This document shows, in pieces, positions 1 to 64,000 of a stretch of DNA of 64,000 nt. The notes under the pieces are model-generated. The model searched no databases. It had not been told where the DNA came from and saw only the letters and a program-made list of their open reading frames with translations. The first letter of the stretch is position 1. The number at the start of each line of letters is the position of its first letter. A program made the position numbers and the translations under genes. Source of the stretch: Allokutzneria sp. NRRL B-24872 (GTDB lineage Bacteria > Actinomycetota > Actinomycetes > Mycobacteriales > Pseudonocardiaceae); NCBI RefSeq assembly GCF_002155965.1, contig NZ_MUMH01000086.1, positions 1 through 64,000 of the forward strand. Reading direction: 5' to 3'.

Positions 1-640
1 CGATGCGCACGTGCTCGTGCAGGCGGGGCAGCTGCGCGGTGACCTCGGTCCACCGGCCCGCGATCCGCTCCAGCGTCGCGAGGAAGTGGCCCGCCATGAT
101 CGTCAGGATCGAGGTCCCCGCGGCGGGATCAAGGCTCCACGCCAAGGCTTCTGGGAGGACGCTCCCGCCGAAGGGATCGCCCGCCGCGACCACGGACACC
201 GACTCGACCTCGCCGATCCGGCCCGCCGCGAGCAGCTCGGCGACGAACGCGGCGTCGGGGGAGTGGTAGCCCTGCATGACGATCCCGTGCAGCACCCCGG
301 CTTCCGCGGCCACTTCGGTCAGCTCGCGCGCCTGCTCCGCGCTCACGCCGAGCGGCCACTCGGAGACCACGTGCTTGCCCGCCGCCACCGCGTCCCTGAT
401 CACCGCGGCGTGCTCGGGCACCTTCACCGAGACCACCACGAGGTCGACGTCGGGATGCGCGGTGAGCTCGCGCGCGGTGGCGAAGGCGTGCGGAACACCG
501 AAGGCCGTCGCCATGTCGTCGGCGCTCTCCTGCCTGGTCGTGGCCACGGCCACCACCTCGAACCCGGGCAGCGCGGTGAGCACGGGCAGGTGTGATCCCG
601 CCGCCCAGCCGCTGGCCCCGACCACGCCCACCTTGATCAT
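1..640 (-). CDS. Gfo/Idh/MocA family oxidoreductase (C-terminus cut by window edge)
   Basis: The N-terminal 213 residues of an NAD(P)-dependent oxidoreductase of the Gfo/Idh/MocA family, running off the left edge. Residues 1-120 form a Rossmann fold with the dinucleotide loop VGVVGASGWAAGS at residues 4-16. Members usually oxidise or reduce sugars and related polyols in the cytoplasm. The family's conserved E-K-P motif reads E94-W95-P96 here, so the usual catalytic lysine is replaced and activity or cofactor chemistry may differ. The ATG start is supported by GGGAGGAG about 6 bases upstream. The gene diverges from a TetR regulator across an 80-base gap holding two palindromes, so that regulator probably controls it. 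Family assignment is firm; the substrate is unknown. Confidence 0.85.
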   Translation of the reverse strand, partial: MIKVGVVGASGWAAGSHLPVLTALPGFEVVAVATTRQESADDMATAFGVPHAFATARELTAHPDVDLVVVSVKVPEHAAVIRDAVAAGKHVVSEWPLGVSAEQARELTEVAAEAGVLHGIVMQGYHSPDAAFVAELLAAGRIGEVESVSVVAAGDPFGGSVLPEALAWSLDPAAGTSILTIMAGHFLATLERIAGRWTEVTAQLPRLHEHVRI

Positions 641-653
641 GACGACTCCTCCC

Positions 654-707
654 AGTTGTGTACCATGCGGTATATAACCACAGTAATGTACCGATAGGTA
701 TACAACT
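654..707. promoter_or_regulatory. Double palindromic operator between oxidoreductase and TetR gene
   Basis: Two copies of TACC-N4-GGTA lie at 661-672 (TACCATGCGGTA) and 689-700 (TACCGATAGGTA), with centres 28 bases apart. They are embedded in a larger inverted repeat whose outer arms are AGTTGT (654-659) and ACAACT (702-707). The site fills the divergent intergenic region, as expected for a TetR-family protein that represses itself and its neighbour. Protein binding is inferred. Confidence 0.7.
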
Positions 708-721
708 GGGAGGGGATCGCG

Positions 722-1309
722 GTGCCCGGTGGCCGCCCACGCGCCTTCGACATCGACGCCGCGCTCGACATCGCGCTGGAGGTGTTCTGGCGCAACGGCT
801 ACGACGGAACCTCGGTGGCGGAGCTGACCGCGGCCATGGGGATCACCAAGCCGAGCCTCTACGCGGCCTTCGGCAACAAGGAGGAACTGTTCACCGCCGT
901 GCTCGCCCGCTACGTCGAAGGGCCGGGTGCCTACGCCGCCGCCGCGCTCGACGCGCCGACCGGGCGCGAGGTGGTCGAAGGCCTGGTCCTGGGCGCGGTC
1001 GAGCTGACGGCGCAGTGCCCGGGGTGCCTGACCGTGCGCGCTGTGCACGCGTCAGGTGCGGAGGGGGCCCCGGTGCGCGAGGCCGCCGTCGCGCGTCGGA
1101 AGGCGGGGGAGACCGCGCTGCGCAGGCGTTTGGAGCGCGCGGGAGATCTGCCCGCCGGAACCGACGCTGCCGTGCTCGCGGCGCTCGTCCACACGGTCAC
1201 TGACGGGATCGCCGTCCAGGCGGCGGCCGGGCGCGGGCGATCGGAGCTGCTGCGGATCGCCGAGCTGGCAGTGGCTGCTATCTGGCCAGCAGCTCCTCAG
1301 CGACCTTGA
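722..1309 (+). CDS. TetR/AcrR family transcriptional regulator
   Basis: A 195-residue TetR-family regulator. The helix-turn-helix occupies about residues 29-57 (SVAELTAAMGITKPSLYAAF, then GNKEELF). The remainder is the divergent ligand-binding and dimerisation domain, so the inducer cannot be read from sequence. The GTG start at 722 is preceded by GGGAGGGG at about 7 bases. It diverges from the Gfo/Idh/MocA oxidoreductase across a double palindrome and is the obvious candidate to repress both genes. Its 3' end overlaps the convergent gene at 1278-1967 by 32 bases. Confidence 0.9.
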   Translation: MPGGRPRAFDIDAALDIALEVFWRNGYDGTSVAELTAAMGITKPSLYAAFGNKEELFTAVLARYVEGPGAYAAAALDAPTGREVVEGLVLGAVELTAQCPGCLTVRAVHASGAEGAPVREAAVARRKAGETALRRRLERAGDLPAGTDAAVLAALVHTVTDGIAVQAAAGRGRSELLRIAELAVAAIWPAAPQRP

Positions 1310-1967
1310 TCACCACGGACTGGGCGGTCTGCGCGGGGAAGGCCGTGTCGCCGAAGAAACCCTTGTCGTGCCCCCAGTACTTGATGAGGTAGTAGACGGC
1401 TCCCTTGCGCGCCACCAGGTTCGCCTCGGTCTGCGAGGTCTGCAACGACGAGGGGTCCAGGAGCGTGGCCTCGTCCGCGCCCGCGAGGGGCCGGTCCAAC
1501 GCGATCGGGTCCCTCGCGGCGCCCCGGTAGGAGCCCTTGGCCTGCTCGACGTCGCGCTCCGGCAGGCGGTTGACGCCGCGGAAGTCGTAGACGTGGATCT
1601 GGAGCTTGCGGGTGTCCTTGCCGTCCTTGCCCTTCGTCTGCTCCCAGAAGCAGTTGCTGTGCTTCATCCCGCGCGCCCTCGGCGGTTCACCGGCGAGGCG
1701 GAAGCTGCTGACCTTCGCCTCCTGCCGCAGTCCCGAGCTGATGTCGCACTGCGCCACCGGCTGCCCGCCCGGACCGGCGCCGGGGTCCTCGCCGGAGCTG
1801 TAGTTGAGGTAGAGCACGCCGAAGTACCCGCCGACACCCAGTACGAGAACCGCGATCACGATGCCCACGACCAGGCCCGTGCGCTTCTTCCTCGGCGGCT
1901 GCTGCGGGTGCCAGCCGGGGTACTGCTGCTGGGGATGCCAGTTCGACGGCGCGTTCACGGTCGACAA
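1278..1967 (-). CDS. Membrane-anchored extracytoplasmic protein of unknown function
   Basis: About 229 residues. The N-terminus is Pro/Gln/Trp-rich (WHPQQQYPGWHPQQPP), followed by a KKR stop-transfer signal, one transmembrane helix at about residues 29-50 and an extracytoplasmic domain with two cysteines. The layout and the spaced cysteines, the second in a C-x-W context, recall DUF3558-type secreted proteins of actinomycetes, but the match is loose. The start is uncertain. TTG at 1967 has no SD, and GTG at 1958 would suit a leaderless transcript from a TTGACA-like element at 1990-1995. The end overlaps the convergent TetR gene. No pathway role can be assigned. Confidence 0.7.
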   Translation of the reverse strand: MSTVNAPSNWHPQQQYPGWHPQQPPRKKRTGLVVGIVIAVLVLGVGGYFGVLYLNYSSGEDPGAGPGGQPVAQCDISSGLRQEAKVSSFRLAGEPPRARGMKHSNCFWEQTKGKDGKDTRKLQIHVYDFRGVNRLPERDVEQAKGSYRGAARDPIALDRPLAGADEATLLDPSSLQTSQTEANLVARKGAVYYLIKYWGHDKGFFGDTAFPAQTAQSVVIKVAEELLAR

Positions 1968-1995
1968 ACGTGGCGAGCGCGGTCCGCATTGTCAA
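1966..1995 (-). promoter_or_regulatory. Possible promoter of the membrane-anchored protein
   Basis: On the minus strand TTGACA lies at 1995-1990, with a weak -10-like CACGTT 17 bases downstream at 1972-1967. Transcription would begin close to the GTG at 1958, fitting the lack of an SD sequence. The -10 is poor, so this is tentative. Confidence 0.3.
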
Positions 1996-2095
1996 ATTCG
2001 CGTTCAACCGCTCCGCTTTGTCACAACTCCTCGTTGAGGAATTCACAAACGCTCAACAGGACCTCGCCGCATCGTGCGCCGGAGTGGTCCAGACC

Positions 2096-2161
2096 TTTCC
2101 CGTTTCGTACCGAAAGCGGGAAATAGAGCGCTCCCAGAAGCCGCTTGGAGTACGAAACGGG
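2096..2161. repeat. Nested inverted repeats in a 226-base intergenic region
   Basis: CCCGTTTCGTAC at 2099-2110 is exactly complementary to GTACGAAACGGG at 2150-2161. The left arm can also fold with the adjacent CGAAAGCGGGAAA (about 2111-2123), giving a hairpin with one bulged base. The two foldings are mutually exclusive. The element lies between two minus-strand genes, downstream of the EamA gene, and could be a terminator or an attenuator-like structure. No T-run follows, so a classical terminator is not assured. Nothing else recognisable lies in 1968-2193. Confidence 0.5.
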
Positions 2162-2193
2162 TTCTGGTCGGCCTGGCGGATGTGGGGTGCGCC

Positions 2194-3033
2194 TTACGCG
2201 ATGGGTTGGAGGGAGACCAGGAGGACGCCGCCGACCACGGTGGTGAGGCCGATGGCGCGGTGGGGTGTGAGGCGTTCGCGGAGGATGAGGACGCCGAGGA
2301 GCACTCCGACCACGACGTTGAGGGTGCGGCCGGTGGCGACGGCGCCGACGGGCTCGATCGCCAAGGCGAGCAGGACGAGGCAGTAGCTGGCCGGGGCGAG
2401 CAGCGCGATCGGCAGCGCGCGCCGCCACTGCGGCAGCACGGAGCGCAGGCGTCGGCGCGGCGCGAGCACGGCGGTGAGCACCACGACCTGGCCGAGGCTC
2501 GCGACGGCGAGGTACGGCAGCGGGTGCACGCCGAGCGACGCCATCGCGTAGCCGTCCCACAACGTGTACGCGCAGCTGCACACGGCGACGGCCAGGCCGA
2601 GGGCCGAGCCGCGCGCGAGGCCGTGCCCGGGCCGCACGCGATCCATGATCAGCACACCGACGAGCACCGCCGCGACGCCCCACCACGCCTGGGGTGACGG
2701 GGAGCCGGTCCAGGGGATGGCGGCGAGCGTCACGAGCACGGGGGTCATGCCTCGGCTGACGGCGTAGACCACGGAGAACTCGCCCTCGCCGTAGGCGCGT
2801 TGCAGGACAACGGCGTAGGCGGTGTGCAGCACCATGCTGACCAGGCCGGGCCACCATTGCGCGGCGAGCGTGCCGTTCGCGAGCGACCACAACACCAGTC
2901 CCAGTGCCACAGGTGTGGTGATCACGGCGTAGAGCCAGACGAACTCCGGCTCCTTCTGGCCCGAGGACTTCACGAGCAGGTTCCACGACGCGTGGCACAC
3001 GGCGGCCGCGGTCAGCAGCAGTAAGGCGATCAC
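2194..3033 (-). CDS. EamA/DMT-superfamily membrane transporter
   Basis: A 279-residue integral membrane protein with about ten hydrophobic helices arranged as two five-helix EamA repeats, the usual length for the drug/metabolite transporter superfamily. It probably exports or exchanges a small metabolite; the substrate cannot be read. The GTG start at 3033-3031 has no SD and sits directly against a 15-base palindrome. A TAGACA element inside that palindrome would place transcription at or near the start codon, so the mRNA may be leaderless and the palindrome would block it when bound. Codon 4 is TTA (3022-3024), very rare in such GC-rich DNA and possibly bldA-dependent. The divergent TetR gene at 3087 is the likely regulator. 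Confidence 0.88.
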   Translation of the reverse strand: MIALLLLTAAAVCHASWNLLVKSSGQKEPEFVWLYAVITTPVALGLVLWSLANGTLAAQWWPGLVSMVLHTAYAVVLQRAYGEGEFSVVYAVSRGMTPVLVTLAAIPWTGSPSPQAWWGVAAVLVGVLIMDRVRPGHGLARGSALGLAVAVCSCAYTLWDGYAMASLGVHPLPYLAVASLGQVVVLTAVLAPRRRLRSVLPQWRRALPIALLAPASYCLVLLALAIEPVGAVATGRTLNVVVGVLLGVLILRERLTPHRAIGLTTVVGGVLLVSLQPIA

Positions 3034-3072
3034 GTAGACAGTGTCTACACGACTAGGGTAGACGGCGTCTAC
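3034..3072. promoter_or_regulatory. Twin TetR-type operators between EamA transporter and TetR gene
   Basis: Two 15-base palindromes share identical arms GTAGAC-N3-GTCTAC: GTAGACAGTGTCTAC at 3034-3048 and GTAGACGGCGTCTAC at 3058-3072. Their centres are 24 bases apart. They fill the gap between the divergent start codons. Conservation of arms but not spacer indicates a protein-binding site, most likely for the adjacent TetR protein. Confidence 0.8.
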
Positions 3073-3086
3073 GGCAGGAGGCGCTC

Positions 3087-3620
3087 ATGGACGGACTGCG
3101 GAACCAGCTGCTCGACGCGGCGGCGCGGATTCTCGACGAGAACGGCATCGAGGCCGTGACCATCCGCGAGACCGCGCGGCAGTGCGGCGTCTCGCACGGG
3201 GCGCCGCGACGGCACTTCCCCTCGCGGGCGGTGCTGCTGGGCCACCTCGCCAAGCGCGTCGCCGCCGAACTCACCGAGGAGTTCGACGCGACCGACGGCG
3301 ACCCGCGGCGGCTGGCGAAGATCTACGTCGAGTTCGCGGCGCGGCGCCCGCACGCCTTCGACCTGCTGCTGCGGCACGATCTGCTCGAAGCTTCCGGGGC
3401 CGATCTGCGGTCCACGACGCTTCCCCTGGTCGCCCGCTGGCGCGACGCGTGGTGCGCCCAGAACCCCGCCGACTCCGACGCGGACGCGCTCGCGCGGCTG
3501 ACCGCCGTGCACGGCATCGCCTCACTGGTGTCCCACCGGGCGCACGAGGTCGTGGGGCTGGAGCCGGAGGAACTGCTCGGACGAGTCCTGCGGTCGCAGA
3601 ATTTCTCGGAAAGGATGTAA
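3087..3620 (+). CDS. TetR/AcrR family regulator
   Basis: A 177-residue TetR-family protein. The helix-turn-helix is near residues 25-47 (TIRETARQCGVSHGAPRRHF). The C-terminal half resembles the WHG-type ligand domain of this family, but only weakly by eye. The ATG at 3087 has a strong SD (GCAGGAGG) at 6-7 bases. It is divergent from the EamA transporter and separated from it by twin palindromes, the classic layout of a local repressor controlling an exporter. The ligand is unknown. Confidence 0.88.
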   Translation: MDGLRNQLLDAAARILDENGIEAVTIRETARQCGVSHGAPRRHFPSRAVLLGHLAKRVAAELTEEFDATDGDPRRLAKIYVEFAARRPHAFDLLLRHDLLEASGADLRSTTLPLVARWRDAWCAQNPADSDADALARLTAVHGIASLVSHRAHEVVGLEPEELLGRVLRSQNFSERM

Positions 3621-3674
3621 GAACCGGGCGGCTGCGCGCATTACCGGGTGAGAAGCATCCGTGAGGGAGAACGC

Positions 3675-4181
3675 GTGGCCGAGGCCGACCAGTTCCGCGA
3701 GCTGTACAACGCGTGCTACCCGCGCGTGCTCGCCTACGCCAGCGGCCACGTCGGTCGTCAGCTCGGCGAGGACGTCGTGAGCGAGACGTTCGCGGTGGCG
3801 TGGCGCAGGCGGCACGAGATCCCGGTGCCGCCGCTGCCGTGGCTGCTCGGGGTGGCCCGCAACCTGCTGCGCACGTCGCGCCGCACGGAGATCAGGCAGT
3901 ACGAGCTGGCGGCGGCCACCGCTCGGCACGAGCAGTTCGGCGAGGACACCGGCGGCATCGTCACCGAGCGCGCCGCCGTCCTGGCGGCGCTGCGCACGCT
4001 GCCGGAGTCCGAACAGGAGCTGCTGACCCTCGTCGCCTGGCACGGCCTCACGCCCAAGGAAGCGGCGAAGGTCCTCGGATGCTCGACGGCGACCTTCGCG
4101 GTTCGCCTGCACCGCGCGCGGCGCCGCCTGGAGAAGGCGGTCGCCGACACCCAGGACGCTGCTGTGGGAGGACGGTCGTGA
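3675..4181 (+). CDS. RNA polymerase sigma factor, sigma-70/ECF family
   Basis: A 168-residue sigma factor. Region 2 spans about residues 7-70 (FRELYNACYPRVLAYA, then EDVVSETFAVAWRR) and region 4 about residues 108-155 (LRTLPESEQELLTLVAWHGL, then a helix-turn-helix ending in AVRLHRARRRL). I chose GTG at 3675 because GAGGGAG lies 7-8 bases upstream and the N-terminus then fits the family; an in-frame GTG at 3648 is a weaker alternative. The stop overlaps the next start by one base (TGATG), so the sigma factor and the CU044_5270-like membrane protein are translationally coupled. That partner may hold or modulate it. Promoter specificity is unknown. Confidence 0.9.
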   Translation: MAEADQFRELYNACYPRVLAYASGHVGRQLGEDVVSETFAVAWRRRHEIPVPPLPWLLGVARNLLRTSRRTEIRQYELAAATARHEQFGEDTGGIVTERAAVLAALRTLPESEQELLTLVAWHGLTPKEAAKVLGCSTATFAVRLHRARRRLEKAVADTQDAAVGGRS

Positions 4182-5266
4182 TGGCACGCGCCAAGAGAGA
4201 CGTGATGAAGGCGCTCGCCGACGCTCGTCCGGAAGCGCTCGATCCGGAGCGGCTGGCCGGATCTCCACGTCAGCAAAGGGATCTGGAGCAGATCATCAGC
4301 GCGGCGATCACGCCCGCGCGCCCGAGGTCGGTGCGGCGGTGGCTGCCCGTCGGCGCGGTCGGCGCGGTGGCGGCGGTCGCGGCCGGGATCGTCCTGTTCG
4401 CTCCGACGCAGCCGAGCTTTCCGGATGTGAACCGGGTTCTGGTGGACGCGGCGAACAAGCTCGTCGAGCCCGGTCCCGAAGGCACTTACTGGGAGACCAA
4501 GACCCGGCACAGCTCCACGTGGCCCGTCGCCGCCGGAGATCGCAGGTTCGCGCTCGTGATCGAGGAGGAGCGCGAGGTGTCCCTCGGCAGGAAGCCGGAG
4601 AGCAAGAGTCGCGCGGTGAGCGGGCTCAATGCCGTGACCAGGCCGCGCACGCTCGCCGACGAGCAGGCCTGGCGCGCCGCCGGTACACCGGCCTCAGCGC
4701 AGCTGCTGTCCGACGTTGGAGTGCGCGAGGGCGCCGTCGCGCTGGGGCAGCGGCCACCGGCGATCAAGCCGCTGCCGTGGCTGTCCGGTCGCGAGGACCA
4801 CGCCGGCCTGCCGAAGGACGCGGACGGACTCCGCAGGCACCTGACTGAGCGTTACCGCGAGGAAGCCGGAGCGGGGACCGTTTCGGACGCGTGGTTGGTC
4901 GACCGCGCCCGCGAGCTGATCACCTCGCCCGTCGCGAAGGAGACCAGGGCGGCGGCCTACGAGGTGATCGCCGGAACCGCCGGAGTGCGTTCCCTTGGCG
5001 AGCGCGCAGACCCGTTGGGGCGCAAGGGCAATGCGATCGCCCTGCCGACGCGCCGGGACGACGCGCTCGGTCTCGTGGAGCAGCAGCTGATCATCGACCC
5101 CGGCACCGGGCTTCCGCTGGCGTCGCAGGAGGTGCTGGTGGTACCCGGTGCCAGCGCGGCGAGCGTGGGCCTGGCGGCGGGCGACATCGTCCGCTCCGAG
5201 ACGCTGCTCGGGCTCGGCTGGACCGATCAGCAACGCGACATCCCCGGGGCCATCGGCCCGCGCTGA
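4181..5266 (+). CDS. CU044_5270 family membrane protein, putative sigma partner
   Basis: 361 residues. A cytoplasmic N-terminal segment of about 50 residues is followed by one transmembrane helix (about residues 53-74) and a large extracytoplasmic domain. This layout, directly behind an ECF-like sigma gene, matches the actinobacterial CU044_5270 family, often considered anti-sigma-like, although I see no zinc-binding HxxxCxxC anti-sigma motif. The ATG at 4181 overlaps the sigma stop codon and has GGGAGGA upstream. A role in sensing an envelope signal and controlling the sigma factor is inferred from context only. Confidence 0.75.
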   Translation: MARAKRDVMKALADARPEALDPERLAGSPRQQRDLEQIISAAITPARPRSVRRWLPVGAVGAVAAVAAGIVLFAPTQPSFPDVNRVLVDAANKLVEPGPEGTYWETKTRHSSTWPVAAGDRRFALVIEEEREVSLGRKPESKSRAVSGLNAVTRPRTLADEQAWRAAGTPASAQLLSDVGVREGAVALGQRPPAIKPLPWLSGREDHAGLPKDADGLRRHLTERYREEAGAGTVSDAWLVDRARELITSPVAKETRAAAYEVIAGTAGVRSLGERADPLGRKGNAIALPTRRDDALGLVEQQLIIDPGTGLPLASQEVLVVPGASAASVGLAAGDIVRSETLLGLGWTDQQRDIPGAIGPR

Positions 5267-5337
5267 CCGAACACCGGTTCATCCACTGTGGACGGACTGG
5301 CGCTGAATCCTGCCTGAAATCGAGAGGAAAAGCCCTG

Positions 5338-6192
5338 ATGACAACGCTTCGCAGCACTTTCGCGCTGGCAGCGGCCGGACTGCTGCTCGCCGGTTGTGGA
5401 TCATCCACAGTGGAGGAGAAACCTGCGGCCCCTTCGCCGACCGCGGCTTCCGAGGACAAGTCGGTCAAGGTCGGCAACCTGGTCGCGGAGTGCATGAAGA
5501 AGAAGGGCTTCACCTACGTCGCGGTGACCGCCCCGCAGAACACCGAGGACGCGAACAACCCCAACGGGAAGGACCCGACGCTCGTCCCGTACGACGCGCT
5601 CAAGACCTTCCGGCAGAAGTACGGGTTCGGCGTCTTTGCCCGCGATGTCTTCCCGCAGGACCCTGCGGTCAACCCGCGGACCGAGCAACAGACTGATCCC
5701 AACCAGGCCATCCGCGACGGCCTCGACGCGGCGCAGAAGGACGCCTACGACATCGCGCTCACGAGCGGCACCCGCACCGACTCCGGCGCGAAGAAACGCA
5801 TGTTGGACGGGCAGGGGTGCATGGGCGAAGCGCACAAGGCCGTGTACGGCGACCGCGAGGACGCGGCCGACCCGAAGCGCGAGGCCGAGTACAACCGGGC
5901 GCGCCAGGCGTTCGAGAACGACCCGGCGGTCGTGCGCACCTCGCAGAGCTACGCGAGCTGCTTGCGCCGCCTCGGCCGGAATGTCACCTCGGCCAAGCCC
6001 GGTGAGATCGAAACCTTTGTGCAGCAGTCTTTTCAGGCGCGCAGGGGTGAGGCGCCGATCGATGCCACCGCCGCGCGCAAGGGGCTGGATGACGAGGTCA
6101 AGGCGGCGCTGGAGGACCTTGAGTGCGGCAAGGACTACCTCGCCGCGGCCAAGCCGCACACGGAGAAGCTGATCGCGGCCGGGGCCGGCTGA
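5338..6192 (+). CDS. Putative lipoprotein of unknown function
   Basis: 284 residues with a lipoprotein signal peptide ending in lipobox LLAGC; the lipidated cysteine would be Cys20. The mature protein is charged and helix-rich, with several spaced cysteines (ECMKKKGF, GQGCMGEAH, SYASCLRRLG, LECGKDY). I recognise no family with confidence. The ATG at 5338 has GAGAGG about 9 bases upstream. It lies 71 bases after the CU044_5270-like gene and one base before the adaptor gene, so it is probably cotranscribed with the ABC transporter and may be its surface partner. Copies of the palindrome TCCAC(A/T)GTGGA lie just before (5282) and just inside (5404) the gene. Confidence 0.8.
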   Translation: MTTLRSTFALAAAGLLLAGCGSSTVEEKPAAPSPTAASEDKSVKVGNLVAECMKKKGFTYVAVTAPQNTEDANNPNGKDPTLVPYDALKTFRQKYGFGVFARDVFPQDPAVNPRTEQQTDPNQAIRDGLDAAQKDAYDIALTSGTRTDSGAKKRMLDGQGCMGEAHKAVYGDREDAADPKREAEYNRARQAFENDPAVVRTSQSYASCLRRLGRNVTSAKPGEIETFVQQSFQARRGEAPIDATAARKGLDDEVKAALEDLECGKDYLAAAKPHTEKLIAAGAG

Positions 6193-6193
6193 C

Positions 6194-7456
6194 GTGGTCG
6201 CCCCGAGCCCTCGGCGCACTCTCGTCGTGGTGGTGTGCGCCGCGCTGGCCACCGGCGCGGTCGGCTGGATCGTCGGTACGCAGGTGCGCTCGCCCGCCGA
6301 TGCCGCCGCCGAGCACCGCGCGCCGTCGCCGTCCTTGGTGACCGCGCCGGTGCTCCGCAAAGCGCTGACCAGCACCGTCGTCATCCAGGGCACGGTCGCG
6401 TACTCGGCGGCTACGCCATTGGCGCTCAACGGCGTCGTCGGTTCGCCGGGGGAGTCGTCGGAGAAGGCGCAGCTGATCACCAAGGCGCCCAGCGCGGGCG
6501 GCACGGTGAAGGCGGGCGATGTGCTCCTGGAGGTGAGTGGGCGGCCGGTCTTCGTGCTGCCCGGCGAGGTGCCGATGTACCGCACACTCACACCGGGGTC
6601 CAAGGGCGACGACGTGAAGCAGCTCCAGGCCGCGCTAGTGGCTCTGGGACACGCGTCCGGCCTGCGCAGCGGGACCTTCGACAATGCGACGGCGACGGCG
6701 GTGGGCAAGCTCTACGCTCGCGCCGGGTATGAGGAGCAGAAGCCGACCGCCGAGCAGCGGCGGCAGCTCAGGACCTTGGAGCAGGCCGTCGACGACGCCA
6801 AGGCCGCGCTCGACGCGGTGCCGCCCGACGCGGATCGCGGGCGGGCGCACCGTGCTCACAACGACGCGAAGGCGGAGCTGAACACCTTCCGCGCGAGCTA
6901 CGGAACATCGGTGCCGTCCGGCGAGGTCCTGTTCCTGCCAAGGCTTCCCGTGCGTTTGGACGCGGTCACGGCGAAGGCCGGTGCTGCGGCGAGCGGGCAG
7001 ATCGGGACGGTGACCGACCCGACCGTGCACGTGCAGGGCGCTGTGCCCACGCTCGACGCGCGGCTGCTGAGGGCCGGGCTGTCGGCGACGCTGCTCGCCA
7101 CTGATGGAACTGAGGTCCCCGCGACACTGGATACCCTCGGTGGCGACACGCAGTCCGCTGCCAGCACGGCCTTTCGGATCGTGCCCAAGGACCAAGCGGC
7201 ACTCGCTCCCTTCGCCGGGCAAGCGGTTCGGGTGACGGTGCAGGTCGGCGCGACGGAGGGCGAAGTGCTCGTCGTCCCCGTCGCAGCTGTGATCACCGGG
7301 GCGGACGGGCGCACGCGGGTGCGTGTTGTCTCCGCCGAGCAGGTGGTTCGTGACGTTTCTGTGCGCACAGGGCTCACCGCTTTTGGTGAGGTGCACGTGA
7401 CACCGCTCGAAGGTGTTCTTGCGCAAGGTGATCGCGTGCTGGTCGGTGGTTCGTGA
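6194..7456 (+). CDS. Membrane-fusion/adaptor protein with peptidoglycan-binding domain
   Basis: 420 residues. A transmembrane anchor lies at about residues 9-28. It is followed by HlyD/MacA-like lipoyl half-motifs around residues 50-125, a peptidoglycan-binding type 1 domain at about 132-180 (LTPGSKGDDVKQLQAALVAL), a coiled-coil segment at about 184-230, and the returning lipoyl and beta-barrel parts. The peptidoglycan-binding unit is inserted at the hairpin position, as suits a Gram-positive envelope. It would couple the ABC transporter encoded next to the cell wall. GTG at 6194 starts one base after the lipoprotein stop, and its own stop overlaps the ATPase start, indicating one operon. The substrate is unknown. 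Confidence 0.85.
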   Translation: MVAPSPRRTLVVVVCAALATGAVGWIVGTQVRSPADAAAEHRAPSPSLVTAPVLRKALTSTVVIQGTVAYSAATPLALNGVVGSPGESSEKAQLITKAPSAGGTVKAGDVLLEVSGRPVFVLPGEVPMYRTLTPGSKGDDVKQLQAALVALGHASGLRSGTFDNATATAVGKLYARAGYEEQKPTAEQRRQLRTLEQAVDDAKAALDAVPPDADRGRAHRAHNDAKAELNTFRASYGTSVPSGEVLFLPRLPVRLDAVTAKAGAAASGQIGTVTDPTVHVQGAVPTLDARLLRAGLSATLLATDGTEVPATLDTLGGDTQSAASTAFRIVPKDQAALAPFAGQAVRVTVQVGATEGEVLVVPVAAVITGADGRTRVRVVSAEQVVRDVSVRTGLTAFGEVHVTPLEGVLAQGDRVLVGGS

Positions 7457-8130
7457 GCGCGGTCATCCGGCTCTCCGGAGTCTGCCGTGTCTTTCCCTCG
7501 GAGCCGCCTGTACGCGCACTGTCCAATGTGGACATCGACGTGCGCGAAGGGGACTACGTTTCCATCGTCGGCCCGTCTGGGTCGGGCAAGTCCACGCTGC
7601 TGAACGTGCTGGGCTTGCTGGACCGGCCGACCTCGGGCAGCTACGTCATCGACGGCGTCGAGTCGACCTCGCTGGGGGAGTCCGCGCGGGCGGCGTTGCG
7701 GGGCAGCCGGATCGGGTTCGTGTTCCAGTCCTTCCACCTGCTGCCGCACCGCACCGCCGTCGACAACGTCGGCCTCGGTGAGGTCTACCGAGGTGGTCAG
7801 CGCAAGACCCGTGCCGCGCGGGCGAAAGCGGCCTTGGAACGCGTCGGGCTCGGGCACCGCGTGGGATTCCGTCCCGATCGGCTCTCCGGCGGTGAGCGGC
7901 AGCGCGTGGCGATCGCCAGGGCGTTGTTCGGCGAGCCCGCGCTGCTGCTGTGCGACGAGCCGACCGGCAACCTCGATCGCGCGACCACCGCGTCGGTGCT
8001 CTCGCTGTTCGACTCGCTGCGGGAGCAGGGCGTGACCCTGGTGGTGATCACCCACGACGAGGAGGTCAGCCGCCGCGCCGCGCGCCGGGTCCGCATCGAG
8101 GACGGCCGACTCACCGAGGAGCCCTGGTGA
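7453..8130 (+). CDS. ABC transporter ATP-binding protein, MacB/LolD type
   Basis: 225 residues, the usual size for a stand-alone MacB/LolD-class ATPase. Visible motifs are Walker A GPSGSGKST at 40-48, Q-loop Gln92, signature LSGGE at 144-148, Walker B LLLCDE at 164-169 and switch His201. All catalytic positions are intact. The GTG start at 7453 overlaps the adaptor stop by four bases, and its stop overlaps the permease start by four bases. It should power the FtsX-like permease in an adaptor-ATPase-permease system for export or envelope remodelling. Confidence 0.95.
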   Translation: MSAVIRLSGVCRVFPSEPPVRALSNVDIDVREGDYVSIVGPSGSGKSTLLNVLGLLDRPTSGSYVIDGVESTSLGESARAALRGSRIGFVFQSFHLLPHRTAVDNVGLGEVYRGGQRKTRAARAKAALERVGLGHRVGFRPDRLSGGERQRVAIARALFGEPALLLCDEPTGNLDRATTASVLSLFDSLREQGVTLVVITHDEEVSRRAARRVRIEDGRLTEEPW

Positions 8131-9332
8131 AGCCCCGCATGGGACTGCCCGACCTGCTGGACGAGGCCGTCGCCGGTATCACCGCGCGGCCCGTGCGCTC
8201 CGCGTTGACCGTGCTGGGAACGGTGCTCGGCATCACCACGCTGGTGATCACGTTGGGCATCGCCGAGACCGCCGCGCACCAGATCGCCGGGCGCTTCGAC
8301 GCGGTGACCGCCACGGAGGTCACCGTTGTCCTGCCGCCGGAGCTGGACCCCGCCGCTCCGCCGTTGGTCTCGTGGGAGTCCGCCGCGGACCTCGTGCGGC
8401 TCAACGGCGTTCGTTCGGCGGCAGCCGTGGCCCGGCCCGCGTCGGCGCGCGACAGCACCGTCCGCGCGAACGACCTGCACGATCCGACCGCGGTCAGCTC
8501 GAAGACGCTTCCCGTCGTGGGGACGTCGGAGTCACTTCCGTCCACAGTGGACGCTTCGGTGGCGCGAGGTCGCTTCTTCGACGCCGGTCACGTGACGCGC
8601 CAGGACCGGGTGGCAGTGCTCGGAGCTGATGCTGCCGAGCTGCTGGGGATCGTGCGCGTCGAGGACGCTCCGACCGTGTTCGTCAACGACGCGCCCTTCA
8701 CGGTGATCGGCGTGCTCGGCCGCATCGGGAGGGCCAGCGAGGAGGGCTTGTCGGCTTCGGTCTTGTTGCCGCACAGCACGGCCCGGCTCGGTCCGCCGAC
8801 GGAGGTGTTGATCCGAACGGTACTCGGTGCCGCTCCGCTGATCGCGTCGCAGGCTCCGCTCGCGTTGTCGCCGAACTCGCAGCAGAGCTTGCGGGTGCTC
8901 GCCCCACCCGATCCGGCAACCTTGCGCGGTGCCGTGGAGGGAGACGTGAACGCGCTGTTCCTCGTGCTGGGACTGGTGTCGCTCGTCGTCGGCGCGGTCG
9001 GCATCGCGAACGTCACGTTGGTGACCGTGCTGGAGCGGACCGGGGAGATCGGCTTGCGGCGGGCGCTCGGTGCGGGGAGACGGCACATCGCGGCGCAGTT
9101 CCTCGTGGAGTCGACGACCATCGGGATCTTGGGGGGTGTTGTCGGGGCGAGTCTCGGGGTCGTGGCGGTGGTGGTCGTGTCCGTGGCGCGGGGGTGGACG
9201 CCCGTGCTGGAGCTGTCGCTGGTGGCGGGGGCGCCGCTGGCCGGGGCCGTCGTGGGGTTGGTCGCTGGGCTTCATCCCGCTGTGCGTGCCGCTCGCCTGG
9301 AGCCGGTTGACGCGCTTCGGAGTGGCACGTAG
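8127..9332 (+). CDS. FtsX/MacB-like ABC transporter permease
   Basis: 401 residues. One N-terminal transmembrane helix (about residues 25-45) is followed by a large extracytoplasmic MacB-type domain (about 50-270) and three C-terminal helices in an FtsX domain. The cytoplasmic coupling segment ERTGEIGLRRALGAGRRHI is characteristic of the family. The GTG start at 8127 overlaps the ATPase stop (GTGA). With the adaptor and ATPase it forms a mechanotransmission-type ABC system. The last visible gene of the operon; the following PadR gene has its own operator. Confidence 0.93.
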   Translation: MKPRMGLPDLLDEAVAGITARPVRSALTVLGTVLGITTLVITLGIAETAAHQIAGRFDAVTATEVTVVLPPELDPAAPPLVSWESAADLVRLNGVRSAAAVARPASARDSTVRANDLHDPTAVSSKTLPVVGTSESLPSTVDASVARGRFFDAGHVTRQDRVAVLGADAAELLGIVRVEDAPTVFVNDAPFTVIGVLGRIGRASEEGLSASVLLPHSTARLGPPTEVLIRTVLGAAPLIASQAPLALSPNSQQSLRVLAPPDPATLRGAVEGDVNALFLVLGLVSLVVGAVGIANVTLVTVLERTGEIGLRRALGAGRRHIAAQFLVESTTIGILGGVVGASLGVVAVVVVSVARGWTPVLELSLVAGAPLAGAVVGLVAGLHPAVRAARLEPVDALRSGT

Positions 9333-9369
9333 TTCCAGTTGGTACTGCCGGGGTACTCCGTCTTGCGGA

Positions 9370-9390
9370 CTACTACGCAGTGCGTGGTAG
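9370..9390. promoter_or_regulatory. Palindromic operator upstream of padR-like gene
   Basis: The arms CTACTACGCA (9370-9379) and TGCGTGGTAG (9381-9390) are inverted repeats with one mismatch around a single central G. The site lies 20 bases before the PadR start codon, as expected for autoregulation. It is the only strong structure in the 78-base gap 9333-9410. Confidence 0.75.
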
Positions 9391-9410
9391 CTTCGTGGCG
9401 AGGAGGACGG

Positions 9411-9731
9411 ATGGAGATCAGTCAGGTGCTCAAGGGGGTGCTCGACCTCGCGGTGCTCACCGCGCTGCGAGGGGAGGACCGCTACGGCTACGACGTCGTG
9501 CGCGGGTTGCGTGCGGCCGGGCTGGAGGCGATCGGGGACGCGTCGGTGTACGGCACGCTCCAGCGGCTGGCCAGGAACGGGCTGCTGACCTCCTACCTCA
9601 GCCCGAGCGAAACGGGTCCGCCTCGCAAGTACTACCGCCTGACCGACGAGGGCAGGGACCACCTTCGAGCGTCGACCAGCACCTGGCGCTCGTTCGTGGC
9701 GACCATGGACGAGCTGATGGGACCGGAATGA
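9411..9731 (+). CDS. PadR family transcriptional regulator
   Basis: A 106-residue PadR-type winged-helix protein. The N-terminal LKGVLDLAVLTALRGEDRYGY and the recognition-helix region SVYGTLQRLARNGLL are diagnostic. It is short-form PadR with one C-terminal dimerisation helix. The ATG at 9411 has GAGGAGG about 4-5 bases upstream and was preferred over in-frame upstream starts that lack an SD. The stop overlaps the next start (ATGA), coupling it to a HAAS-like membrane protein, a pairing common in Gram-positive bacteria. A palindrome 20 bases upstream suggests autorepression. Confidence 0.93.
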   Translation: MEISQVLKGVLDLAVLTALRGEDRYGYDVVRGLRAAGLEAIGDASVYGTLQRLARNGLLTSYLSPSETGPPRKYYRLTDEGRDHLRASTSTWRSFVATMDELMGPE

Positions 9732-10453
9732 ACGCGAGAGAGATGACCGGCGAGGACTACCTCCGCGCGGTCCGCGCGCACCTGGCCGACCTGCCGCGCG
9801 AGCAGGTGGAGGACATCGTGGCCGACATCGCCCCGCAGATCCACGAAGGCGGCGGGCGGCCGGAGGACCCGCGTGACTACGCCGACGAACTGCGGCGCGC
9901 GGCGGGGTTGCCGCAGTTGCTGCGCGGACGGGTCACAGCACGGGTCGCCCTGGTGGGCTTGGTCCTCGGCGTCACCAGCGCGACAGCGCTCGGCTGGCTG
10001 AACCTGTGGGCGAGCCGGTACGACAACCAGATCCAGCTGCTGATCGCGATGGCCGGGCTCGTGCTGGCGCTGCTGGCGGCGACGGTCGTGCCTCGGCTCG
10101 GCCCAGCCGCGGCCTCGTTCATGGCGTTGCCCGAGGTCAGTGCCGTTCGCTTCGAGTTCGCGCGCTCGCTCCAGCCGGGCTGGTGGGTCGTCCGGAGCCT
10201 GCTGATCGTGTCGCCCGTTCTGCTCGCGCACCATCCCAGTTGGCTTCAGGTGGTGGGCTTGTGCAGCCTTGCCGTCACGGCGCTGTGGGTGGGGCCGATG
10301 GCGCGGGTCGACCGCCGATGGTTGTGGCTGAGCCTGCCCTTGACCGGCTTCGCGCTGGGGACCGTGGCGATGCTGACCGGGGTCTTCTGGGACAACGCGA
10401 TCTACGTGACCAACGAGGGCGGGTACGAACTCGTCAGTCGCGACTGGCCATGA
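9728..10453 (+). CDS. HAAS/DUF1700-like membrane protein
   Basis: 241 residues. The N-terminal 60 residues (YLRAVRAHLADLPREQVEDI) form the short helical HAAS-type domain that usually accompanies PadR regulators. The rest contains about six hydrophobic helices between residues 70 and 225. It may act as a membrane-bound sensor or cofactor for PadR, but no catalytic motif is visible. The ATG overlaps the PadR stop by four bases. Its 3' end overlaps the convergent methyltransferase gene by 20 bases. Confidence 0.8.
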   Translation: MNAREMTGEDYLRAVRAHLADLPREQVEDIVADIAPQIHEGGGRPEDPRDYADELRRAAGLPQLLRGRVTARVALVGLVLGVTSATALGWLNLWASRYDNQIQLLIAMAGLVLALLAATVVPRLGPAAASFMALPEVSAVRFEFARSLQPGWWVVRSLLIVSPVLLAHHPSWLQVVGLCSLAVTALWVGPMARVDRRWLWLSLPLTGFALGTVAMLTGVFWDNAIYVTNEGGYELVSRDWP

Positions 10454-11156
10454 AAACGAACTCGCGTCCGGGGCGGTCAGGGGCGTCACGGACTTCGCGG
10501 ACTCGGTACCCGAACGCGGTCAGGGCGGACTCCTGCTCCTCGCGGGTGCGGAAGCGCAGCGTGGAGTCCGACGCCACCACCTCGCCGTCGGCGAAGCGGT
10601 AGGTGTAGCGGAAGGACACCAGCGGCAGGCTCACGTCGGTGACCTCGCGGCGCTGCTCCACGGGACCGAAACCGGGCACGTCGAGCACGGTGGGCGCGGT
10701 GTCGGCCGCCCAGTCCTCCCAGGCACGGCGCTCGGGCCGCCGGGACTCGAACACCAGGTACCCGCCGGGACGCAGTGCCGAGTGGACGCCGCGCAGGGTC
10801 GCGCTCCAGTCGTCGTCGGAGAGGAAGACGTCAGCCACGTTCGCGGTCATGGTCGCGAGGTCGGCGGCGAAGGGCGGCAGCGCGGTGGCGTCGCCGTGCA
10901 CCCAGCTCACGCGGCCCTCCGGGTCCTTCGCCCGCGCGACCTCCAGTGACGCCGCGGCGGGCTCCACGCCCAGCACGGTCCGCCCGGTCTCGGCGAGCAG
11001 GAGCGCGAAACACCCTGTGCCGCAACCGATGTCGAGCACTCGCTGGGCGTCGAGCTCGTCCGCGATGTCGATGTAGTGCTTCAGGTCCTCGCGCGAGCCG
11101 TCGAAGGCGTCGTAGATCGGGGCGAGGCGTGTGTGGGCGAAGATCGCGTCAGGCAT
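10434..11156 (-). CDS. Class I SAM-dependent methyltransferase
   Basis: 240 residues with a Rossmann-like methyltransferase fold. Motif I VLDIGCGTGCFALLLAE binds S-adenosylmethionine, an acidic E in GVEPAAASL follows strand 2, and HGDATALPPFAADLATM forms motif II. The acceptor cannot be deduced. I chose ATG at 11156 (MPDAIFAHTRLAPIYDAF) because the homologous core begins there; upstream in-frame codons add an atypical basic extension, and no strong SD is present at either. The gene diverges from the PKS genes across about 290 bases, so it may belong to the biosynthetic cluster (O- or N-methylation) or be an unrelated neighbour. Confidence 0.85.
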   Translation of the reverse strand: MPDAIFAHTRLAPIYDAFDGSREDLKHYIDIADELDAQRVLDIGCGTGCFALLLAETGRTVLGVEPAAASLEVARAKDPEGRVSWVHGDATALPPFAADLATMTANVADVFLSDDDWSATLRGVHSALRPGGYLVFESRRPERRAWEDWAADTAPTVLDVPGFGPVEQRREVTDVSLPLVSFRYTYRFADGEVVASDSTLRFRTREEQESALTAFGYRVREVRDAPDRPGREFVFMASRD

Positions 11157-11449
11157 TCTGCGACACAACCACGCATCGCTTCGTCCGGCGAGCCGATTTC
11201 GCGATGGTGGTGGCTCACCGTACAACAGCACGTACTGGGATTTTCCCTACCAGCCGAAGAAGGACAACCTCTGCGGCGCTGGCGCGGCCGGGCGTGCTGG
11301 GAGTGGCTGAAACTTCCTCGTGGATAGTGCTCCGCTATCGCTAGGGGTTCCCCTAGAACCATTCTGAGGCCGCGCTGAACTGCGGAAGCGGTGGTTAGTG
11401 TCGCACCGATTCTGCTTTGTTGTTCACGCGTGGTTGGGTGGAGCGCATT
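11157..11449. promoter_or_regulatory. Divergent intergenic region upstream of PKS-1
   Basis: This 293-base gap holds the PKS promoter region. It contains GATAG-N7-CTATC (11323-11339), immediately followed by the CTAGGGG/CCCCTAG palindrome (11341-11356), then a weak -10-like CATTCT near 11360. A degenerate GGGATTTTCCC lies at 11237-11247. Transcription would leave a leader of roughly 75 bases before the PKS-1 start. No small gene is supported here. Confidence 0.5.
11341..11356. promoter_or_regulatory. PimM-like (PAS-LuxR) operator candidate
   Basis: CTAGGGGTTCCCCTAG has two 7-base arms around TT. It matches the published PimM consensus CTVGGGAWWTCCCBAG at 14 of 16 positions, and the two differences are a symmetric A/T to G/C pair. 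PimM-type PAS-LuxR activators control polyene macrolide genes in Streptomyces. The site lies 94 bases before the PKS-1 start codon, overlapping where a -35 would be. No PAS-LuxR gene is inside the window. Confidence 0.6.
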
Positions 11450-14400
11450 ATGGGCGAGTCCGGAATCAACGGGGCTGTGGACCGACAGGACTCCGGTGAC
11501 GAGATCGCCGTCATCGGGCTCGCGTGTCGCCTGCCGGGGGCCTCCGGGCCCACCGCCTTCTGGCGCCTGCTCGCCGACGGCGTCGACGCCACGAGCGAGC
11601 CGCCCGCCGATCGCTGGGACGACTCCGCCCCGGCCCGGCGCGGCGGTTTCCTGGACCGGATCGACACCTTCGACGCGGGCTTCTTCGGCGTCTCACCTCG
11701 GGAAGCCGCCGCGATGGACCCGCAGCAGCGGCTCGTGCTCGAGCTGTGCTGGGAGGCGCTGGAGGACGCGCACCTGCGGCCGGAGTCGCTGCGCGGCACC
11801 CGCACGGCGGCCTTCGTCGGCGCGATCTGGGACGACTACGCCACCCTGGTGGGCCGTTCCGGTCGGGACGCGGTCTCCTCGCACACCGTCACCGGACTGC
11901 ACAGGAGCATTCTCGCGAATCGCGTTTCCTATTTCCTCGGACTCACCGGACCGAGTTTCACCGTCGATTCCGGGCAATCCTCTTCGCTGGTCTCGGTGCA
12001 CCTGGCCTGCGAGAGCCTGCGCAAGGGGGAATCGACCGTCGCGCTCGCCGGTGGGGTGAACCTGATCATCGCGCCGGAGAGCACGGAGCGGTCGGTGAAG
12101 TTCGGCGGCCTCTCCCCGGACGGCCGCTGTTTCACCTTCGACGAGCGCGCGAACGGCTACGCGCGCGGCGAGGGCGGTGGCGTCGTCGTGCTCAAGCCGC
12201 TCCCGGCCGCGCTGGCCGACGGCGACGACATCTACTGCGTGGTGCGCGGCGGCGCGGTCAACAACGACGGCGGTGGCGAAGGGCTCACCGTGCCGTCGCG
12301 GGTCGGCCAGGAAGAAGTCCTGTGGCTGGCCTACGAGCGCGCGCGGACCGACCCGGCCGAGGTCGGCTACGTGGAGCTGCACGGCACCGGCACCAGGGCC
12401 GGTGACCCGGTCGAGGCTGCGGCGCTGGGCGCGGTCCTCGGTGCGGCGCGCGACCCGGCCGATCCGCTGCTCGTGGGCTCGGTGAAGACCAACGTCGGCC
12501 ACCTCGAAGGCGCCGCGGGCATCACCGGATTCCTCAAGGTCGCGCTCGCGCTGCGCAACCGCGCGCTGCCGCCGAGCCTGAACTTCCGCACCCCGAACCC
12601 CGATATTCCTTTGGAGGAGTTGAACCTCCGCGTCCGCACGGAGTTCGGCGAGTGGGAGCGCGCGCGGGTCGCCGGCGTCAGCTCGTTCGGCATGGGCGGC
12701 ACGAACTGCCACCTCGTGCTCGCCGAGCCCCCGGCCGTGACGACCGAGGAGCCCCGCGATCCGGGCCTGGCTCCGGTGGCGCTGGCGTTGTCGGCCAAGA
12801 CCGCCTCGGCACTGCCCGGCCAGGCCGCCGCGCTGGCCTCGCACCTGGCCGATTTCCGTGAAGTCGATCTAGCGTTCTCGTTGGCGACCACGCGCACGGC
12901 CTTCCCGCACAGGGCGGTTGTGGTTGGCGCGGACCGCACGGCCCTGCTGCGCGGACTGCGTGAGCTGAGCGACGGCGGCGCGGACGCCGGGCTGATCACT
13001 GGGCGCGTGCAGCCCGCCGCGCCGGTCGCGTTCCTGTTCTCCGGGCAGGGCTCTCAGCGTGCGGGCATGGGACGCGAGCTGTATGAGACCTTCCCGGAGT
13101 TCGCCTCGGCACTCGACGAGATCTGTCTGGAACTCGATCCCAGGTTGCCGCGGCCGTTGCGCGAGGTCATGTTCGCCGAGGGGGATCAGCTCGACCAGAC
13201 GCTCTACACGCAGACCTCGCTGTTCGCGATCGAGGTCGCGCTGTTCCGGCTCCTGACGAGCTGGGGCGTCGCGCCGGACTACCTGATGGGGCACTCCGTC
13301 GGCGAGATCGCCGCCGCGCACGTCGCCGGGGCGCTCTCGCTGGCTGACGCGTGCGCGCTCGTCGCGGCTCGTGGCCAGCTCATGCAGGCGTTGCCGACGG
13401 GCGGCGCGATGGTCGCGGTCCAGGCCACCGAGGCCGAGGTCACGCCGCTGCTGACCGATGGCGTGGGGATCGCGGCGATCAACGGGCCCGCCTCGGTGGT
13501 GCTCTCGGGCTCGGAAGAGGCGGTGCTGGCGGTCGTCGCCCAGTTCGCGGACCGCAAGACCTCGCGGCTGAGGGTGTCGCACGCGTTCCACTCGCCGTTG
13601 ATGGAGCCGATGCTGGAGGAGTTCTGGCGCGTCGCCGAAGGACTGACCTTCTCGCCTCCCCAGCTGCCGATCGTGTCCAATGTGGATGGTGAGATCGTCT
13701 CTGCGTACTCGGCGGAGTACTGGGTGCGCCACGTGCGGCAGGCGGTTCGCTTCAACGACGGCGTCGGCGCGCTGGCTTCGCACGGTGTCCGGACCTTCGT
13801 GGAACTCGGTCCCGGCGGTGTGCTCACCGCGCTCGCGCGTGGTTGCGTCTCCGGTGAGGCGCTGTTCGTGCCTTCCTTGCGCGCCAAGCAACCCGAGGCA
13901 CACGCGGCGCTCTCCGCGCTGGCCTCCCTGCACGTTCACGGCATCGAGGTCGACCTGCCCGGCGTGTTCGCCTCACGCGGTGCGCGGCGGGTTCCGCTGC
14001 CGACGTATGCCTTCGAGCGGCGTAGGCACTGGCTTGACACGGCTTCCAGCACGGTCGTCTCGGCGGAGAGCGCGTCCAAGTTCCAGGACGCGGCCGCGGC
14101 GGAGAAGCTGGTGCGCGCGCACATCGCGGCCGTGCTCGGGCACTCGGACGCGGGCGAGGTCGACTCCGAGCTGACGTTCAAGGACCTCGGCTTCGACTCG
14201 CTGAGCGCCGTCGAGCTGCGGAACCGCTTGAGCGCGGCCACCGGGCTGAGTCTGCCAAGCGGACTGCTGTTCGACCACCCGACCCCCGACGCGCTGGCGC
14301 GCCACCTGCACGCATCGTCGCTCGGGCTTGAGTCCGATGTGGACACTGCCGTCGCGGCTGCGCCGGACGAGCCGATCGCGATCGTCGGGATGAGCTGCCG

Positions 14401-17400
14401 CCTGCCGGGCAGAGTGCGCTCCCCGGAGGACCTGTGGCGGCTCGTGGCCTCCGGTGGCGACGCCATCTCAGGCTTCCCCGACGACCGTGGCTGGGATGTC
14501 GGCTCAAGTGTGCGCCAGGGCGGCTTCCTGCACGACGCCGCGAACTTCGACGCGGCGTTCTTCGGCATCAGCCCGCGCGAGGCGACCGCGACCGACCCGC
14601 AGCAGCGTCTCGTCCTGGAGACCGCGTGGGAGGCGTTCGAGCACGCGGGCATCGTCCCGGCATCGTTGCGCGGCAGCCGTTCTGGCGTGTTCATCGGCGC
14701 GACCGCACAGGACTACGGACCCCGGTTGCACGATCCCGTCGAGGGCACCGAAGGGCTTCTGCTCACCGGCTCCTCGGCGAGCATCATCTCGGGCAGGGTT
14801 GCTTACACGCTCGGCCTCGAAGGCCCGGCGGTCACCGTGGACACGGCGTGCTCGTCGTCGCTGGTGGCGCTGCACTTGGCCGTGCAGTCGTTGCGCAGCG
14901 GTGAGTGCTCGCTGGCGCTCGCCGGTGGTGTGATGGTCATGTCCACACCGGGAATGTTCGTGGAGTTCGGGCACCAGGGCGGGCTGTCCCCGGACGGCCG
15001 GTGCAAGGCGTTCTCCGACAACGCTGATGGAACGGGGTGGTCCGAGGGCGTCGCGATCCTGTTGGTGGAGCGCCTGTCGGACGCTCGGCGCAACGGGCAT
15101 GAAGTGCTTGCGGTCGTTCGTGGTTCGGCGGTGAATCAGGATGGTGCGTCGAATGGTTTGACGGCGCCGAATGGTCCTTCGCAGCAGCGGGTGATTCGTC
15201 AGGCGTTGGCTTCTGCTGGGTTGCGTCCGTCCGATGTGGACGCTGTTGAGGCTCATGGCACGGGCACGCGGCTCGGTGATCCGATCGAGGCCGAGGCGAT
15301 CATCGCGACCTACGGCCGTGACCGCGCGCAGCCGCTGTGGCTCGGGTCGTTGAAGTCCAACATCGGGCACACGCAGGCCGCCGCCGGTGTGGCCGGTGTG
15401 ATCAAGATGGTTCAGGCGATGCGTCACGGCGTGCTGCCGCAGACCCTGCACGTGGAGTCGCCTACGTCGCACGTGGACTGGTCCTCGGGCTCTGTGTCGC
15501 TGCTGACCTCGCAGGTGGAGTGGCCTTCGAGCGGTGCGCCGCGCCGGGCTGGCATCTCGTCGTTCGGCATCTCCGGCACCAATGCGCACGTCGTGATCGA
15601 ACAGGCCGACCCCGTCGCGGAGCCCGCCTCCGCCCCGGTCCGTGGACCGGTGGCGTGGGTGCTGTCCGGCAAGACCGATGCGGCCGTTCGCGCTCAGGCC
15701 GCTCGGCTTGCGTCCTTTGTGGACTCCTCGGACTCTCCGGTCTCTCCGGCCGGTGTGGCGTTGTCATTGGCGACGACGCGGTCGGCGTGGGATCGGCGCG
15801 CGGTCGTGGTCGGCTCGTCGGTCGAAGAGCTGGTGGAGGGCCTGCGCTCCGTCGACGTGTCCTCCGTTCGCTCCGGCAAGACCGCGTTCGTGTTCTCCGG
15901 CCAGGGCTCGCAGCGGCTGGGTATGGGTGCGGAGCTGTTCGAGGCATATCCGGTGTTCGCGGCGACCTTTACGGAGGTCGTCGAGTACTTGACGGTGGAC
16001 GTCAAGTCGCCTGATCTGGACCAGACCGGGACCGCGCAACCCGCTCTGTTCGCGCTCGAAGTGGCGTTGTTCCGGCTGCTGGAGTCGTGGGGTGTTCGGC
16101 CGGATCTGGTCGCCGGGCATTCGATCGGTGAGATTGCCGCTGCTCACGTTGCTGGTGTCCTGTCGCTGCCGGACGCGGCGGCTCTCGTTTCCGCTCGGGC
16201 CCGTCTGATGCAGGCGCTCCCGTCCGGCGGGGCGATGGTGGCGGTGCAGGCCTCTGAGGAGGAGGTGCTGCCGCTGCTGACGGATGGCGTGGGGATCGCG
16301 GCGATCAACGGGCCGGAGTCCGTTGTGGTGTCGGGTGCCGAGGACGCGGTGCTGGCTGTGGTCGCGCAGTTCGCGGGACGCAAGACCTCGCGGTTGAAGG
16401 TGTCGCATGCGTTCCACTCGCCGTTGATGGAGCCGATGCTGGAGGAGTTCGCGGCAGTCCTGGATGGGATCGAGTTCCAGGTTCCAGCGATTCCGATCGT
16501 CTCCACGCTGACCGGGTCGCTGGTGGAACGCTATTCCGCCGGGTACTGGGTTCAGCACGTGCGGGACTCGGTTCGGTTCGCGGACGGGGTGCGGACGCTG
16601 CACGCCGAGGGCGCTACGAAGTTCGTGGAGATCGGGCCGGGCGGAGTGCTCGCCGCGCTGGTGCAGGGCGTGCTGGACGACGCGGTCGCGGTGCCGGTGC
16701 TGCGCGCGGATCGCACGGAGCCGCACGCGATCACCTCGGCGCTGGGGCAGCTGCACGTGCACGGGGTTGGCGTCGACTGGGGCAAGGTCTACGCGGGCGC
16801 GCGCAGGGTCGACCTGCCGACGTACGCGTTCCAGCACGAGCGCTTCTGGCTCGACACGCCCCGCACAAGCGCTGCGCGGTCCACTGTGGACGATTGGCGT
16901 TACCGCGTCTCCTGGCACTCGGTCACCCTGCCTGCGGCGGTACCCGGCGGGCGCTGGCTGTTCGTCGCCGATGAGAACGCGTGGGCTGACGAGATCCGGG
17001 CCGGGCTCACCTCACACGGGGTCGACCTGGTGTCGCTTGCCCCGGCGGAATCCCGTGACGAGCTCGCGGCTCAACTCGTCGAGGCGGGAGCGGTTGCGGG
17101 CGTGGTCTTCGCGGCCGACTCGACCTGGGGGACGGCGCTGCTCACGCAGGCGATGGGCGACGCCGGACTTGACGCGCGATTGTGGTGCTTGACGACGGCC
17201 AACAGTCCCGAGGCTGCTCAGGTGTGGGGGCTGGGACGGGTCATCGCCTTGGAGCAGCCGGAGCGGTGGGGCGGGCTCGTCGACCTCCCGGCCGCTGTGG
17301 ACTTCGCCGCGCTGGCCTCGGCGTTGGCGCAGAAAGAAGAGGACCAGCTCTCGCTCCGCGCGGAGGGCGTGTTCGGGCGCAGGCTCGTGCGCGCGCCGCG

Positions 17401-20400
17401 CGGCGGAGCGTCCACGGAGGACTGGAAACCACGCGGGACGGTGCTGATCACTGGTGGGACTGGGTCCCTCGGGGGACACGTCTCGCGGTGGCTCGCCGGG
17501 AACGGCGCTGAACACCTCCTGCTGACCAGCCGTCGTGGCCTGGACGCACCCGGTGCGGCGGAGCTCAAGGCAGAACTGGAAGAACGCGGCGTGGCTGTCA
17601 CCGTCGCGGCCTGCGACGCGGCGGACCGCGAGGCGCTGGCCTCGCTGCTCGCCGAGCACCCGGTGAACGCGGTGGTGCACGCGGCGGGCGTGCTCGACGA
17701 CGGGCTGGTCGAGTCGCTGACGGCGGAGCGCCTGGCGAACGTGCTGCGCCCGAAGGTGAACGCGGCGATCAACCTGCACGAGCTGACCAGCGATCTTGAC
17801 GCGTTCGTGCTGTTCTCCTCGATGGTCGGCGTGTGGGGCAACGGCGGCCAGGGCGCTTACGCCGCCGCGAACGCCTTCCTGGACGCGCTCGCGGAACAGC
17901 GGCGCGCTGACGGGCTGCCCGCGCTGGCGATCGCATGGGGCGCTTGGGCCGACGGCGGCATGGCGGACGGCGCGATCGGCGAGCACCTGCGCCGGCGCGG
18001 TGTGCGTGGAATCGCCGCAGCTCCAGCGCTTTCTGCGCTCTCCGGTGCCTTGAGCGCGGGCGAGTCCACGGTCACCGTCGCCGACGTGGAGTGGGAGCGG
18101 TTCGTTCCCGCGTTCGTGACGACTCGGCCGTGCCCGCTGCTGCGCGGTGTCCCAGAGGCGCGCGAGATCCTTGACCGGCGCGCTCCGGCCGTTGATCTTC
18201 CAGTGTCGGAGCTGGCCGCGCGGTTGGCCCGCGTCTCCCAGGCCGAGCAGGAGCGCCTGCTGCTGAACCTGGTGGAGGAGCAGGCCGTCACGGTGCTCGG
18301 CCTCTCCGGCAGCGCTTCCCTTGACCCTGAAGGGACTTTCCGCGAAGCCGGGTTCGAGTCGCTGACCGCGATCGAGCTGCGCAACCGGCTCGCGGCCGCG
18401 ACCGGGTTGACGCTGTCCGCGACGCTGGTCTTCGACTACCCGACGCCGACCGCGCTGATCGGTCACCTGCGCGCGGAACTGCTGGGCGAAGGCACCGCCG
18501 TGGAGTCCGTCGCCACCGTGGCCGCCTCCGATGAGCCGATCGCGATCGTGGCGATGAGCTGCCGTTTCCCCGGTGGCGTGGAGTCGCCGGAGGAACTGTG
18601 GGAGCTGCTGATCTCCGGGCGCGACGCGGTGACCGGCTTCCCCGAGAACCGCGGGTGGGACACGGCCGCGCTCTACGACCCGGACCCTGACCGCTCCGGC
18701 AAGACCTACTCGTGCGACGGCGGGTTCATCGACAGCGCAGACCGTTTCGACGCGGCGCTGTTCGGGATCTCGCCCCGCGAAGCGCTCGCCATGGACCCGC
18801 AGCAACGCCTGCTGCTGGAGACCGCGTGGGAGACGTTCGAGCGCGCCGGGATCGATCCGATGTCCGTTCGCGGGCACCGCACCGGCGTGTTCATCGGCAC
18901 CAACGGCCAGGACTACGCGAGCGGGATGCGCCGGGCGCCGGAGGAGATCGAGGGCTACCTGCTGACCGGCAAGGCCGCCTCGGTGGTGTCCGGTCGCCTT
19001 TCCTACGCCTTCGGGCTCGAAGGCCCCGCGCTGACCGTCGACACCGCGTGCTCGTCTTCGTTGGTGGCGCTGCACTTGGCGGCTCAGGCTCTGCGCAACG
19101 GCGAGTGCACGATGGCGTTGGCCGGTGGCGTCACCGTCATGACCACGCCCAACATGTTCGTCGAGTTCTCCCGGCAGCGCGGGCTGTCCCCGAACGGCCG
19201 CTGCAAGGCTTTCGCTGAGGGTGCTGACGGCACCGGTTGGGGCGAGGGCGTCGGCCTGCTGTTGGTGGAGCGGCTGTCGGACGCGGTGCGTAACGGGCAT
19301 GAAGTCCTTGCTGTGGTGCGAGGTTCGGCGGTGAATCAGGATGGTGCGTCGAACGGTTTGACGGCGCCGAACGGTCCTTCGCAGCAGCGGGTGATCCGCC
19401 AGGCGTTGGCGTCGGCAGGGTTGCGTCCATCCGATGTGGACGCTGTCGAAGCGCACGGCACGGGTACCAAGCTCGGTGATCCCATTGAGGCGCAGGCACT
19501 TCTGGCCACGTACGGCCAGGATCGGTCGGAGCCGCTGTGGTTGGGGTCGATCAAGTCGAACATCGGCCACACGCAGGCCGCCGCTGGCGTTGCCGGTGTG
19601 ATCAAGATGGTGCAGGCCATGCGTCACGGCGTGCTGCCTCCGACCTTGCACGTGGACTCACCGACGTCTCATGTCGACTGGGCTTCCGGCGCGGTGTCGC
19701 TGCTGACTTCTCAGGTTGAATGGCCTTCGCGGGACGGCGCTCGCCGGGCTGGCATCTCTTCGTTCGGTATCTCTGGAACCAACGCACATGTGATCGTGGA
19801 GGAAGGGCCTGCTTCCACGGAGGTGCCGTCGTCGGCTGGTGACGCGGTCGTGCCATGGGTTCTCTCGGGCAAGACTGAGGCCGCAGTGCGTGCGCAGGCC
19901 GCTCGCCTGCTGTCCGTTGTGGACGGTCATCACCCGGCTGACGTGGGCTTCTCGCTCGCTTCCACGCGCGCGGGGTTGGACTACCGCGCTGCTGTCGTTG
20001 GGGAGACCCGGGCTGAGCTGATCGCCGGTGTGCGGGCTCTCGCGGAGGGCTCCGGTTCGGTCGTCCGGAGTGGCCAGGGCAAGGTCGCGTTCGTGTTCTC
20101 CGGTCAGGGTTCGCAGCGGCTGGGGATGGGCTCGGAGCTGTTCGAGGCGTATCCGGTTTTCGCGGCTGCCTTTACGGAGGTCGTCAAGTACTTGGCGGTG
20201 GACGTCAAGTCGCCTGATCTGGATCAGACGGGGGTCGCACAGCCCGCTCTGTTCGCTCTTGAGGTGGCGCTGTTCCGGTTGTTGGAGTCGTGGGGTGTTC
20301 GGCCGGATGTTGTGGCCGGACATTCGATTGGTGAGATCGCAGCTGCTCACGTTGCTGGTGTCTTGTCGTTGGAGGATGCGGCGGCTCTGGTTTCGGCTCG

Positions 20401-23400
20401 GGCTCGGTTGATGCAGGCGTTGCCCACGGGCGGGGCGATGGTGGCGGTGCAGGCCTCCGAGGACGAGGTGCTGCCGCTGCTCACGCCCGGCGTGGGGATC
20501 GCGGCGATCAACGGACCGCAGTCGGTGGTGATCTCCGGCGATGAGATCGCGGTCGCGGAGATCGCGTCGGCGTTCGCCGAGCAGGGCCGGAAGACCTCGC
20601 GGTTGAAGGTGTCGCACGCGTTCCACTCGCCGTTGATGGAGCCGATGCTGGCGGAGTTCGCGGCTGCTCTCTCCGGACTGACGTTCAACGAGCCTGAGCT
20701 TCCGATCGTCTCGACACTGACCGGGTCCGTGGTGGAACGCTATTCCATTGGGTACTGGGTTCAGCACGTGCGGGAGGCGGTGCGCTTCGCGGACGGAGTT
20801 CGGACACTGCACGAGCGTGGTGTCACGCGATTCGTCGAGGTGGGGCCGGGCGGTGTGCTGAGCGCACTCGTGCAGGGCGTGCTCGAAGACGTGGTGACGG
20901 TGCCGACGCTGCGCGCCGACCGGCCGGAGCCGCATGCGGTCACGACCGCGCTGGGCGAGCTGTACGCGAACGGCGTCCGCCCCGAGTGGACAGCCGTGTT
21001 CCCCGGAGCGCGGACGGTCGAGCTGCCGACGTACGCGTTCCAGCGCGAGCGCTTCTGGCTGGCCACGAACTCCGCCGTGGGCGACATGCGCGCGGTCGGC
21101 TTGCAGGAGACCGGACACGCGTTGCTCGGCGCCGTGGCCACCTTGGCGGACAACGACGGGCGCGTGCTGTCGGGCAGCCTCTCCCTCGACTCGCATCCAT
21201 GGCTCGCGGACCACACCGTGGGCGGCGTCGTGGTGGTACCCGGTACCGCCATCATGGAACTCGCGATCACCGCGGCCGACGCGGTGGGGTGCACGACGGT
21301 GGACGAGCTGGCGTTGGAAGCCCCGCTCGTCCTGCCACGCCGGGGAAGCGTGGCGTTGCAGGTGCTCGTCGGAGCCGAGGAAGCTGATGGCCGTCGCTCC
21401 GTGTCCGTGCACTCGCGGGCCGACGAGGAGCGGCCGTGGGTGCGCAACGCCTCCGGTGTTCTGTCCATTGTGGACGCAGTTGAGGGCGATCTTGCGGAGT
21501 GGCCACCCGCAGGCGAGAGCATTGATGTGTCGGGCTTCTACGAGCGGCTGGCGGACATGGGGCTGGACTACGGCCCGGCGTTCCGCGGCTTGCGAGCGGC
21601 GTGGCGGACAGCTGACGCCTTCTACGCCGAGATCGAAGTGCCCGACCCGCAAGGCGACTTCGGGCTGCACCCGGCGTTGTTCGACGCCGCGCTGCACGCC
21701 GTGTGGCTCGGCGCGATCGAGCCGGACGCGAACGGGCGCGGGCTTCTGCCGTTCGCGTGGAGCGGCGTTCGGCTGAGCGCGGCGGGCGCGACGACCTTGC
21801 GTGTCAAGGTGACGCGCGAAAGCGCTGACACCGTGTCACTGGTGCTCGGTGACGGTGTGGGCGAGCCTGTGGCCACTGTGGACGGTCTGACCCTGCGACC
21901 CTTTGCGGCCGAAGGGTTGCGCGAGGCGTCGACGGACTCGCTGTACGGCGTGGAGTGGATGCCGATCACGGTCGCTCCGGCTGCTGACCGGCCGAACTGG
22001 GCGGTGCTCAGCGACAGCCTGCACCTCGCGGAAACACTGGCCGACGCGGGCATTTCCGTCGTGCCCTACACCGACGAGGGCGATCACGAGGTTGTTCTCG
22101 TGGCCTGCCCGGCGGGGACCAGCTCCAACACCGCCGAGCGGGTGCGGCAGTCCACGGCGCGCACGCTGGAGCTGCTCCAGTGGTGGCTGTCCGAGGAGCG
22201 TTCGGCTCGCCTGGCCATCGTCACCGCCGCGCACGACATCGCGCAGGCCGCGGTGTGGGGACTCGTGCGCTCGGCGCAGACGGAGAACCCGGACCGCGTT
22301 CTGCTCATCGACGTTGACGACGCGGTGGAGTCCGTGCTCGCGCTGCCCGGCGTGATCGCTTCCGGCGAGCAGCAGGTGGCTGTGCGCGAGGGCGAGGTCC
22401 GCGTGCCGAGGCTCGGCAGGATCACACCGGGTGCGCAGCCCCAGGAGTTCGGCAGCGGCACCGTGCTGGTGACCGGCGCTTCGGGCGGGCTCGGCGGGCT
22501 CATCGCCAAGCATCTCGTGACGCAGCACGGAGTTCGGCGCCTCCTGCTGGTCAGCAGGCGTGGTGGCGAGGCTCCGGGCGCGGTGACGCTGGCGGCCGAA
22601 CTGACCGCACGCGGCGCCGACGTGACGTGGGCCGCCTGCGACGTCGGGGACCGGGAAGCGGTGGCCTCGCTGCTGACCGGGCACGAGCTGTCCGCCGTCG
22701 TGCACGTCGCCGGCGTGCTGGACGACGGCGTCATCGGCTCGCTCACCGCCGAGCGCCTGACCAGCGTGTTCCGGCCGAAGATCGACGCCGCGCTGAACCT
22801 GCACGAGCTGACCAGCGAGCTCTCGGCGTTCGTGATGTTCTCCTCCGTCGCGGGCACGCTCGGCACGCCGGGGCAGGGCAACTACGCGGCGGCCAACTCC
22901 TTCCTCGACGCGCTCGCCGAGCTGCGCCGGGAGGAGGGGCTGCCCGGGACCTCGCTCGCGTGGGGCCTGTGGGAGCAGGAGAGCGCGATGGCCGGGACGC
23001 TCGGCCAGGCCGACATCACCCGCATCCGCCGCATGGGCATCGCGGCGATCCAGGAAGAGGAGGGCCTGCGCCTCTTCGACGCCGCGCTCGCCGCGGAGAA
23101 CGCCGTCGTCGTGCCCGTGCGACTGGACACCAGCGTTTTCCAAGGTGGCGCAACGATTCCGCCGCTCCTGCGCAAGGTCGTGCGCGGCGTTGCGCGTCGG
23201 ACCGCGAAGGCTGCCACCGTTGTTTCCGGGCTCGCCGGACGGCTGGCTGGCCTGTCGGCTGAGCAGCGCGCGGACGCCGTTCTGGAGCTGGTTCGCGCCG
23301 AGGTCGCCGCGGTGCTCGGGCACGCCGACGCGGTGTCTATTGGCACCGAGAACTCATTCCGCGACATCGGGTTCGACTCGCTGACGTCCGTCGAGCTGCG

Positions 23401-26400
23401 CAACCGGCTCAACGCCGCGACGGGGATGCGGCTGCCCGCCACGCTGGTGTTCGACCACCCCTCGCCGGGTGCGCTCGCGCGGTTCCTCGACGCGGACACG
23501 GCCGTTTCGGACAAGCCCGTGGTGGTGAAGGCGGCTACCGACGAGTCGATCGCGATCGTGGGCATGGCGTGCCGTTACCCGGGTGGTGTGCGGTCGCCGG
23601 AAGACTTGTGGCGCTTGGTGTTCTCCGGTCGGGACGCGGTGTCAGGTTTCCCCGAGGACCGTGGTTGGGACGTGGAGAATCTCTACGATCCCGATCCGGA
23701 ACAGTGGGGCAAGAGCTACACCCGCGAGGGCGGATTCCTCTACGACGCGGCCGATTTCGACGCCGGGTTCTTCGGGATCTCTCCTCGTGAAGCGCTGGCG
23801 ATGGACCCGCAGCAGCGGTTGTTGCTGGAGACGTCGTGGGAGGCGTTCGAGCGCGCGGGGATCGACCCGGTTTCCTTGCGGGGAAGCCAAACCGGAGTGT
23901 TCGCCGGAGTGATGTACCACGACTACGGCGGGCGGGTGCGGACCTCGCCGGAGGGCCTTGAGGGCTACCTCATCAACGGCAGCGCGGGAAGCGTCGCGTC
24001 CGGCCGCGTGGCCTACACGTTCGGGCTTGAAGGCCCGGCGGTCACTGTGGACACGGCGTGCTCGTCGTCGTTGGTGGCGTTGCACTTGGCGGCTCAGGCT
24101 CTGCGCAACGGTGAGTGCTCGATGGCGCTCGTCGGTGGCGTCACGGTGATGGCGAGCCCGGCGGTGTTCGTCGAGTTCAGCCGTCAGCGCGGTCTCGCGG
24201 CAGACGGTCGGTGCAAGGCGTTCTCCGAGGGCGCGGACGGCACAGGTTGGGCTGAGGGCGCGGGCATGCTGCTCGTCGAGCGGCTGTCCGACGCTGTGCG
24301 CAACGGGCACGAAGTCCTTGCTGTGGTACGGGGTTCGGCCGTGAACCAGGACGGCGCGTCGAACGGTTTGACGGCGCCGAATGGTCCTTCGCAGCAGCGG
24401 GTGATTCGCCAGGCGTTGGCTTCGGCTGGCCTGGATCCGTCCGATGTGGACGCTGTGGAGGCGCACGGGACGGGCACGCGGCTCGGTGATCCGATCGAGG
24501 CGCAGGCGCTGATCGCGACCTACGGCAAGGATCGTGCGGAGCCGTTGTGGTTGGGGTCGTTGAAGTCGAACATCGGGCACTCGCAGGCGGCTGCTGGTGT
24601 TGGTGGTGTGATCAAGATGGTGATGGCGTTGCGCAACGGGGTGTTGCCGCAGACGCTGCACATCGAAGAGCCGTCCTCGCACGTGGACTGGTCGGCGGGC
24701 GATGTCCAGCTGCTGACCGAGCAGGTGCCGTGGCCCTCGGTGAACCGGCCGCGGCGCGCTGGTGTGTCGTCGTTCGGGGTCTCCGGAACCAACGCGCACG
24801 TCATCTTGGAGCAGGCCGCTCCCGTTGTCTCCCGGGCTGCGGCGAAGGCGGTCGGACCGGTGCCGTGGGTGATCTCCGCTCGCGACGCCGAGGCCGTGCG
24901 GGAGAGCGCACGCCAGCTTCTGTCCTTTGTGGACTCGGCCGATCCGGCTGATGTCGGTATCTCGTTGGCGACCACGCGGTCTGTGATGGACCACCACGCC
25001 GTCGTCGCTGGTGATCTTCGCGGCGGCCTGGAGGCACTGGTGTCCGGCTCGGCGCCCGTCAGCGCTGCTGTGAGCGGCAAGCTCGGCTTCCTGTTCTCCG
25101 GCCAGGGCTCGCAGCGCGTGGGCATGGGTCAGGAGCTGTTCGACACGTATCCGGTGTTCGCGGCCGCTTGGACGGAGGCCGTCAAGTACTTGACGGTGGA
25201 CGTCAAGTCGCCTGATCTGGATCAGACCGGCAATGCGCAGCCTGCTCTGTTCGCGCTTGAAGTGGCGTTGTTCCGGTTGTTGGAGTCGTGGGGTGTTCGG
25301 CCCGATGTTGTCGCGGGCCACTCCATCGGTGAGATCGCTGCTGCTCATGTGGCTGGTGTTCTGTCGTTGGAGGACGCGGCGGTTCTGGTTTCGGCTCGGG
25401 CTCGGTTGATGCAGGCTCTGCCCTCCGGTGGGGCGATGGTGGCGGTGCAGGCGTCTGAGGACGAGGTGCTGCCGCTGTTGACCGAAGGTGTGGGGATTGC
25501 GGCGATCAACGGACCTACCTCCGTTGTTCTGTCCGGTGACGAGGACGCGGTCCAGGGGGTTGTTGCGCAGTTCTCGGATCGGAAGTCGTCGCGGTTGAAG
25601 GTGTCGCACGCGTTCCATTCGCCGTTGATGGAGCCGATGCTGGCGGAGTTCGCTGCGGTACTGGAAGGTATCGAGTTCCGGTCGCCTGGGATTCCGATCG
25701 TCTCGACACTGACCGGGTCTGTGGTGGAACGCTATTCCGCCGGGTACTGGGTCCAGCACGTGCGGGACTCGGTTCGGTTCGCGGATGGCGTGCGGACGAT
25801 GCGCTCTCGTGGCGTCACCAAGTTCGTTGAGGTGGGGCCGGGTGGTGTGCTGAGTGCGCTGGTGCAGGGCGTGCTCGACGATGTGGCCGCGATCCCGCTG
25901 CTGCGCGCCGACCGGCCGGAGCCGGAGGCGATCGCCACGGCCATCGGGCAGGCGCACGCACACGGAGTGCGAGTGGACTGGAGCGCGTTCGGCGGCGCGA
26001 AGATCGACCTGCCGACCTACGCCTTCCAGCGGGAGCGGTTCTGGCTCGACGCGCCGCAGGACCGCGGCGACGTGCGCGAAGCCGGTTTGGGCTCGGCCGA
26101 TCACCCGATGCTCGGCGCGGCGACGATCACCGCCGACAGCGGGGGAGTGCTGCTGACCGGCCGCGTGTCGCTGCGCACCCACCCGTGGCTCGCCGACCAC
26201 GTGGTCAACGGCGTGGTCGTCCTGCCGGGGACCGCGTTCGTCGAGCTGGCGGTGCGCGCGGGTGAGGAGGTCGGCTGCGGCACGATCGAGGACCTGACCC
26301 TCGAAGTCCCGTTGGTGCTGCCGGAGAACGACGGCGTGGCGCTCCAGGTCTCGGTGAGCACGGAGGAGAACGGCCGTCGTGACCTCGCCCTCTACTCGTC

Positions 26401-29400
26401 GGTCGACGGCACCACGTGGGTGCGTCATGCGACCGGCGCGCTGACTTCGCAGGCCACTCAGGTCGACGCGAGCTTCACCGTCGAGAACGCCGAAGTGGTT
26501 GATCTGGAAGGGTTCTACGACGACTTCGCCTCACGCGGGTTGGTGTACGGCCCGGCTTTCCAGGGCTTGCGCTCGGTGTGGCGCGACGGCGAGGACGTGT
26601 TCGCCGAGGTCGAGATCGACGACCAGGAGGACTACGCGGTCCACCCGGCGCTGCTGGACGCGGCGCTGCACGCGCTCGCCGCTGGCGGGCTGGTCACGCT
26701 CGACGATGGCCCGGTACTTCCGTTCGCGTGGGCCGGTGTGACCGTCCACGCGGGTGGGGCGAGCGCTGTGCGCGTCAAGCTCGCGCGCGCTGGAGCCGAC
26801 TCCGTGTCGCTGGTCGCCGTCGACGCGGCCGGGGACCTCGTGGTTTCAGTCGAGTCGTTGACGCTTCGGGCTGTGCGTGTGGACCAGTTGCGGACTCGCG
26901 CGGAGTCGCTGTACGAGCCTCGATGGACTCCGTTCGCCGGATCGTCGACTGAGGACCTCGCGGTTGAGACCCTGGACCTGTCGGTACTCGGTTCCTTGGA
27001 GACGATGCCTGAGGTCGTGGTGGCGTCGTGCCCGACCGGCGAAGCCACGGCGAGCGGGATTCGTGAAGTCGCCGGTGCGGTCCTGGCCGCGCTGCAAACC
27101 TGGCTGACTGGGGAGCACACCTCGCGGCTGGTGCTCGTGACGAGGCCCGGAGACCTCGCGCACGCGGCGGTGCACGGGCTCGTCCGCACGGCGCAGTCGG
27201 AGAACCCTGACCGATTCGTGCTGGTGGAAGCCGAGAACACGGCCGAGGTGCTTCCCGTCCTGCCGAGCTTGATCGCGGCGGGCGAGCCGGAAGCCGCCGT
27301 GCGCGATGGAGAAGTCTTCGTTCAGCGCCTGGCGAAGGTCGACGCGGACGCTGGGACGCCGGACTTCGGCACGGGAACGGTCCTGCTGACCGGAGCCGGC
27401 GGTGCGCTGGGCGGAGTGATCGCGCGGCACCTCGTCGCTTCGCACGGCGTTCGGGAACTGCTGCTGGTGAGCCGTCGCGGGGTGACTGCCCCCGGCGCGG
27501 CCGAGCTGGCAGCGGACCTCGTCGAAGCCGGCGCCAGCGTCGCGTGGGCGGCGTGCGATGTCGCGGATCGCGACGCGTTGGCTGACGTGCTCGCGGGGCA
27601 CCGGTTGAGCGCCGTCGTGCACACCGCTGGGGTGCTGGATGACGGCGTGCTCGGCTCGCTGACACCGGAGCGGGTGAACGCGGTACTGCGTCCCAAGATG
27701 GACGCGGTGCTGAACCTGCACGAGCTGACCGAGGACCTGTCCGCGTTCGTGGTGTTCTCGTCGGTGTCGGGGATCTTCGGCAGCGCGGGCCAGGGTGCCT
27801 ACGCCGCCGCGAACGCCTTCCTCGACGCCTTCGCCCAGCACCGGCGCGCGCAGGGGCTGGCCGCGACCTCGCTGGCGTGGGGCTTGTGGCAGCAGGGCAA
27901 CGGCATGGCCGAGCGCCTGGACAGCGTGGACATGAACCGCCTCAAGCGGATGGGCCTCGTCGCGCTCTCCGCCGAGGAAGGTCTGCGTCTGTTCGACGCG
28001 GCGGTCGGCCTTGATCGTGCGGTGGTGGCGCCGGTGCGGCTCAGCACGGAGAAGCACCACGACGCCGTGCCCGCTGTGCTGCGCGGCCTGCTGCGCGCGA
28101 CCCGGCGTGCCGCCCAGGCCCCCAAGGGTTCGTTGGGTGCGCGCCTTGCCGGGGTACCCAGTGCCGAACGGGATCGGGTTGCGCTCGAACTGGTGCGTAC
28201 CGAGGTCGCGGCGGTGCTCGGGCACACCTCGACCAAGGCCGTTCAGGCTGGGAACGCGTTCCAGGACCTCGGGTTCGACTCGCTCACCTCGGTGGAGCTG
28301 CGCAACCGGTTGAACGCCGCGACGGGGCTTCGGCTGCCCGCCACGATGGTCTTCGACTACCCGACGCCAGGTGCGCTCGCGGGGTTCCTGATCCAGGAGG
28401 TACTTGGTGCCGCTGAGGAGCAGGTCGCTGTCGCGGTGAAGTCCGCGACCGATGAACCGATCGCGATCGTGGGCATGGCGTGCCGGTACCCGGGTGGTGT
28501 GCGGTCGCCGGAGGACTTGTGGCAGCTGGTGTTCTCCGGTGGCGACGCGATCTCCGGGTTCCCGGAGGACCGTGGCTGGGACGTCGAGAACCTGTACGAC
28601 CCCGATCCTGACCGCTCCGGCAAGTCCTACGTCCGCGAAGGCGGGTTCCTGCACGGGGCCGCGGACTTCGACGCCGGGTTCTTCGGGATCTCTCCGCGTG
28701 AAGCGTTGGCTATGGACCCGCAGCAGCGGTTGCTGTTGGAGACGTCGTGGGAGGCGTTCGAGCGCGCGGGCATCGACCCGGTTTCTTTGCGGGGAAGCCA
28801 GGTCGGGGTGTTCGCCGGGGTCATGTACCACGACTACGGCTCCCGGGTGAAGGTGTCGCCGGAGGGCATGGACGCCTACCTCGGCAGCGGCAGCGCGGGC
28901 AGCATCGCCTCCGGACGCGTCGCGTACACGCTGGGCTTCGAAGGCCCCGCGCTGACCGTGGACACCGCGTGCTCGTCATCGCTGGTGGCACTGCACTTGG
29001 CGGCGCAGGCGCTGCGGACCGGGGAGTGCTCGATGGCACTCGTCGGCGGTGTCACCGTCATGGCGACGCCGTCCACGTTCATCGAGTTCAGCCGTCAGCG
29101 AGGTTTGTCCGTTGACGGGCGCTGCAAGGCCTTCGCGGAGGCGGCTGACGGTACGGGCTGGTCGGAGGGAGCGGGCATGCTCCTCGTGGAGCGCCTGTCC
29201 GATGCGCAGCGCAACGGGCACAACATCCTTGCTGTGGTGCGGGGAACCGCGATCAACTCCGATGGCGCGTCGAACGGTTTGACGGCGCCGAACGGTCCTT
29301 CGCAGCAGCGGGTGATCCGGCAGGCTCTGGCGAACGCGGGGCTCGCTCCGTCCGATGTGGACGCTGTGGAGGCGCACGGCACGGGCACGCGGCTCGGTGA

Positions 29401-32400
29401 TCCGATCGAGGCGCAGGCGCTGATCGCGACCTACGGCAAGGATCGTGCGGAGCCGTTGTGGCTGGGTTCGTTGAAGTCGAACATCGGGCACTCGCAGGCG
29501 GCTGCTGGTGTTGGTGGTGTGATCAAGATGGTGATGGCGATGCGCAACGGAGTGCTGCCACAGACGCTGCACGTGGACGAGCCGTCCTCGCACGTGGACT
29601 GGACAGCTGGTTCGGTGCGGCTGCTGACGTCGGCTGTCGACTGGCCGTCGGGCACTGCTCCGCGCCGGGCGGGTGTGTCGTCGTTCGGGATCAGCGGCAC
29701 CAACGCGCACGTGATCGTGGAGGACTACGCGAGCGATGCTGTCTCCGCACGTGTTGGCCGACCGGGTACGGGTGTCCCGCAAGACGCAGTGGAGCAGGCT
29801 CCGGCCAGCGCGGAGGCTTCTGGCGGTGCCGTGGAAGGTCCCGTGCCGTGGGTGTTGTCGGCCAAGGACTCGACGGCGGTGCGTGCTCAGGCGCGGCGGC
29901 TTCTGTCCTTTGTGGACGGTCAGGATGTGGTGGATGTCGGGCGGTCGCTGGCGACCACCCGTGCGACGTTGGAGCATCGGGCGGTTGTCACGGGCACTTC
30001 CGCGTCCGAGCTGATCGAGTCGTTGACCGCGCTCGCCGAGGGAACGCCGTCGAGCGCGGTCAGCCACGCCGCGCCGGAGAACCCCGGCAAGGTCGCGTTC
30101 GTCTTCTCCGGTCAGGGTTCGCAGCGGCTGGGGATGGGCCAGGAGCTGTTTGAGGCTTATCCGGTGTTCGCGGCGGCCTTTACGGAGGTCGTCGAGTACT
30201 TGACGGTGGACGTCAAGTCGCCTGATCTGGACCAGACGGGCATCGCGCAGCCTGCGTTGTTCGCGCTTGAGGTGGCGTTGTTCCGGTTGTTGGAGTCGTG
30301 GGGTGTTCGGCCGGATGTTGTGGCTGGGCATTCGATCGGTGAGATTGCTGCTGCTCATGTCGCTGGTGTCTTGTCGCTGAAGGATGCGGCGGCTCTCGTC
30401 AGCGCCCGGGCTCGGCTCATGCAGGCGCTCCCAGCTGGTGGGGCGATGGTGGCGGTGCAGGCTTCCGAGGAGGAAGTGCTGCCGCTGCTGACGGACGGTG
30501 TGGGGATCGCGGCTGTCAACGGGCCGTCCTCGGTTGTGCTGTCGGGGGATGAGGATGCGGTGCTGGCCGTGGTTGCGCAGTTCTCGGACCGGAAGACCTC
30601 GCGGTTGAAGGTGTCGCACGCGTTCCACTCGCCGTTGATGGAGCCGATGCTGGAGGAGTTCGCCGCAGTCCTAGATGGGATCGAGTTCCACGCTCCGGGG
30701 ATTCCGATCGTGTCGACGCTGACCGGGGCCCTGGTGGAACGCTATTCCGTTGAGTACTGGGTTCAGCATGTGCGGGACTCGGTTCGGTTCGCGGACGCGG
30801 TGCGCACGCTGCACGCGGAAGGCGTCACGACGTTCGTCGAGGTGGGGCCTGGCGGCGTGCTGAGCGCGCTCGTGCAGGGCGTGCTGGACGACGTGGCGGC
30901 GATCCCGGTGCTGCGGGCCGACCGGCCGGAGCCGCAAGCGATCATCGGCGCGCTGGCCGAGGCGCACGTGCGCGGGGTCGACGTCGACTGGAGCACGTTC
31001 TTCCCCGGTGAGCGCACGCTCGACCTGCCGACCTACGCCTTCCAGTACGAGCGCTACTGGCTCGACGCGGACGACGGCCAGCCGACCGGACTCGGCCTCG
31101 AAACGACGGAGCACCCGCTGCTCGGCGCGACCGTCGCACTGCCGGGCAGTGGCGGGATCATGTTGATGGGCAAGGTATCGCTGCGTACGCACCCGTGGCT
31201 CGCCGATCACGTGGTCAACGGGCTGGCGATCTTGCCGGGGACCGCGTTCGTGGAGCTCGCGGTGCGGGCGGGCGACGAGGTCGGCTGCGCCCTGGTCGAC
31301 GACCTGACCCTGGAAGCGCCCTTGGTGCTCTCGGAGAACGGCAGCGTCGCGCTCCAGGTGTGGGTCGGCGCGGAGGACGCCAACGGGCGTCGCGAGCTGG
31401 CCGTGCACTCCAGTGCTGAAAACGGGTCCTGGACGCGGCACGCCACGGGCTTCCTGAGCGACAAGACGGCCGCCGACGCCGAGGTCGGGCTGTGGCCGCC
31501 GCGCGCGGAAACCGTTGACCTGAGCGAGTTCTACGACGGCCTGGCGAGCAGCGGCCTGGCGTACGGACCTGCTTTCCAAGGCTTGCGCAGCGTGTGGCGC
31601 GGCGACGACGCGGTCTACGCCGAGGTCGAGATCGCGGAGCACGAGGACGCCTACGCGGTGCACCCCGCGCTGCTGGACTCAGCACTGCACGCCATCGCGG
31701 CCGGTGGGCTGATGGAGGTCGGCGCCGCGCCGCTGCTGCCCTTCGCGTGGGCTGGCGTGAGCGTCCGCGCATCCGGCGCTTCTTCCTTGCGCATCAAGGT
31801 GATCCGCCTCAGCGAGGACTCCGTGAAGCTGGTCGCCGCGGACAACGCGGGCGGGCTCGTCGTGGCGGTCGAGTCGCTGACGCTGCGGAAGGCTCCGGCG
31901 AAGCAGTTCCAGGGCTCCGGCGAGGGCGTGCTGCTCGGCCTGGACTGGCAGCCGGTCAACCTGCCCGAAGGGATGCCGCTCGACGTCCGCAAGTACTCGG
32001 GGCTCGCGTCGCTGACCGCCGAAACGGTGATGCCGGATGTGGTGATCACAGCATGTCCCGACGGAGGCGGCGCAGTGCAGCAGGCTGTCGCCGACACGCT
32101 CGCGCTGGCGCAGTGGTGGCTGGCGGAGGAGCGGTCCGCACGCCTGGTCGTGGTCGGCAAGGAAGGCGATCTCGCACACGCGGCGGCCTTCGGGTTGCTG
32201 CGGTCGGCGCAGTCGGAGAACCCCGATCGCATCGTGATCGTCGAAGCCGATGATCTCGACGCAGTGGTCGACGTGGCGCCCGCGCTCATCGAGGCGGGGG
32301 AGCACCAGACCGCCCTGCGTGACGGCCAGATCCTGGTGCCGCGCTTGGCGAAGCGGACCGCGGCACCGCTGGACGAGCCCGATCTCAGCGCCGGAAGCGT

Positions 32401-33658
32401 GCTGGTGACGGGTGCTTCCGGGGCGCTCGGCGGGCTGATCGCGCGGCACCTCGTGTCCGAGCGCGGTGTGCGCCACCTGCTGCTGGTGAGCAGGCGCGGA
32501 GCGGACGCCCCCGGTGCCGTCGAGCTGGAGGCGGAGCTGACCGCGTGGGGAGCCGAGGTCACGTGGGCGGCCTGCGACGTCAGCGACGGCGACGCGGTGG
32601 CCGAGCTGCTGGCCGACAAGGCGCTCAGCGCGGTCGTGCACACCGCCGGTGTTCTCGACGACGGAGTGCTGGGGTCGCTGACCCCGGAACGCCTGGAAAC
32701 CGTGCTGCGGCCCAAGGTCGACGCGGCGGTGTACCTGCACAAGAACACCAAGGAAATGGGGCTCTCCGCATTCGTGTTGTTCTCGTCCTTCGCGGGAATC
32801 GTGGGGAGCGCGGGACAGGCCAGTTACTCGGCGGCGAATTCGTTCCTCGATTCGTTCGCGCGCCGTCTCCGTTCCGAGGGATATCCCGCGACTTCGCTGG
32901 CGTGGGGCGTGTGGGAGCAGACCGGTGCGATGACCGAGGGCCTCGCGGACGCGGATCTCGCGCGAATGGCCCGGAGTGGTGTGCTCCCGTTGGCGGTCGC
33001 GGACGCCCTGCGGCTGCTGGACGCGGCGCTCTCCAGTGACGAGGCGGTGCTCGCGCCGGTCCGGCTGGAGTCCTCGGCGCTGCGCGGGACGGTCGCCCCG
33101 GTGCTCCGCGGGCTGGCCAGGTCGGTGACCAGGCGCGCTGCCGCCGCGAAGGTCATCTCGCTGGCCGACCGGCTGGCGGGCGTGCGGGACGGGGAGCGGC
33201 GCAAGGTCGTCCTGGAGTTGGTGCTTGGTGAGGTCGCGGGCGTGCTCGGGCATTCCTCACCGCGCCGGATTCAGCCCTCGCAGGCTTTCCAGGACCTCGG
33301 ATTCGACTCGCTGACCTCGGTGGAACTGCGGAACAGGCTGACCGCGGCGACCGGGCTGACGCTGCCCGCCACGCTGGTCTTCGACCACCCGAGCCCCGGC
33401 GTTCTCGCAGATCACGTGCTCGCGCAGGTCGGAGCCGGTACCGGGGTAGAGCTAGTGGAATCCCTACTTGCTGATCTCGATCGGGTGGAACAAGAATTGA
33501 TGTCGAAGGTTCCGGATGAGGCGAGGGAGCGAATCACTTCCCGGCTCAGGGCGGTTCTTTCGGCAGTCGACGCACATGGTGGTGCACGTGCTGATCTCGA
33601 ATCAGCGACGGATGAGGAAGTCTTCGATCTGATCGGTAAGGAGTTCGGGATCTCCTGA
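11450..33658 (+). CDS. Type I polyketide synthase, loading module plus modules 1-4 (PKS-1)
   Basis: A 7402-residue modular PKS. Domain order is KSQ-AT-ACP, KS-AT-KR-ACP, then three times KS-AT-DH-KR-ACP, and a C-terminal docking segment (about residues 7330-7402) rich in helices and ending [14 protein letters not shown]. It starts the chain by decarboxylating malonyl-ACP to acetyl and performs four extensions, giving CH3-CH(OH)-CH2-(CH=CH)3-CO-ACP by collinearity. All five AT domains carry GHS(V/I)GE with HAFH and should load malonyl-CoA. All KS, KR, DH and ACP catalytic residues I checked are present. I chose ATG at 11450 because GGAG lies 7 bases upstream; TTG codons from 11417 are in frame but lack an SD. 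Bases in several KS and AT stretches have unusually many TTG and GTT codons, shared between modules. A PimM-like palindrome precedes it. Confidence 0.97.
11498..14330 (+). other. PKS-1 loading module: KSQ-AT(malonyl)-ACP
   Basis: The ketosynthase active-site cysteine is replaced by glutamine ([10 protein letters not shown], Gln176), the signature of KSQ, which decarboxylates malonyl-ACP. The AT has nucleophile Ser616 and HAFH at 711-714, indicating malonyl-CoA. The ACP attachment serine is Ser917 (LGFDSLS). The starter unit is therefore acetyl. Known KSQ behaviour plus visible motifs make this a strong call. Confidence 0.95.
14366..18500 (+). other. PKS-1 module 1: KS-AT(malonyl)-KR-ACP
   Basis: KS Cys1134 (DTACSSS). 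AT has GHSIGE and HAFH, so malonyl. There is no DH. KR has GGTGSLGG, the LDD motif ([10 protein letters not shown]) that marks B-type reduction, and catalytic YAAAN, but also a Trp eight residues before the Tyr, a feature of A-type KRs. ACP Ser2304 is in a GFESL rather than GFDSL context. The product is a beta-hydroxyl, giving the CH3-CH(OH)-CH2 terminus. The KS has [12 protein letters not shown] where later KS domains have [12 protein letters not shown]. Confidence 0.92.
15951..16160 (+). repeat. AT-core tract repeated nearly identically in six modules
   Basis: This stretch of the module 1 AT recurs at about 20152-20360 (module 2), 25150-25360 (module 3), 30161-30370 (module 4), 35459-35665 (module 5) and 51133-51340 (module 8). 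Modules 1 and 4 share 61 identical consecutive bases (15966-16026 and 30177-30237). The tracts use TTG, GTT and GCT codons more than flanking sequence, consistent with homogenisation by gene conversion. Confidence 0.85.
18530..23500 (+). other. PKS-1 module 2: KS-AT(malonyl)-DH-KR-ACP
   Basis: KS Cys2534. AT has GHSIGE and HAFH (malonyl). DH (about 21116-21900) has [10 protein letters not shown], fitting HxxxGxxxxP, and the second catalytic aspartate in LFDAALH. KR (about 22450-23010) has [11 protein letters not shown] and YAAAN, so B-type, which feeds trans-dehydration. ACP Ser3977. This makes the first double bond of the polyene. Confidence 0.94.
23540..28410 (+). other. PKS-1 module 3: KS-AT(malonyl)-DH-KR-ACP
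   Basis: KS Cys4204. AT HAFH (malonyl). [12 protein letters not shown] and LLDAALH intact. KR (about 27370-27900) [17 protein letters not shown]-type. ACP Ser5611. Installs the second conjugated trans alkene. Parts of its KS are nearly identical in DNA to module 4. Confidence 0.94.
28451..33430 (+). other. PKS-1 module 4: KS-AT(malonyl)-DH-KR-ACP
   Basis: KS Cys5841. AT HAFH (malonyl). [12 protein letters not shown] and LLDSALH intact. KR (about 32394-32930) [17 protein letters not shown]-type. ACP Ser7287. Installs the third conjugated alkene. The KS-AT linker is longer than in neighbours and carries a short segment shared only with module 10 (about 29733-29803). Confidence 0.94.
29733..29803 (+). 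repeat. Short repeat inserted in KS-AT linker of module 4 (second copy 59553-59623)
   Basis: About 70 bases at 29733-29803 and 59553-59623 align without gaps with few differences and encode [11 protein letters not shown](T/A)GVP in the linkers of modules 4 and 10 only. Other KS-AT linkers lack it. It could be recombination between the two modules or a small in-frame dispersed repeat. Confidence 0.7.
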
Positions 33659-33722
33659 TCTTCCTGGGATCGCTCCTTGCCGTGCACGGGTCGGTATCCG
33701 TAACGGCGAGGGGCGGTTCTTG

Positions 33723-36700
33723 GTGTCGAATGAGGAGAAGCTCCGGTACTTCCTGAAGCGGGTCACCGCTGATCTCCAGGAGACCCGCGACCGCCTCCGC
33801 GAGTGCACCGAGCGGGCCGGGGAACCCATCGCGATCATCGGCATGAGCTGCCGCTACCCCGGCGGGGTTCGCTCGCCCGAGGACCTGTGGCGGCTGCTGG
33901 CCTCCGGCGGCGACGCGGTGTCGGCCTTCCCCGAGGACCGCGGCTGGGACCTCGACGCCCTCTACGACCCCGATCCGGAACGCCGCGGCACCAGCTACTC
34001 CCGCTCCGGGGCTTTCCTGGAGGACCTGGCCGGTTTCGATGCCGGGCTGTTCGGGATCTCCCCGCGCGAGGCGTTGGCGATGGACCCGCAGCAGCGGTTG
34101 CTGTTGGAGTCCTCGTGGGAGGTCTTCGAGCGCGCGGGTATCGACCCGATGTCGTTGAAGGGCAGCCAGACCGGGGTTTTCGCCGGGGTCATGAACCACG
34201 AGTTCCTCGGCATGCTCCAGAACGCCGAGGAGGATCTTGAAGGCTACCTGGGCACCGGCACCTCCGGCAGCGTCGCATCCGGTCGCATCGCTTACGCCTT
34301 CGGGCTCGAAGGCCCTGCGGTCACCGTGGACACCGCGTGCTCGTCTTCCTTGGTAGCACTGCACTTGGCGGCTCAGGCCCTGCGCAACGGCGAGTGCTCG
34401 CTGGCGATCGCGGGCGGCGTCACCGCGATGGTCGGCTCCGCCACGTTCGTCGGCTTCAGCCGTCAGCGCGGCCTGGCTCCCGATGGTCGCTGCAAGGCCT
34501 TCGCTGAGGGTGCTGACGGCACCGGTTGGGGCGAGGGTGTCGGCCTGCTACTGGTGGAGCGCTTGTCCGATGCTCTGCGTAACGGGCACGAAGTCCTTGC
34601 TGTGGTGCGTGGTTCGGCCGTGAACCAGGACGGCGCGTCGAACGGTTTGACGGCGCCGAATGGTCCTTCGCAGCAGCGGGTGATTCGCCAGGCGTTGACC
34701 GCCGCTGGTCTCGAACCGTCCGATGTGGACGCTGTGGAGGCGCACGGCACGGGCACGCGCCTCGGTGATCCGATTGAGGCGCAAGCGCTTCTGGCCACGT
34801 ACGGCCAGGGACGGTCGGAGCCGTTGTGGTTGGGGTCGATCAAGTCGAACATCGGCCACACGCAGGCCGCCGCCGGTGTCGCCGGTGTGATCAAGATGGT
34901 CATGGCGCTGCGCAACGGAGTGCTGCCGCAGACCTTGCACGTGGACGCACCGACTTCTCATGTGGACTGGAACGCGGGCGCGGTGTCGCTGCTGACGTCG
35001 AACCAGGAGTGGGCGCCGGGGGAGTCACTGCGGCGCGCGGGCATTTCCTCTTTTGGTATCTCCGGCACCAACGCGCACGTGATCGTGGAGGAAGCGCCCG
35101 CTGCTGAGGGCAAGCTGTCGGCTCCTGTGGAGGCGGTCGTGCCGTGGGTGCTCTCCGGCAAGACCGAGGCGGCGGTTCGCGAGCAGGCTTCCCGACTTCT
35201 GTCCTCTGTGGACGATGCGCAGGCCGTCGATGTCGCCTTCTCGCTGGCCACCACGCGGGCCGCGTTGGAGCACCGCGCCGCTGTCGTGGGCGACGACCGC
35301 GAGATTCTGCGCGCGGGCCTGGCTGCTCTGGCCGTTGGCGAGTCCGCTGCCGATGTCGTGCGCGGGCGAGCCGACCTTGGCGGCGAGGTCGCTTTTGTGT
35401 TCTCCGGCCAAGGCTCGCAGCGCGTGGGCATGGGGCAGGAGCTGTTTGAGACGTATCCGGCGTTCGCGGCTGCCTGGACGGAGGTCGTCGAGTACTTGAC
35501 GGTGGACGTCAAGTCGCCTGATCTGGATCAGACGGGCAATGCTCAGCCTGCTTTGTTCGCCCTGGAGGTGGCGCTGTTCCGTCTGTTGGAGTCGTGGGGC
35601 GTTCGGCCTGATGTGGTCGCCGGGCACTCCATTGGCGAGATTGCGGCCGCACATGTGGCCGGAGTGTTGTCGCTGGAGGACGCGGCGACGCTCGTTGGTG
35701 CTCGCGCGCGGTTGATGCAAGCGCTCCCGGCTGGTGGGGCAATGGTGGCCTTGCAGGCTTCCGAGGAGGAAGTGCTGCCGCTGCTGACGAATGGTGTGGG
35801 GATTGCGGCGATCAACGGACCGTCGTCGGTCGTGTTGTCGGGTTCCGAAGAGGCTGTTCTGGGAGTTGTCGCGCAGTTCGAGGGACGCAAGTCCTCGCGG
35901 TTGAAGGTGTCGCACGCGTTCCACTCGCCGCTGATGGAGCCGATGCTGGCGGACTTCGCGCGCGCCATCGAGGGGATCACCTTCCACGCGCCGGAGATCC
36001 CGATCGTCTCGACGCTCACCGGAGCGGAGATCGACAGCTACTCCGCCGACTACTGGGTGCGGCACGTGCGCGAAGCGGTGCGGTTCGCGGATGGAGTGCG
36101 GACGTTGCACGAACGCGGTGTCACGCGGTTCGTGGAGGTCGGGCCGGGCGGCGTGCTGAGCGCGATGGTGCAGGGCGTCCTGGATGACACCGTGACCGTC
36201 CCGGTACTGCGTGCCGACCGGCCGGAACCGCAGGCGGTCGTCACCGCGCTCGCCCAGCTCCACGCTCACGGCGTCGACGTCGACTGGGCGGCGTTCCTGC
36301 CCGGAGGCAGCAAGGTCGACCTGCCCACCTACGCCTTCCAGCACGAGCGCTACTGGATCAACCCGGCGCCCGCGGGCAAGGGCGATGTGCGCGCGGCGGG
36401 CATGGGGATCGCCGAGCACCCGTTGCTGGGCGCCGCGGTGTCGATCGCCGGGGGCGACGAGTGGCTGCTGACCGGGCGGATCTCACTGCGCACCCACCCG
36501 TGGCTCGCGGACCATTCGGTACTGGGTTCCGTGCTGGTACCGGGTACCGCTTATGTGGAACTGGCTGTGCGCGCGGGGGACGAGGTCGGCTGCGACCTCC
36601 TGGACGAGCTGACGCTGGAGACACCGCTCGTGCTGCCGGAGCGCGAAGGCGTCGCCGTGCAGGTGTGGGTCGGCGCGGCGGACGGCTCCGGGCGACGCGA

Positions 36701-39700
36701 GGTCACGGTGCACTCTCGGCCCGAGGGCGAGGCCGAGCTGCCGTGGGTCCGGCACGCGGTCGGTTTCCTCGGCACGGCGGAGCCCGCCACCGAGGGACTG
36801 ACCGTGTGGCCGCCGCAGGGCGAGGCCGTCGACCTGGACGACTTCTACGACGAGCTCGCCGGGCTCGGCCTCGGGTACGGGCCGGTGTTCCAGGGGCTGC
36901 GCTCGGTGTGGCGCGCACCCGGCGAGGTGTACGCCGAGGTGGAACTGTCCACGGCGGACAACTCCGAGTTCCTGCTGCACCCGGCGCTGTTCGACTCCGT
37001 GCTGCACGCGATCGGCGCGGGCGGGCTGATCACCGCTGACGGGCCGCTGCTGCCGTTCACCTGGTCCGGGGTGAGCCTGCGCGCGGCCGGGGCCTCGACG
37101 CTGCGCGTGCGCCTGACCCCTGCCGGGACCGACGCGGTGTCGATCACGGTCGCTGACGGTCGCGGCGAGCTGGTCGCCTCGGTGGACTCACTCGCGTTGC
37201 GCGCGGTCTCACGGGAGCAGCTGCGGGCGCGCCGTGAGCTGTACGTGCTCGACTGGGTTTCTGTTGGGACTCCGTCCGCCGTGGAATCGCGATCCGTCGA
37301 GGCGTTCCGCGACACCGAGTCCCTGACGGTCACCGAGGCGGACATCGTGGTGCTGGCCTGTCCGGACGGCACAGCCGCCGATGCGGCCGAGTGCGTGCGC
37401 GAGGTCGCCACGGACGTGCTCCAAGCCGTGCGGTGGTGGCTGGACCAGGACTCCGCCGCGACGTTCGTACTGGCCACGCGCCCCGAAGACCTAGCGCACG
37501 CCACGGCGGCTGGCCTGGTGCGGTCGGCGCAGGCGGAGCACCCGGGACGCTTCGTGCTGGTCGAGGCCGAGGACTTCGCCGAAGCCGTCGAGCTGGCTCC
37601 GGCCGTTGTCGCCACCGGTGAGCCCCGCGTCGCAGTGCGCGAAGGCCAGCTCCTCGCGCCGCGCCTCACGGCGAAGGCCGAGAGCGAGGAGTTCGTGCGG
37701 GAACTCGGTACCGTGCTCGTGACCGGTGCGTCGGGGGCGCTGGGCGCGCTCGTCGCGCGGCACCTGGTCGCCGAGCGCGGTGTCCGCGAGTTGCTGCTGG
37801 TCAGCCGGAGAGGCGCGGACGCGCCTGGCGCGATCGAGCTGGACGCGGAGCTGACGGCGTGGGGCGCGAACGTCACGTGGGCGGCCTGCGACGTGGCCGA
37901 CCGCGAGGCACTGGCCGAAGTCCTCACCGCGACGCCGGTCGACTCGATCGTGCACACCGCCGGCCTGCTGGACGACTGCCTGCTCGAAGCGCTGACGCCG
38001 GAGCGGCTGGAGTCCGTGCTGAGGCCCAAGGTCGACGGCGTGCTCAACCTGCACGAGCTCGCGGGGGACCTCACCGCGTTCGTGATCTTCTCCTCCGTCG
38101 CCGGGATCTTCGGCAACCCCGGACAGGCGAACTACAGCGCCGCCAACGCTTTCGAGGACGCCTTCGCGCAGTACCGCGCATCGCTCGGCCTGCCTGCCAC
38201 TTCGCTCGCGTGGGGGCTGTGGGAGTCCGCCGAGTCCCTGGGCGACGCGGACCGGGCACGCATGGCGCGAGGTGGCGTGCTTCCACTGTCCACTGAGGAC
38301 GGTATGCGGCTCTTCGACACCGCCTTGGGGCTCGACGACGCGGTGCTGGTTCCCGTCCGGCTCAACACCTCCGCGCTCAGCGGTGACGTTCCGGCAGTGC
38401 TGCGCGGGCTCGTGCGCGGTTCGACGCGCCGTGTGGCCCAGGCGGCGGGCTCGCTCGTCGAGCGCCTGGCCGCGCTCGCTCCGACGGATCGCGAGCAGGC
38501 CGTGCTGGACCTTCTGCGCGCCGAGGTAGCCTCGGTGCTCGGGCATGCCTCGCCACAGGGAATCGAAGCGCACCAAGCCTTCCAGGACCTCGGGTTCGAC
38601 TCGCTGACCGCCGTCGAGCTGCGCAACCGGCTCACTGCCGCGACCGGTCTGCGGCTCCCGGCGACGCTGGTCTTCGATCACCCGACGCCCGCCGTGCTGG
38701 CCCGTCACATCAGTGCTGAGCTTGTCGGCGCGACCCCGACCACGACGCGAGTCACGACCGCGCGGGCCACAGACGAACCGATCGCGATCGTGGGCATGGC
38801 GTGCCGGTACCCGGGCGGTGTGCGGTCGCCGGAGGACTTGTGGCAGCTGGTGTTCTCCGGCACCGACGCGATCTCGCGGTTCCCGAGCAATCGCGGTTGG
38901 GACGTGGAGAACCTGTACGACCCCGACCCGGAGCGTTCGGGCAAGTCCTACGTCCGCGACGGTGGTTTTCTGCACGAGGCGGCTGACTTCGACGCCGGGT
39001 TCTTCGGGATCTCCCCGCGCGAGGCCCTGGCGATGGACCCGCAGCAGCGACTGTTGCTGGAGACCTCGTGGGAAGCCTTCGAACGCGCGGGCATCAACCC
39101 GAACTCGTTGCGCGGCAGCCAAACCGGCGTGTTCACCGGCCTCATGTACCACGACTACGCACAGGGGCTCCAAGAGCTGCCCCAGGGCATCGAGGGCCTG
39201 CTCACCACCGGTAGCTCCGGCAGCGTCGCCTCCGGTCGGATCGCCTACTCCTTCGGTCTCGAAGGCCCGGCGGTCACAGTGGACACCGCGTGCTCGTCAT
39301 CGTTGGTGACGCTGCACCTCGCGGTTCAGGCGCTGCGCAACGGCGAGTGCGACATGGCGCTCGCGGGCGGTGTCACCGTGATGGCCAGCCCGGCGGTGTT
39401 CGTCGAGTTCAGCCGTCAGCGCGGGCTCTCAACGGACGGGCGCTGCAAGGCGTTCGCGGAGGCGGCCGACGGCACGGGCTGGTCCGAGGGCGTGGGCATG
39501 ATCCTGGTCGAACGCCTGTCCGACGCGAAGCGCAACGGCCACAACATCCTCGCCGTGGTACAGGGTTCGGCGGTAAACCAGGACGGCGCGTCGAACGGCT
39601 TGACCGCGCCGAACGGCCCTTCGCAGCAGCGCGTGATCCGCCAGGCACTGGCCAATGCCGGGCTCGCGCCGTCCGATGTGGACGCCGTGGAAGCGCACGG

Positions 39701-42700
39701 CACGGGCACCAAGCTCGGCGATCCCATTGAGGCGCAGGCGGTTCTGGCGACCTACGGGCAGGACCGCGACCGTCCACTGTGGCTCGGCTCGCTGAAGTCC
39801 AACATCGGGCACTCGCAGGCCGCCGCCGGTGTCGGTGGCGTGATCAAGATGGTCATGGCGATGCGCAACGGGGTGCTGCCCAAGACGCTGCACGTGGATG
39901 AGCCGTCCTCGCACGTGGACTGGACGGCAGGGGCGGTCGAACTGCTCACCGAGGGCCAGGAGTGGCCGGAGCGCCGGGGCACGCGGCGCGCGGGCATCTC
40001 CTCGTTCGGGGTCTCGGGCACCAACGCGCACGTGATCATCGAGCAGGCGCCGGAGAACCGGGCGGAGGTCGAGACCACGCCGGGCGAGGACGTCGTCTGG
40101 GTGGTGTCGGGAAAGTCCGATGCCGCAGTGAAGGCGCAGGCAAAGCTTCTGTCCACTGTGGACGCCTCATCGGCGGACATCGCGGTGTCGCTCGCTACGA
40201 GCCGAGTCGCGTTCGAGCACCGCGCCGCGATCGTTGGGGCGGATTCCGAGGAACTGCGCCGTGCGCTCGCGGCCTTCGCGGAGGGGAACGCGACGGCGGA
40301 GGTGGTGAGCGGGACGGCCGCCACCAGCCGGAAGATCGTCTTCGTGTTCCCGGGTCAGGGTTCGCAGTGGGTCGGCATGGCTGTCGCGCTGCTGGACTCC
40401 GAGCCGGTGTTCCGCGAGCGCGTGGAGGAGTGCGAGCGGGCACTGGAGCCGTTCGTGGACTGGTCGCTGACCGAGGTCCTGCGTGGTGACGCCGGGGACC
40501 TGCTGGAGCGCATCGACGTGATCCAGCCTGTGCTGTGGGCCGTGATGGTGTCGCTGGCGGAGCTGTGGCGGTCCTTCGGCGTCGAGCCTGCTGCGGTGAT
40601 CGGCCACTCGCAGGGCGAGATCGCCGCCGCGGCGGTCTCCGGGGCGCTGTCCCTTTCGGACGCCGCGCGCGTGGTTGCGTTGCGCAGCAAGGCAGTTACG
40701 GCGATCACGGGAATCGGCGGCATCGTCTCCGTCCCCCTCTCCGCGAGCGCGGCGGAGGAGCTGATCGCGCCGTGGTCGGCCAAGATCTGCGTCGCTGTCG
40801 TCAACGGCCCCTCCAGCGTGGGTGTCGCCGGGGACAACGACGCGTTGGTCGAACTGCTCGCGCACTGCGCCGAGAACGGTATCCAGGCCCGGAAGGTGGC
40901 GGTGGACTACGCGCCGCACTCCCCGCACATCGACCGCATCGAGGAGGCCGGGCGGCACAGCTTCACCGAGGTCAACCCGCTCCAGGGCACGGCGCGCTTC
41001 TACTCCGCGGTCACCGGCCAGCAGGTCGAGACCACCGAGCTGGGGCCGGAGTACTGGTACGCCAACCTCCGCGAGCCCGTGCTGTTCCACAACGCCATCG
41101 AGTCCGCGATCGCTGACGGGCACGACCTGTTCATCGAGGTCAGCCCGCACCCGGTGCTCATGGGCAGCGTTCAGGACACCATCGAGGACCGTGGCGCTCC
41201 CGCCGTCGCGGCGTCCACCCTGCGCCGCGGCGAAGGCAGCCGCCGCCAGTTCCTCCGCGCGGTGGCGCAGGCCTTCGCGCACGGCGCGGCGGTGGACTGG
41301 AACTCGGTCCTGCCCGCCGGGAACGTGATCGGCCTGCCGACCTACGCCTTCCAGCACGAGCGCTACTGGCTGGAGTCCCAGGCCCGGGCCGGGGACGTGC
41401 GCGCTGCGGGACTCGGTACCGCCGGGCACCCGATGCTCGGCGCGGCGGTGGACCTGCCGGACTCGGGCGGGCGCCTGCTGACGGGGCGGCTGTCGCTGCG
41501 CACGCACCCGTGGCTGGCTGAGCACGCGGTCTTCGGCGCGGTTCTGGTACCCGGTACCGGATTCGTCGAGCTGGCCACGACCGCCGCTGACCAGGTCGGA
41601 TGCGGCCTGGTGGAGGAGCTGACCCTCGAAGCGCCGCTGATCATGCCCGAGGACGCCGGTGTGGCCGTGCAGGTGTGGGTCGGCCCGGAGGACGAGGCCG
41701 GTCGGCGCGCGCTGTCGGTGCACTCCCGTGTCGACGGCGACGAGGGACCGTGGACCCGGCACGCCACCGGCGCGGTGTCGAACGGGACCGTGCAGGGGGA
41801 TGCCGACCTCACCGACTGGCCGCCGCTGAACGCCGAGCGGATCGATCTCGACGGCTTCTACGACCGCCTCGCCGACATCGGCCTGAGCTACGGGCCGCTG
41901 TTCCAGGGCCTGCGCGCGGCGTGGCGGGGCAGCGACGGCGTCTACGCCGAGCTGGCGCTGAGCGAGGAATCGGACGCTGAGTCCTACGGCGTGCACCCGG
42001 CGCTGCTGGACTCGGCTCTGCACGCGCTGGGCGTGGGCGGTCTGGTGCAGGACACCGATGGGCCGCTGCTGCCCTTCGTGTGGGCTCGCGTCGCTACGCA
42101 CGCCACCGGAGCTTCCACGCTGCGCGTGAAGCTGTCTTCGGTCGGTGGCGACGCGGTGTCCCTCGCCATCGCTGATGAAACGGGCGCTCCGGTCGCTTCG
42201 GTGGAGTCGTTGACGCTGCGAGCCGTTTCGCAGGCGCAGCTCCGGCAGCGCTCGGAGGATTCGCTTTACGAGGTCGCGTGGACACCGATCGCTCAGCCGT
42301 CCGCCGTGAACGATGAGTCCGATGTCATCGTGGTTCCCGTCGCGGGGAGCGATGACGCCGCGCACGTTCACGAGGTCGTCACGTCGGTGTTGGCCGAGGT
42401 CCAGGAGTGGCTGGCCGCTGATCACCCGCGCAAGCTCGTGGTGGTCACGAGTACCACGAGGGACCTGGCACACGCGGCGGTGTGGGGGCTGCTCCGTTCG
42501 GCGCAGTCGGAGAACCCGGACCGGATCGTCCTGCTGGATCTCGATTCCGACGCGGACGTCGACCCACTCGTGCCCACGGTGCTGGCCTTGGCGGAACCGC
42601 AGGTGTCGGTGCGCGACGGGTCCCTACTGGTACCGAGACTCGCGCGGGTCGCTGTCGCGGAGGACGCGGCCGAGCTGAGCTTCGGCGACGGAACGGTTCT

Positions 42701-43961
42701 GCTGACGGGCGCGTCTGGTGCCCTTGGTGCGCTGCTCGCGCGCCACCTGGTCACCGAGCACGGTGTGCGTTCCCTGCTGCTGATGAGCCGTCGCGGCGCC
42801 GACGCCCCGGGAGCTGTGGAACTGAGTACCGAGCTGGTGGAACTCGGTGCCGAGGTGACGTGGGCGGCCTGTGACGTCGCTGACCGGGGCGCCCTCGCCG
42901 ATGCGCTGGCGAGGACCCCGGTCAGCGCGGTCGTGCACACCGCGGGCGTGCTCGACGACGGCGTGCTCGGATCGCTGACCCCGGAGCGGGTGCGCGCGGT
43001 ACTGCGTCCCAAGGTGGACGCGGTGCTGAACTTGCACGACCTGGCCGGAGACGTGCCCCTCGTGCTGTTCTCCTCGCTCGCGGGCACCTTCGGCACGCCG
43101 GGCCAGGCCGCCTACGCCGCCGCCAACCACTTCCTCGACGCCTTCGCGGGCCACCGCCGCGCACTGGGTCTGCCAACGACCTCGCTGCCGTGGGGCCTGT
43201 GGGAGCAGACCAGCGCGATGACCGGCGACATGGACAACGCCGACCGGAAGCGCCTGGCGCGCGGGGGAGTCCTCCCACTGTCCACTGAGGACGGAATCCG
43301 GCTGTTCGACGCCGCCCTCGGCCTCGACCGCCCGGTGGTCGTGCCGGTGCGCCTGGACCTCGCGGCGATGCGGCTCCAGGACGGGCCGGTCCCGCCGCTG
43401 CTGCGCGGACTGGTCGAGACCAGGACCCGCAGGGCCGCGCGTGGGAGCACGGAGTCCCTGGCGCGGCGCATCTCCGGGCTCGCTGAGGAGGAGCGCGAGA
43501 AGGCCGTGCTCGACGTCATCCGCGCCGAGGTCGCGGCGGTGCTCGGCCACGACTCGGCCCGCGCCGTCCAGCCCGACCAGGCCTTCGACGACATGGGCTT
43601 CGACTCGCTGACCGCCGTGGAGCTGCGCAACCGGCTGGCCACCGCCACCGGGCTGCGGCTGCCCGCCACGCTGGTCTTCGACCACCCGACGCCGACCGCG
43701 CTGGCCCGCCAAGTGCTCAAGGACCTGCCCGGCGGCTCCGGCGAGGACCTGTTCGCCGAGATCGACCGGCTCGGCGCGGCACTGGCCGCCGCCGAGGCCG
43801 ACGAGGTCACCCGCATCAAGATCACCATGCGCCTGCAGTCGCTGCTGACCCGCTGGAACGGCACCGAGTCCGAGCCGGAACCGGGTACCGACCGGGACTT
43901 CGCCGGGGCCAGCGACGACGAACTCTACGACCTGCTCGACGACGAGCTCGGCATTTCCTGA
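33723..43961 (+). CDS. Type I polyketide synthase, modules 5-6 (PKS-2)
   Basis: A 3412-residue bimodular PKS, KS-AT-DH-KR-ACP twice. The N-terminus ([20 protein letters not shown]) is a coiled-coil docking helix for the C-terminus of PKS-1, and the C-terminal tail ending [15 protein letters not shown] is the docking element for PKS-3. Module 5 uses malonyl, module 6 is predicted to use methylmalonyl. Both reductive loops are complete, adding two more conjugated alkenes, the second C-methylated. GTG at 33723 was preferred over the adjacent TTG at 33720 because it gives the canonical docking start; GAGGGGCGG lies upstream. It follows PKS-1 by 64 bases with no terminator visible, so cotranscription is likely. 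Confidence 0.97.
33822..38725 (+). other. PKS-2 module 5: KS-AT(malonyl)-DH-KR-ACP
   Basis: KS Cys206. AT GHSIGE and HAFH (malonyl). [12 protein letters not shown] and LFDSVLH. KR (about 37707-38240) [11 protein letters not shown] in [16 protein letters not shown]-type. ACP Ser1627. Adds the fourth conjugated alkene. Confidence 0.93.
38772..43725 (+). other. PKS-2 module 6: KS-AT(methylmalonyl, YAPH)-DH-KR-ACP
   Basis: KS Cys1857. The AT belongs to the methylmalonyl clade (GHSQGE around Ser2296; [12 protein letters not shown]), but the specificity motif is YAPH at 2396-2399 rather than [16 protein letters not shown] and LLDSALH intact. KR LDD and YAAAN, B-type. ACP Ser3295. Expected outcome is a C-methylated trisubstituted alkene; the extender call is less sure than in modules 7 and 9. 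Confidence 0.88.
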
Positions 43962-43987
43962 CCGCGCGGCCGAAGGAGCGGACCCAG

Positions 43988-46900
43988 ATGTTGAACGAGG
44001 ACAAGCTTCGGGACTACCTCAAGCGGACCGCCACCGACCTGCGGCAGGCTCGGCGGCGGGTGCAGGAGCTGGAGGACCGGGACACCGAGCCCATCGCGAT
44101 CGTGTCGATGAGCTGCCGCTTCCCCGGTGGGGTGCGCTCGCCGGAGGACCTGTGGCGGCTGCTGGCCGACGGCGGGGACGCGATCTCGGAGTTCCCGGCC
44201 GACCGCGGCTGGGACCTGGTCGGGCTCTACGACCCCGACCCCGAGCGCTCGGGCAAGGTCTACACGCGCCACGGCGGCTTCCTGCACGACGTTCCCGAGT
44301 TCGACGCCGCGTTCTTCGGGATCTCCCCGCGCGAGGCGCTGGCGATGGACCCGCAGCAGCGGCTGCTGCTGGAGTCCTCGTGGGAGCTGTTCGAGCGCGC
44401 GGGCATCGACCCGACGTCGCTGAAAGGCAGCCGCACCGGGGTCTTCGCCGGCCTGATGTACCACGACTACGCCTCGCGGCTGGAGACCACGCCCGAGTCC
44501 GTCGAGGGCCTGCTGAGCACCGGAAACTCCGGCAGCGTCGCCTCGGGCCGAATCGCCTACACGTTCGGGCTCGAAGGCCCGGCGGTCACGGTGGACACCG
44601 CGTGCTCGTCCTCGTTGGTGGCGCTGCACATGGCGGTCCAGGCCCTGCGCAACGGCGAGTGCGCGATGGCGCTCGCGGGCGGTGTCAGCGTCATGTCCAG
44701 CCCAGCGTCCTTCGTGGAGTTCAGCCGTCAGCGCGGGCTCGCGGAAGACGGTCGCTGCAAGGCTTTCTCCGACGCGGCAGACGGCGCGTCGTGGTCCGAG
44801 GGCGTGGGCCTGCTGCTCGTCGAGCGCCTGTCCGACGCGCGTCGCAACGGTCACCCGGTGCTCGCGGTGGTACGGGGTTCGGCGGTGAACCAGGACGGCG
44901 CGTCCAACGGTTTGACCGCGCCGAACGGTCCTTCGCAGCAGCGCGTGATCCTTCAGGCGCTGTCCAGCGCACGACTGTCCACTGAGGACGTCGACGTGGT
45001 GGAGGCGCACGGGACCGGCACCAATCTGGGCGATCCGATCGAGGCGCAGGCGCTGCTCGCGACCTACGGCCAGGACCGCGCCGAGCCGCTGCTCCTCGGC
45101 TCGGTCAAGTCCAACATCGGCCACACCCAGGCGGCGGCCGGTGTCGCTGGCGTGATCAAGGTGGTCATGGCGCTGCGCAACGGGATTCTGCCCAGGACGC
45201 TGCACGTGGACAGGCCGACGAGCCGGGTCGACTGGAGCGCGGGCGCGGTGCGCCTGGCGACCGAGTCGACGGCGTGGCAGCCGGGCGAGCGCACGCGTCG
45301 CGCCGGTGTCTCCTCGTTCGGGGTCAGCGGCACCAACTCCCACGTGATCATCGAGGAAGCTCCGGAAGCGGAAACCGTTGAGCGGCAGGGGGCTCTGCTG
45401 TGCCCGGACGCGCCGGTGCTGCCGTGGGTGATCTCCGGCCGCGGTGAGGAGGCGCTGCGCGCGCAGGCCCGCAGGCTGCTCGACTTCTTGAAGGAGGGCG
45501 AGGCGCCGGACCCGGTCGACGCCGGCTTCTCGCTCGCCACGACGCGTTCCGCGCTGTCACACCGAGCCGCTGTGCTCGGCGCCTCGCACGCGGAGCTGCT
45601 GGACGGGCTCCGCGCGCTGAGCGAGGGCGAGGCCAGTCCGCGCATCGTGCACGGCACCGCCGGGACCCGCCCCGCCAAGGCCGTCTTCGTCTTCCCGGGC
45701 CAGGGTTCGCAGTGGGCCGGGATGGCAGTGGACCTGCTCGACACGTGCGAGGTCTTCCGCGACCGGCTCACGGAGTGCGACAAGGCGCTCGCCCCGCTCG
45801 TGGGCTGGTCGGTGATCTCCGTGCTGCGCGGCGACGCTGACGCGCCCGCGATGGAGGAGCGGGTGGACGTGGTCCAGCCCGTGCTGTGGGCGATCATGGT
45901 CTCGCTGGCCGCCCTGTGGCGCGCGAGCGGCGTCGAGCCCGCTGCCGTCATCGGTCACTCGCAGGGGGAGATCGCCGCCGCGTGCGTCTCCGGAGCTCTG
46001 TCCATTGCGGACGCCGCGACCGTGGTTGCTCTGCGCAGCAAGGCTTTGCTCGACCTGTCCGGTCGTGGTGGCATGGTGTCCGTCGCGGTGCCCCATGATC
46101 GTGCGGTGGAGCTGGTCAGCCGGTGGAACGGCAAGATCACCATTGCTGCGGTGAACGGCCCGGAGAGCACGGTCGTCTCCGGCGACGCGGACGCTCTGGA
46201 CGAGCTGATGGGCTTCTGCGAGGGCGAATCGGTTCGCGCTCGGCGGGTCCCGGTGGACTACGCGTCGCACTCGGTGCACGTCGAGGACGTCCGCACGCAG
46301 GTCTTGGAAGCGCTGGCGGGGGTCAAGCCGGGCAAGGCCGAGGTGCCGATGCTCTCCACGGTCACCGGCGAGTGGCTTGCGGGCCAGGAGGTCGACGCGG
46401 CGTACTGGTACCAGAACCTGCGTGAGACCGTGCGCTTCCAGCAGGCGGTCCAGGAGCTGACCGAGCAGGAGTACGAGCTGTTCATCGAGGTCAGCCCGCA
46501 TCCGGTGCTGGTCATGGGCGTCGGTGACAGCGTTGAGGCCGCTGGCGGGGAGCCCAAGGTCGTCGGCACGCTGCGCCGTGGTGAGGGTGGTTGGGAGCGC
46601 TTCGCGACCTCTCTCGCGCACGCCCACACCCACGGGCAGAAGGTCGACTGGTCCGTGGTGTTCGGCCCGGAGGCGGAGCGGATCGACCTGCCGTCCTACG
46701 CCTTCCAGCGGCAGCGCTACTGGCTCGAAGGCGGTTCCGCGCTCGACGTGACCGCCGCCGGGCTGGACACCGCCGATCACCCGCTGCTCGGCGCGACGGT
46801 GGAAACCGCTGGGGGAGAAGGTGTTCTGCTGACCGGCAGGCTCTCGCCGACCACTCAGCCGTGGATCGCCGAGCACTCCATCGGCGGCGTCGTGGTGCTG

Positions 46901-49363
46901 CCGGTGAGCGTTCTGGTGGAACTCGCGCTGAAGGCCGGGAACCACGTCGGCTGCGCGCACTTGGAGGAGTTGGCTCTGCACGCGCCGTTGGTCGCGCAGC
47001 AGGGCGCGATGCAGGTTCAGGTTCAGGTCGGCGCGGCGAGCGGTTCGGGCCACCGCGATGTGAGCATCCACGCGCGCAGCACGGAGGTCGACAGTCCACA
47101 GTGGACGTGCCACGCCACCGGAGTGCTTGCGCCGAAGACCCCGAAGCCGGAGTTCGACCTGGTGTCGTGGCCGCCCGCCGACAGTGAGCAGATCCCGGTG
47201 GAGGGTCACTACGACGGCCTTTCCGCGCTGGGCTACCACTACGGTCCGGCGTTCCAGGGACTGCGTGCGGCGTGGCGGCGCGGCGACGAGCTGTTCGCCG
47301 AGGTCGAGCTGCCCGGAGCTGAGCGCGCCCGTGCCGACTCCTACGGCCTGCACCCGGTGCTGCTCGACGCGGTCGTGCAGACGCTGACGCTGGCTGGCGG
47401 CTCCGGCGGTTCTGAAGGCATGGGCATGCCGTTCGCGTGGAACGGCGTGTCGATCCACTCGCCGGGAGCGAGTACCGTGCGGGTCCGAGTTCGTCCGGTC
47501 GGCGAGGGCGCGGCGGCCTTCGAGGTCGCTGACACGCACGGCTTCCCGGTCGCCTCTGTGGAATCTCTTGTGGTTCGGCCGGTTTCGCCGCAGCAGATCG
47601 TTGCTGCTCGGGCGGCCGGCCAGGACTGGATGTTCGACGTTCAGTGGGTTTCGCAGCCTGTGTCCACTGTGGACTCCGCTACGGACTTCGTGGTTCACCG
47701 TTGCGCGAAGGGCTCGGTTCGCGAGGTCGTCAACGACACGCTGGCGAAGGTCCAGGAGTGGATCGCTGACGAGCAGGACGGCCGGTTGGTCGTGGTGACC
47801 AACGGAGCCGCCGCGCTCGACGGGGAACTGCCGGACCCCGCGCAGGCTTGCGCCGCGGCGGTGGTGAAGTCCGCGCAGTCCGAGCACCCCGACCGGTTCC
47901 TGCTGGTCGACGGTGAGGGCTTCGAACCGCTGCTCGGAGCCATCGCCGCGCTGGAGGAGCCGCAGATCGCCGTGCGCGGCGGAAAGCTCTACGCGCCGCG
48001 CTTCGGTCGGGTTGCCGCTTCGGACAGTGCGAGGGCGTGGGACCCGGCAGGCACGGTCCTGCTCACCGGTGCTTCCGGTGGGCTGGGCATGGTCCTCGCT
48101 CGACACCTGGTGGTGGAGCGTGGAGTTCGGCACCTCGTGCTGACCAGCCGTCGCGGGCTCGACGCCGACGGGATGGTCGAGCTGCACGACGAGCTGACCG
48201 GGCTCGGCGCTCACGTGTCCGTTGTGGCTTGCGACATCGCCGAGCGCAGCGCGGTGGAGGACCTGCTCGCGTCGATCCCGGCCGAGCACCCGCTGACCGC
48301 CGTTGTGCACGCCGCCGCCGCGCTGGACGACGGCGTGATCACCGCTTTGGACCCGGCGCGGATGGAGACGGTGCTCCGCCCCAAGGTGGACGGGACGCAG
48401 TACCTGCACGAACTGACGCGCGAGTTGGACCTCGCGGCGTTCGTGCTCTTCTCGTCGCTGTCCAGTGTTCTGGGCAGTGCGGGTGCGGCGAACTACGCCG
48501 CTGGCAACGCTTTCCTGGACGCGCTGGCGCTGCGTCGGCGCGCCGAGGGGCTGCCCGCGACCTCGCTCGTGTGGGGCCTGTGGATGAGCAACGGCGGCAT
48601 GGGCGACCGGATCACCGACGCCGACCGCGGCCGGATGGCGCGCGCCGGTGTCGTGCCGTTCTCCTCCGAGGAGGGCTTGGCGCTCTTCGACAGCGCGGTC
48701 GCCGCCGACCTCCCGGTGATCGTTCCCGCGCGGCTGGACATCCCCGGCCTGCGGGCGATGGCGAGGGCCGCAGCGATGCCCGCGCAGTTCCGCGGTGTGG
48801 TCGGCGAGGTCAGCCCGGCGAAGGCTGCCGAGGAGTCCTCGGCGCTGATGCGGCGCCTGGCCGGACTGGACGAGGCCGACGTCGAGCGGGTGCTGCTGGA
48901 CGTGGTCCGCGAGCAGGCCGCCGCGACCCTCGGGCTCGGCGACGCCGGGACGATCGAGGCGACCAGCGCGTTCCGCGAGCTGGGCTTCGACTCGCTGACC
49001 GGGGTGGAGCTGCGCAACCGGATCAACGCGGCCACCGGGCTGCGGCTGAAGGCCACGCTGGTCTTCGACCACCCCAGCCCGATCGCGATCGCCCGGCTGC
49101 TGCGCGGGAACCTCGCGATCGAGGCGGTCACCGAGATCCCGCCCGTGCTGCACGAGCTGGACGGCCTGGAAGCCACCCTCGCCATGATCGATCCCGGCGA
49201 CAAGGTCCGCGACACGGTCACCGCGCGGCTGAAGGCACTGCTGTGGAAGTGGACCGACACCGGCGCTTCCCAGGCCGCTTCCCCCGACGCGGCCGACGAC
49301 ATCGGCGTGATCAGCGACGACGAGATGTTCGAGCTCATCGACAACGAGCTCGGCTCGCGCTGA
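43988..49363 (+). CDS. Type I polyketide synthase, module 7: KS-AT(methylmalonyl)-DH-KR-ACP (PKS-3)
   Basis: A 1791-residue single-module PKS. An N-terminal docking coiled coil ([20 protein letters not shown]) is followed by KS Cys206, AT with GHSQGE (Ser658) and YASH from Tyr758, so methylmalonyl, then DH with [10 protein letters not shown] and aspartate in LLDAVVQ, KR (about 48050-48600) with GASGGLG, LDD in [10 protein letters not shown] and YAAGN, and ACP Ser1669. A C-terminal tail ending [15 protein letters not shown] docks PKS-4. In the DH the usual PGTA after the catalytic histidine motif reads PVSV. It adds the sixth conjugated alkene, C-methylated. The ATG at 43988 has GAAGGAGCG upstream; only 26 bases separate it from PKS-2. 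Confidence 0.97.
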
Positions 49364-49393
49364 CCCCCACCAGCTTCTCCGAGGACGGACGAC

Positions 49394-52300
49394 ATGGCGA
49401 ACGACGACAAGCTCAGGGACTACCTCAAGCGCGTCATGGTGGACCTGCGCCAGACCCGCAGGCAGCTGGACGAGCTGGAGTCCAAGGACACCGAGCCCAT
49501 CGCGATCGTCGGCATGGCCTGCCGCTACCCCGGCGGCGTCGCGTCCCCGGAGCAGCTGTGGGACCTGGTTTCTTCCGGGCGGGACGCGGTGTCGGGGTTC
49601 CCGGCCGACCGCGGCTGGGACCTGGAGGGGATCTACGACCCGGACCCCGACCGCGCCGGGAGGACCTACACCCGGCACGGTGGTTTCCTCGACGACGCGG
49701 CCGGGTTCGACCCCGCGTTCTTCGGGATCTCCCCGCGTGAAGCGCTCGCGATGGACCCGCAGCAGCGGCTGCTGTTGCAGACCTCGTGGGAGGCCATCGA
49801 GCGCGCGGGCATCGACCCGATGTCGGTGCGCGGCGGGCAGGCCGGCGTTTTCGTCGGTACCAACGGCCAGGACCACGCCAGCCTGCTGCGCTCCGGTGAC
49901 GAGGAGACCGAGGCGCACGCCCTCACCGCCAACACCGCCGCGGTGATCTCCGGTCGCATCGCCTACGCGCTGGGGCTCGAAGGTCCCGCGGTCACAGTGG
50001 ACACCGCGTGCTCGTCGTCGCTGGTGGCCATGCACCTCGCCGCGCACGCGCTGCGCCAGGGGGAGTGCTCGCTCGCGCTCGCCGGTGGTGCGACGATCAT
50101 GGCCACTCCCAACACGTTCATCGCGTTCAGCCGTCAGCGCGGGCTGTCATCGGACGGCCGTTGCCGCGCGTTCTCCGCTTCGGCGGACGGCACGGGCATG
50201 GCCGAGGGCGTCGGCGTGATCCTGTTGGAGCGCCTGTCCGACGCGCGTCGCAACGGTCACCCGGTGCTCGCGGTGATCCGGGGTTCGGCGGTGAACCAGG
50301 ACGGTGCGTCGAACGGCCTGACCGCGCCCAACGGACCCTCGCAGGAGCGCGTCATCCGGCAGGCGCTGGCCAACGCCCGGTTGACGCCGGAGCAGGTTGA
50401 CGTGGTGGAGGCGCACGGCACCGCCACCGCGCTGGGCGATCCGATCGAGGCGGACGCGCTGCTCGCGACCTACGGCCAGGATCACCCGGCTGACCGACCG
50501 CTGTGGCTCGGGTCGATCAAGTCCAACATCGGTCACTCGCAGGCCGCCGCCGGTGTGGCCGGTGTGATCAAGATGGTGATGGCGCTCCAGCACGGAGTGC
50601 TTCCGCGGACGCTGCACGTGGACGCGCCGTCACCGCACGTGGACTGGGCTTCGGGCAATGTCCGCCTGCTGACTTCGGCTGAGCCGTGGCCTGATGTGGA
50701 CCGGCCTCGACGTGCTGGTGTCTCGTCGTTCGGGGCGAGCGGAACCAACGCGCACGTGATCCTTGAGCAGGCCGTCGCGGAGCCCGCACCGGTGGCTTCG
50801 CCCGCCGCTGGGCCGGTGGCGTGGGTGCTGTCCGGCAAGTCCGACGCGGCTCTGCGCGCTCAGGCCGCGCGTCTTCTGTCCTTTGTGGACACGTCGGCTT
50901 CTCCGGTGGACGTCGCGCTCTCGCTGGCCACCACGCGGTCCGCTTGGGAGCGCCGCGCGGCGGTTGTGGGCTCGTCGGTGGAGGAGCTGACCGAGGGGTT
51001 GCGTGCCGTCGCCGCCGGTGAAGGTTCGGCGCTCGCGGTGGAGGGTGTTGCGCGCTCCGGCAAGGTCGGGTTCGTGTTCTCGGGTCAGGGTTCGCAGCGC
51101 CTGGGTATGGGTCAGGAGTTGTTTGACACGTATCCGGTGTTCGCGGCGGCCTTTACGGAGGTCGTCAACTACTTGACGGTGGACGTCAAGTCGCCTGATC
51201 TGGATCAGACCGGGAACGCCCAGCCTGCGTTGTTCGCTCTCGAAGTGGCGTTGTTCCGTTTGCTGGAGTCGTGGGGTGTGCGGCCGGATGTGGTGGCTGG
51301 GCATTCGATTGGTGAGATCGCGGCTGCTCACGTCGCTGGGGTCCTGTCGCTGAAGGACGCGGCGGCTCTGGTGGGTGCTCGGGCTCGGTTGATGCAGGCG
51401 CTCCCGGTTGGTGGGGCGATGGTGGCGGTGCAGGCTTCTGAAGCGGAGGTGCTGCCGCTGCTGACGGATGGCGTGGGGATCGCGGCGATCAACGGGCCGG
51501 AGTCCGTTGTGGTATCGGGTACCGAGGACGCGGTTCTGGCGGTTGTGGCGCAGTTCGCGGGACGCAAGACCTCGCGGCTCAAGGTGTCGCATGCGTTTCA
51601 TTCGCCGTTGATGGAGCCGATGCTGGCGGAGTTCGCCTCGGCTCTCTCCGATTTGACGTTCAACGAGCCGCAGATCCCGATCGTGTCGACGTTGACCGGG
51701 TCTTTGGTGGAACGCTGTTCCGTTGAGTACTGGGTTCGGCATGTGCGGGACTCGGTTCGCTTCGCGGATGGCGTTCGGGCCATGCGTGAGCAGGGGGTGA
51801 CGCGGTTCGTTGAGGTAGGACCGGGTGGTGTGCTCTCGGCGATGGTGCAGGGCTGCGTGGACGACGCGGTGGCCGTGCCGGTGCTGCGCGCCGAGCGGGC
51901 GGAGCCGCAGGCGATCGTCACCGCGCTCGCGCAGCTGCACACCCACGGCGTGCCCGTGGACTGGAGCGTCTTCGGCGGCGCCAAGGTCGATCTGCCGACC
52001 TACGCCTTCCAGAAGGAGCGCTTCTGGCTGGACAAGCCCGCGCCGGTGGTGGACGCCGCCGACGCCGAGTTCTGGGCGAGCGTCGAGCGCGAGGACGTCG
52101 CTTCGCTGGCGACCGCGCTCGGGCTGAGCGCGGACGAGCTGGACGCCGTGGTGCCGAAGCTGTCCGCATGGCGCAGGCAGCGGCACGAGGTGTCCACTGT
52201 GGACAGCTGGACCTACCGGATCGACTGGCAGCCGCTTCCCGAGATCAAGTCCGCCGCGCTCGCCGGGAACTGGGTCGTCGTGGCGGAGGAGGGCGACGAG

Positions 52301-55300
52301 CGGGCGGCGGCCGTCGCTGAAGGGCTCGGCGCTCGACTGGTCACGGACCTCGCCGAGCTGACCGAAGCGGACGGCATCCTCTCGTTCGGCTCCTTGACGG
52401 CTACCGTCAAGCTGCTCCGAGCTGGCGTTGAGGCGCCGCTGTGGTGCGCGACCCGGGGTGCGGTCCACGACAACCTGGACCCGGACCAGAGCATGGTGTG
52501 GGGCCTCGGCCGAGCCGTCGCGCTGGAGCACCCGCAGCGGTGGGGCGGTCTCGTCGACCTTGGTGAGAACGTCGACGTCGGACGCCTCGCGGCGGTGCTC
52601 AACCAGACGAGCGAAGACCAGGTCGTCATCCGCGACAACGGCGTCTTCGCCGCGCGCCTGAGCAGGGTTCAGCGCGGGATCACCGAGCCGTGGACGCCGC
52701 GCGGCACCGTCCTGATCACCGGCGGGACCGGTGCGCTGGCCGGGCACCTCGCGCGGTGGCTCGCGAAGGCGGGCGCCGAGCACCTGGTGCTGACCAGCCG
52801 TCGCGGGATGGAGGCGCCGGGGGCCGCCGAGCTGAAGGCCGAGCTCGAAGCGTCGACCGAGGTCACTGTGCTCGCGTGCGACATGGCCGACCGCGACGCC
52901 GTGCAGAACCTCCTTGCGGAGCACACCTTCACGTCCGTCTTCCACACTGCGGGCGTCGAGCAGTTCACGCCGTTCGACGAGCTGACCGACGAGGACTTCG
53001 CCCGCACGCTGGGCGCGAAGGTCACCGGCGCGGCGCTCTTGGACGAGCTGCTGGGCGAGCGGGAACTCGATGCCTTCGTGCTCTACTCCTCGATCGCCGC
53101 CACGTGGGGCAGCGGCCAGCAGACCGCCTACGCCGCCGCGAACGCCTACCTGGACGGACTCGCGCACCAGCGCCGGGCGCGTGGGCTGGCCGCGACTTCC
53201 GTGGCGTGGGGGCCGTGGGGCGGCGGCGGCATGCTCACCGACTCCGACGAAGCGCAGCTGAGCCGTCGTGGTGTGAGCGCCATGCGCCCCGACCTGGCCG
53301 TCTCCGCGCTGAGGCGGGCACTGGATTCCGGCGAGACCGCCATCGCGGTCGCCGACGTGGACTGGGGACGGTTCATCCCCCCGTTCACCCTGAACAGGCC
53401 GAGCGCGTTGCTCTCCGGCTTCACCGAGGCGGCTCCTGCTGAAGAGAACGCCGCGCCGTTGGTGGCGAAGCTGTCCGGACTGTCCACTGAGGACCAGATC
53501 GCGGCGCTGCTGGACATCGTGCGCGGGCAGGTCGCTGCCGTTCTCGGGCATCGTGGCGCCGATTCCGTCGAGACCGACCGCGCGTTCAAGGACCTCGGGT
53601 TCGACTCGCTGACCGCGATCGAGATGCGCACCAAGGTCGGCGCGGCGACCGGGCTGTCGCTGCCCGCCACGCTGATCTTCGACTACCCGAACCCGTTGGT
53701 GCTGGCCGAGTTCCTGCACGCCGAGCTGTTCGGCTCAGCTGCTGCCACCACCCGTGTGGTGACCGCGTCGGCGGACGAGCCGATCGCGATCGTGGCGATG
53801 AGCTGCCGCCTTCCCGGCGGCGTCGCCTCGCCGGAGGCCTTGTGGCAGCTGGTGTCCGAGGGGGTCGACGCGATCTCCGGGTTCCCGGGCGACCGGGGCT
53901 GGGACATCGACTCCCTGTACGACCCCGATCCCGAGAGGACTGGCACGACCTACGCGCGCGATGGCGGCTTCCTGGCCGACGCCACGGACTTCGACGCCGC
54001 GTTCTTCGGGATCTCCCCGCGCGAGGCGTTGGCGATGGACCCGCAGCAGCGGCTGTTGCTGGAGGCCTCGTGGGAGGTCTTCGAGCGCGCCGGTCTGACT
54101 CCCGCGCAGGTGAAGGGAACGCGGACCGGGGTTTACGCTGGGCTCGCGTTCCAGGGTTACGGCACTGAGTCCGGCACCAAGCCGGACGGTGTCGAGGGCC
54201 ACCTGCTCACCGGGGGCGCCTCGAGTGTCGCGTCCGGTCGCGTGGCTTACACCTTCGGGCTCGAAGGCCCTGCGGTCACGATCGACACGGCGTGCTCTTC
54301 GTCGCTGGTCGCGCTGCACCTCGCAGTGCAGTCGTTGCGCAGCGGCGAATCGGACATGGCGCTCGCCGGTGGTGTGTGCGTCATGGCCAGCCCCAACGTC
54401 TTCGTCGAGTTCAGCCGCCAGCGCGGGCTCTCGCCGGACGGCCGCTGCCGGGCGTTCTCGGCGGACGCGGACGGCACCGGCTGGTCCGAGGGCGTCGGCA
54501 TGATCCTCGTCGAGCGCCTTTCCGACGCGCAGCGCTTCGGCCACCCCGTGCTCGCCGTCGTGCGCGGCACTGCGATCAACCAGGACGGCGCGTCCAACGG
54601 GCTGACCGCGCCCAACGGTCCCGCGCAGCAGCGCGTGATTCGCGAGGCCCTCGCCGCCGCGGGGCTCGCACCGTCCGATGTGGACACTGTTGAGGCCCAC
54701 GGGACCGGCACCACGCTGGGTGATCCGATCGAGGCGCAGGCGCTGCTCGCGACCTACGGGCGGGACCGCGACCAGCCGCTGTGGGTGGGCTCGCTGAAGT
54801 CCAACATCGGCCACACGCAGGCCGCGGCCGGTGTCGCCGGTGTGATCAAGATGGTCATGGCCATGCGCAACGGCGTGCTGCCGCAGACGCTGCACGCGGG
54901 CGAGCCGACGCCGCACGTGGACTGGTCGGCGGGCAACGTGCGGCTGCTGACCGAATCCGTGCCGTGGCAGGTCGACCGACCGCGCCGCGCGGGCATCTCC
55001 TCCTTCGGCGCGAGCGGCACCAACGCCCACGCGATCATCGAGCAGGCTCCGCCCGGAGAAGCCCCGAGAACGACGCCGGAGCCGACCGCCCCGGTCCCGT
55101 GGGTGCTGTCCGCCAAGAGCGCCAAGGCTCTGCGCGCGCAGGCGGCCCGCTTGGCGGAGCACCTGACCGACCGGGACTGGAACCCAATTGACATCGGGTT
55201 CTCCCTCGATGGCCGCGCGGCGTTCGAGGAGCGCGCGGTCGTCGTCGGGACCGACCGCGAGTCACTGCTGGAGGGCTTGCAGGCGTTCACTGTCACCGGC

Positions 55301-58300
55301 ACGGCGACCACCAAGGGCAAGGCTGTCTTCGTCTTCCCCGGCCAGGGTTCGCAATGGCAGGGCATGGCCGTGGAGCTGCTGGAGACATCGCCGGTGTTCC
55401 GCGAGCGCATCGCCAAGTGCGAGCAGGCGTTGGAGCCGTTCGTCGACTGGTCGCTCACCGAGGTCCTTCGCGGCGTTGAAGGCGCTCCAACGACCGACCG
55501 CGTTGACGTCGTGCAGCCCGTGCTGTGGGCCGTGATGGTGTCGCTCGCGGAGCTGTGGCGGTCCTTCGGCGTCGAGCCCGCTGCGGTGATCGGCCATTCG
55601 CAGGGCGAGATCGCGGCGGCGGCCGTCTCCGGCGCACTGTCCCTTTCGGACGCTGCTCGCGTGGTTTCTCTGCGCAGCAAGGCTTTGCTGGAGCTGTCCG
55701 GGCTCGGCGGCATGGTGTCGGTCGCGCTGCCGCTTGCGGACACCACTGCGCTGATCAGCCAGTGGGACGGCCGGATCGGCATCGCGGCGGTCAACGGTCC
55801 TGCCACCACAGTGGTTTCCGGTGACGCCGACGCTCTGGACGAGCTGATGGTGGTCAGCGAGCAGCGTGACGCCCGTGCCCGCCGCGTCAACGTGGACTAC
55901 GCCTCGCACTCCGCGCACGTGGAGCGCATCGAACAGCGGCTGGCCGAAGTTCTCGCACCGATCGTGCCGCGTTCCGGGGGAGTGCCGTTCTACTCCACGG
56001 TGACCGGCGCGCTGATCGACACCGGCGAAGTGGACGCGGAGTACTGGTACCGCAACCTGCGCCAGACCGTGCTCATGCGCGAGGCGGTGGAGGCCGCGAT
56101 CACTGACGGGCACGACGTGTTCGTGGAGAGCAGCCCGCACCCCGTCATGATCATGGCACTTGAGGACACGATCGAGGCTTCCGAGGCGACCGCCGCCGTT
56201 GTGCCTTCGCTGCGCCGCGACCAGGGCGGACTTGACCGCTTCACGCTCTCGCTCGGGCAGGCGTACGTGCACGGCGTCGTCGTCGACTGGTCCTCGCTGC
56301 TGCCCGGCAAGCAGATCGAGCTGCCGACCTACGCCTTCCAGCGCGAGCGCTTCTGGTTCGAGCCTGCCTCGGCGACGGTCGCCGCTGCCCCGGTCGACGA
56401 GGTCGAGTCCGGGTTCTGGGAGTCGGTGGAGCGTGAAGACCTCGACTCCATCGCGGAGACCCTGGGCGTCGGTGCGGACGAGTCGCTGAGCGCGATCCTG
56501 CCGCGCCTGTCGGCCTGGCGGAGGTCCCGCCGCGAGCAGTCCGTTGTGGACAGTTGGCGTTACCGTGTCACGTGGAAGCCGCTGACGACAGCTCCGGCTG
56601 AGCTGTCGGGTACGTGGATCGTCGTGGCCACCGAGGAGACCGAGTGGGTTTCGGCGGTCCGCTCGGCGCTGTCCGGTGAGCTGGTGATCATCGACCTCGC
56701 CGCCGATCGCGCGGCGCTGGCGGCTCAGCTCCGCGAGCTCGGCCCGGTCAACGGCATCGTGTCGCTGCTGGCGGACGACGCCGGGGTCTCTGTTCAGCAC
56801 AAGGACTTGACGCAGGGCATCGCCTCCACCGTGCTGCTCGTGCAGGCCCTGGGTGACGCGGAGATCGACGCGCCGCTGTGGTGCGCGACCAGGACCGCTG
56901 TCGCCGTCGGGCGTTCCGAGCACGTCGAGGCGCCGGTCCAGTCGCAGCTCTGGGGCTTCGGCCGGGTCGTCGCGCTGGAGCACCCGCGCCGGTGGGGTGG
57001 CATGATCGACCTCCCCTCGAACATCGACGCGCGTGTCGCCGGGCGCCTGCTGGCTGTGCTCTCGCAGTCCTCCGAAGACCAGGTCGCGGTCCGGGCTTCG
57101 GGTGCGTTCGGCCGCAGGCTCGTTCGCGCGAAGTCCTCTTCGGACAGTCCTCAGTGGACTCCTCGGGGCACCGTGCTGATCACGGGTGGGACGGGTGCTC
57201 TTGGCGGGCACGTCGCGCGCTGGCTGGCTGAGGCGGGTGCTGAACACCTCGTCCTGACCAGCCGCCGTGGCATCGATGCTCCTGGAGCTGCCGAGCTGAG
57301 CGCGGAACTGGAAGCCTTGGGCGCCAACGTGACCGTCGCGGCCTGCGACGTTACCGACCGCGATTCCGTGGCTGCCGTGCTCGCCGCACACCCGGTGAAC
57401 GCGGTCGTGCACGCGGCGGGCATCGACAGCCACGCCATGATCGAGGACACCACGCTCGACGAGTTCGCGGACACGCTCTCTGCCAAGGTCGCGGGCGCGG
57501 TCCACTTGCACGAACTGTTGGGCGATCAGGAACTGGACGCGTTCATCCTGTTCTCGTCGGGCGCGGGCATCTGGGGAAGTGGCCGCCAGGGCGCGTACTC
57601 GGCGGGCAACGCCTTCATGGACGCTCTCGTGGAGCACCGGCGTTCGCGCGGGCTCGCCGGTCTGGCGATCTCGTGGGGCGCGTGGGCGGACGGCGGCATG
57701 GCCGCGCAGGGCGATGCCGAGGAGATCCTGCGTCGGCGCGGTGTCCACACGATGCCCGCCGCGATGGCGCTTTCCGCGCTGCGCCAGGCGTTGTCGGACG
57801 GTGAGACCACGCTGACGGTCGCGGCGTTCGACTGGGCGCTGTTCGCGCCGAGGTTCACCGTCAACCGTGCGAGCGCGCTGCTCGACGAGCTGCCCGAAGT
57901 CCGCCGCGCGCTGGAGTCCGGCGACGAGGAGACCACTGCTGCTGGACCGACTCCCTTGGTGGCCAAGCTTTCCGCTCTCACGGCGGGGGAGCAGGACCGG
58001 CTGCTCGTCGACCTCGTCCGCACGCAGGCCGCGACCGTGCTCGGGCACAACGGCGCCACCGAGGTGGAGGCCGGGCGCGCGTTCAAGGAGCTGGGCTTCG
58101 ACTCGCTGACCGCCGTTGAGCTGCGCAACAAGCTCAACGCGGCGACCGGGCTCAAGCTGCCGACAACGGCGGTGTTCGACTACCCCAACGCGCTCGCTTT
58201 GGCGTCGTTCCTGCGGTCGGAGCTGAGCGGGACGAGGGAAGTCGCTGCCGCGTCGACGGTGACTGTGACGGACGAGCCGATCGCGATCGTCGGCATGGCC

Positions 58301-61300
58301 TGCCGTTTCCCCGGCGGTGCGAACTCGCCCGAGGAGCTGTGGCAGCTGCTGGAGTCCGGCACCGACGTGATCTCGCTGTGGCCGGACGACCGCGGCTGGG
58401 ACACGGAGGGCATGTACGACCCGGAGCCGGGCAAGCCGGGCAAGACCTACGCCCGCGACGGCGGATTCCTCTACGACGCAGCAGGTTTCGATGCCGGGCT
58501 GTTCGGGATCTCCCCGCGTGAGGCCTTGGCGATGGACCCGCAGCAGCGGTTGCTGTTGGAGTCCTCGTGGGAGGTCTTCGAGCGCGCGGGCATCGACCCG
58601 ATGTCTTTGAAGGGCAGCCAAACCGGCGTGTTCGTCGGCATGGCCTACCAGGGGTACGGCGCGGGGCTCGCTGAGGTTCCCGAGGGTGTGGAGGGCCACT
58701 TGCTGACCGGTGGCGCGTCGAGCGTCGTGTCCGGGCGCGTGGCTTACACGTTCGGGCTCGAAGGCCCGGCGGTCACCGTGGACACCGCGTGCTCGTCGTC
58801 GCTGGTCGCGCTGCACTTGGCGATGCAGTCGCTGCGCAGTGGTGAGAGCACGATGGCCATCGCGGGTGGTGTGAACGTGATGGCGGGCCTCACCGGGTTC
58901 GTGGAGTTCAGCCGCCAGCGCGGTCTGTCGCCGGATGGTCGCTGCAAGGCGTTTGCGGAGAGCGCGGACGGCACGGGCTGGGCGGACGGCGTCGGCCTCG
59001 TTCTGGTGGAACGGCTTTCCGACGCTCAGCGCAACGGGCACAAGGTGCTCGCTGTGGTACGCGGTTCCGCGGTGAACCAGGATGGCGCGTCGAACGGGTT
59101 GACCGCGCCGAATGGTCCTGCTCAGCAGCGGGTGATCCGGCAGGCGTTGGCCTCGGCTGGGCTCGTTCCGTCCGACGTGGACGCTGTCGAGGCGCACGGA
59201 ACCGGCACCAAGCTCGGTGACCCCATTGAGGCGCAGGCACTTCTGGCGACCTACGGCCAAGAGCGGCAGGCGCCGCTGTGGTTGGGCACGCTCAAGTCGA
59301 ACATCGGCCACTCGCAGGCAGCGGCCGGTGTGGCTGGCGTCATCAAGATGGTGATGGCGCTGCGCAACGACCTGCTGCCGAAGACCTTGCACGTCGATGA
59401 GCCGACGTCCCATGTGGACTGGTCCACCGGCGACGTGCGGCTGTTGACCGAGGCTCAACCGTGGCCGTCGAACGACCGTCCTCGCCGCGCTGGTATCTCG
59501 TCCTTCGGGGTATCCGGTACCAACGCGCATGTGATCGTGGAGGAGTACACGTGCGATGCTGTTTCCGCGCGTGTGGGCCGACCGGGTGCGGGTGTCCCGC
59601 TAGACACTGTGGAGGAAGCTCCGGCGGTGCTTCCGGTCGCACCGGCTTCTGCTCCGGCAGAGGTCGCGTGGGTGTTGTCGGGAAAGACGTCAGCCGCCGT
59701 TCGGGATCAGGCTTCGCGGTTGCTGTCCATTGTGGATGATGTTCCGTCGCTGGATGTCGCTCGTGTTCTTGCGACCGGGCGCGCGGCGTTGGAGCACCGG
59801 GCCGCTGTGGTCGGCTCGGATCGGGACTCGCTGGTCGAGGGCCTGCATGCGCTGGTGGCGGGAACGCCGAACTCGGGTGTCACGGTGGGGCGCGCGGACA
59901 ACGCGGGCAACGTGGCGTTCCTGTTCTCCGGACAGGGTTCGCAGCGCGCTGGCATGGGCTGCGAGCTGTACGAAGCCTTCCCGGCCTTCGCTGCGGCGTT
60001 CGACGACGCGTGCGCGCACGTGGACGTGCACGGAGACCGGCCGCTGCGCGACGTTGTCTTCGGGGACTCGTCGGACCTGGGCCGGACCGAGTTCACGCAG
60101 CCCGCGCTGTTCGCGCTTGAAGTGGCGTTGTTCCGGTTGCTGGAGTCGTGGGGTGTGCGGCCGGACGTCGTGACTGGGCACTCGATCGGTGAGATCGCGG
60201 CGGCGCACGTCGCCGGAGCGCTGTCGCTGGCCGACGCGGCGAAGCTGGTGTCCGCTCGCGCCCAGCTCATGCAGGCGCTGCCCGCCGGCGGAGCGATGGT
60301 GGCGATCCAGGCCACCGAGGCGGAGGTCCTGCCGCACCTCGACGACGCCGTGAGCATCGCGGCGATCAACGGGCCGGAGTCCGTTGTGGTATCGGGTGCC
60401 GAGGACGCGGTGCTGGCGGTCGCGGCGCAGTTCACGGACCGCAAGACCTCGCGGCTGAAGGTGTCGCACGCGTTCCACTCGCCGCTGATGGAGCCCATGC
60501 TGGCGGAGTTCGAGAAGGCTCTGGACGGGATCGAGTTCCAGGTTCCGGGGATTCCGATCGTGTCGGCGTCGACCGGGTCTGTGGTGGAACGCTATTCCGT
60601 TGCGTACTGGGTTCGGCACGTCCGGGACGCTGTTCGGTTCGCGGAGGCACTCGACACCGTTCACGCCCAGGGCGTCAACCGGTTCGTCGAGATCGGTCCG
60701 GGCGGGGTGCTCACCGCGATGGCGCAGGGCTGCCTCGCCGACGTCGTCACGGTCGCGCTGCTGCGCTCGGATCGGCCGGAGACGCAGTCGATCACGACCG
60801 CTGTCGCTCAGCTCCACGCGCACGGTGTCGCGGTGGACTGGTCGGCGGTGTATCCCGGTGCGGGTGTGGTCGATCTGCCGACCTACCCGTTCCAGCACGA
60901 GCGCTACTGGCTGATGCCGTCCGCGCCCGTCGTGGTGTCGGAGGACGGCGGGTTCTGGGACACCGTGGAGCAGGCCGACGTCACCTCGCTCGCCGAGACC
61001 TTGGACCTGCCCGCCGAGCAGCTTGAGGCGGTCCTGCCGAGGTTGTCCGCCTGGCGCAGGCAGCGGCGGGACGAGTCCACTGTGGACAACTGGACCTATC
61101 GCGTGGACTGGAAGCCCCTGCGTGGGCTCAACGCCCAGCCGTACGGGACGTGGATCGTGCTCGCCACCGAAGAGACCGAGTGGACGACCGCGGTCACGGA
61201 TGGCCTCGCCGCTCGCGGCCTGAGGGTCTACCCGATCGCCGTTGAGACCACCGCTGACCGCAGCGCCATCACTCGCCAGCTCGTGCGTGCGAGCGAAGAG

Positions 61301-64000
61301 ACGCTGGTTGCGGGCGTGGTGTCGCTGCTCGGCGTCGACGAGCGACCGCATGCGGCGCTGTCCGTGGGCGCCGCGCTGTCGGTGCTGCTCGTGCAGGCGT
61401 TGGGCGACGCGGACATTCAGGCTCCACTGTGGACGGTCACGGCCGAAGCGATGCCTGTTGGCGGTGTGGTGCCGAGTGCGGTCCAGAACGCGATCTGGGG
61501 CTTCGGCCGCGTGGCCGCGCTGGAGCACTCGCGTCGGTGGGGCGGCCTCATCGACCTTCCGGGTGTGCTCAGCGAGGGCGTGCTCGGGCACCTCGTCGGC
61601 GTGCTCGGCCAGTCCGCTGAGGACCAGGTGGTGATCCGCGAGAACGGCGTCCACGGGCGGAGGCTCGCGCGACTGTCCACTAAGGATGGTTCACAGTGGA
61701 CTCCTCGCGGCACTGTGCTGATCACCGGCGGCACTGGGGCCCTTGGTGGGCACGTTGGTCGTTGGCTGGCGAGCGCGGGGGCCGAGCACCTGGTGCTGAC
61801 CAGCCGCCGCGGGCTGGACGCGCCGGGCGCTGCTGAGCTGAAGACCGAGTTGGAGGCTCTGGGCGCGCGGGTGACTGTGGCCGCGTGCGATGTGGCTGAT
61901 CGTGACGCGGTGGCTGCGCTGCTGGCTGAGCACCCGGTGAACGCTGTGGTGCACACGGCGGGTGTGGACCAGCTGGAGCCCCTGGCGGACATGGACTTGG
62001 AGTCCTTCGCCGACGTGCTCTCCGCGAAGGTCGGCGGCGCCGTGCACCTGCACGAGCTCGCCGGAGACCTGGACGCGTTCGTGCTCTTCTCCTCCATCGC
62101 GGGGGTGTGGGGCGGCGGTCACCAGGCTGCTTACGCGGCGGCCAACGCGTTCCTGGACGGGCTCGCCGAGCGGCGGCGCGCACAGGGGCTCGCGGCGACC
62201 GCCGTGGCGTGGGGACCGTGGGACGACGGAGGCATGGCCGAGGGTGAGGAGGCCGGTCAGCGGCTCAGCCGTCGTGGCCTGGTCCGGATGCGCGCCGCGC
62301 TGGCGGTGTCCGCGATGCGCCGGGTGATCGGTGTGCCTGCCGCGACGGTGGTCGACGTCGACTGGGAGCGGTTCATCGCGCCCTTCACGGTCAGCCGCTC
62401 GAGCGCGCTGCTCAGCGACCTCGTCTCGGTCAAGCAGGCTGAGCCGGAGCTGGTCTCGTCGCCGCTCGTGAACCTCACCGAGGCCGAGCTCGTCGAGCTG
62501 GTCCGGACGCACGCCTCGGCGGTGCTGGGGTATGCGGACAGCGGCGCCGTTGAGGCGGGCCGGGCGTTCAAGGACCTCGGTTTCGACTCGCTGACCGCCG
62601 TCGAGCTGCGCAACCAGCTCACCGCCGCGACCGGGCTGACGCTGCCGCCGACGCTGGTCTTCGACTACCCCAACGCGCTCGCTCTCGCCGCGCACCTGCG
62701 CTCGGAGCTGAGCGGGACTCGGGAAGTCACGTCCGCGTCGGCGGTGACCGTGACGGACGAGCCGATCGCGATCGTCGGCATGGCCTGTCGCTACCCGGGC
62801 GGGGTCGACTCGCCCGAAGACCTGTGGAACCTGGTCGCAAGTGGTACTGACGGCATCTCGGAGTTCCCGGAGGACCGTGGTTGGGACGTCGCGAACCTCT
62901 ACGACTCGAACCCGGACAGCTCCGGCAAGTCCTACGTGAAGCACGGCGGTTTCCGGTACGACGCGGCCGAGTTCGACGCGGCGTTCTTCGGGATCTCTCC
63001 GCGCGAGGCCACGGTGATGGACCCGCAGCAACGACTGCTGCTGGAGACCGCGTGGGAGACCTTCGAGCGCGCGGGCCTCGACCCGGAGATGGTGCGCGGC
63101 ACGCAGACCGGCGTGTTCGTCGGCTCGGGCTACCAGGACTACGCGGCCCAGGCTTTCAGTGCGGCCGATGACTCTGAAGGTTTCTTCGGCACCGGAAACA
63201 CCGCGAGCATCATGTCGGGCCGCATCGCCTACACCTTCGGGCTCGAAGGCCCGGCGGTCACCATCGACACCGCGTGCTCGTCTTCGCTGGTCGCGCTGCA
63301 CTGGGCGGTTCAGGCGCTGCGCAACGGCGAGTGCTCGATGGCGCTGGCCGGCGGTGTGATGATCATGGCGACGCCGCGGGCGTTCGTGGAGTTCAGCCGC
63401 CAGCGCGGGCTCGCGGAGGACGGCCGGTGCAAGGCCTTCGCCGCGGCGGCTGACGGCACCGGCTGGTCCGAGGGCATCGGCATGCTGCTGGTGGAGCGCC
63501 TTTCCGACGCCCAGCGCAACGGCCACAAGGTGCTCGCCGTGGTACGCGGTTCCGCGGTGAACCAGGATGGCGCGTCGAACGGGCTGACTGCGCCGAACGG
63601 CCCGGCTCAGCAGCGGGTGATCCGGCAGGCTCTCGCCTCGGCTGGGCTCGCTCCGTCCGACGTGGACGCTGTGGAGGCGCACGGCACGGGCACGCGGCTC
63701 GGTGATCCGATCGAGGCGCAGGCGGTTCTCGCGACGTACGGGCAGGACCGCGCGCAGCCGTTGTGGCTCGGGTCGCTGAAGTCCAACATCGGCCACACAC
63801 AGGCGGCTGCCGGTGTCGGTGGCGTGATCAAGATGGTCATGGCGATGCGCAACGGGGTGCTGCCGAAGACCCTGCACATCGACGCGCCGACGCCGAACGT
63901 GGACTGGTCGGCTGGAGCTGTGTCGCTGCTGACCGAGGCCGTTCCGTGGGAGTCCGGCCGGCCGCGTCGTGCTGGTATCTCGTCCTTCGGGGTATCCGGT
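49394..64000 (+). CDS. Type I polyketide synthase, modules 8-10 and start of 11 (PKS-4, cut by window end)
   Basis: The first 4869 residues of a further PKS, open in frame to the right edge. After the docking helix ([20 protein letters not shown]) come three KS-AT-KR-ACP modules and the KS of a fourth. Each of modules 8-10 reduces to a hydroxyl only, so the enzyme switches from polyene to polyol building. AT specificities are malonyl, methylmalonyl, malonyl. All three KRs lack the LDD motif and carry the Trp eight residues before the catalytic Tyr, with Gln at -3, which predicts A1-type (L-hydroxyl) products. The ATG at 49394 is preceded by GAGGACGGAC and lies 30 bases after PKS-3. Chain release and tailoring are not visible. 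Confidence 0.97.
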   Translation, partial: MANDDKLRDYLKRVMVDLRQTRRQLDELESKDTEPIAIVGMACRYPGGVASPEQLWDLVSSGRDAVSGFPADRGWDLEGIYDPDPDRAGRTYTRHGGFLDDAAGFDPAFFGISPREALAMDPQQRLLLQTSWEAIERAGIDPMSVRGGQAGVFVGTNGQDHASLLRSGDEETEAHALTANTAAVISGRIAYALGLEGPAVTVDTACSSSLVAMHLAAHALRQGECSLALAGGATIMATPNTFIAFSRQRGLSSDGRCRAFSASADGTGMAEGVGVILLERLSDARRNGHPVLAVIRGSAVNQDGASNGLTAPNGPSQERVIRQALANARLTPEQVDVVEAHGTATALGDPIEADALLATYGQDHPADRPLWLGSIKSNIGHSQAAAGVAGVIKMVMALQHGVLPRTLHVDAPSPHVDWASGNVRLLTSAEPWPDVDRPRRAGVSSFGASGTNAHVILEQAVAEPAPVASPAAGPVAWVLSGKSDAALRAQAARLLSFVDTSASPVDVALSLATTRSAWERRAAVVGSSVEELTEGLRAVAAGEGSALAVEGVARSGKVGFVFSGQGSQRLGMGQELFDTYPVFAAAFTEVVNYLTVDVKSPDLDQTGNAQPALFALEVALFRLLESWGVRPDVVAGHSIGEIAAAHVAGVLSLKDAAALVGARARLMQALPVGGAMVAVQASEAEVLPLLTDGVGIAAINGPESVVVSGTEDAVLAVVAQFAGRKTSRLKVSHAFHSPLMEPMLAEFASALSDLTFNEPQIPIVSTLTGSLVERCSVEYWVRHVRDSVRFADGVRAMREQGVTRFVEVGPGGVLSAMVQGCVDDAVAVPVLRAERAEPQAIVTALAQLHTHGVPVDWSVFGGAKVDLPTYAFQKERFWLDKPAPVVDAADAEFWASVEREDVASLATALGLSADELDAVVPKLSAWRRQRHEVSTVDSWTYRIDWQPLPEIKSAALAGNWVVVAEEGDERAAAVAEGLGARLVTDLAELTEADGILSFGSLTATVKLLRAGVEAPLWCATRGAVHDNLDPDQSMVWGLGRAVALEHPQRWGGLVDLGENVDVGRLAAVLNQTSEDQVVIRDNGVFAARLSRVQRGITEPWTPRGTVLITGGTGALAGHLARWLAKAGAEHLVLTSRRGMEAPGAAELKAELEASTEVTVLACDMADRDAVQNLLAEHTFTSVFHTAGVEQFTPFDELTDEDFARTLGAKVTGAALLDELLGERELDAFVLYSSIAATWGSGQQTAYAAANAYLDGLAHQRRARGLAATSVAWGPWGGGGMLTDSDEAQLSRRGVSAMRPDLAVSALRRALDSGETAIAVADVDWGRFIPPFTLNRPSALLSGFTEAAPAEENAAPLVAKLSGLSTEDQIAALLDIVRGQVAAVLGHRGADSVETDRAFKDLGFDSLTAIEMRTKVGAATGLSLPATLIFDYPNPLVLAEFLHAELFGSAAATTRVVTASADEPIAIVAMSCRLPGGVASPEALWQLVSEGVDAISGFPGDRGWDIDSLYDPDPERTGTTYARDGGFLADATDFDAAFFGISPREALAMDPQQRLLLEASWEVFERAGLTPAQVKGTRTGVYAGLAFQGYGTESGTKPDGVEGHLLTGGASSVASGRVAYTFGLEGPAVTIDTACSSSLVALHLAVQSLRSGESDMALAGGVCVMASPNVFVEFSRQRGLSPDGRCRAFSADADGTGWSEGVGMILVERLSDAQRFGHPVLAVVRGTAINQDGASNGLTAPNGPAQQRVIREALAAAGLAPSDVDTVEAHGTGTTLGDPIEAQALLATYGRDRDQPLWVGSLKSNIGHTQAAAGVAGVIKMVMAMRNGVLPQTLHAGEPTPHVDWSAGNVRLLTESVPWQVDRPRRAGISSFGASGTNAHAIIEQAPPGEAPRTTPEPTAPVPWVLSAKSAKALRAQAARLAEHLTDRDWNPIDIGFSLDGRAAFEERAVVVGTDRESLLEGLQAFTVTGTATTKGKAVFVFPGQGSQWQGMAVELLETSPVFRERIAKCEQALEPFVDWSLTEVLRGVEGAPTTDRVDVVQPVLWAVMVSLAELWRSFGVEPAAVIGHSQGEIAAAAVSGALSLSDAARVVSLRSKALLELSGLGGMVSVALPLADTTALISQWDGRIGIAAVNGPATTVVSGDADALDELMVVSEQRDARARRVNVDYASHSAHVERIEQRLAEVLAPIVPRSGGVPFYSTVTGALIDTGEVDAEYWYRNLRQTVLMREAVEAAITDGHDVFVESSPHPVMIMALEDTIEASEATAAVVPSLRRDQGGLDRFTLSLGQAYVHGVVVDWSSLLPGKQIELPTYAFQRERFWFEPASATVAAAPVDEVESGFWESVEREDLDSIAETLGVGADESLSAILPRLSAWRRSRREQSVVDSWRYRVTWKPLTTAPAELSGTWIVVATEETEWVSAVRSALSGELVIIDLAADRAALAAQLRELGPVNGIVSLLADDAGVSVQHKDLTQGIASTVLLVQALGDAEIDAPLWCATRTAVAVGRSEHVEAPVQSQLWGFGRVVALEHPRRWGGMIDLPSNIDARVAGRLLAVLSQSSEDQVAVRASGAFGRRLVRAKSSSDSPQWTPRGTVLITGGTGALGGHVARWLAEAGAEHLVLTSRRGIDAPGAAELSAELEALGANVTVAACDVTDRDSVAAVLAAHPVNAVVHAAGIDSHAMIEDTTLDEFADTLSAKVAGAVHLHELLGDQELDAFILFSSGAGIWGSGRQGAYSAGNAFMDALVEHRRSRGLAGLAISWGAWADGGMAAQGDAEEILRRRGVHTMPAAMALSALRQALSDGETTLTVAAFDWALFAPRFTVNRASALLDELPEVRRALESGDEETTAAGPTPLVAKLSALTAGEQDRLLVDLVRTQAATVLGHNGATEVEAGRAFKELGFDSLTAVELRNKLNAATGLKLPTTAVFDYPNALALASFLRSELSGTREVAAASTVTVTDEPIAIVGMACRFPGGANSPEELWQLLESGTDVISLWPDDRGWDTEGMYDPEPGKPGKTYARDGGFLYDAAGFDAGLFGISPREALAMDPQQRLLLESSWEVFERAGIDPMSLKGSQTGVFVGMAYQGYGAGLAEVPEGVEGHLLTGGASSVVSGRVAYTFGLEGPAVTVDTACSSSLVALHLAMQSLRSGESTMAIAGGVNVMAGLTGFVEFSRQRGLSPDGRCKAFAESADGTGWADGVGLVLVERLSDAQRNGHKVLAVVRGSAVNQDGASNGLTAPNGPAQQRVIRQALASAGLVPSDVDAVEAHGTGTKLGDPIEAQALLATYGQERQAPLWLGTLKSNIGHSQAAAGVAGVIKMVMALRNDLLPKTLHVDEPTSHVDWSTGDVRLLTEAQPWPSNDRPRRAGISSFGVSGTNAHVIVEEYTCDAVSARVGRPGAGVPLDTVEEAPAVLPVAPASAPAEVAWVLSGKTSAAVRDQASRLLSIVDDVPSLDVARVLATGRAALEHRAAVVGSDRDSLVEGLHALVAGTPNSGVTVGRADNAGNVAFLFSGQGSQRAGMGCELYEAFPAFAAAFDDACAHVDVHGDRPLRDVVFGDSSDLGRTEFTQPALFALEVALFRLLESWGVRPDVVTGHSIGEIAAAHVAGALSLADAAKLVSARAQLMQALPAGGAMVAIQATEAEVLPHLDDAVSIAAINGPESVVVSGAEDAVLAVAAQFTDRKTSRLKVSHAFHSPLMEPMLAEFEKALDGIEFQVPGIPIVSASTGSVVERYSVAYWVRHVRDAVRFAEALDTVHAQGVNRFVEIGPGGVLTAMAQGCLADVVTVALLRSDRPETQSITTAVAQLHAHGVAVDWSAVYPGAGVVDLPTYPFQHERYWLMPSAPVVVSEDGGFWDTVEQADVTSLAETLDLPAEQLEAVLPRLSAWRRQRRDESTVDNWTYRVDWKPLRGLNAQPYGTWIVLATEETEWTTAVTDGLAARGLRVYPIAVETTADRSAITRQLVRASEETLVAGVVSLLGVDERPHAALSVGAALSVLLVQALGDADIQAPLWTVTAEAMPVGGVVPSAVQNAIWGFGRVAALEHSRRWGGLIDLPGVLSEGVLGHLVGVLGQSAEDQVVIRENGVHGRRLARLSTKDGSQWTPRGTVLITGGTGALGGHVGRWLASAGAEHLVLTSRRGLDAPGAAELKTELEALGARVTVAACDVADRDAVAALLAEHPVNAVVHTAGVDQLEPLADMDLESFADVLSAKVGGAVHLHELAGDLDAFVLFSSIAGVWGGGHQAAYAAANAFLDGLAERRRAQGLAATAVAWGPWDDGGMAEGEEAGQRLSRRGLVRMRAALAVSAMRRVIGVPAATVVDVDWERFIAPFTVSRSSALLSDLVSVKQAEPELVSSPLVNLTEAELVELVRTHASAVLGYADSGAVEAGRAFKDLGFDSLTAVELRNQLTAATGLTLPPTLVFDYPNALALAAHLRSELSGTREVTSASAVTVTDEPIAIVGMACRYPGGVDSPEDLWNLVASGTDGISEFPEDRGWDVANLYDSNPDSSGKSYVKHGGFRYDAAEFDAAFFGISPREATVMDPQQRLLLETAWETFERAGLDPEMVRGTQTGVFVGSGYQDYAAQAFSAADDSEGFFGTGNTASIMSGRIAYTFGLEGPAVTIDTACSSSLVALHWAVQALRNGECSMALAGGVMIMATPRAFVEFSRQRGLAEDGRCKAFAAAADGTGWSEGIGMLLVERLSDAQRNGHKVLAVVRGSAVNQDGASNGLTAPNGPAQQRVIRQALASAGLAPSDVDAVEAHGTGTRLGDPIEAQAVLATYGQDRAQPLWLGSLKSNIGHTQAAAGVGGVIKMVMAMRNGVLPKTLHIDAPTPNVDWSAGAVSLLTEAVPWESGRPRRAGISSFGVSG
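49493..53735 (+). other. PKS-4 module 8: KS-AT(malonyl)-KR(A-type)-ACP
   Basis: KS Cys206, with an atypical EAHGTATALGDPIEA where the other extension KS domains have GTGT. AT GHSIGE and HAFH (malonyl). No DH. KR (catalytic part about 52705-53260) has GGTGALAG, no LDD (AGVEQFTPFDE), Trp in ATWGSG and YAAAN. ACP Ser1405. First hydroxyl after the polyene. Confidence 0.92.
53774..58230 (+). other. PKS-4 module 9: KS-AT(methylmalonyl)-KR(A-type)-ACP
   Basis: KS Cys1634. AT GHSQGE and YASH from Tyr2169 (methylmalonyl). KR (about 57160-57720) GGTGALGG, no LDD (AGIDSHAMIED), Trp in GIWGSG, YSAGN. ACP Ser2904. Adds CH(CH3) and a hydroxyl. Confidence 0.93.
58271..62730 (+). other. PKS-4 module 10: KS-AT(malonyl)-KR(A-type)-ACP
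   Basis: KS Cys3133. AT HAFH (malonyl), of full-length type with RPLRDVVF, unlike the shortened malonyl ATs elsewhere. KR (about 61705-62240) GGTGALGG, no LDD (AGVDQLEPLAD), Trp in GVWGGG, YAAAN. ACP Ser4399. The KS-AT linker carries the repeat shared with module 4. Confidence 0.93.
62756..64000 (+). other. PKS-4 module 11: KS (partial module at window end)
   Basis: KS with Cys4628 (DTACSSS), EAHGTGT and the [11 protein letters not shown] histidine motif; it is nearly complete when the window ends in SSFGVSG. The AT choice and reductive domains of module 11 are outside the window. Confidence 0.93.

Follow-up and report, generated by a model that had tools for sequence, protein, structure and literature searches.

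We are fairly confident that the polyketide synthase (PKS) locus in this window (the whole stretch of DNA analysed, 64,000 bases) is a filipin-family modular PKS that has been altered to make a hexaene. As read from its domains, it is a new assembly-line version of a known kind of antibiotic, akin to that for the antifungal filipin, marked by an apparently intact dehydratase (DH) in module 7, methylmalonyl-like ATs in modules 7 and 9 (AT7 and AT9) and an extra DH-ER-KR module. The best reading of the product is a C2-alkylated, apparently non-glycosylated, 30-membered dimethyl-hexaene macrolactone; glycosylation by genes elsewhere in the genome is possible. The window comprises the first 64,000 bases of contig C461 (83,766 bases), within a draft genome of 8.19 Mb in 475 contigs that is 95% complete. 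The PKS consists of five genes on the + strand, spanning 11,450 to 83,106, four of which start inside the window and the fourth of which crosses its end:

10,434 to 11,231, - strand: SAM-dependent methyltransferase, divergent from pks1; putative cluster member only
11,450 to 33,658, + strand: pks1, KSQ-AT-ACP loading module, module 1 (KR) and modules 2 to 4 (DH-KR); all ATs malonyl-type; KS0 to KS4 best match KS0 to KS4 of three Streptomyces filipin-type PKSs
33,720 to 43,961, + strand: pks2, module 5 (malonyl-type AT, DH-KR) and module 6 (methylmalonyl-like AT, YAPH, DH-KR)
43,988 to 49,363, + strand: pks3, module 7 alone (methylmalonyl-like AT, YASH, DH-KR)
46,742 to 47,533, + strand: DH7, with the DH motifs including MPFAW kept; the orthologous domain is damaged in 10 of the 10 relatives read
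49,394 to 64,000 in the window and to 67,354 on the contig, + strand: pks4, modules 8 (KR), 9 (methylmalonyl-like, KR), 10 (KR) and 11 (KR)
67,402 to 83,106, + strand, beyond the window: pks5, modules 12 to 14 and the thioesterase (TE)

Motif searches read the loading module as KSQ(VDSGQSS)-AT(HAFH)-ACP, module 1 as KS-AT-KR-ACP and modules 2 to 5 as KS-AT-DH-KR-ACP, with malonyl-type ATs in modules 1 to 5, and modules 6 and 7 as KS-AT-DH-KR-ACP with methylmalonyl-like ATs (GHSQG with YAPH or YASH). Modules 8 and 10 are malonyl-type and module 9 is methylmalonyl-like, each with a KR, and the window ends within module 11. The original prediction had asked for the downstream sequence; this was fetched, and modules 11 to 14, the TE, the CCR and the tailoring genes have now been read. 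Module 11 is malonyl-type with a KR, module 12 malonyl-type with DH-ER-KR, module 13 malonyl-type with a KR, and module 14 is a GHSQG/GAGH AT-KR-ACP-TE followed by the CCR gene, giving in total a KSQ loading module, 14 extension modules and a terminal TE. The domains were read with models built from the cluster's own modules and with Pfam on the loading module, modules 5 to 8, module 12 and the TE. Pfam matched the KS, AT, KR and DH families in these proteins at E <= 9e-25, ACP at <= 1e-9 and TE at 1e-20, and confirmed the presence of KR8. AT substrate specificities are motif-based readings throughout. An LDD motif (B type) is present in the KRs of modules 1 to 7 and 12 and missing in those of modules 8 to 11, 13 and 14, and the NADPH motif of KR8 is GGTGALA, where other KRs have GGTGALG or similar. 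The predicted order of KSQ loading, a KR-only module 1, six DH-KR modules and then KR-only modules was thus borne out by motifs and Pfam, with the chain as far as ACP10 as originally described.

For pks1, the start at 11,450 (MGESG...), which is also the first position of the original prediction, is likelier than the longest-ORF start at 11,417. The - strand opposite the PKS genes holds antisense ORFs of up to 1496 aa, which are probably an effect of G+C-rich codons. Among the malonyl-type ATs (C461 15875-16723, 25076-25924, 30086-30934, 64310-65158 and 74974-75822), the three pairs tested share identical runs of 44-79 bases, a pattern that suggests gene conversion. Several other large modular PKS loci occur in the same genome, which has 101 ketosynthase matches (contigs C468, C390, C430, C431, C460, C379, C429 and C168). 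Upstream of pks1, window positions 6194-9731 encode a membrane-fusion-like protein (weak match), a MacB-like ABC ATPase and permease, and a short reading frame that by eye resembles a PadR regulator; these genes possibly form an exporter, with a candidate link to the cluster.

Relatives were sought through the TE. Of 297 genomes sampled from its bacterial family, 134 gave a TE match at E 1e-30, but besides the query genome only four (G142, G239, G178 and G274) held a close TE relative, at 50-54% identity. A pattern scan with the TE alone gave 35 stretches that fitted the pattern, none of which was confirmed; with a five-sequence TE alignment as the query, 16 loci were confirmed out of 110 pattern matches in species-representative genomes. 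These were 12 Streptomyces-type loci (64-68% identity, including S. filipinensis), Saccharothrix yanglingensis (54%), Actinokineospora bangkokensis at two places (53%) and Saccharopolyspora elongata (51%), and the last-module AT was GHSQG with GAGH or AAGH in 15 of them, the 16th being a TE fragment alone. An order-wide sample of 397 genomes searched at E 1e-65 returned the Allokutzneria TE alone, but G142, G239 and G178 would have cleared this threshold and so must lie outside the sample; the result is no sign of absence. Locus G178/L066 is that of the thailandin producer, its gene sizes agreeing with the table in PMC6273641. A second thailandin TE end in A. bangkokensis (L065, beside L066) lies on another scaffold and is perhaps an assembly duplicate. 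In Saccharopolyspora elongata (L067, G274:C98), the related TE and GAGH AT are encoded by a PKS gene close to long ORFs that give several carrier-like hits; this cluster is of another kind. Locus L052 is titled Streptosporangium nondiastaticum; its cluster P450 groups inside Streptomyces, and the species name may be wrong.

The original prediction could not match the start of the chain to a known polyketide. It does have a match in the plan of filipin and thailandin, where one KR module follows the acetyl starter and the polyene begins two carbons into the chain and bears a C-methyl at its end. The locus has the KSQ-AT-ACP loading module, KR-only module 1 and DH-KR modules 2 to 6 with a methylmalonyl-type AT at module 6 that characterize these clusters, as well as a last module with an alkylmalonyl-type AT and TE and a CCR directly downstream (here split over two contigs). 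The narrower pentaene features, 13 extension modules and a damaged DH7, were not found. In S. filipinensis, where the last two modules, the CCR, the P450, the cholesterol oxidase and module 7 were read, the likeness extends to the GAGH AT and TE of the last two modules, the CCR (FilB), the CYP105P-type P450 (FilC), the cholesterol oxidase (FilG) and module 7, and the acetyl KSQ start of filipin clusters is alike as judged from the five completely read relatives. The S. avermitilis filipin PKS is described in the filipin literature as having 14 modules on five proteins; compared with the filipin systems of S. filipinensis and S. avermitilis, the present locus has 15 modules including loading, intact DH7 motifs, the methylmalonyl-like AT7 and AT9, and the extra DH-ER-KR set. 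The thailandin (tha) cluster of A. bangkokensis shares the start, the polyene block, the CCR, a CYP105P-like P450 and LuxR regulators, but its product is a pentaene, and it is described as having 13 extension modules, an inactive DH7, a butylmalonyl AT (AAGH) and, in thailandin A, rhamnosylation (PMC6273641). The filipin-type clusters of S. klenkii, S. hiroshimensis and S. griseofuscus likewise have five PKS genes, split as loading plus four, two, one and four modules up to the fourth gene; in contrast to the Allokutzneria cluster, their last gene has two modules (three here), DH7 lacks GYxYGPxF and all ATs are malonyl-type except 6 and 13.

The five relatives with a fully read PKS (S. griseofuscus, G300; S. 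klenkii, G297; S. hiroshimensis, G298; G239; and G178) each have 13 extension modules, against 14 here. By single-domain BLAST, KS0 to KS6 and KS8 to KS11 best match the same-numbered KS of all three Streptomyces clusters, KS7 pairs with KS7 in two of the three, KR7 pairs with KR7 in all three (72-74% identity), and module 14 pairs with their module 13 by KS, AT and ACP. AT14 is 72-73% identical to AT13 of these Streptomyces clusters, compared with 55-58% to AT13 of G239 and G178 and 45-52% to methylmalonyl-type ATs. Pairing within the last gene is mixed: KS12 is nearest to KS12 or KS11 of the relatives, KS13 is nearest to other positions, and KR13 is nearest to KR12 by score in one Streptomyces cluster, with an identity that is highest or tied among the top hits in all three (77-83%). 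Because of this mixture, the surplus block that brought in the DH-ER-KR set is placed, as its probable position, between KS12 and KR13; module 13 was equated with the relatives' module 12 mainly by position and less by similarity. Nothing else in the genome comes close to ER12 (best 64%). AT7 and AT9 are methylmalonyl-like where their counterparts in the relatives are malonyl-type, and neither shares more than 61% with another AT of the cluster. The malonyl-type ATs, the polyene-block KRs and the ACPs did not pair in a cleanly diagonal fashion and were given no weight.

The CCR gene starts nine bases after pks5 and runs off the end of the contig; the end of contig C26 (14,536 bases) holds the remaining C-terminal part, with a 21-base overlap between the contigs and an uninterrupted reading frame. 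The join rests on this overlap and one gene, in a short-read-like assembly with repeats. In the same direction, C26 carries a P450, a GMC cholesterol-oxidase-like gene, an AMP-binding acyl ligase and three AAA-LuxR (LAL) regulators. The two CCR halves are 77-82% identical to the FilB counterparts of Streptomyces-type relatives and 67-72% to those of the Saccharothrix and Actinokineospora types, and the P450 is 77-79% identical to the Streptomyces-type FilC counterparts and 66-68% to the other two types. Against PDB chains 5it1, 3aba, 3e5j and 3e5l the P450 scores 672-681 bits, and against 3abb 259 bits; we take these chains to be CYP105P2, CYP105P1 and CYP105D6. The enzyme is CYP105P-like, a family feature of filipin and thailandin PKS clusters (for the tailoring, see PMC4527110). 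The cholesterol-oxidase-like gene product is 69-73% identical over most of its length to the FilG counterparts of four Streptomyces relatives. The three LAL genes occur in the same order, at 36-43% identity, in S. klenkii and S. hiroshimensis, where they are likewise followed by the cholesterol oxidase. The locus departs from filipin clusters in its acyl ligase, in its three LAL regulators, and in that no orthologue of FilD (CYP105D6-type, C1' hydroxylase) was found in the 95%-complete genome (best match 45%). The six C26 proteins scanned with Pfam did not include a PAS-LuxR regulator (FilF). Neither a glycosyltransferase nor a cyclase was found among seven C26 proteins scanned. The acyl ligase (C26, 9159-10904) is FAAL-like, below curated cut-offs, and may feed the C2 side-chain precursor; neither it nor the SAM-dependent methyltransferase beside pks1 had a counterpart in the relatives' sequences searched at E 1e-20.

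Whether the chain has six or five double bonds turns on DH7, which was read in ten relatives (seven Streptomyces-type, G239, G142 and G178). The Allokutzneria DH7 keeps all four DH motifs, with a single Leu to Met change in MPFAW. In contrast, a deletion of some 15 residues has removed GYxYGPxF from all seven Streptomyces-type DH7s, four of which have in addition lost the catalytic His or Asp. In G239 and G142 the internal deletion covering this motif is larger and the Gly of HxxxG is changed; the second half of the domain is present. The DH7 of G178 shows the motif changes published for thailandin. In a 40-row DH tree, the Allokutzneria DH7 is sister to the seven Streptomyces-type DH7s (100/99), while thailandin DH7 joins weakly (80/46). 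An AlphaFold model from a six-row alignment of the DHs of this window has a complete DH fold (pLDDT 82) that is nearest over its length to the borrelidin, rifamycin and erythromycin DHs; such a fold by itself is no proof of activity. Together, these observations support an active DH7. The acetyl start, the hexaene and the two C-methyls at the polyene end, as originally proposed, follow from the domains, the sixth double bond being favored by the intact DH7 and by a B-type KR7, in comparison with the relatives.

An inactive DH7 in spite of its motifs would give instead a pentaene with a C17 hydroxyl and a C16 methyl, of about C39H66O10 (hexyl chain, one P450 hydroxyl). We regard this as unlikely, although the domain is damaged in every relative read, thailandin DH7 is reported to be inactive (PMC6273641), and none of the six polyene-block DHs diverges more than the Allokutzneria DH7. 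At 71 positions conserved in the relatives' active DHs it departs from the consensus 13 times, compared with 1-8 for DH2 to DH6, 14 for DH12 and 12-37 for the damaged DH7s, the 12 belonging to the inactive thailandin domain; this count by itself fails to separate working from dead domains, so the argument is carried by the motifs. Besides the kept motifs and the predicted fold, branch lengths speak against a dead domain: the DH7 tip (0.34) lies within the range of the cluster's own DH2 to DH6 (0.27-0.46), whereas the stem leading to the dead Streptomyces-type group measures 0.41, and the active DHs in the three Streptomyces clusters have values of 0.07-0.17. As a test for relaxed selection, the dN/dS of dead DH7 between S. 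klenkii and S. hiroshimensis (0.374) differs only weakly from that of DH2 to DH6 (0.16-0.34), and the value for DH7 between Allokutzneria and S. hiroshimensis (0.358) is the same as for DH4 and is uninformative. Gene conversion was considered as the source of the intact DH7 and found no support, with a longest identical run with the six other DHs of the cluster of 20 bases, against 12-21 bases in four other DH pairs.

Collinearity is itself an assumption here, and the KR8 motif change shows that single steps may differ; modules could be skipped or iterated, or the chain could end as a linear acid or a pericyclic product. The original prediction had left the fate of the chain between a polyene macrolactone and a pericyclic cyclization. 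The TE, which groups with filipin-family TEs, the CCR and the FilC-type P450 point to the former, and filipin-type clusters have matching CCR, P450 and cholesterol-oxidase-like genes; nothing was found in support of the latter, a cyclase being absent from the C26 proteins scanned. A chain that is not simply collinear and lactonized is accordingly very improbable in our estimate. Slightly less probable again is a module order distorted by the assembly of repeated modules, even though the identical runs in the three AT pairs tested are of the repeat kind that misleads short-read assembly of a genome in 475 contigs; the KS domains line up in order with those of the fully read Streptomyces clusters, and AT7 and AT9 lack a close copy in the cluster, as does ER12 in the genome.

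Under the preferred reading, a filipin-family PKS making a hexaene macrolactone, the loading module would decarboxylate malonyl to acetyl and module 1 would leave the hydroxyl (C29) that later closes the lactone. Modules 2 to 7 would then build a C16-C27 hexaene with methyls at C16 and C18, the full length following because DH7 appears still to work. Modules 8 to 14 would add the polyol, with a C12 methyl, a C7 methylene from module 12 and a C2 alkyl from CCR-made alkylmalonyl-CoA, after which the TE would close the 30-membered ring and the P450 would hydroxylate C28, the counterpart of filipin C26. From the carboxyl, the predicted layout is an alkyl at C2; hydroxyls at C3, C5, C9, C11, C13 and C15; a methylene at C7; methyls at C12, C16 and C18; a P450-hydroxylated CH2 at C28; the lactone oxygen at C29; and a methyl at C30. 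C15 could bear a ketone instead, given the altered KR8 motif; the KR8 of thailandin is thought to be inactive (PMC6273641). The C2 chain is probably hexyl, AT14 and the CCR being most like the S. filipinensis type, though its length is not fixed by the sequence; an ethylmalonyl reading of module 14, based solely on its GAGH motif, was rejected in favor of a probably longer chain, since S. filipinensis shares that motif. For a hexyl chain and a single hydroxylation, the computed formula is C39H64O9 ([M+H]+ 677.462). The corresponding computed [M+H]+ values are 661.467 for hexyl without the hydroxyl, 649.431 for butyl and 621.400 for ethyl with it, 675.447 for the C15 ketone and 695.473 for the pentaene. 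The dermostatins and bahamaolides, which are also hexaene macrolides, have larger rings. Hexaenes are described in PMC9740855 as the smallest and most under-characterized polyene group, and those named there are the candihexins, cryptocidin, grecomycin and the linear linearmycin, with few cyclic; they have the chromophore in common, and their formulas as given there do not fit the predicted C39H64O8/O9. The same paper gives UV maxima near 345/362/384 nm for a putative hexaene or methylhexaene. A filipin-type hexaene cluster or a matching product was not found in the open-licence papers searched.

The distribution of damaged DH7s allows a tentative proposal, which we hold to be possible rather than probable: that filipin-type pentaenes descend from a hexaene-making ancestor, with DH7 lost repeatedly, and that Allokutzneria keeps the ancestral active state while adding changes of its own in AT7 and AT9 and the extra module. 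Separate losses would have occurred in Streptomyces (the short GYxYGPxF deletion), the Saccharothrix type (the larger deletion with changed HxxxG) and Actinokineospora (motif changes), about three in all, as the motifs are intact in Allokutzneria and broken in the three other lineages. The ancestor is suggested by these lineage-specific lesions, by the absence of a conversion tract in the Allokutzneria DH7, by its grouping with the Streptomyces DH7s together with a DH2 clade of the same composition (100/98), and by the P450 tree, which with other P450s of these loci as the outgroup reads (Actinokineospora, (Saccharothrix type, (Allokutzneria, Streptomyces))), its inner forks (91/88 and 94/90) falling just below the mark for firm support. 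Streptomyces and the Saccharothrix type both deleted the same motif, to a different extent, which makes a shared loss a little less unlikely. If the root lay on the Allokutzneria branch, one DH7 loss would suffice, but the DH2 clade argues against this placement; the ancestor may also have had a DH7 that looked intact but was silent.

Such a relative of filipin, with its sixth double bond, additional methyls and larger ring, would illustrate how one dehydratase domain sets polyene length and perhaps sterol selectivity, and the family offers a natural comparison of DH7 on and off.
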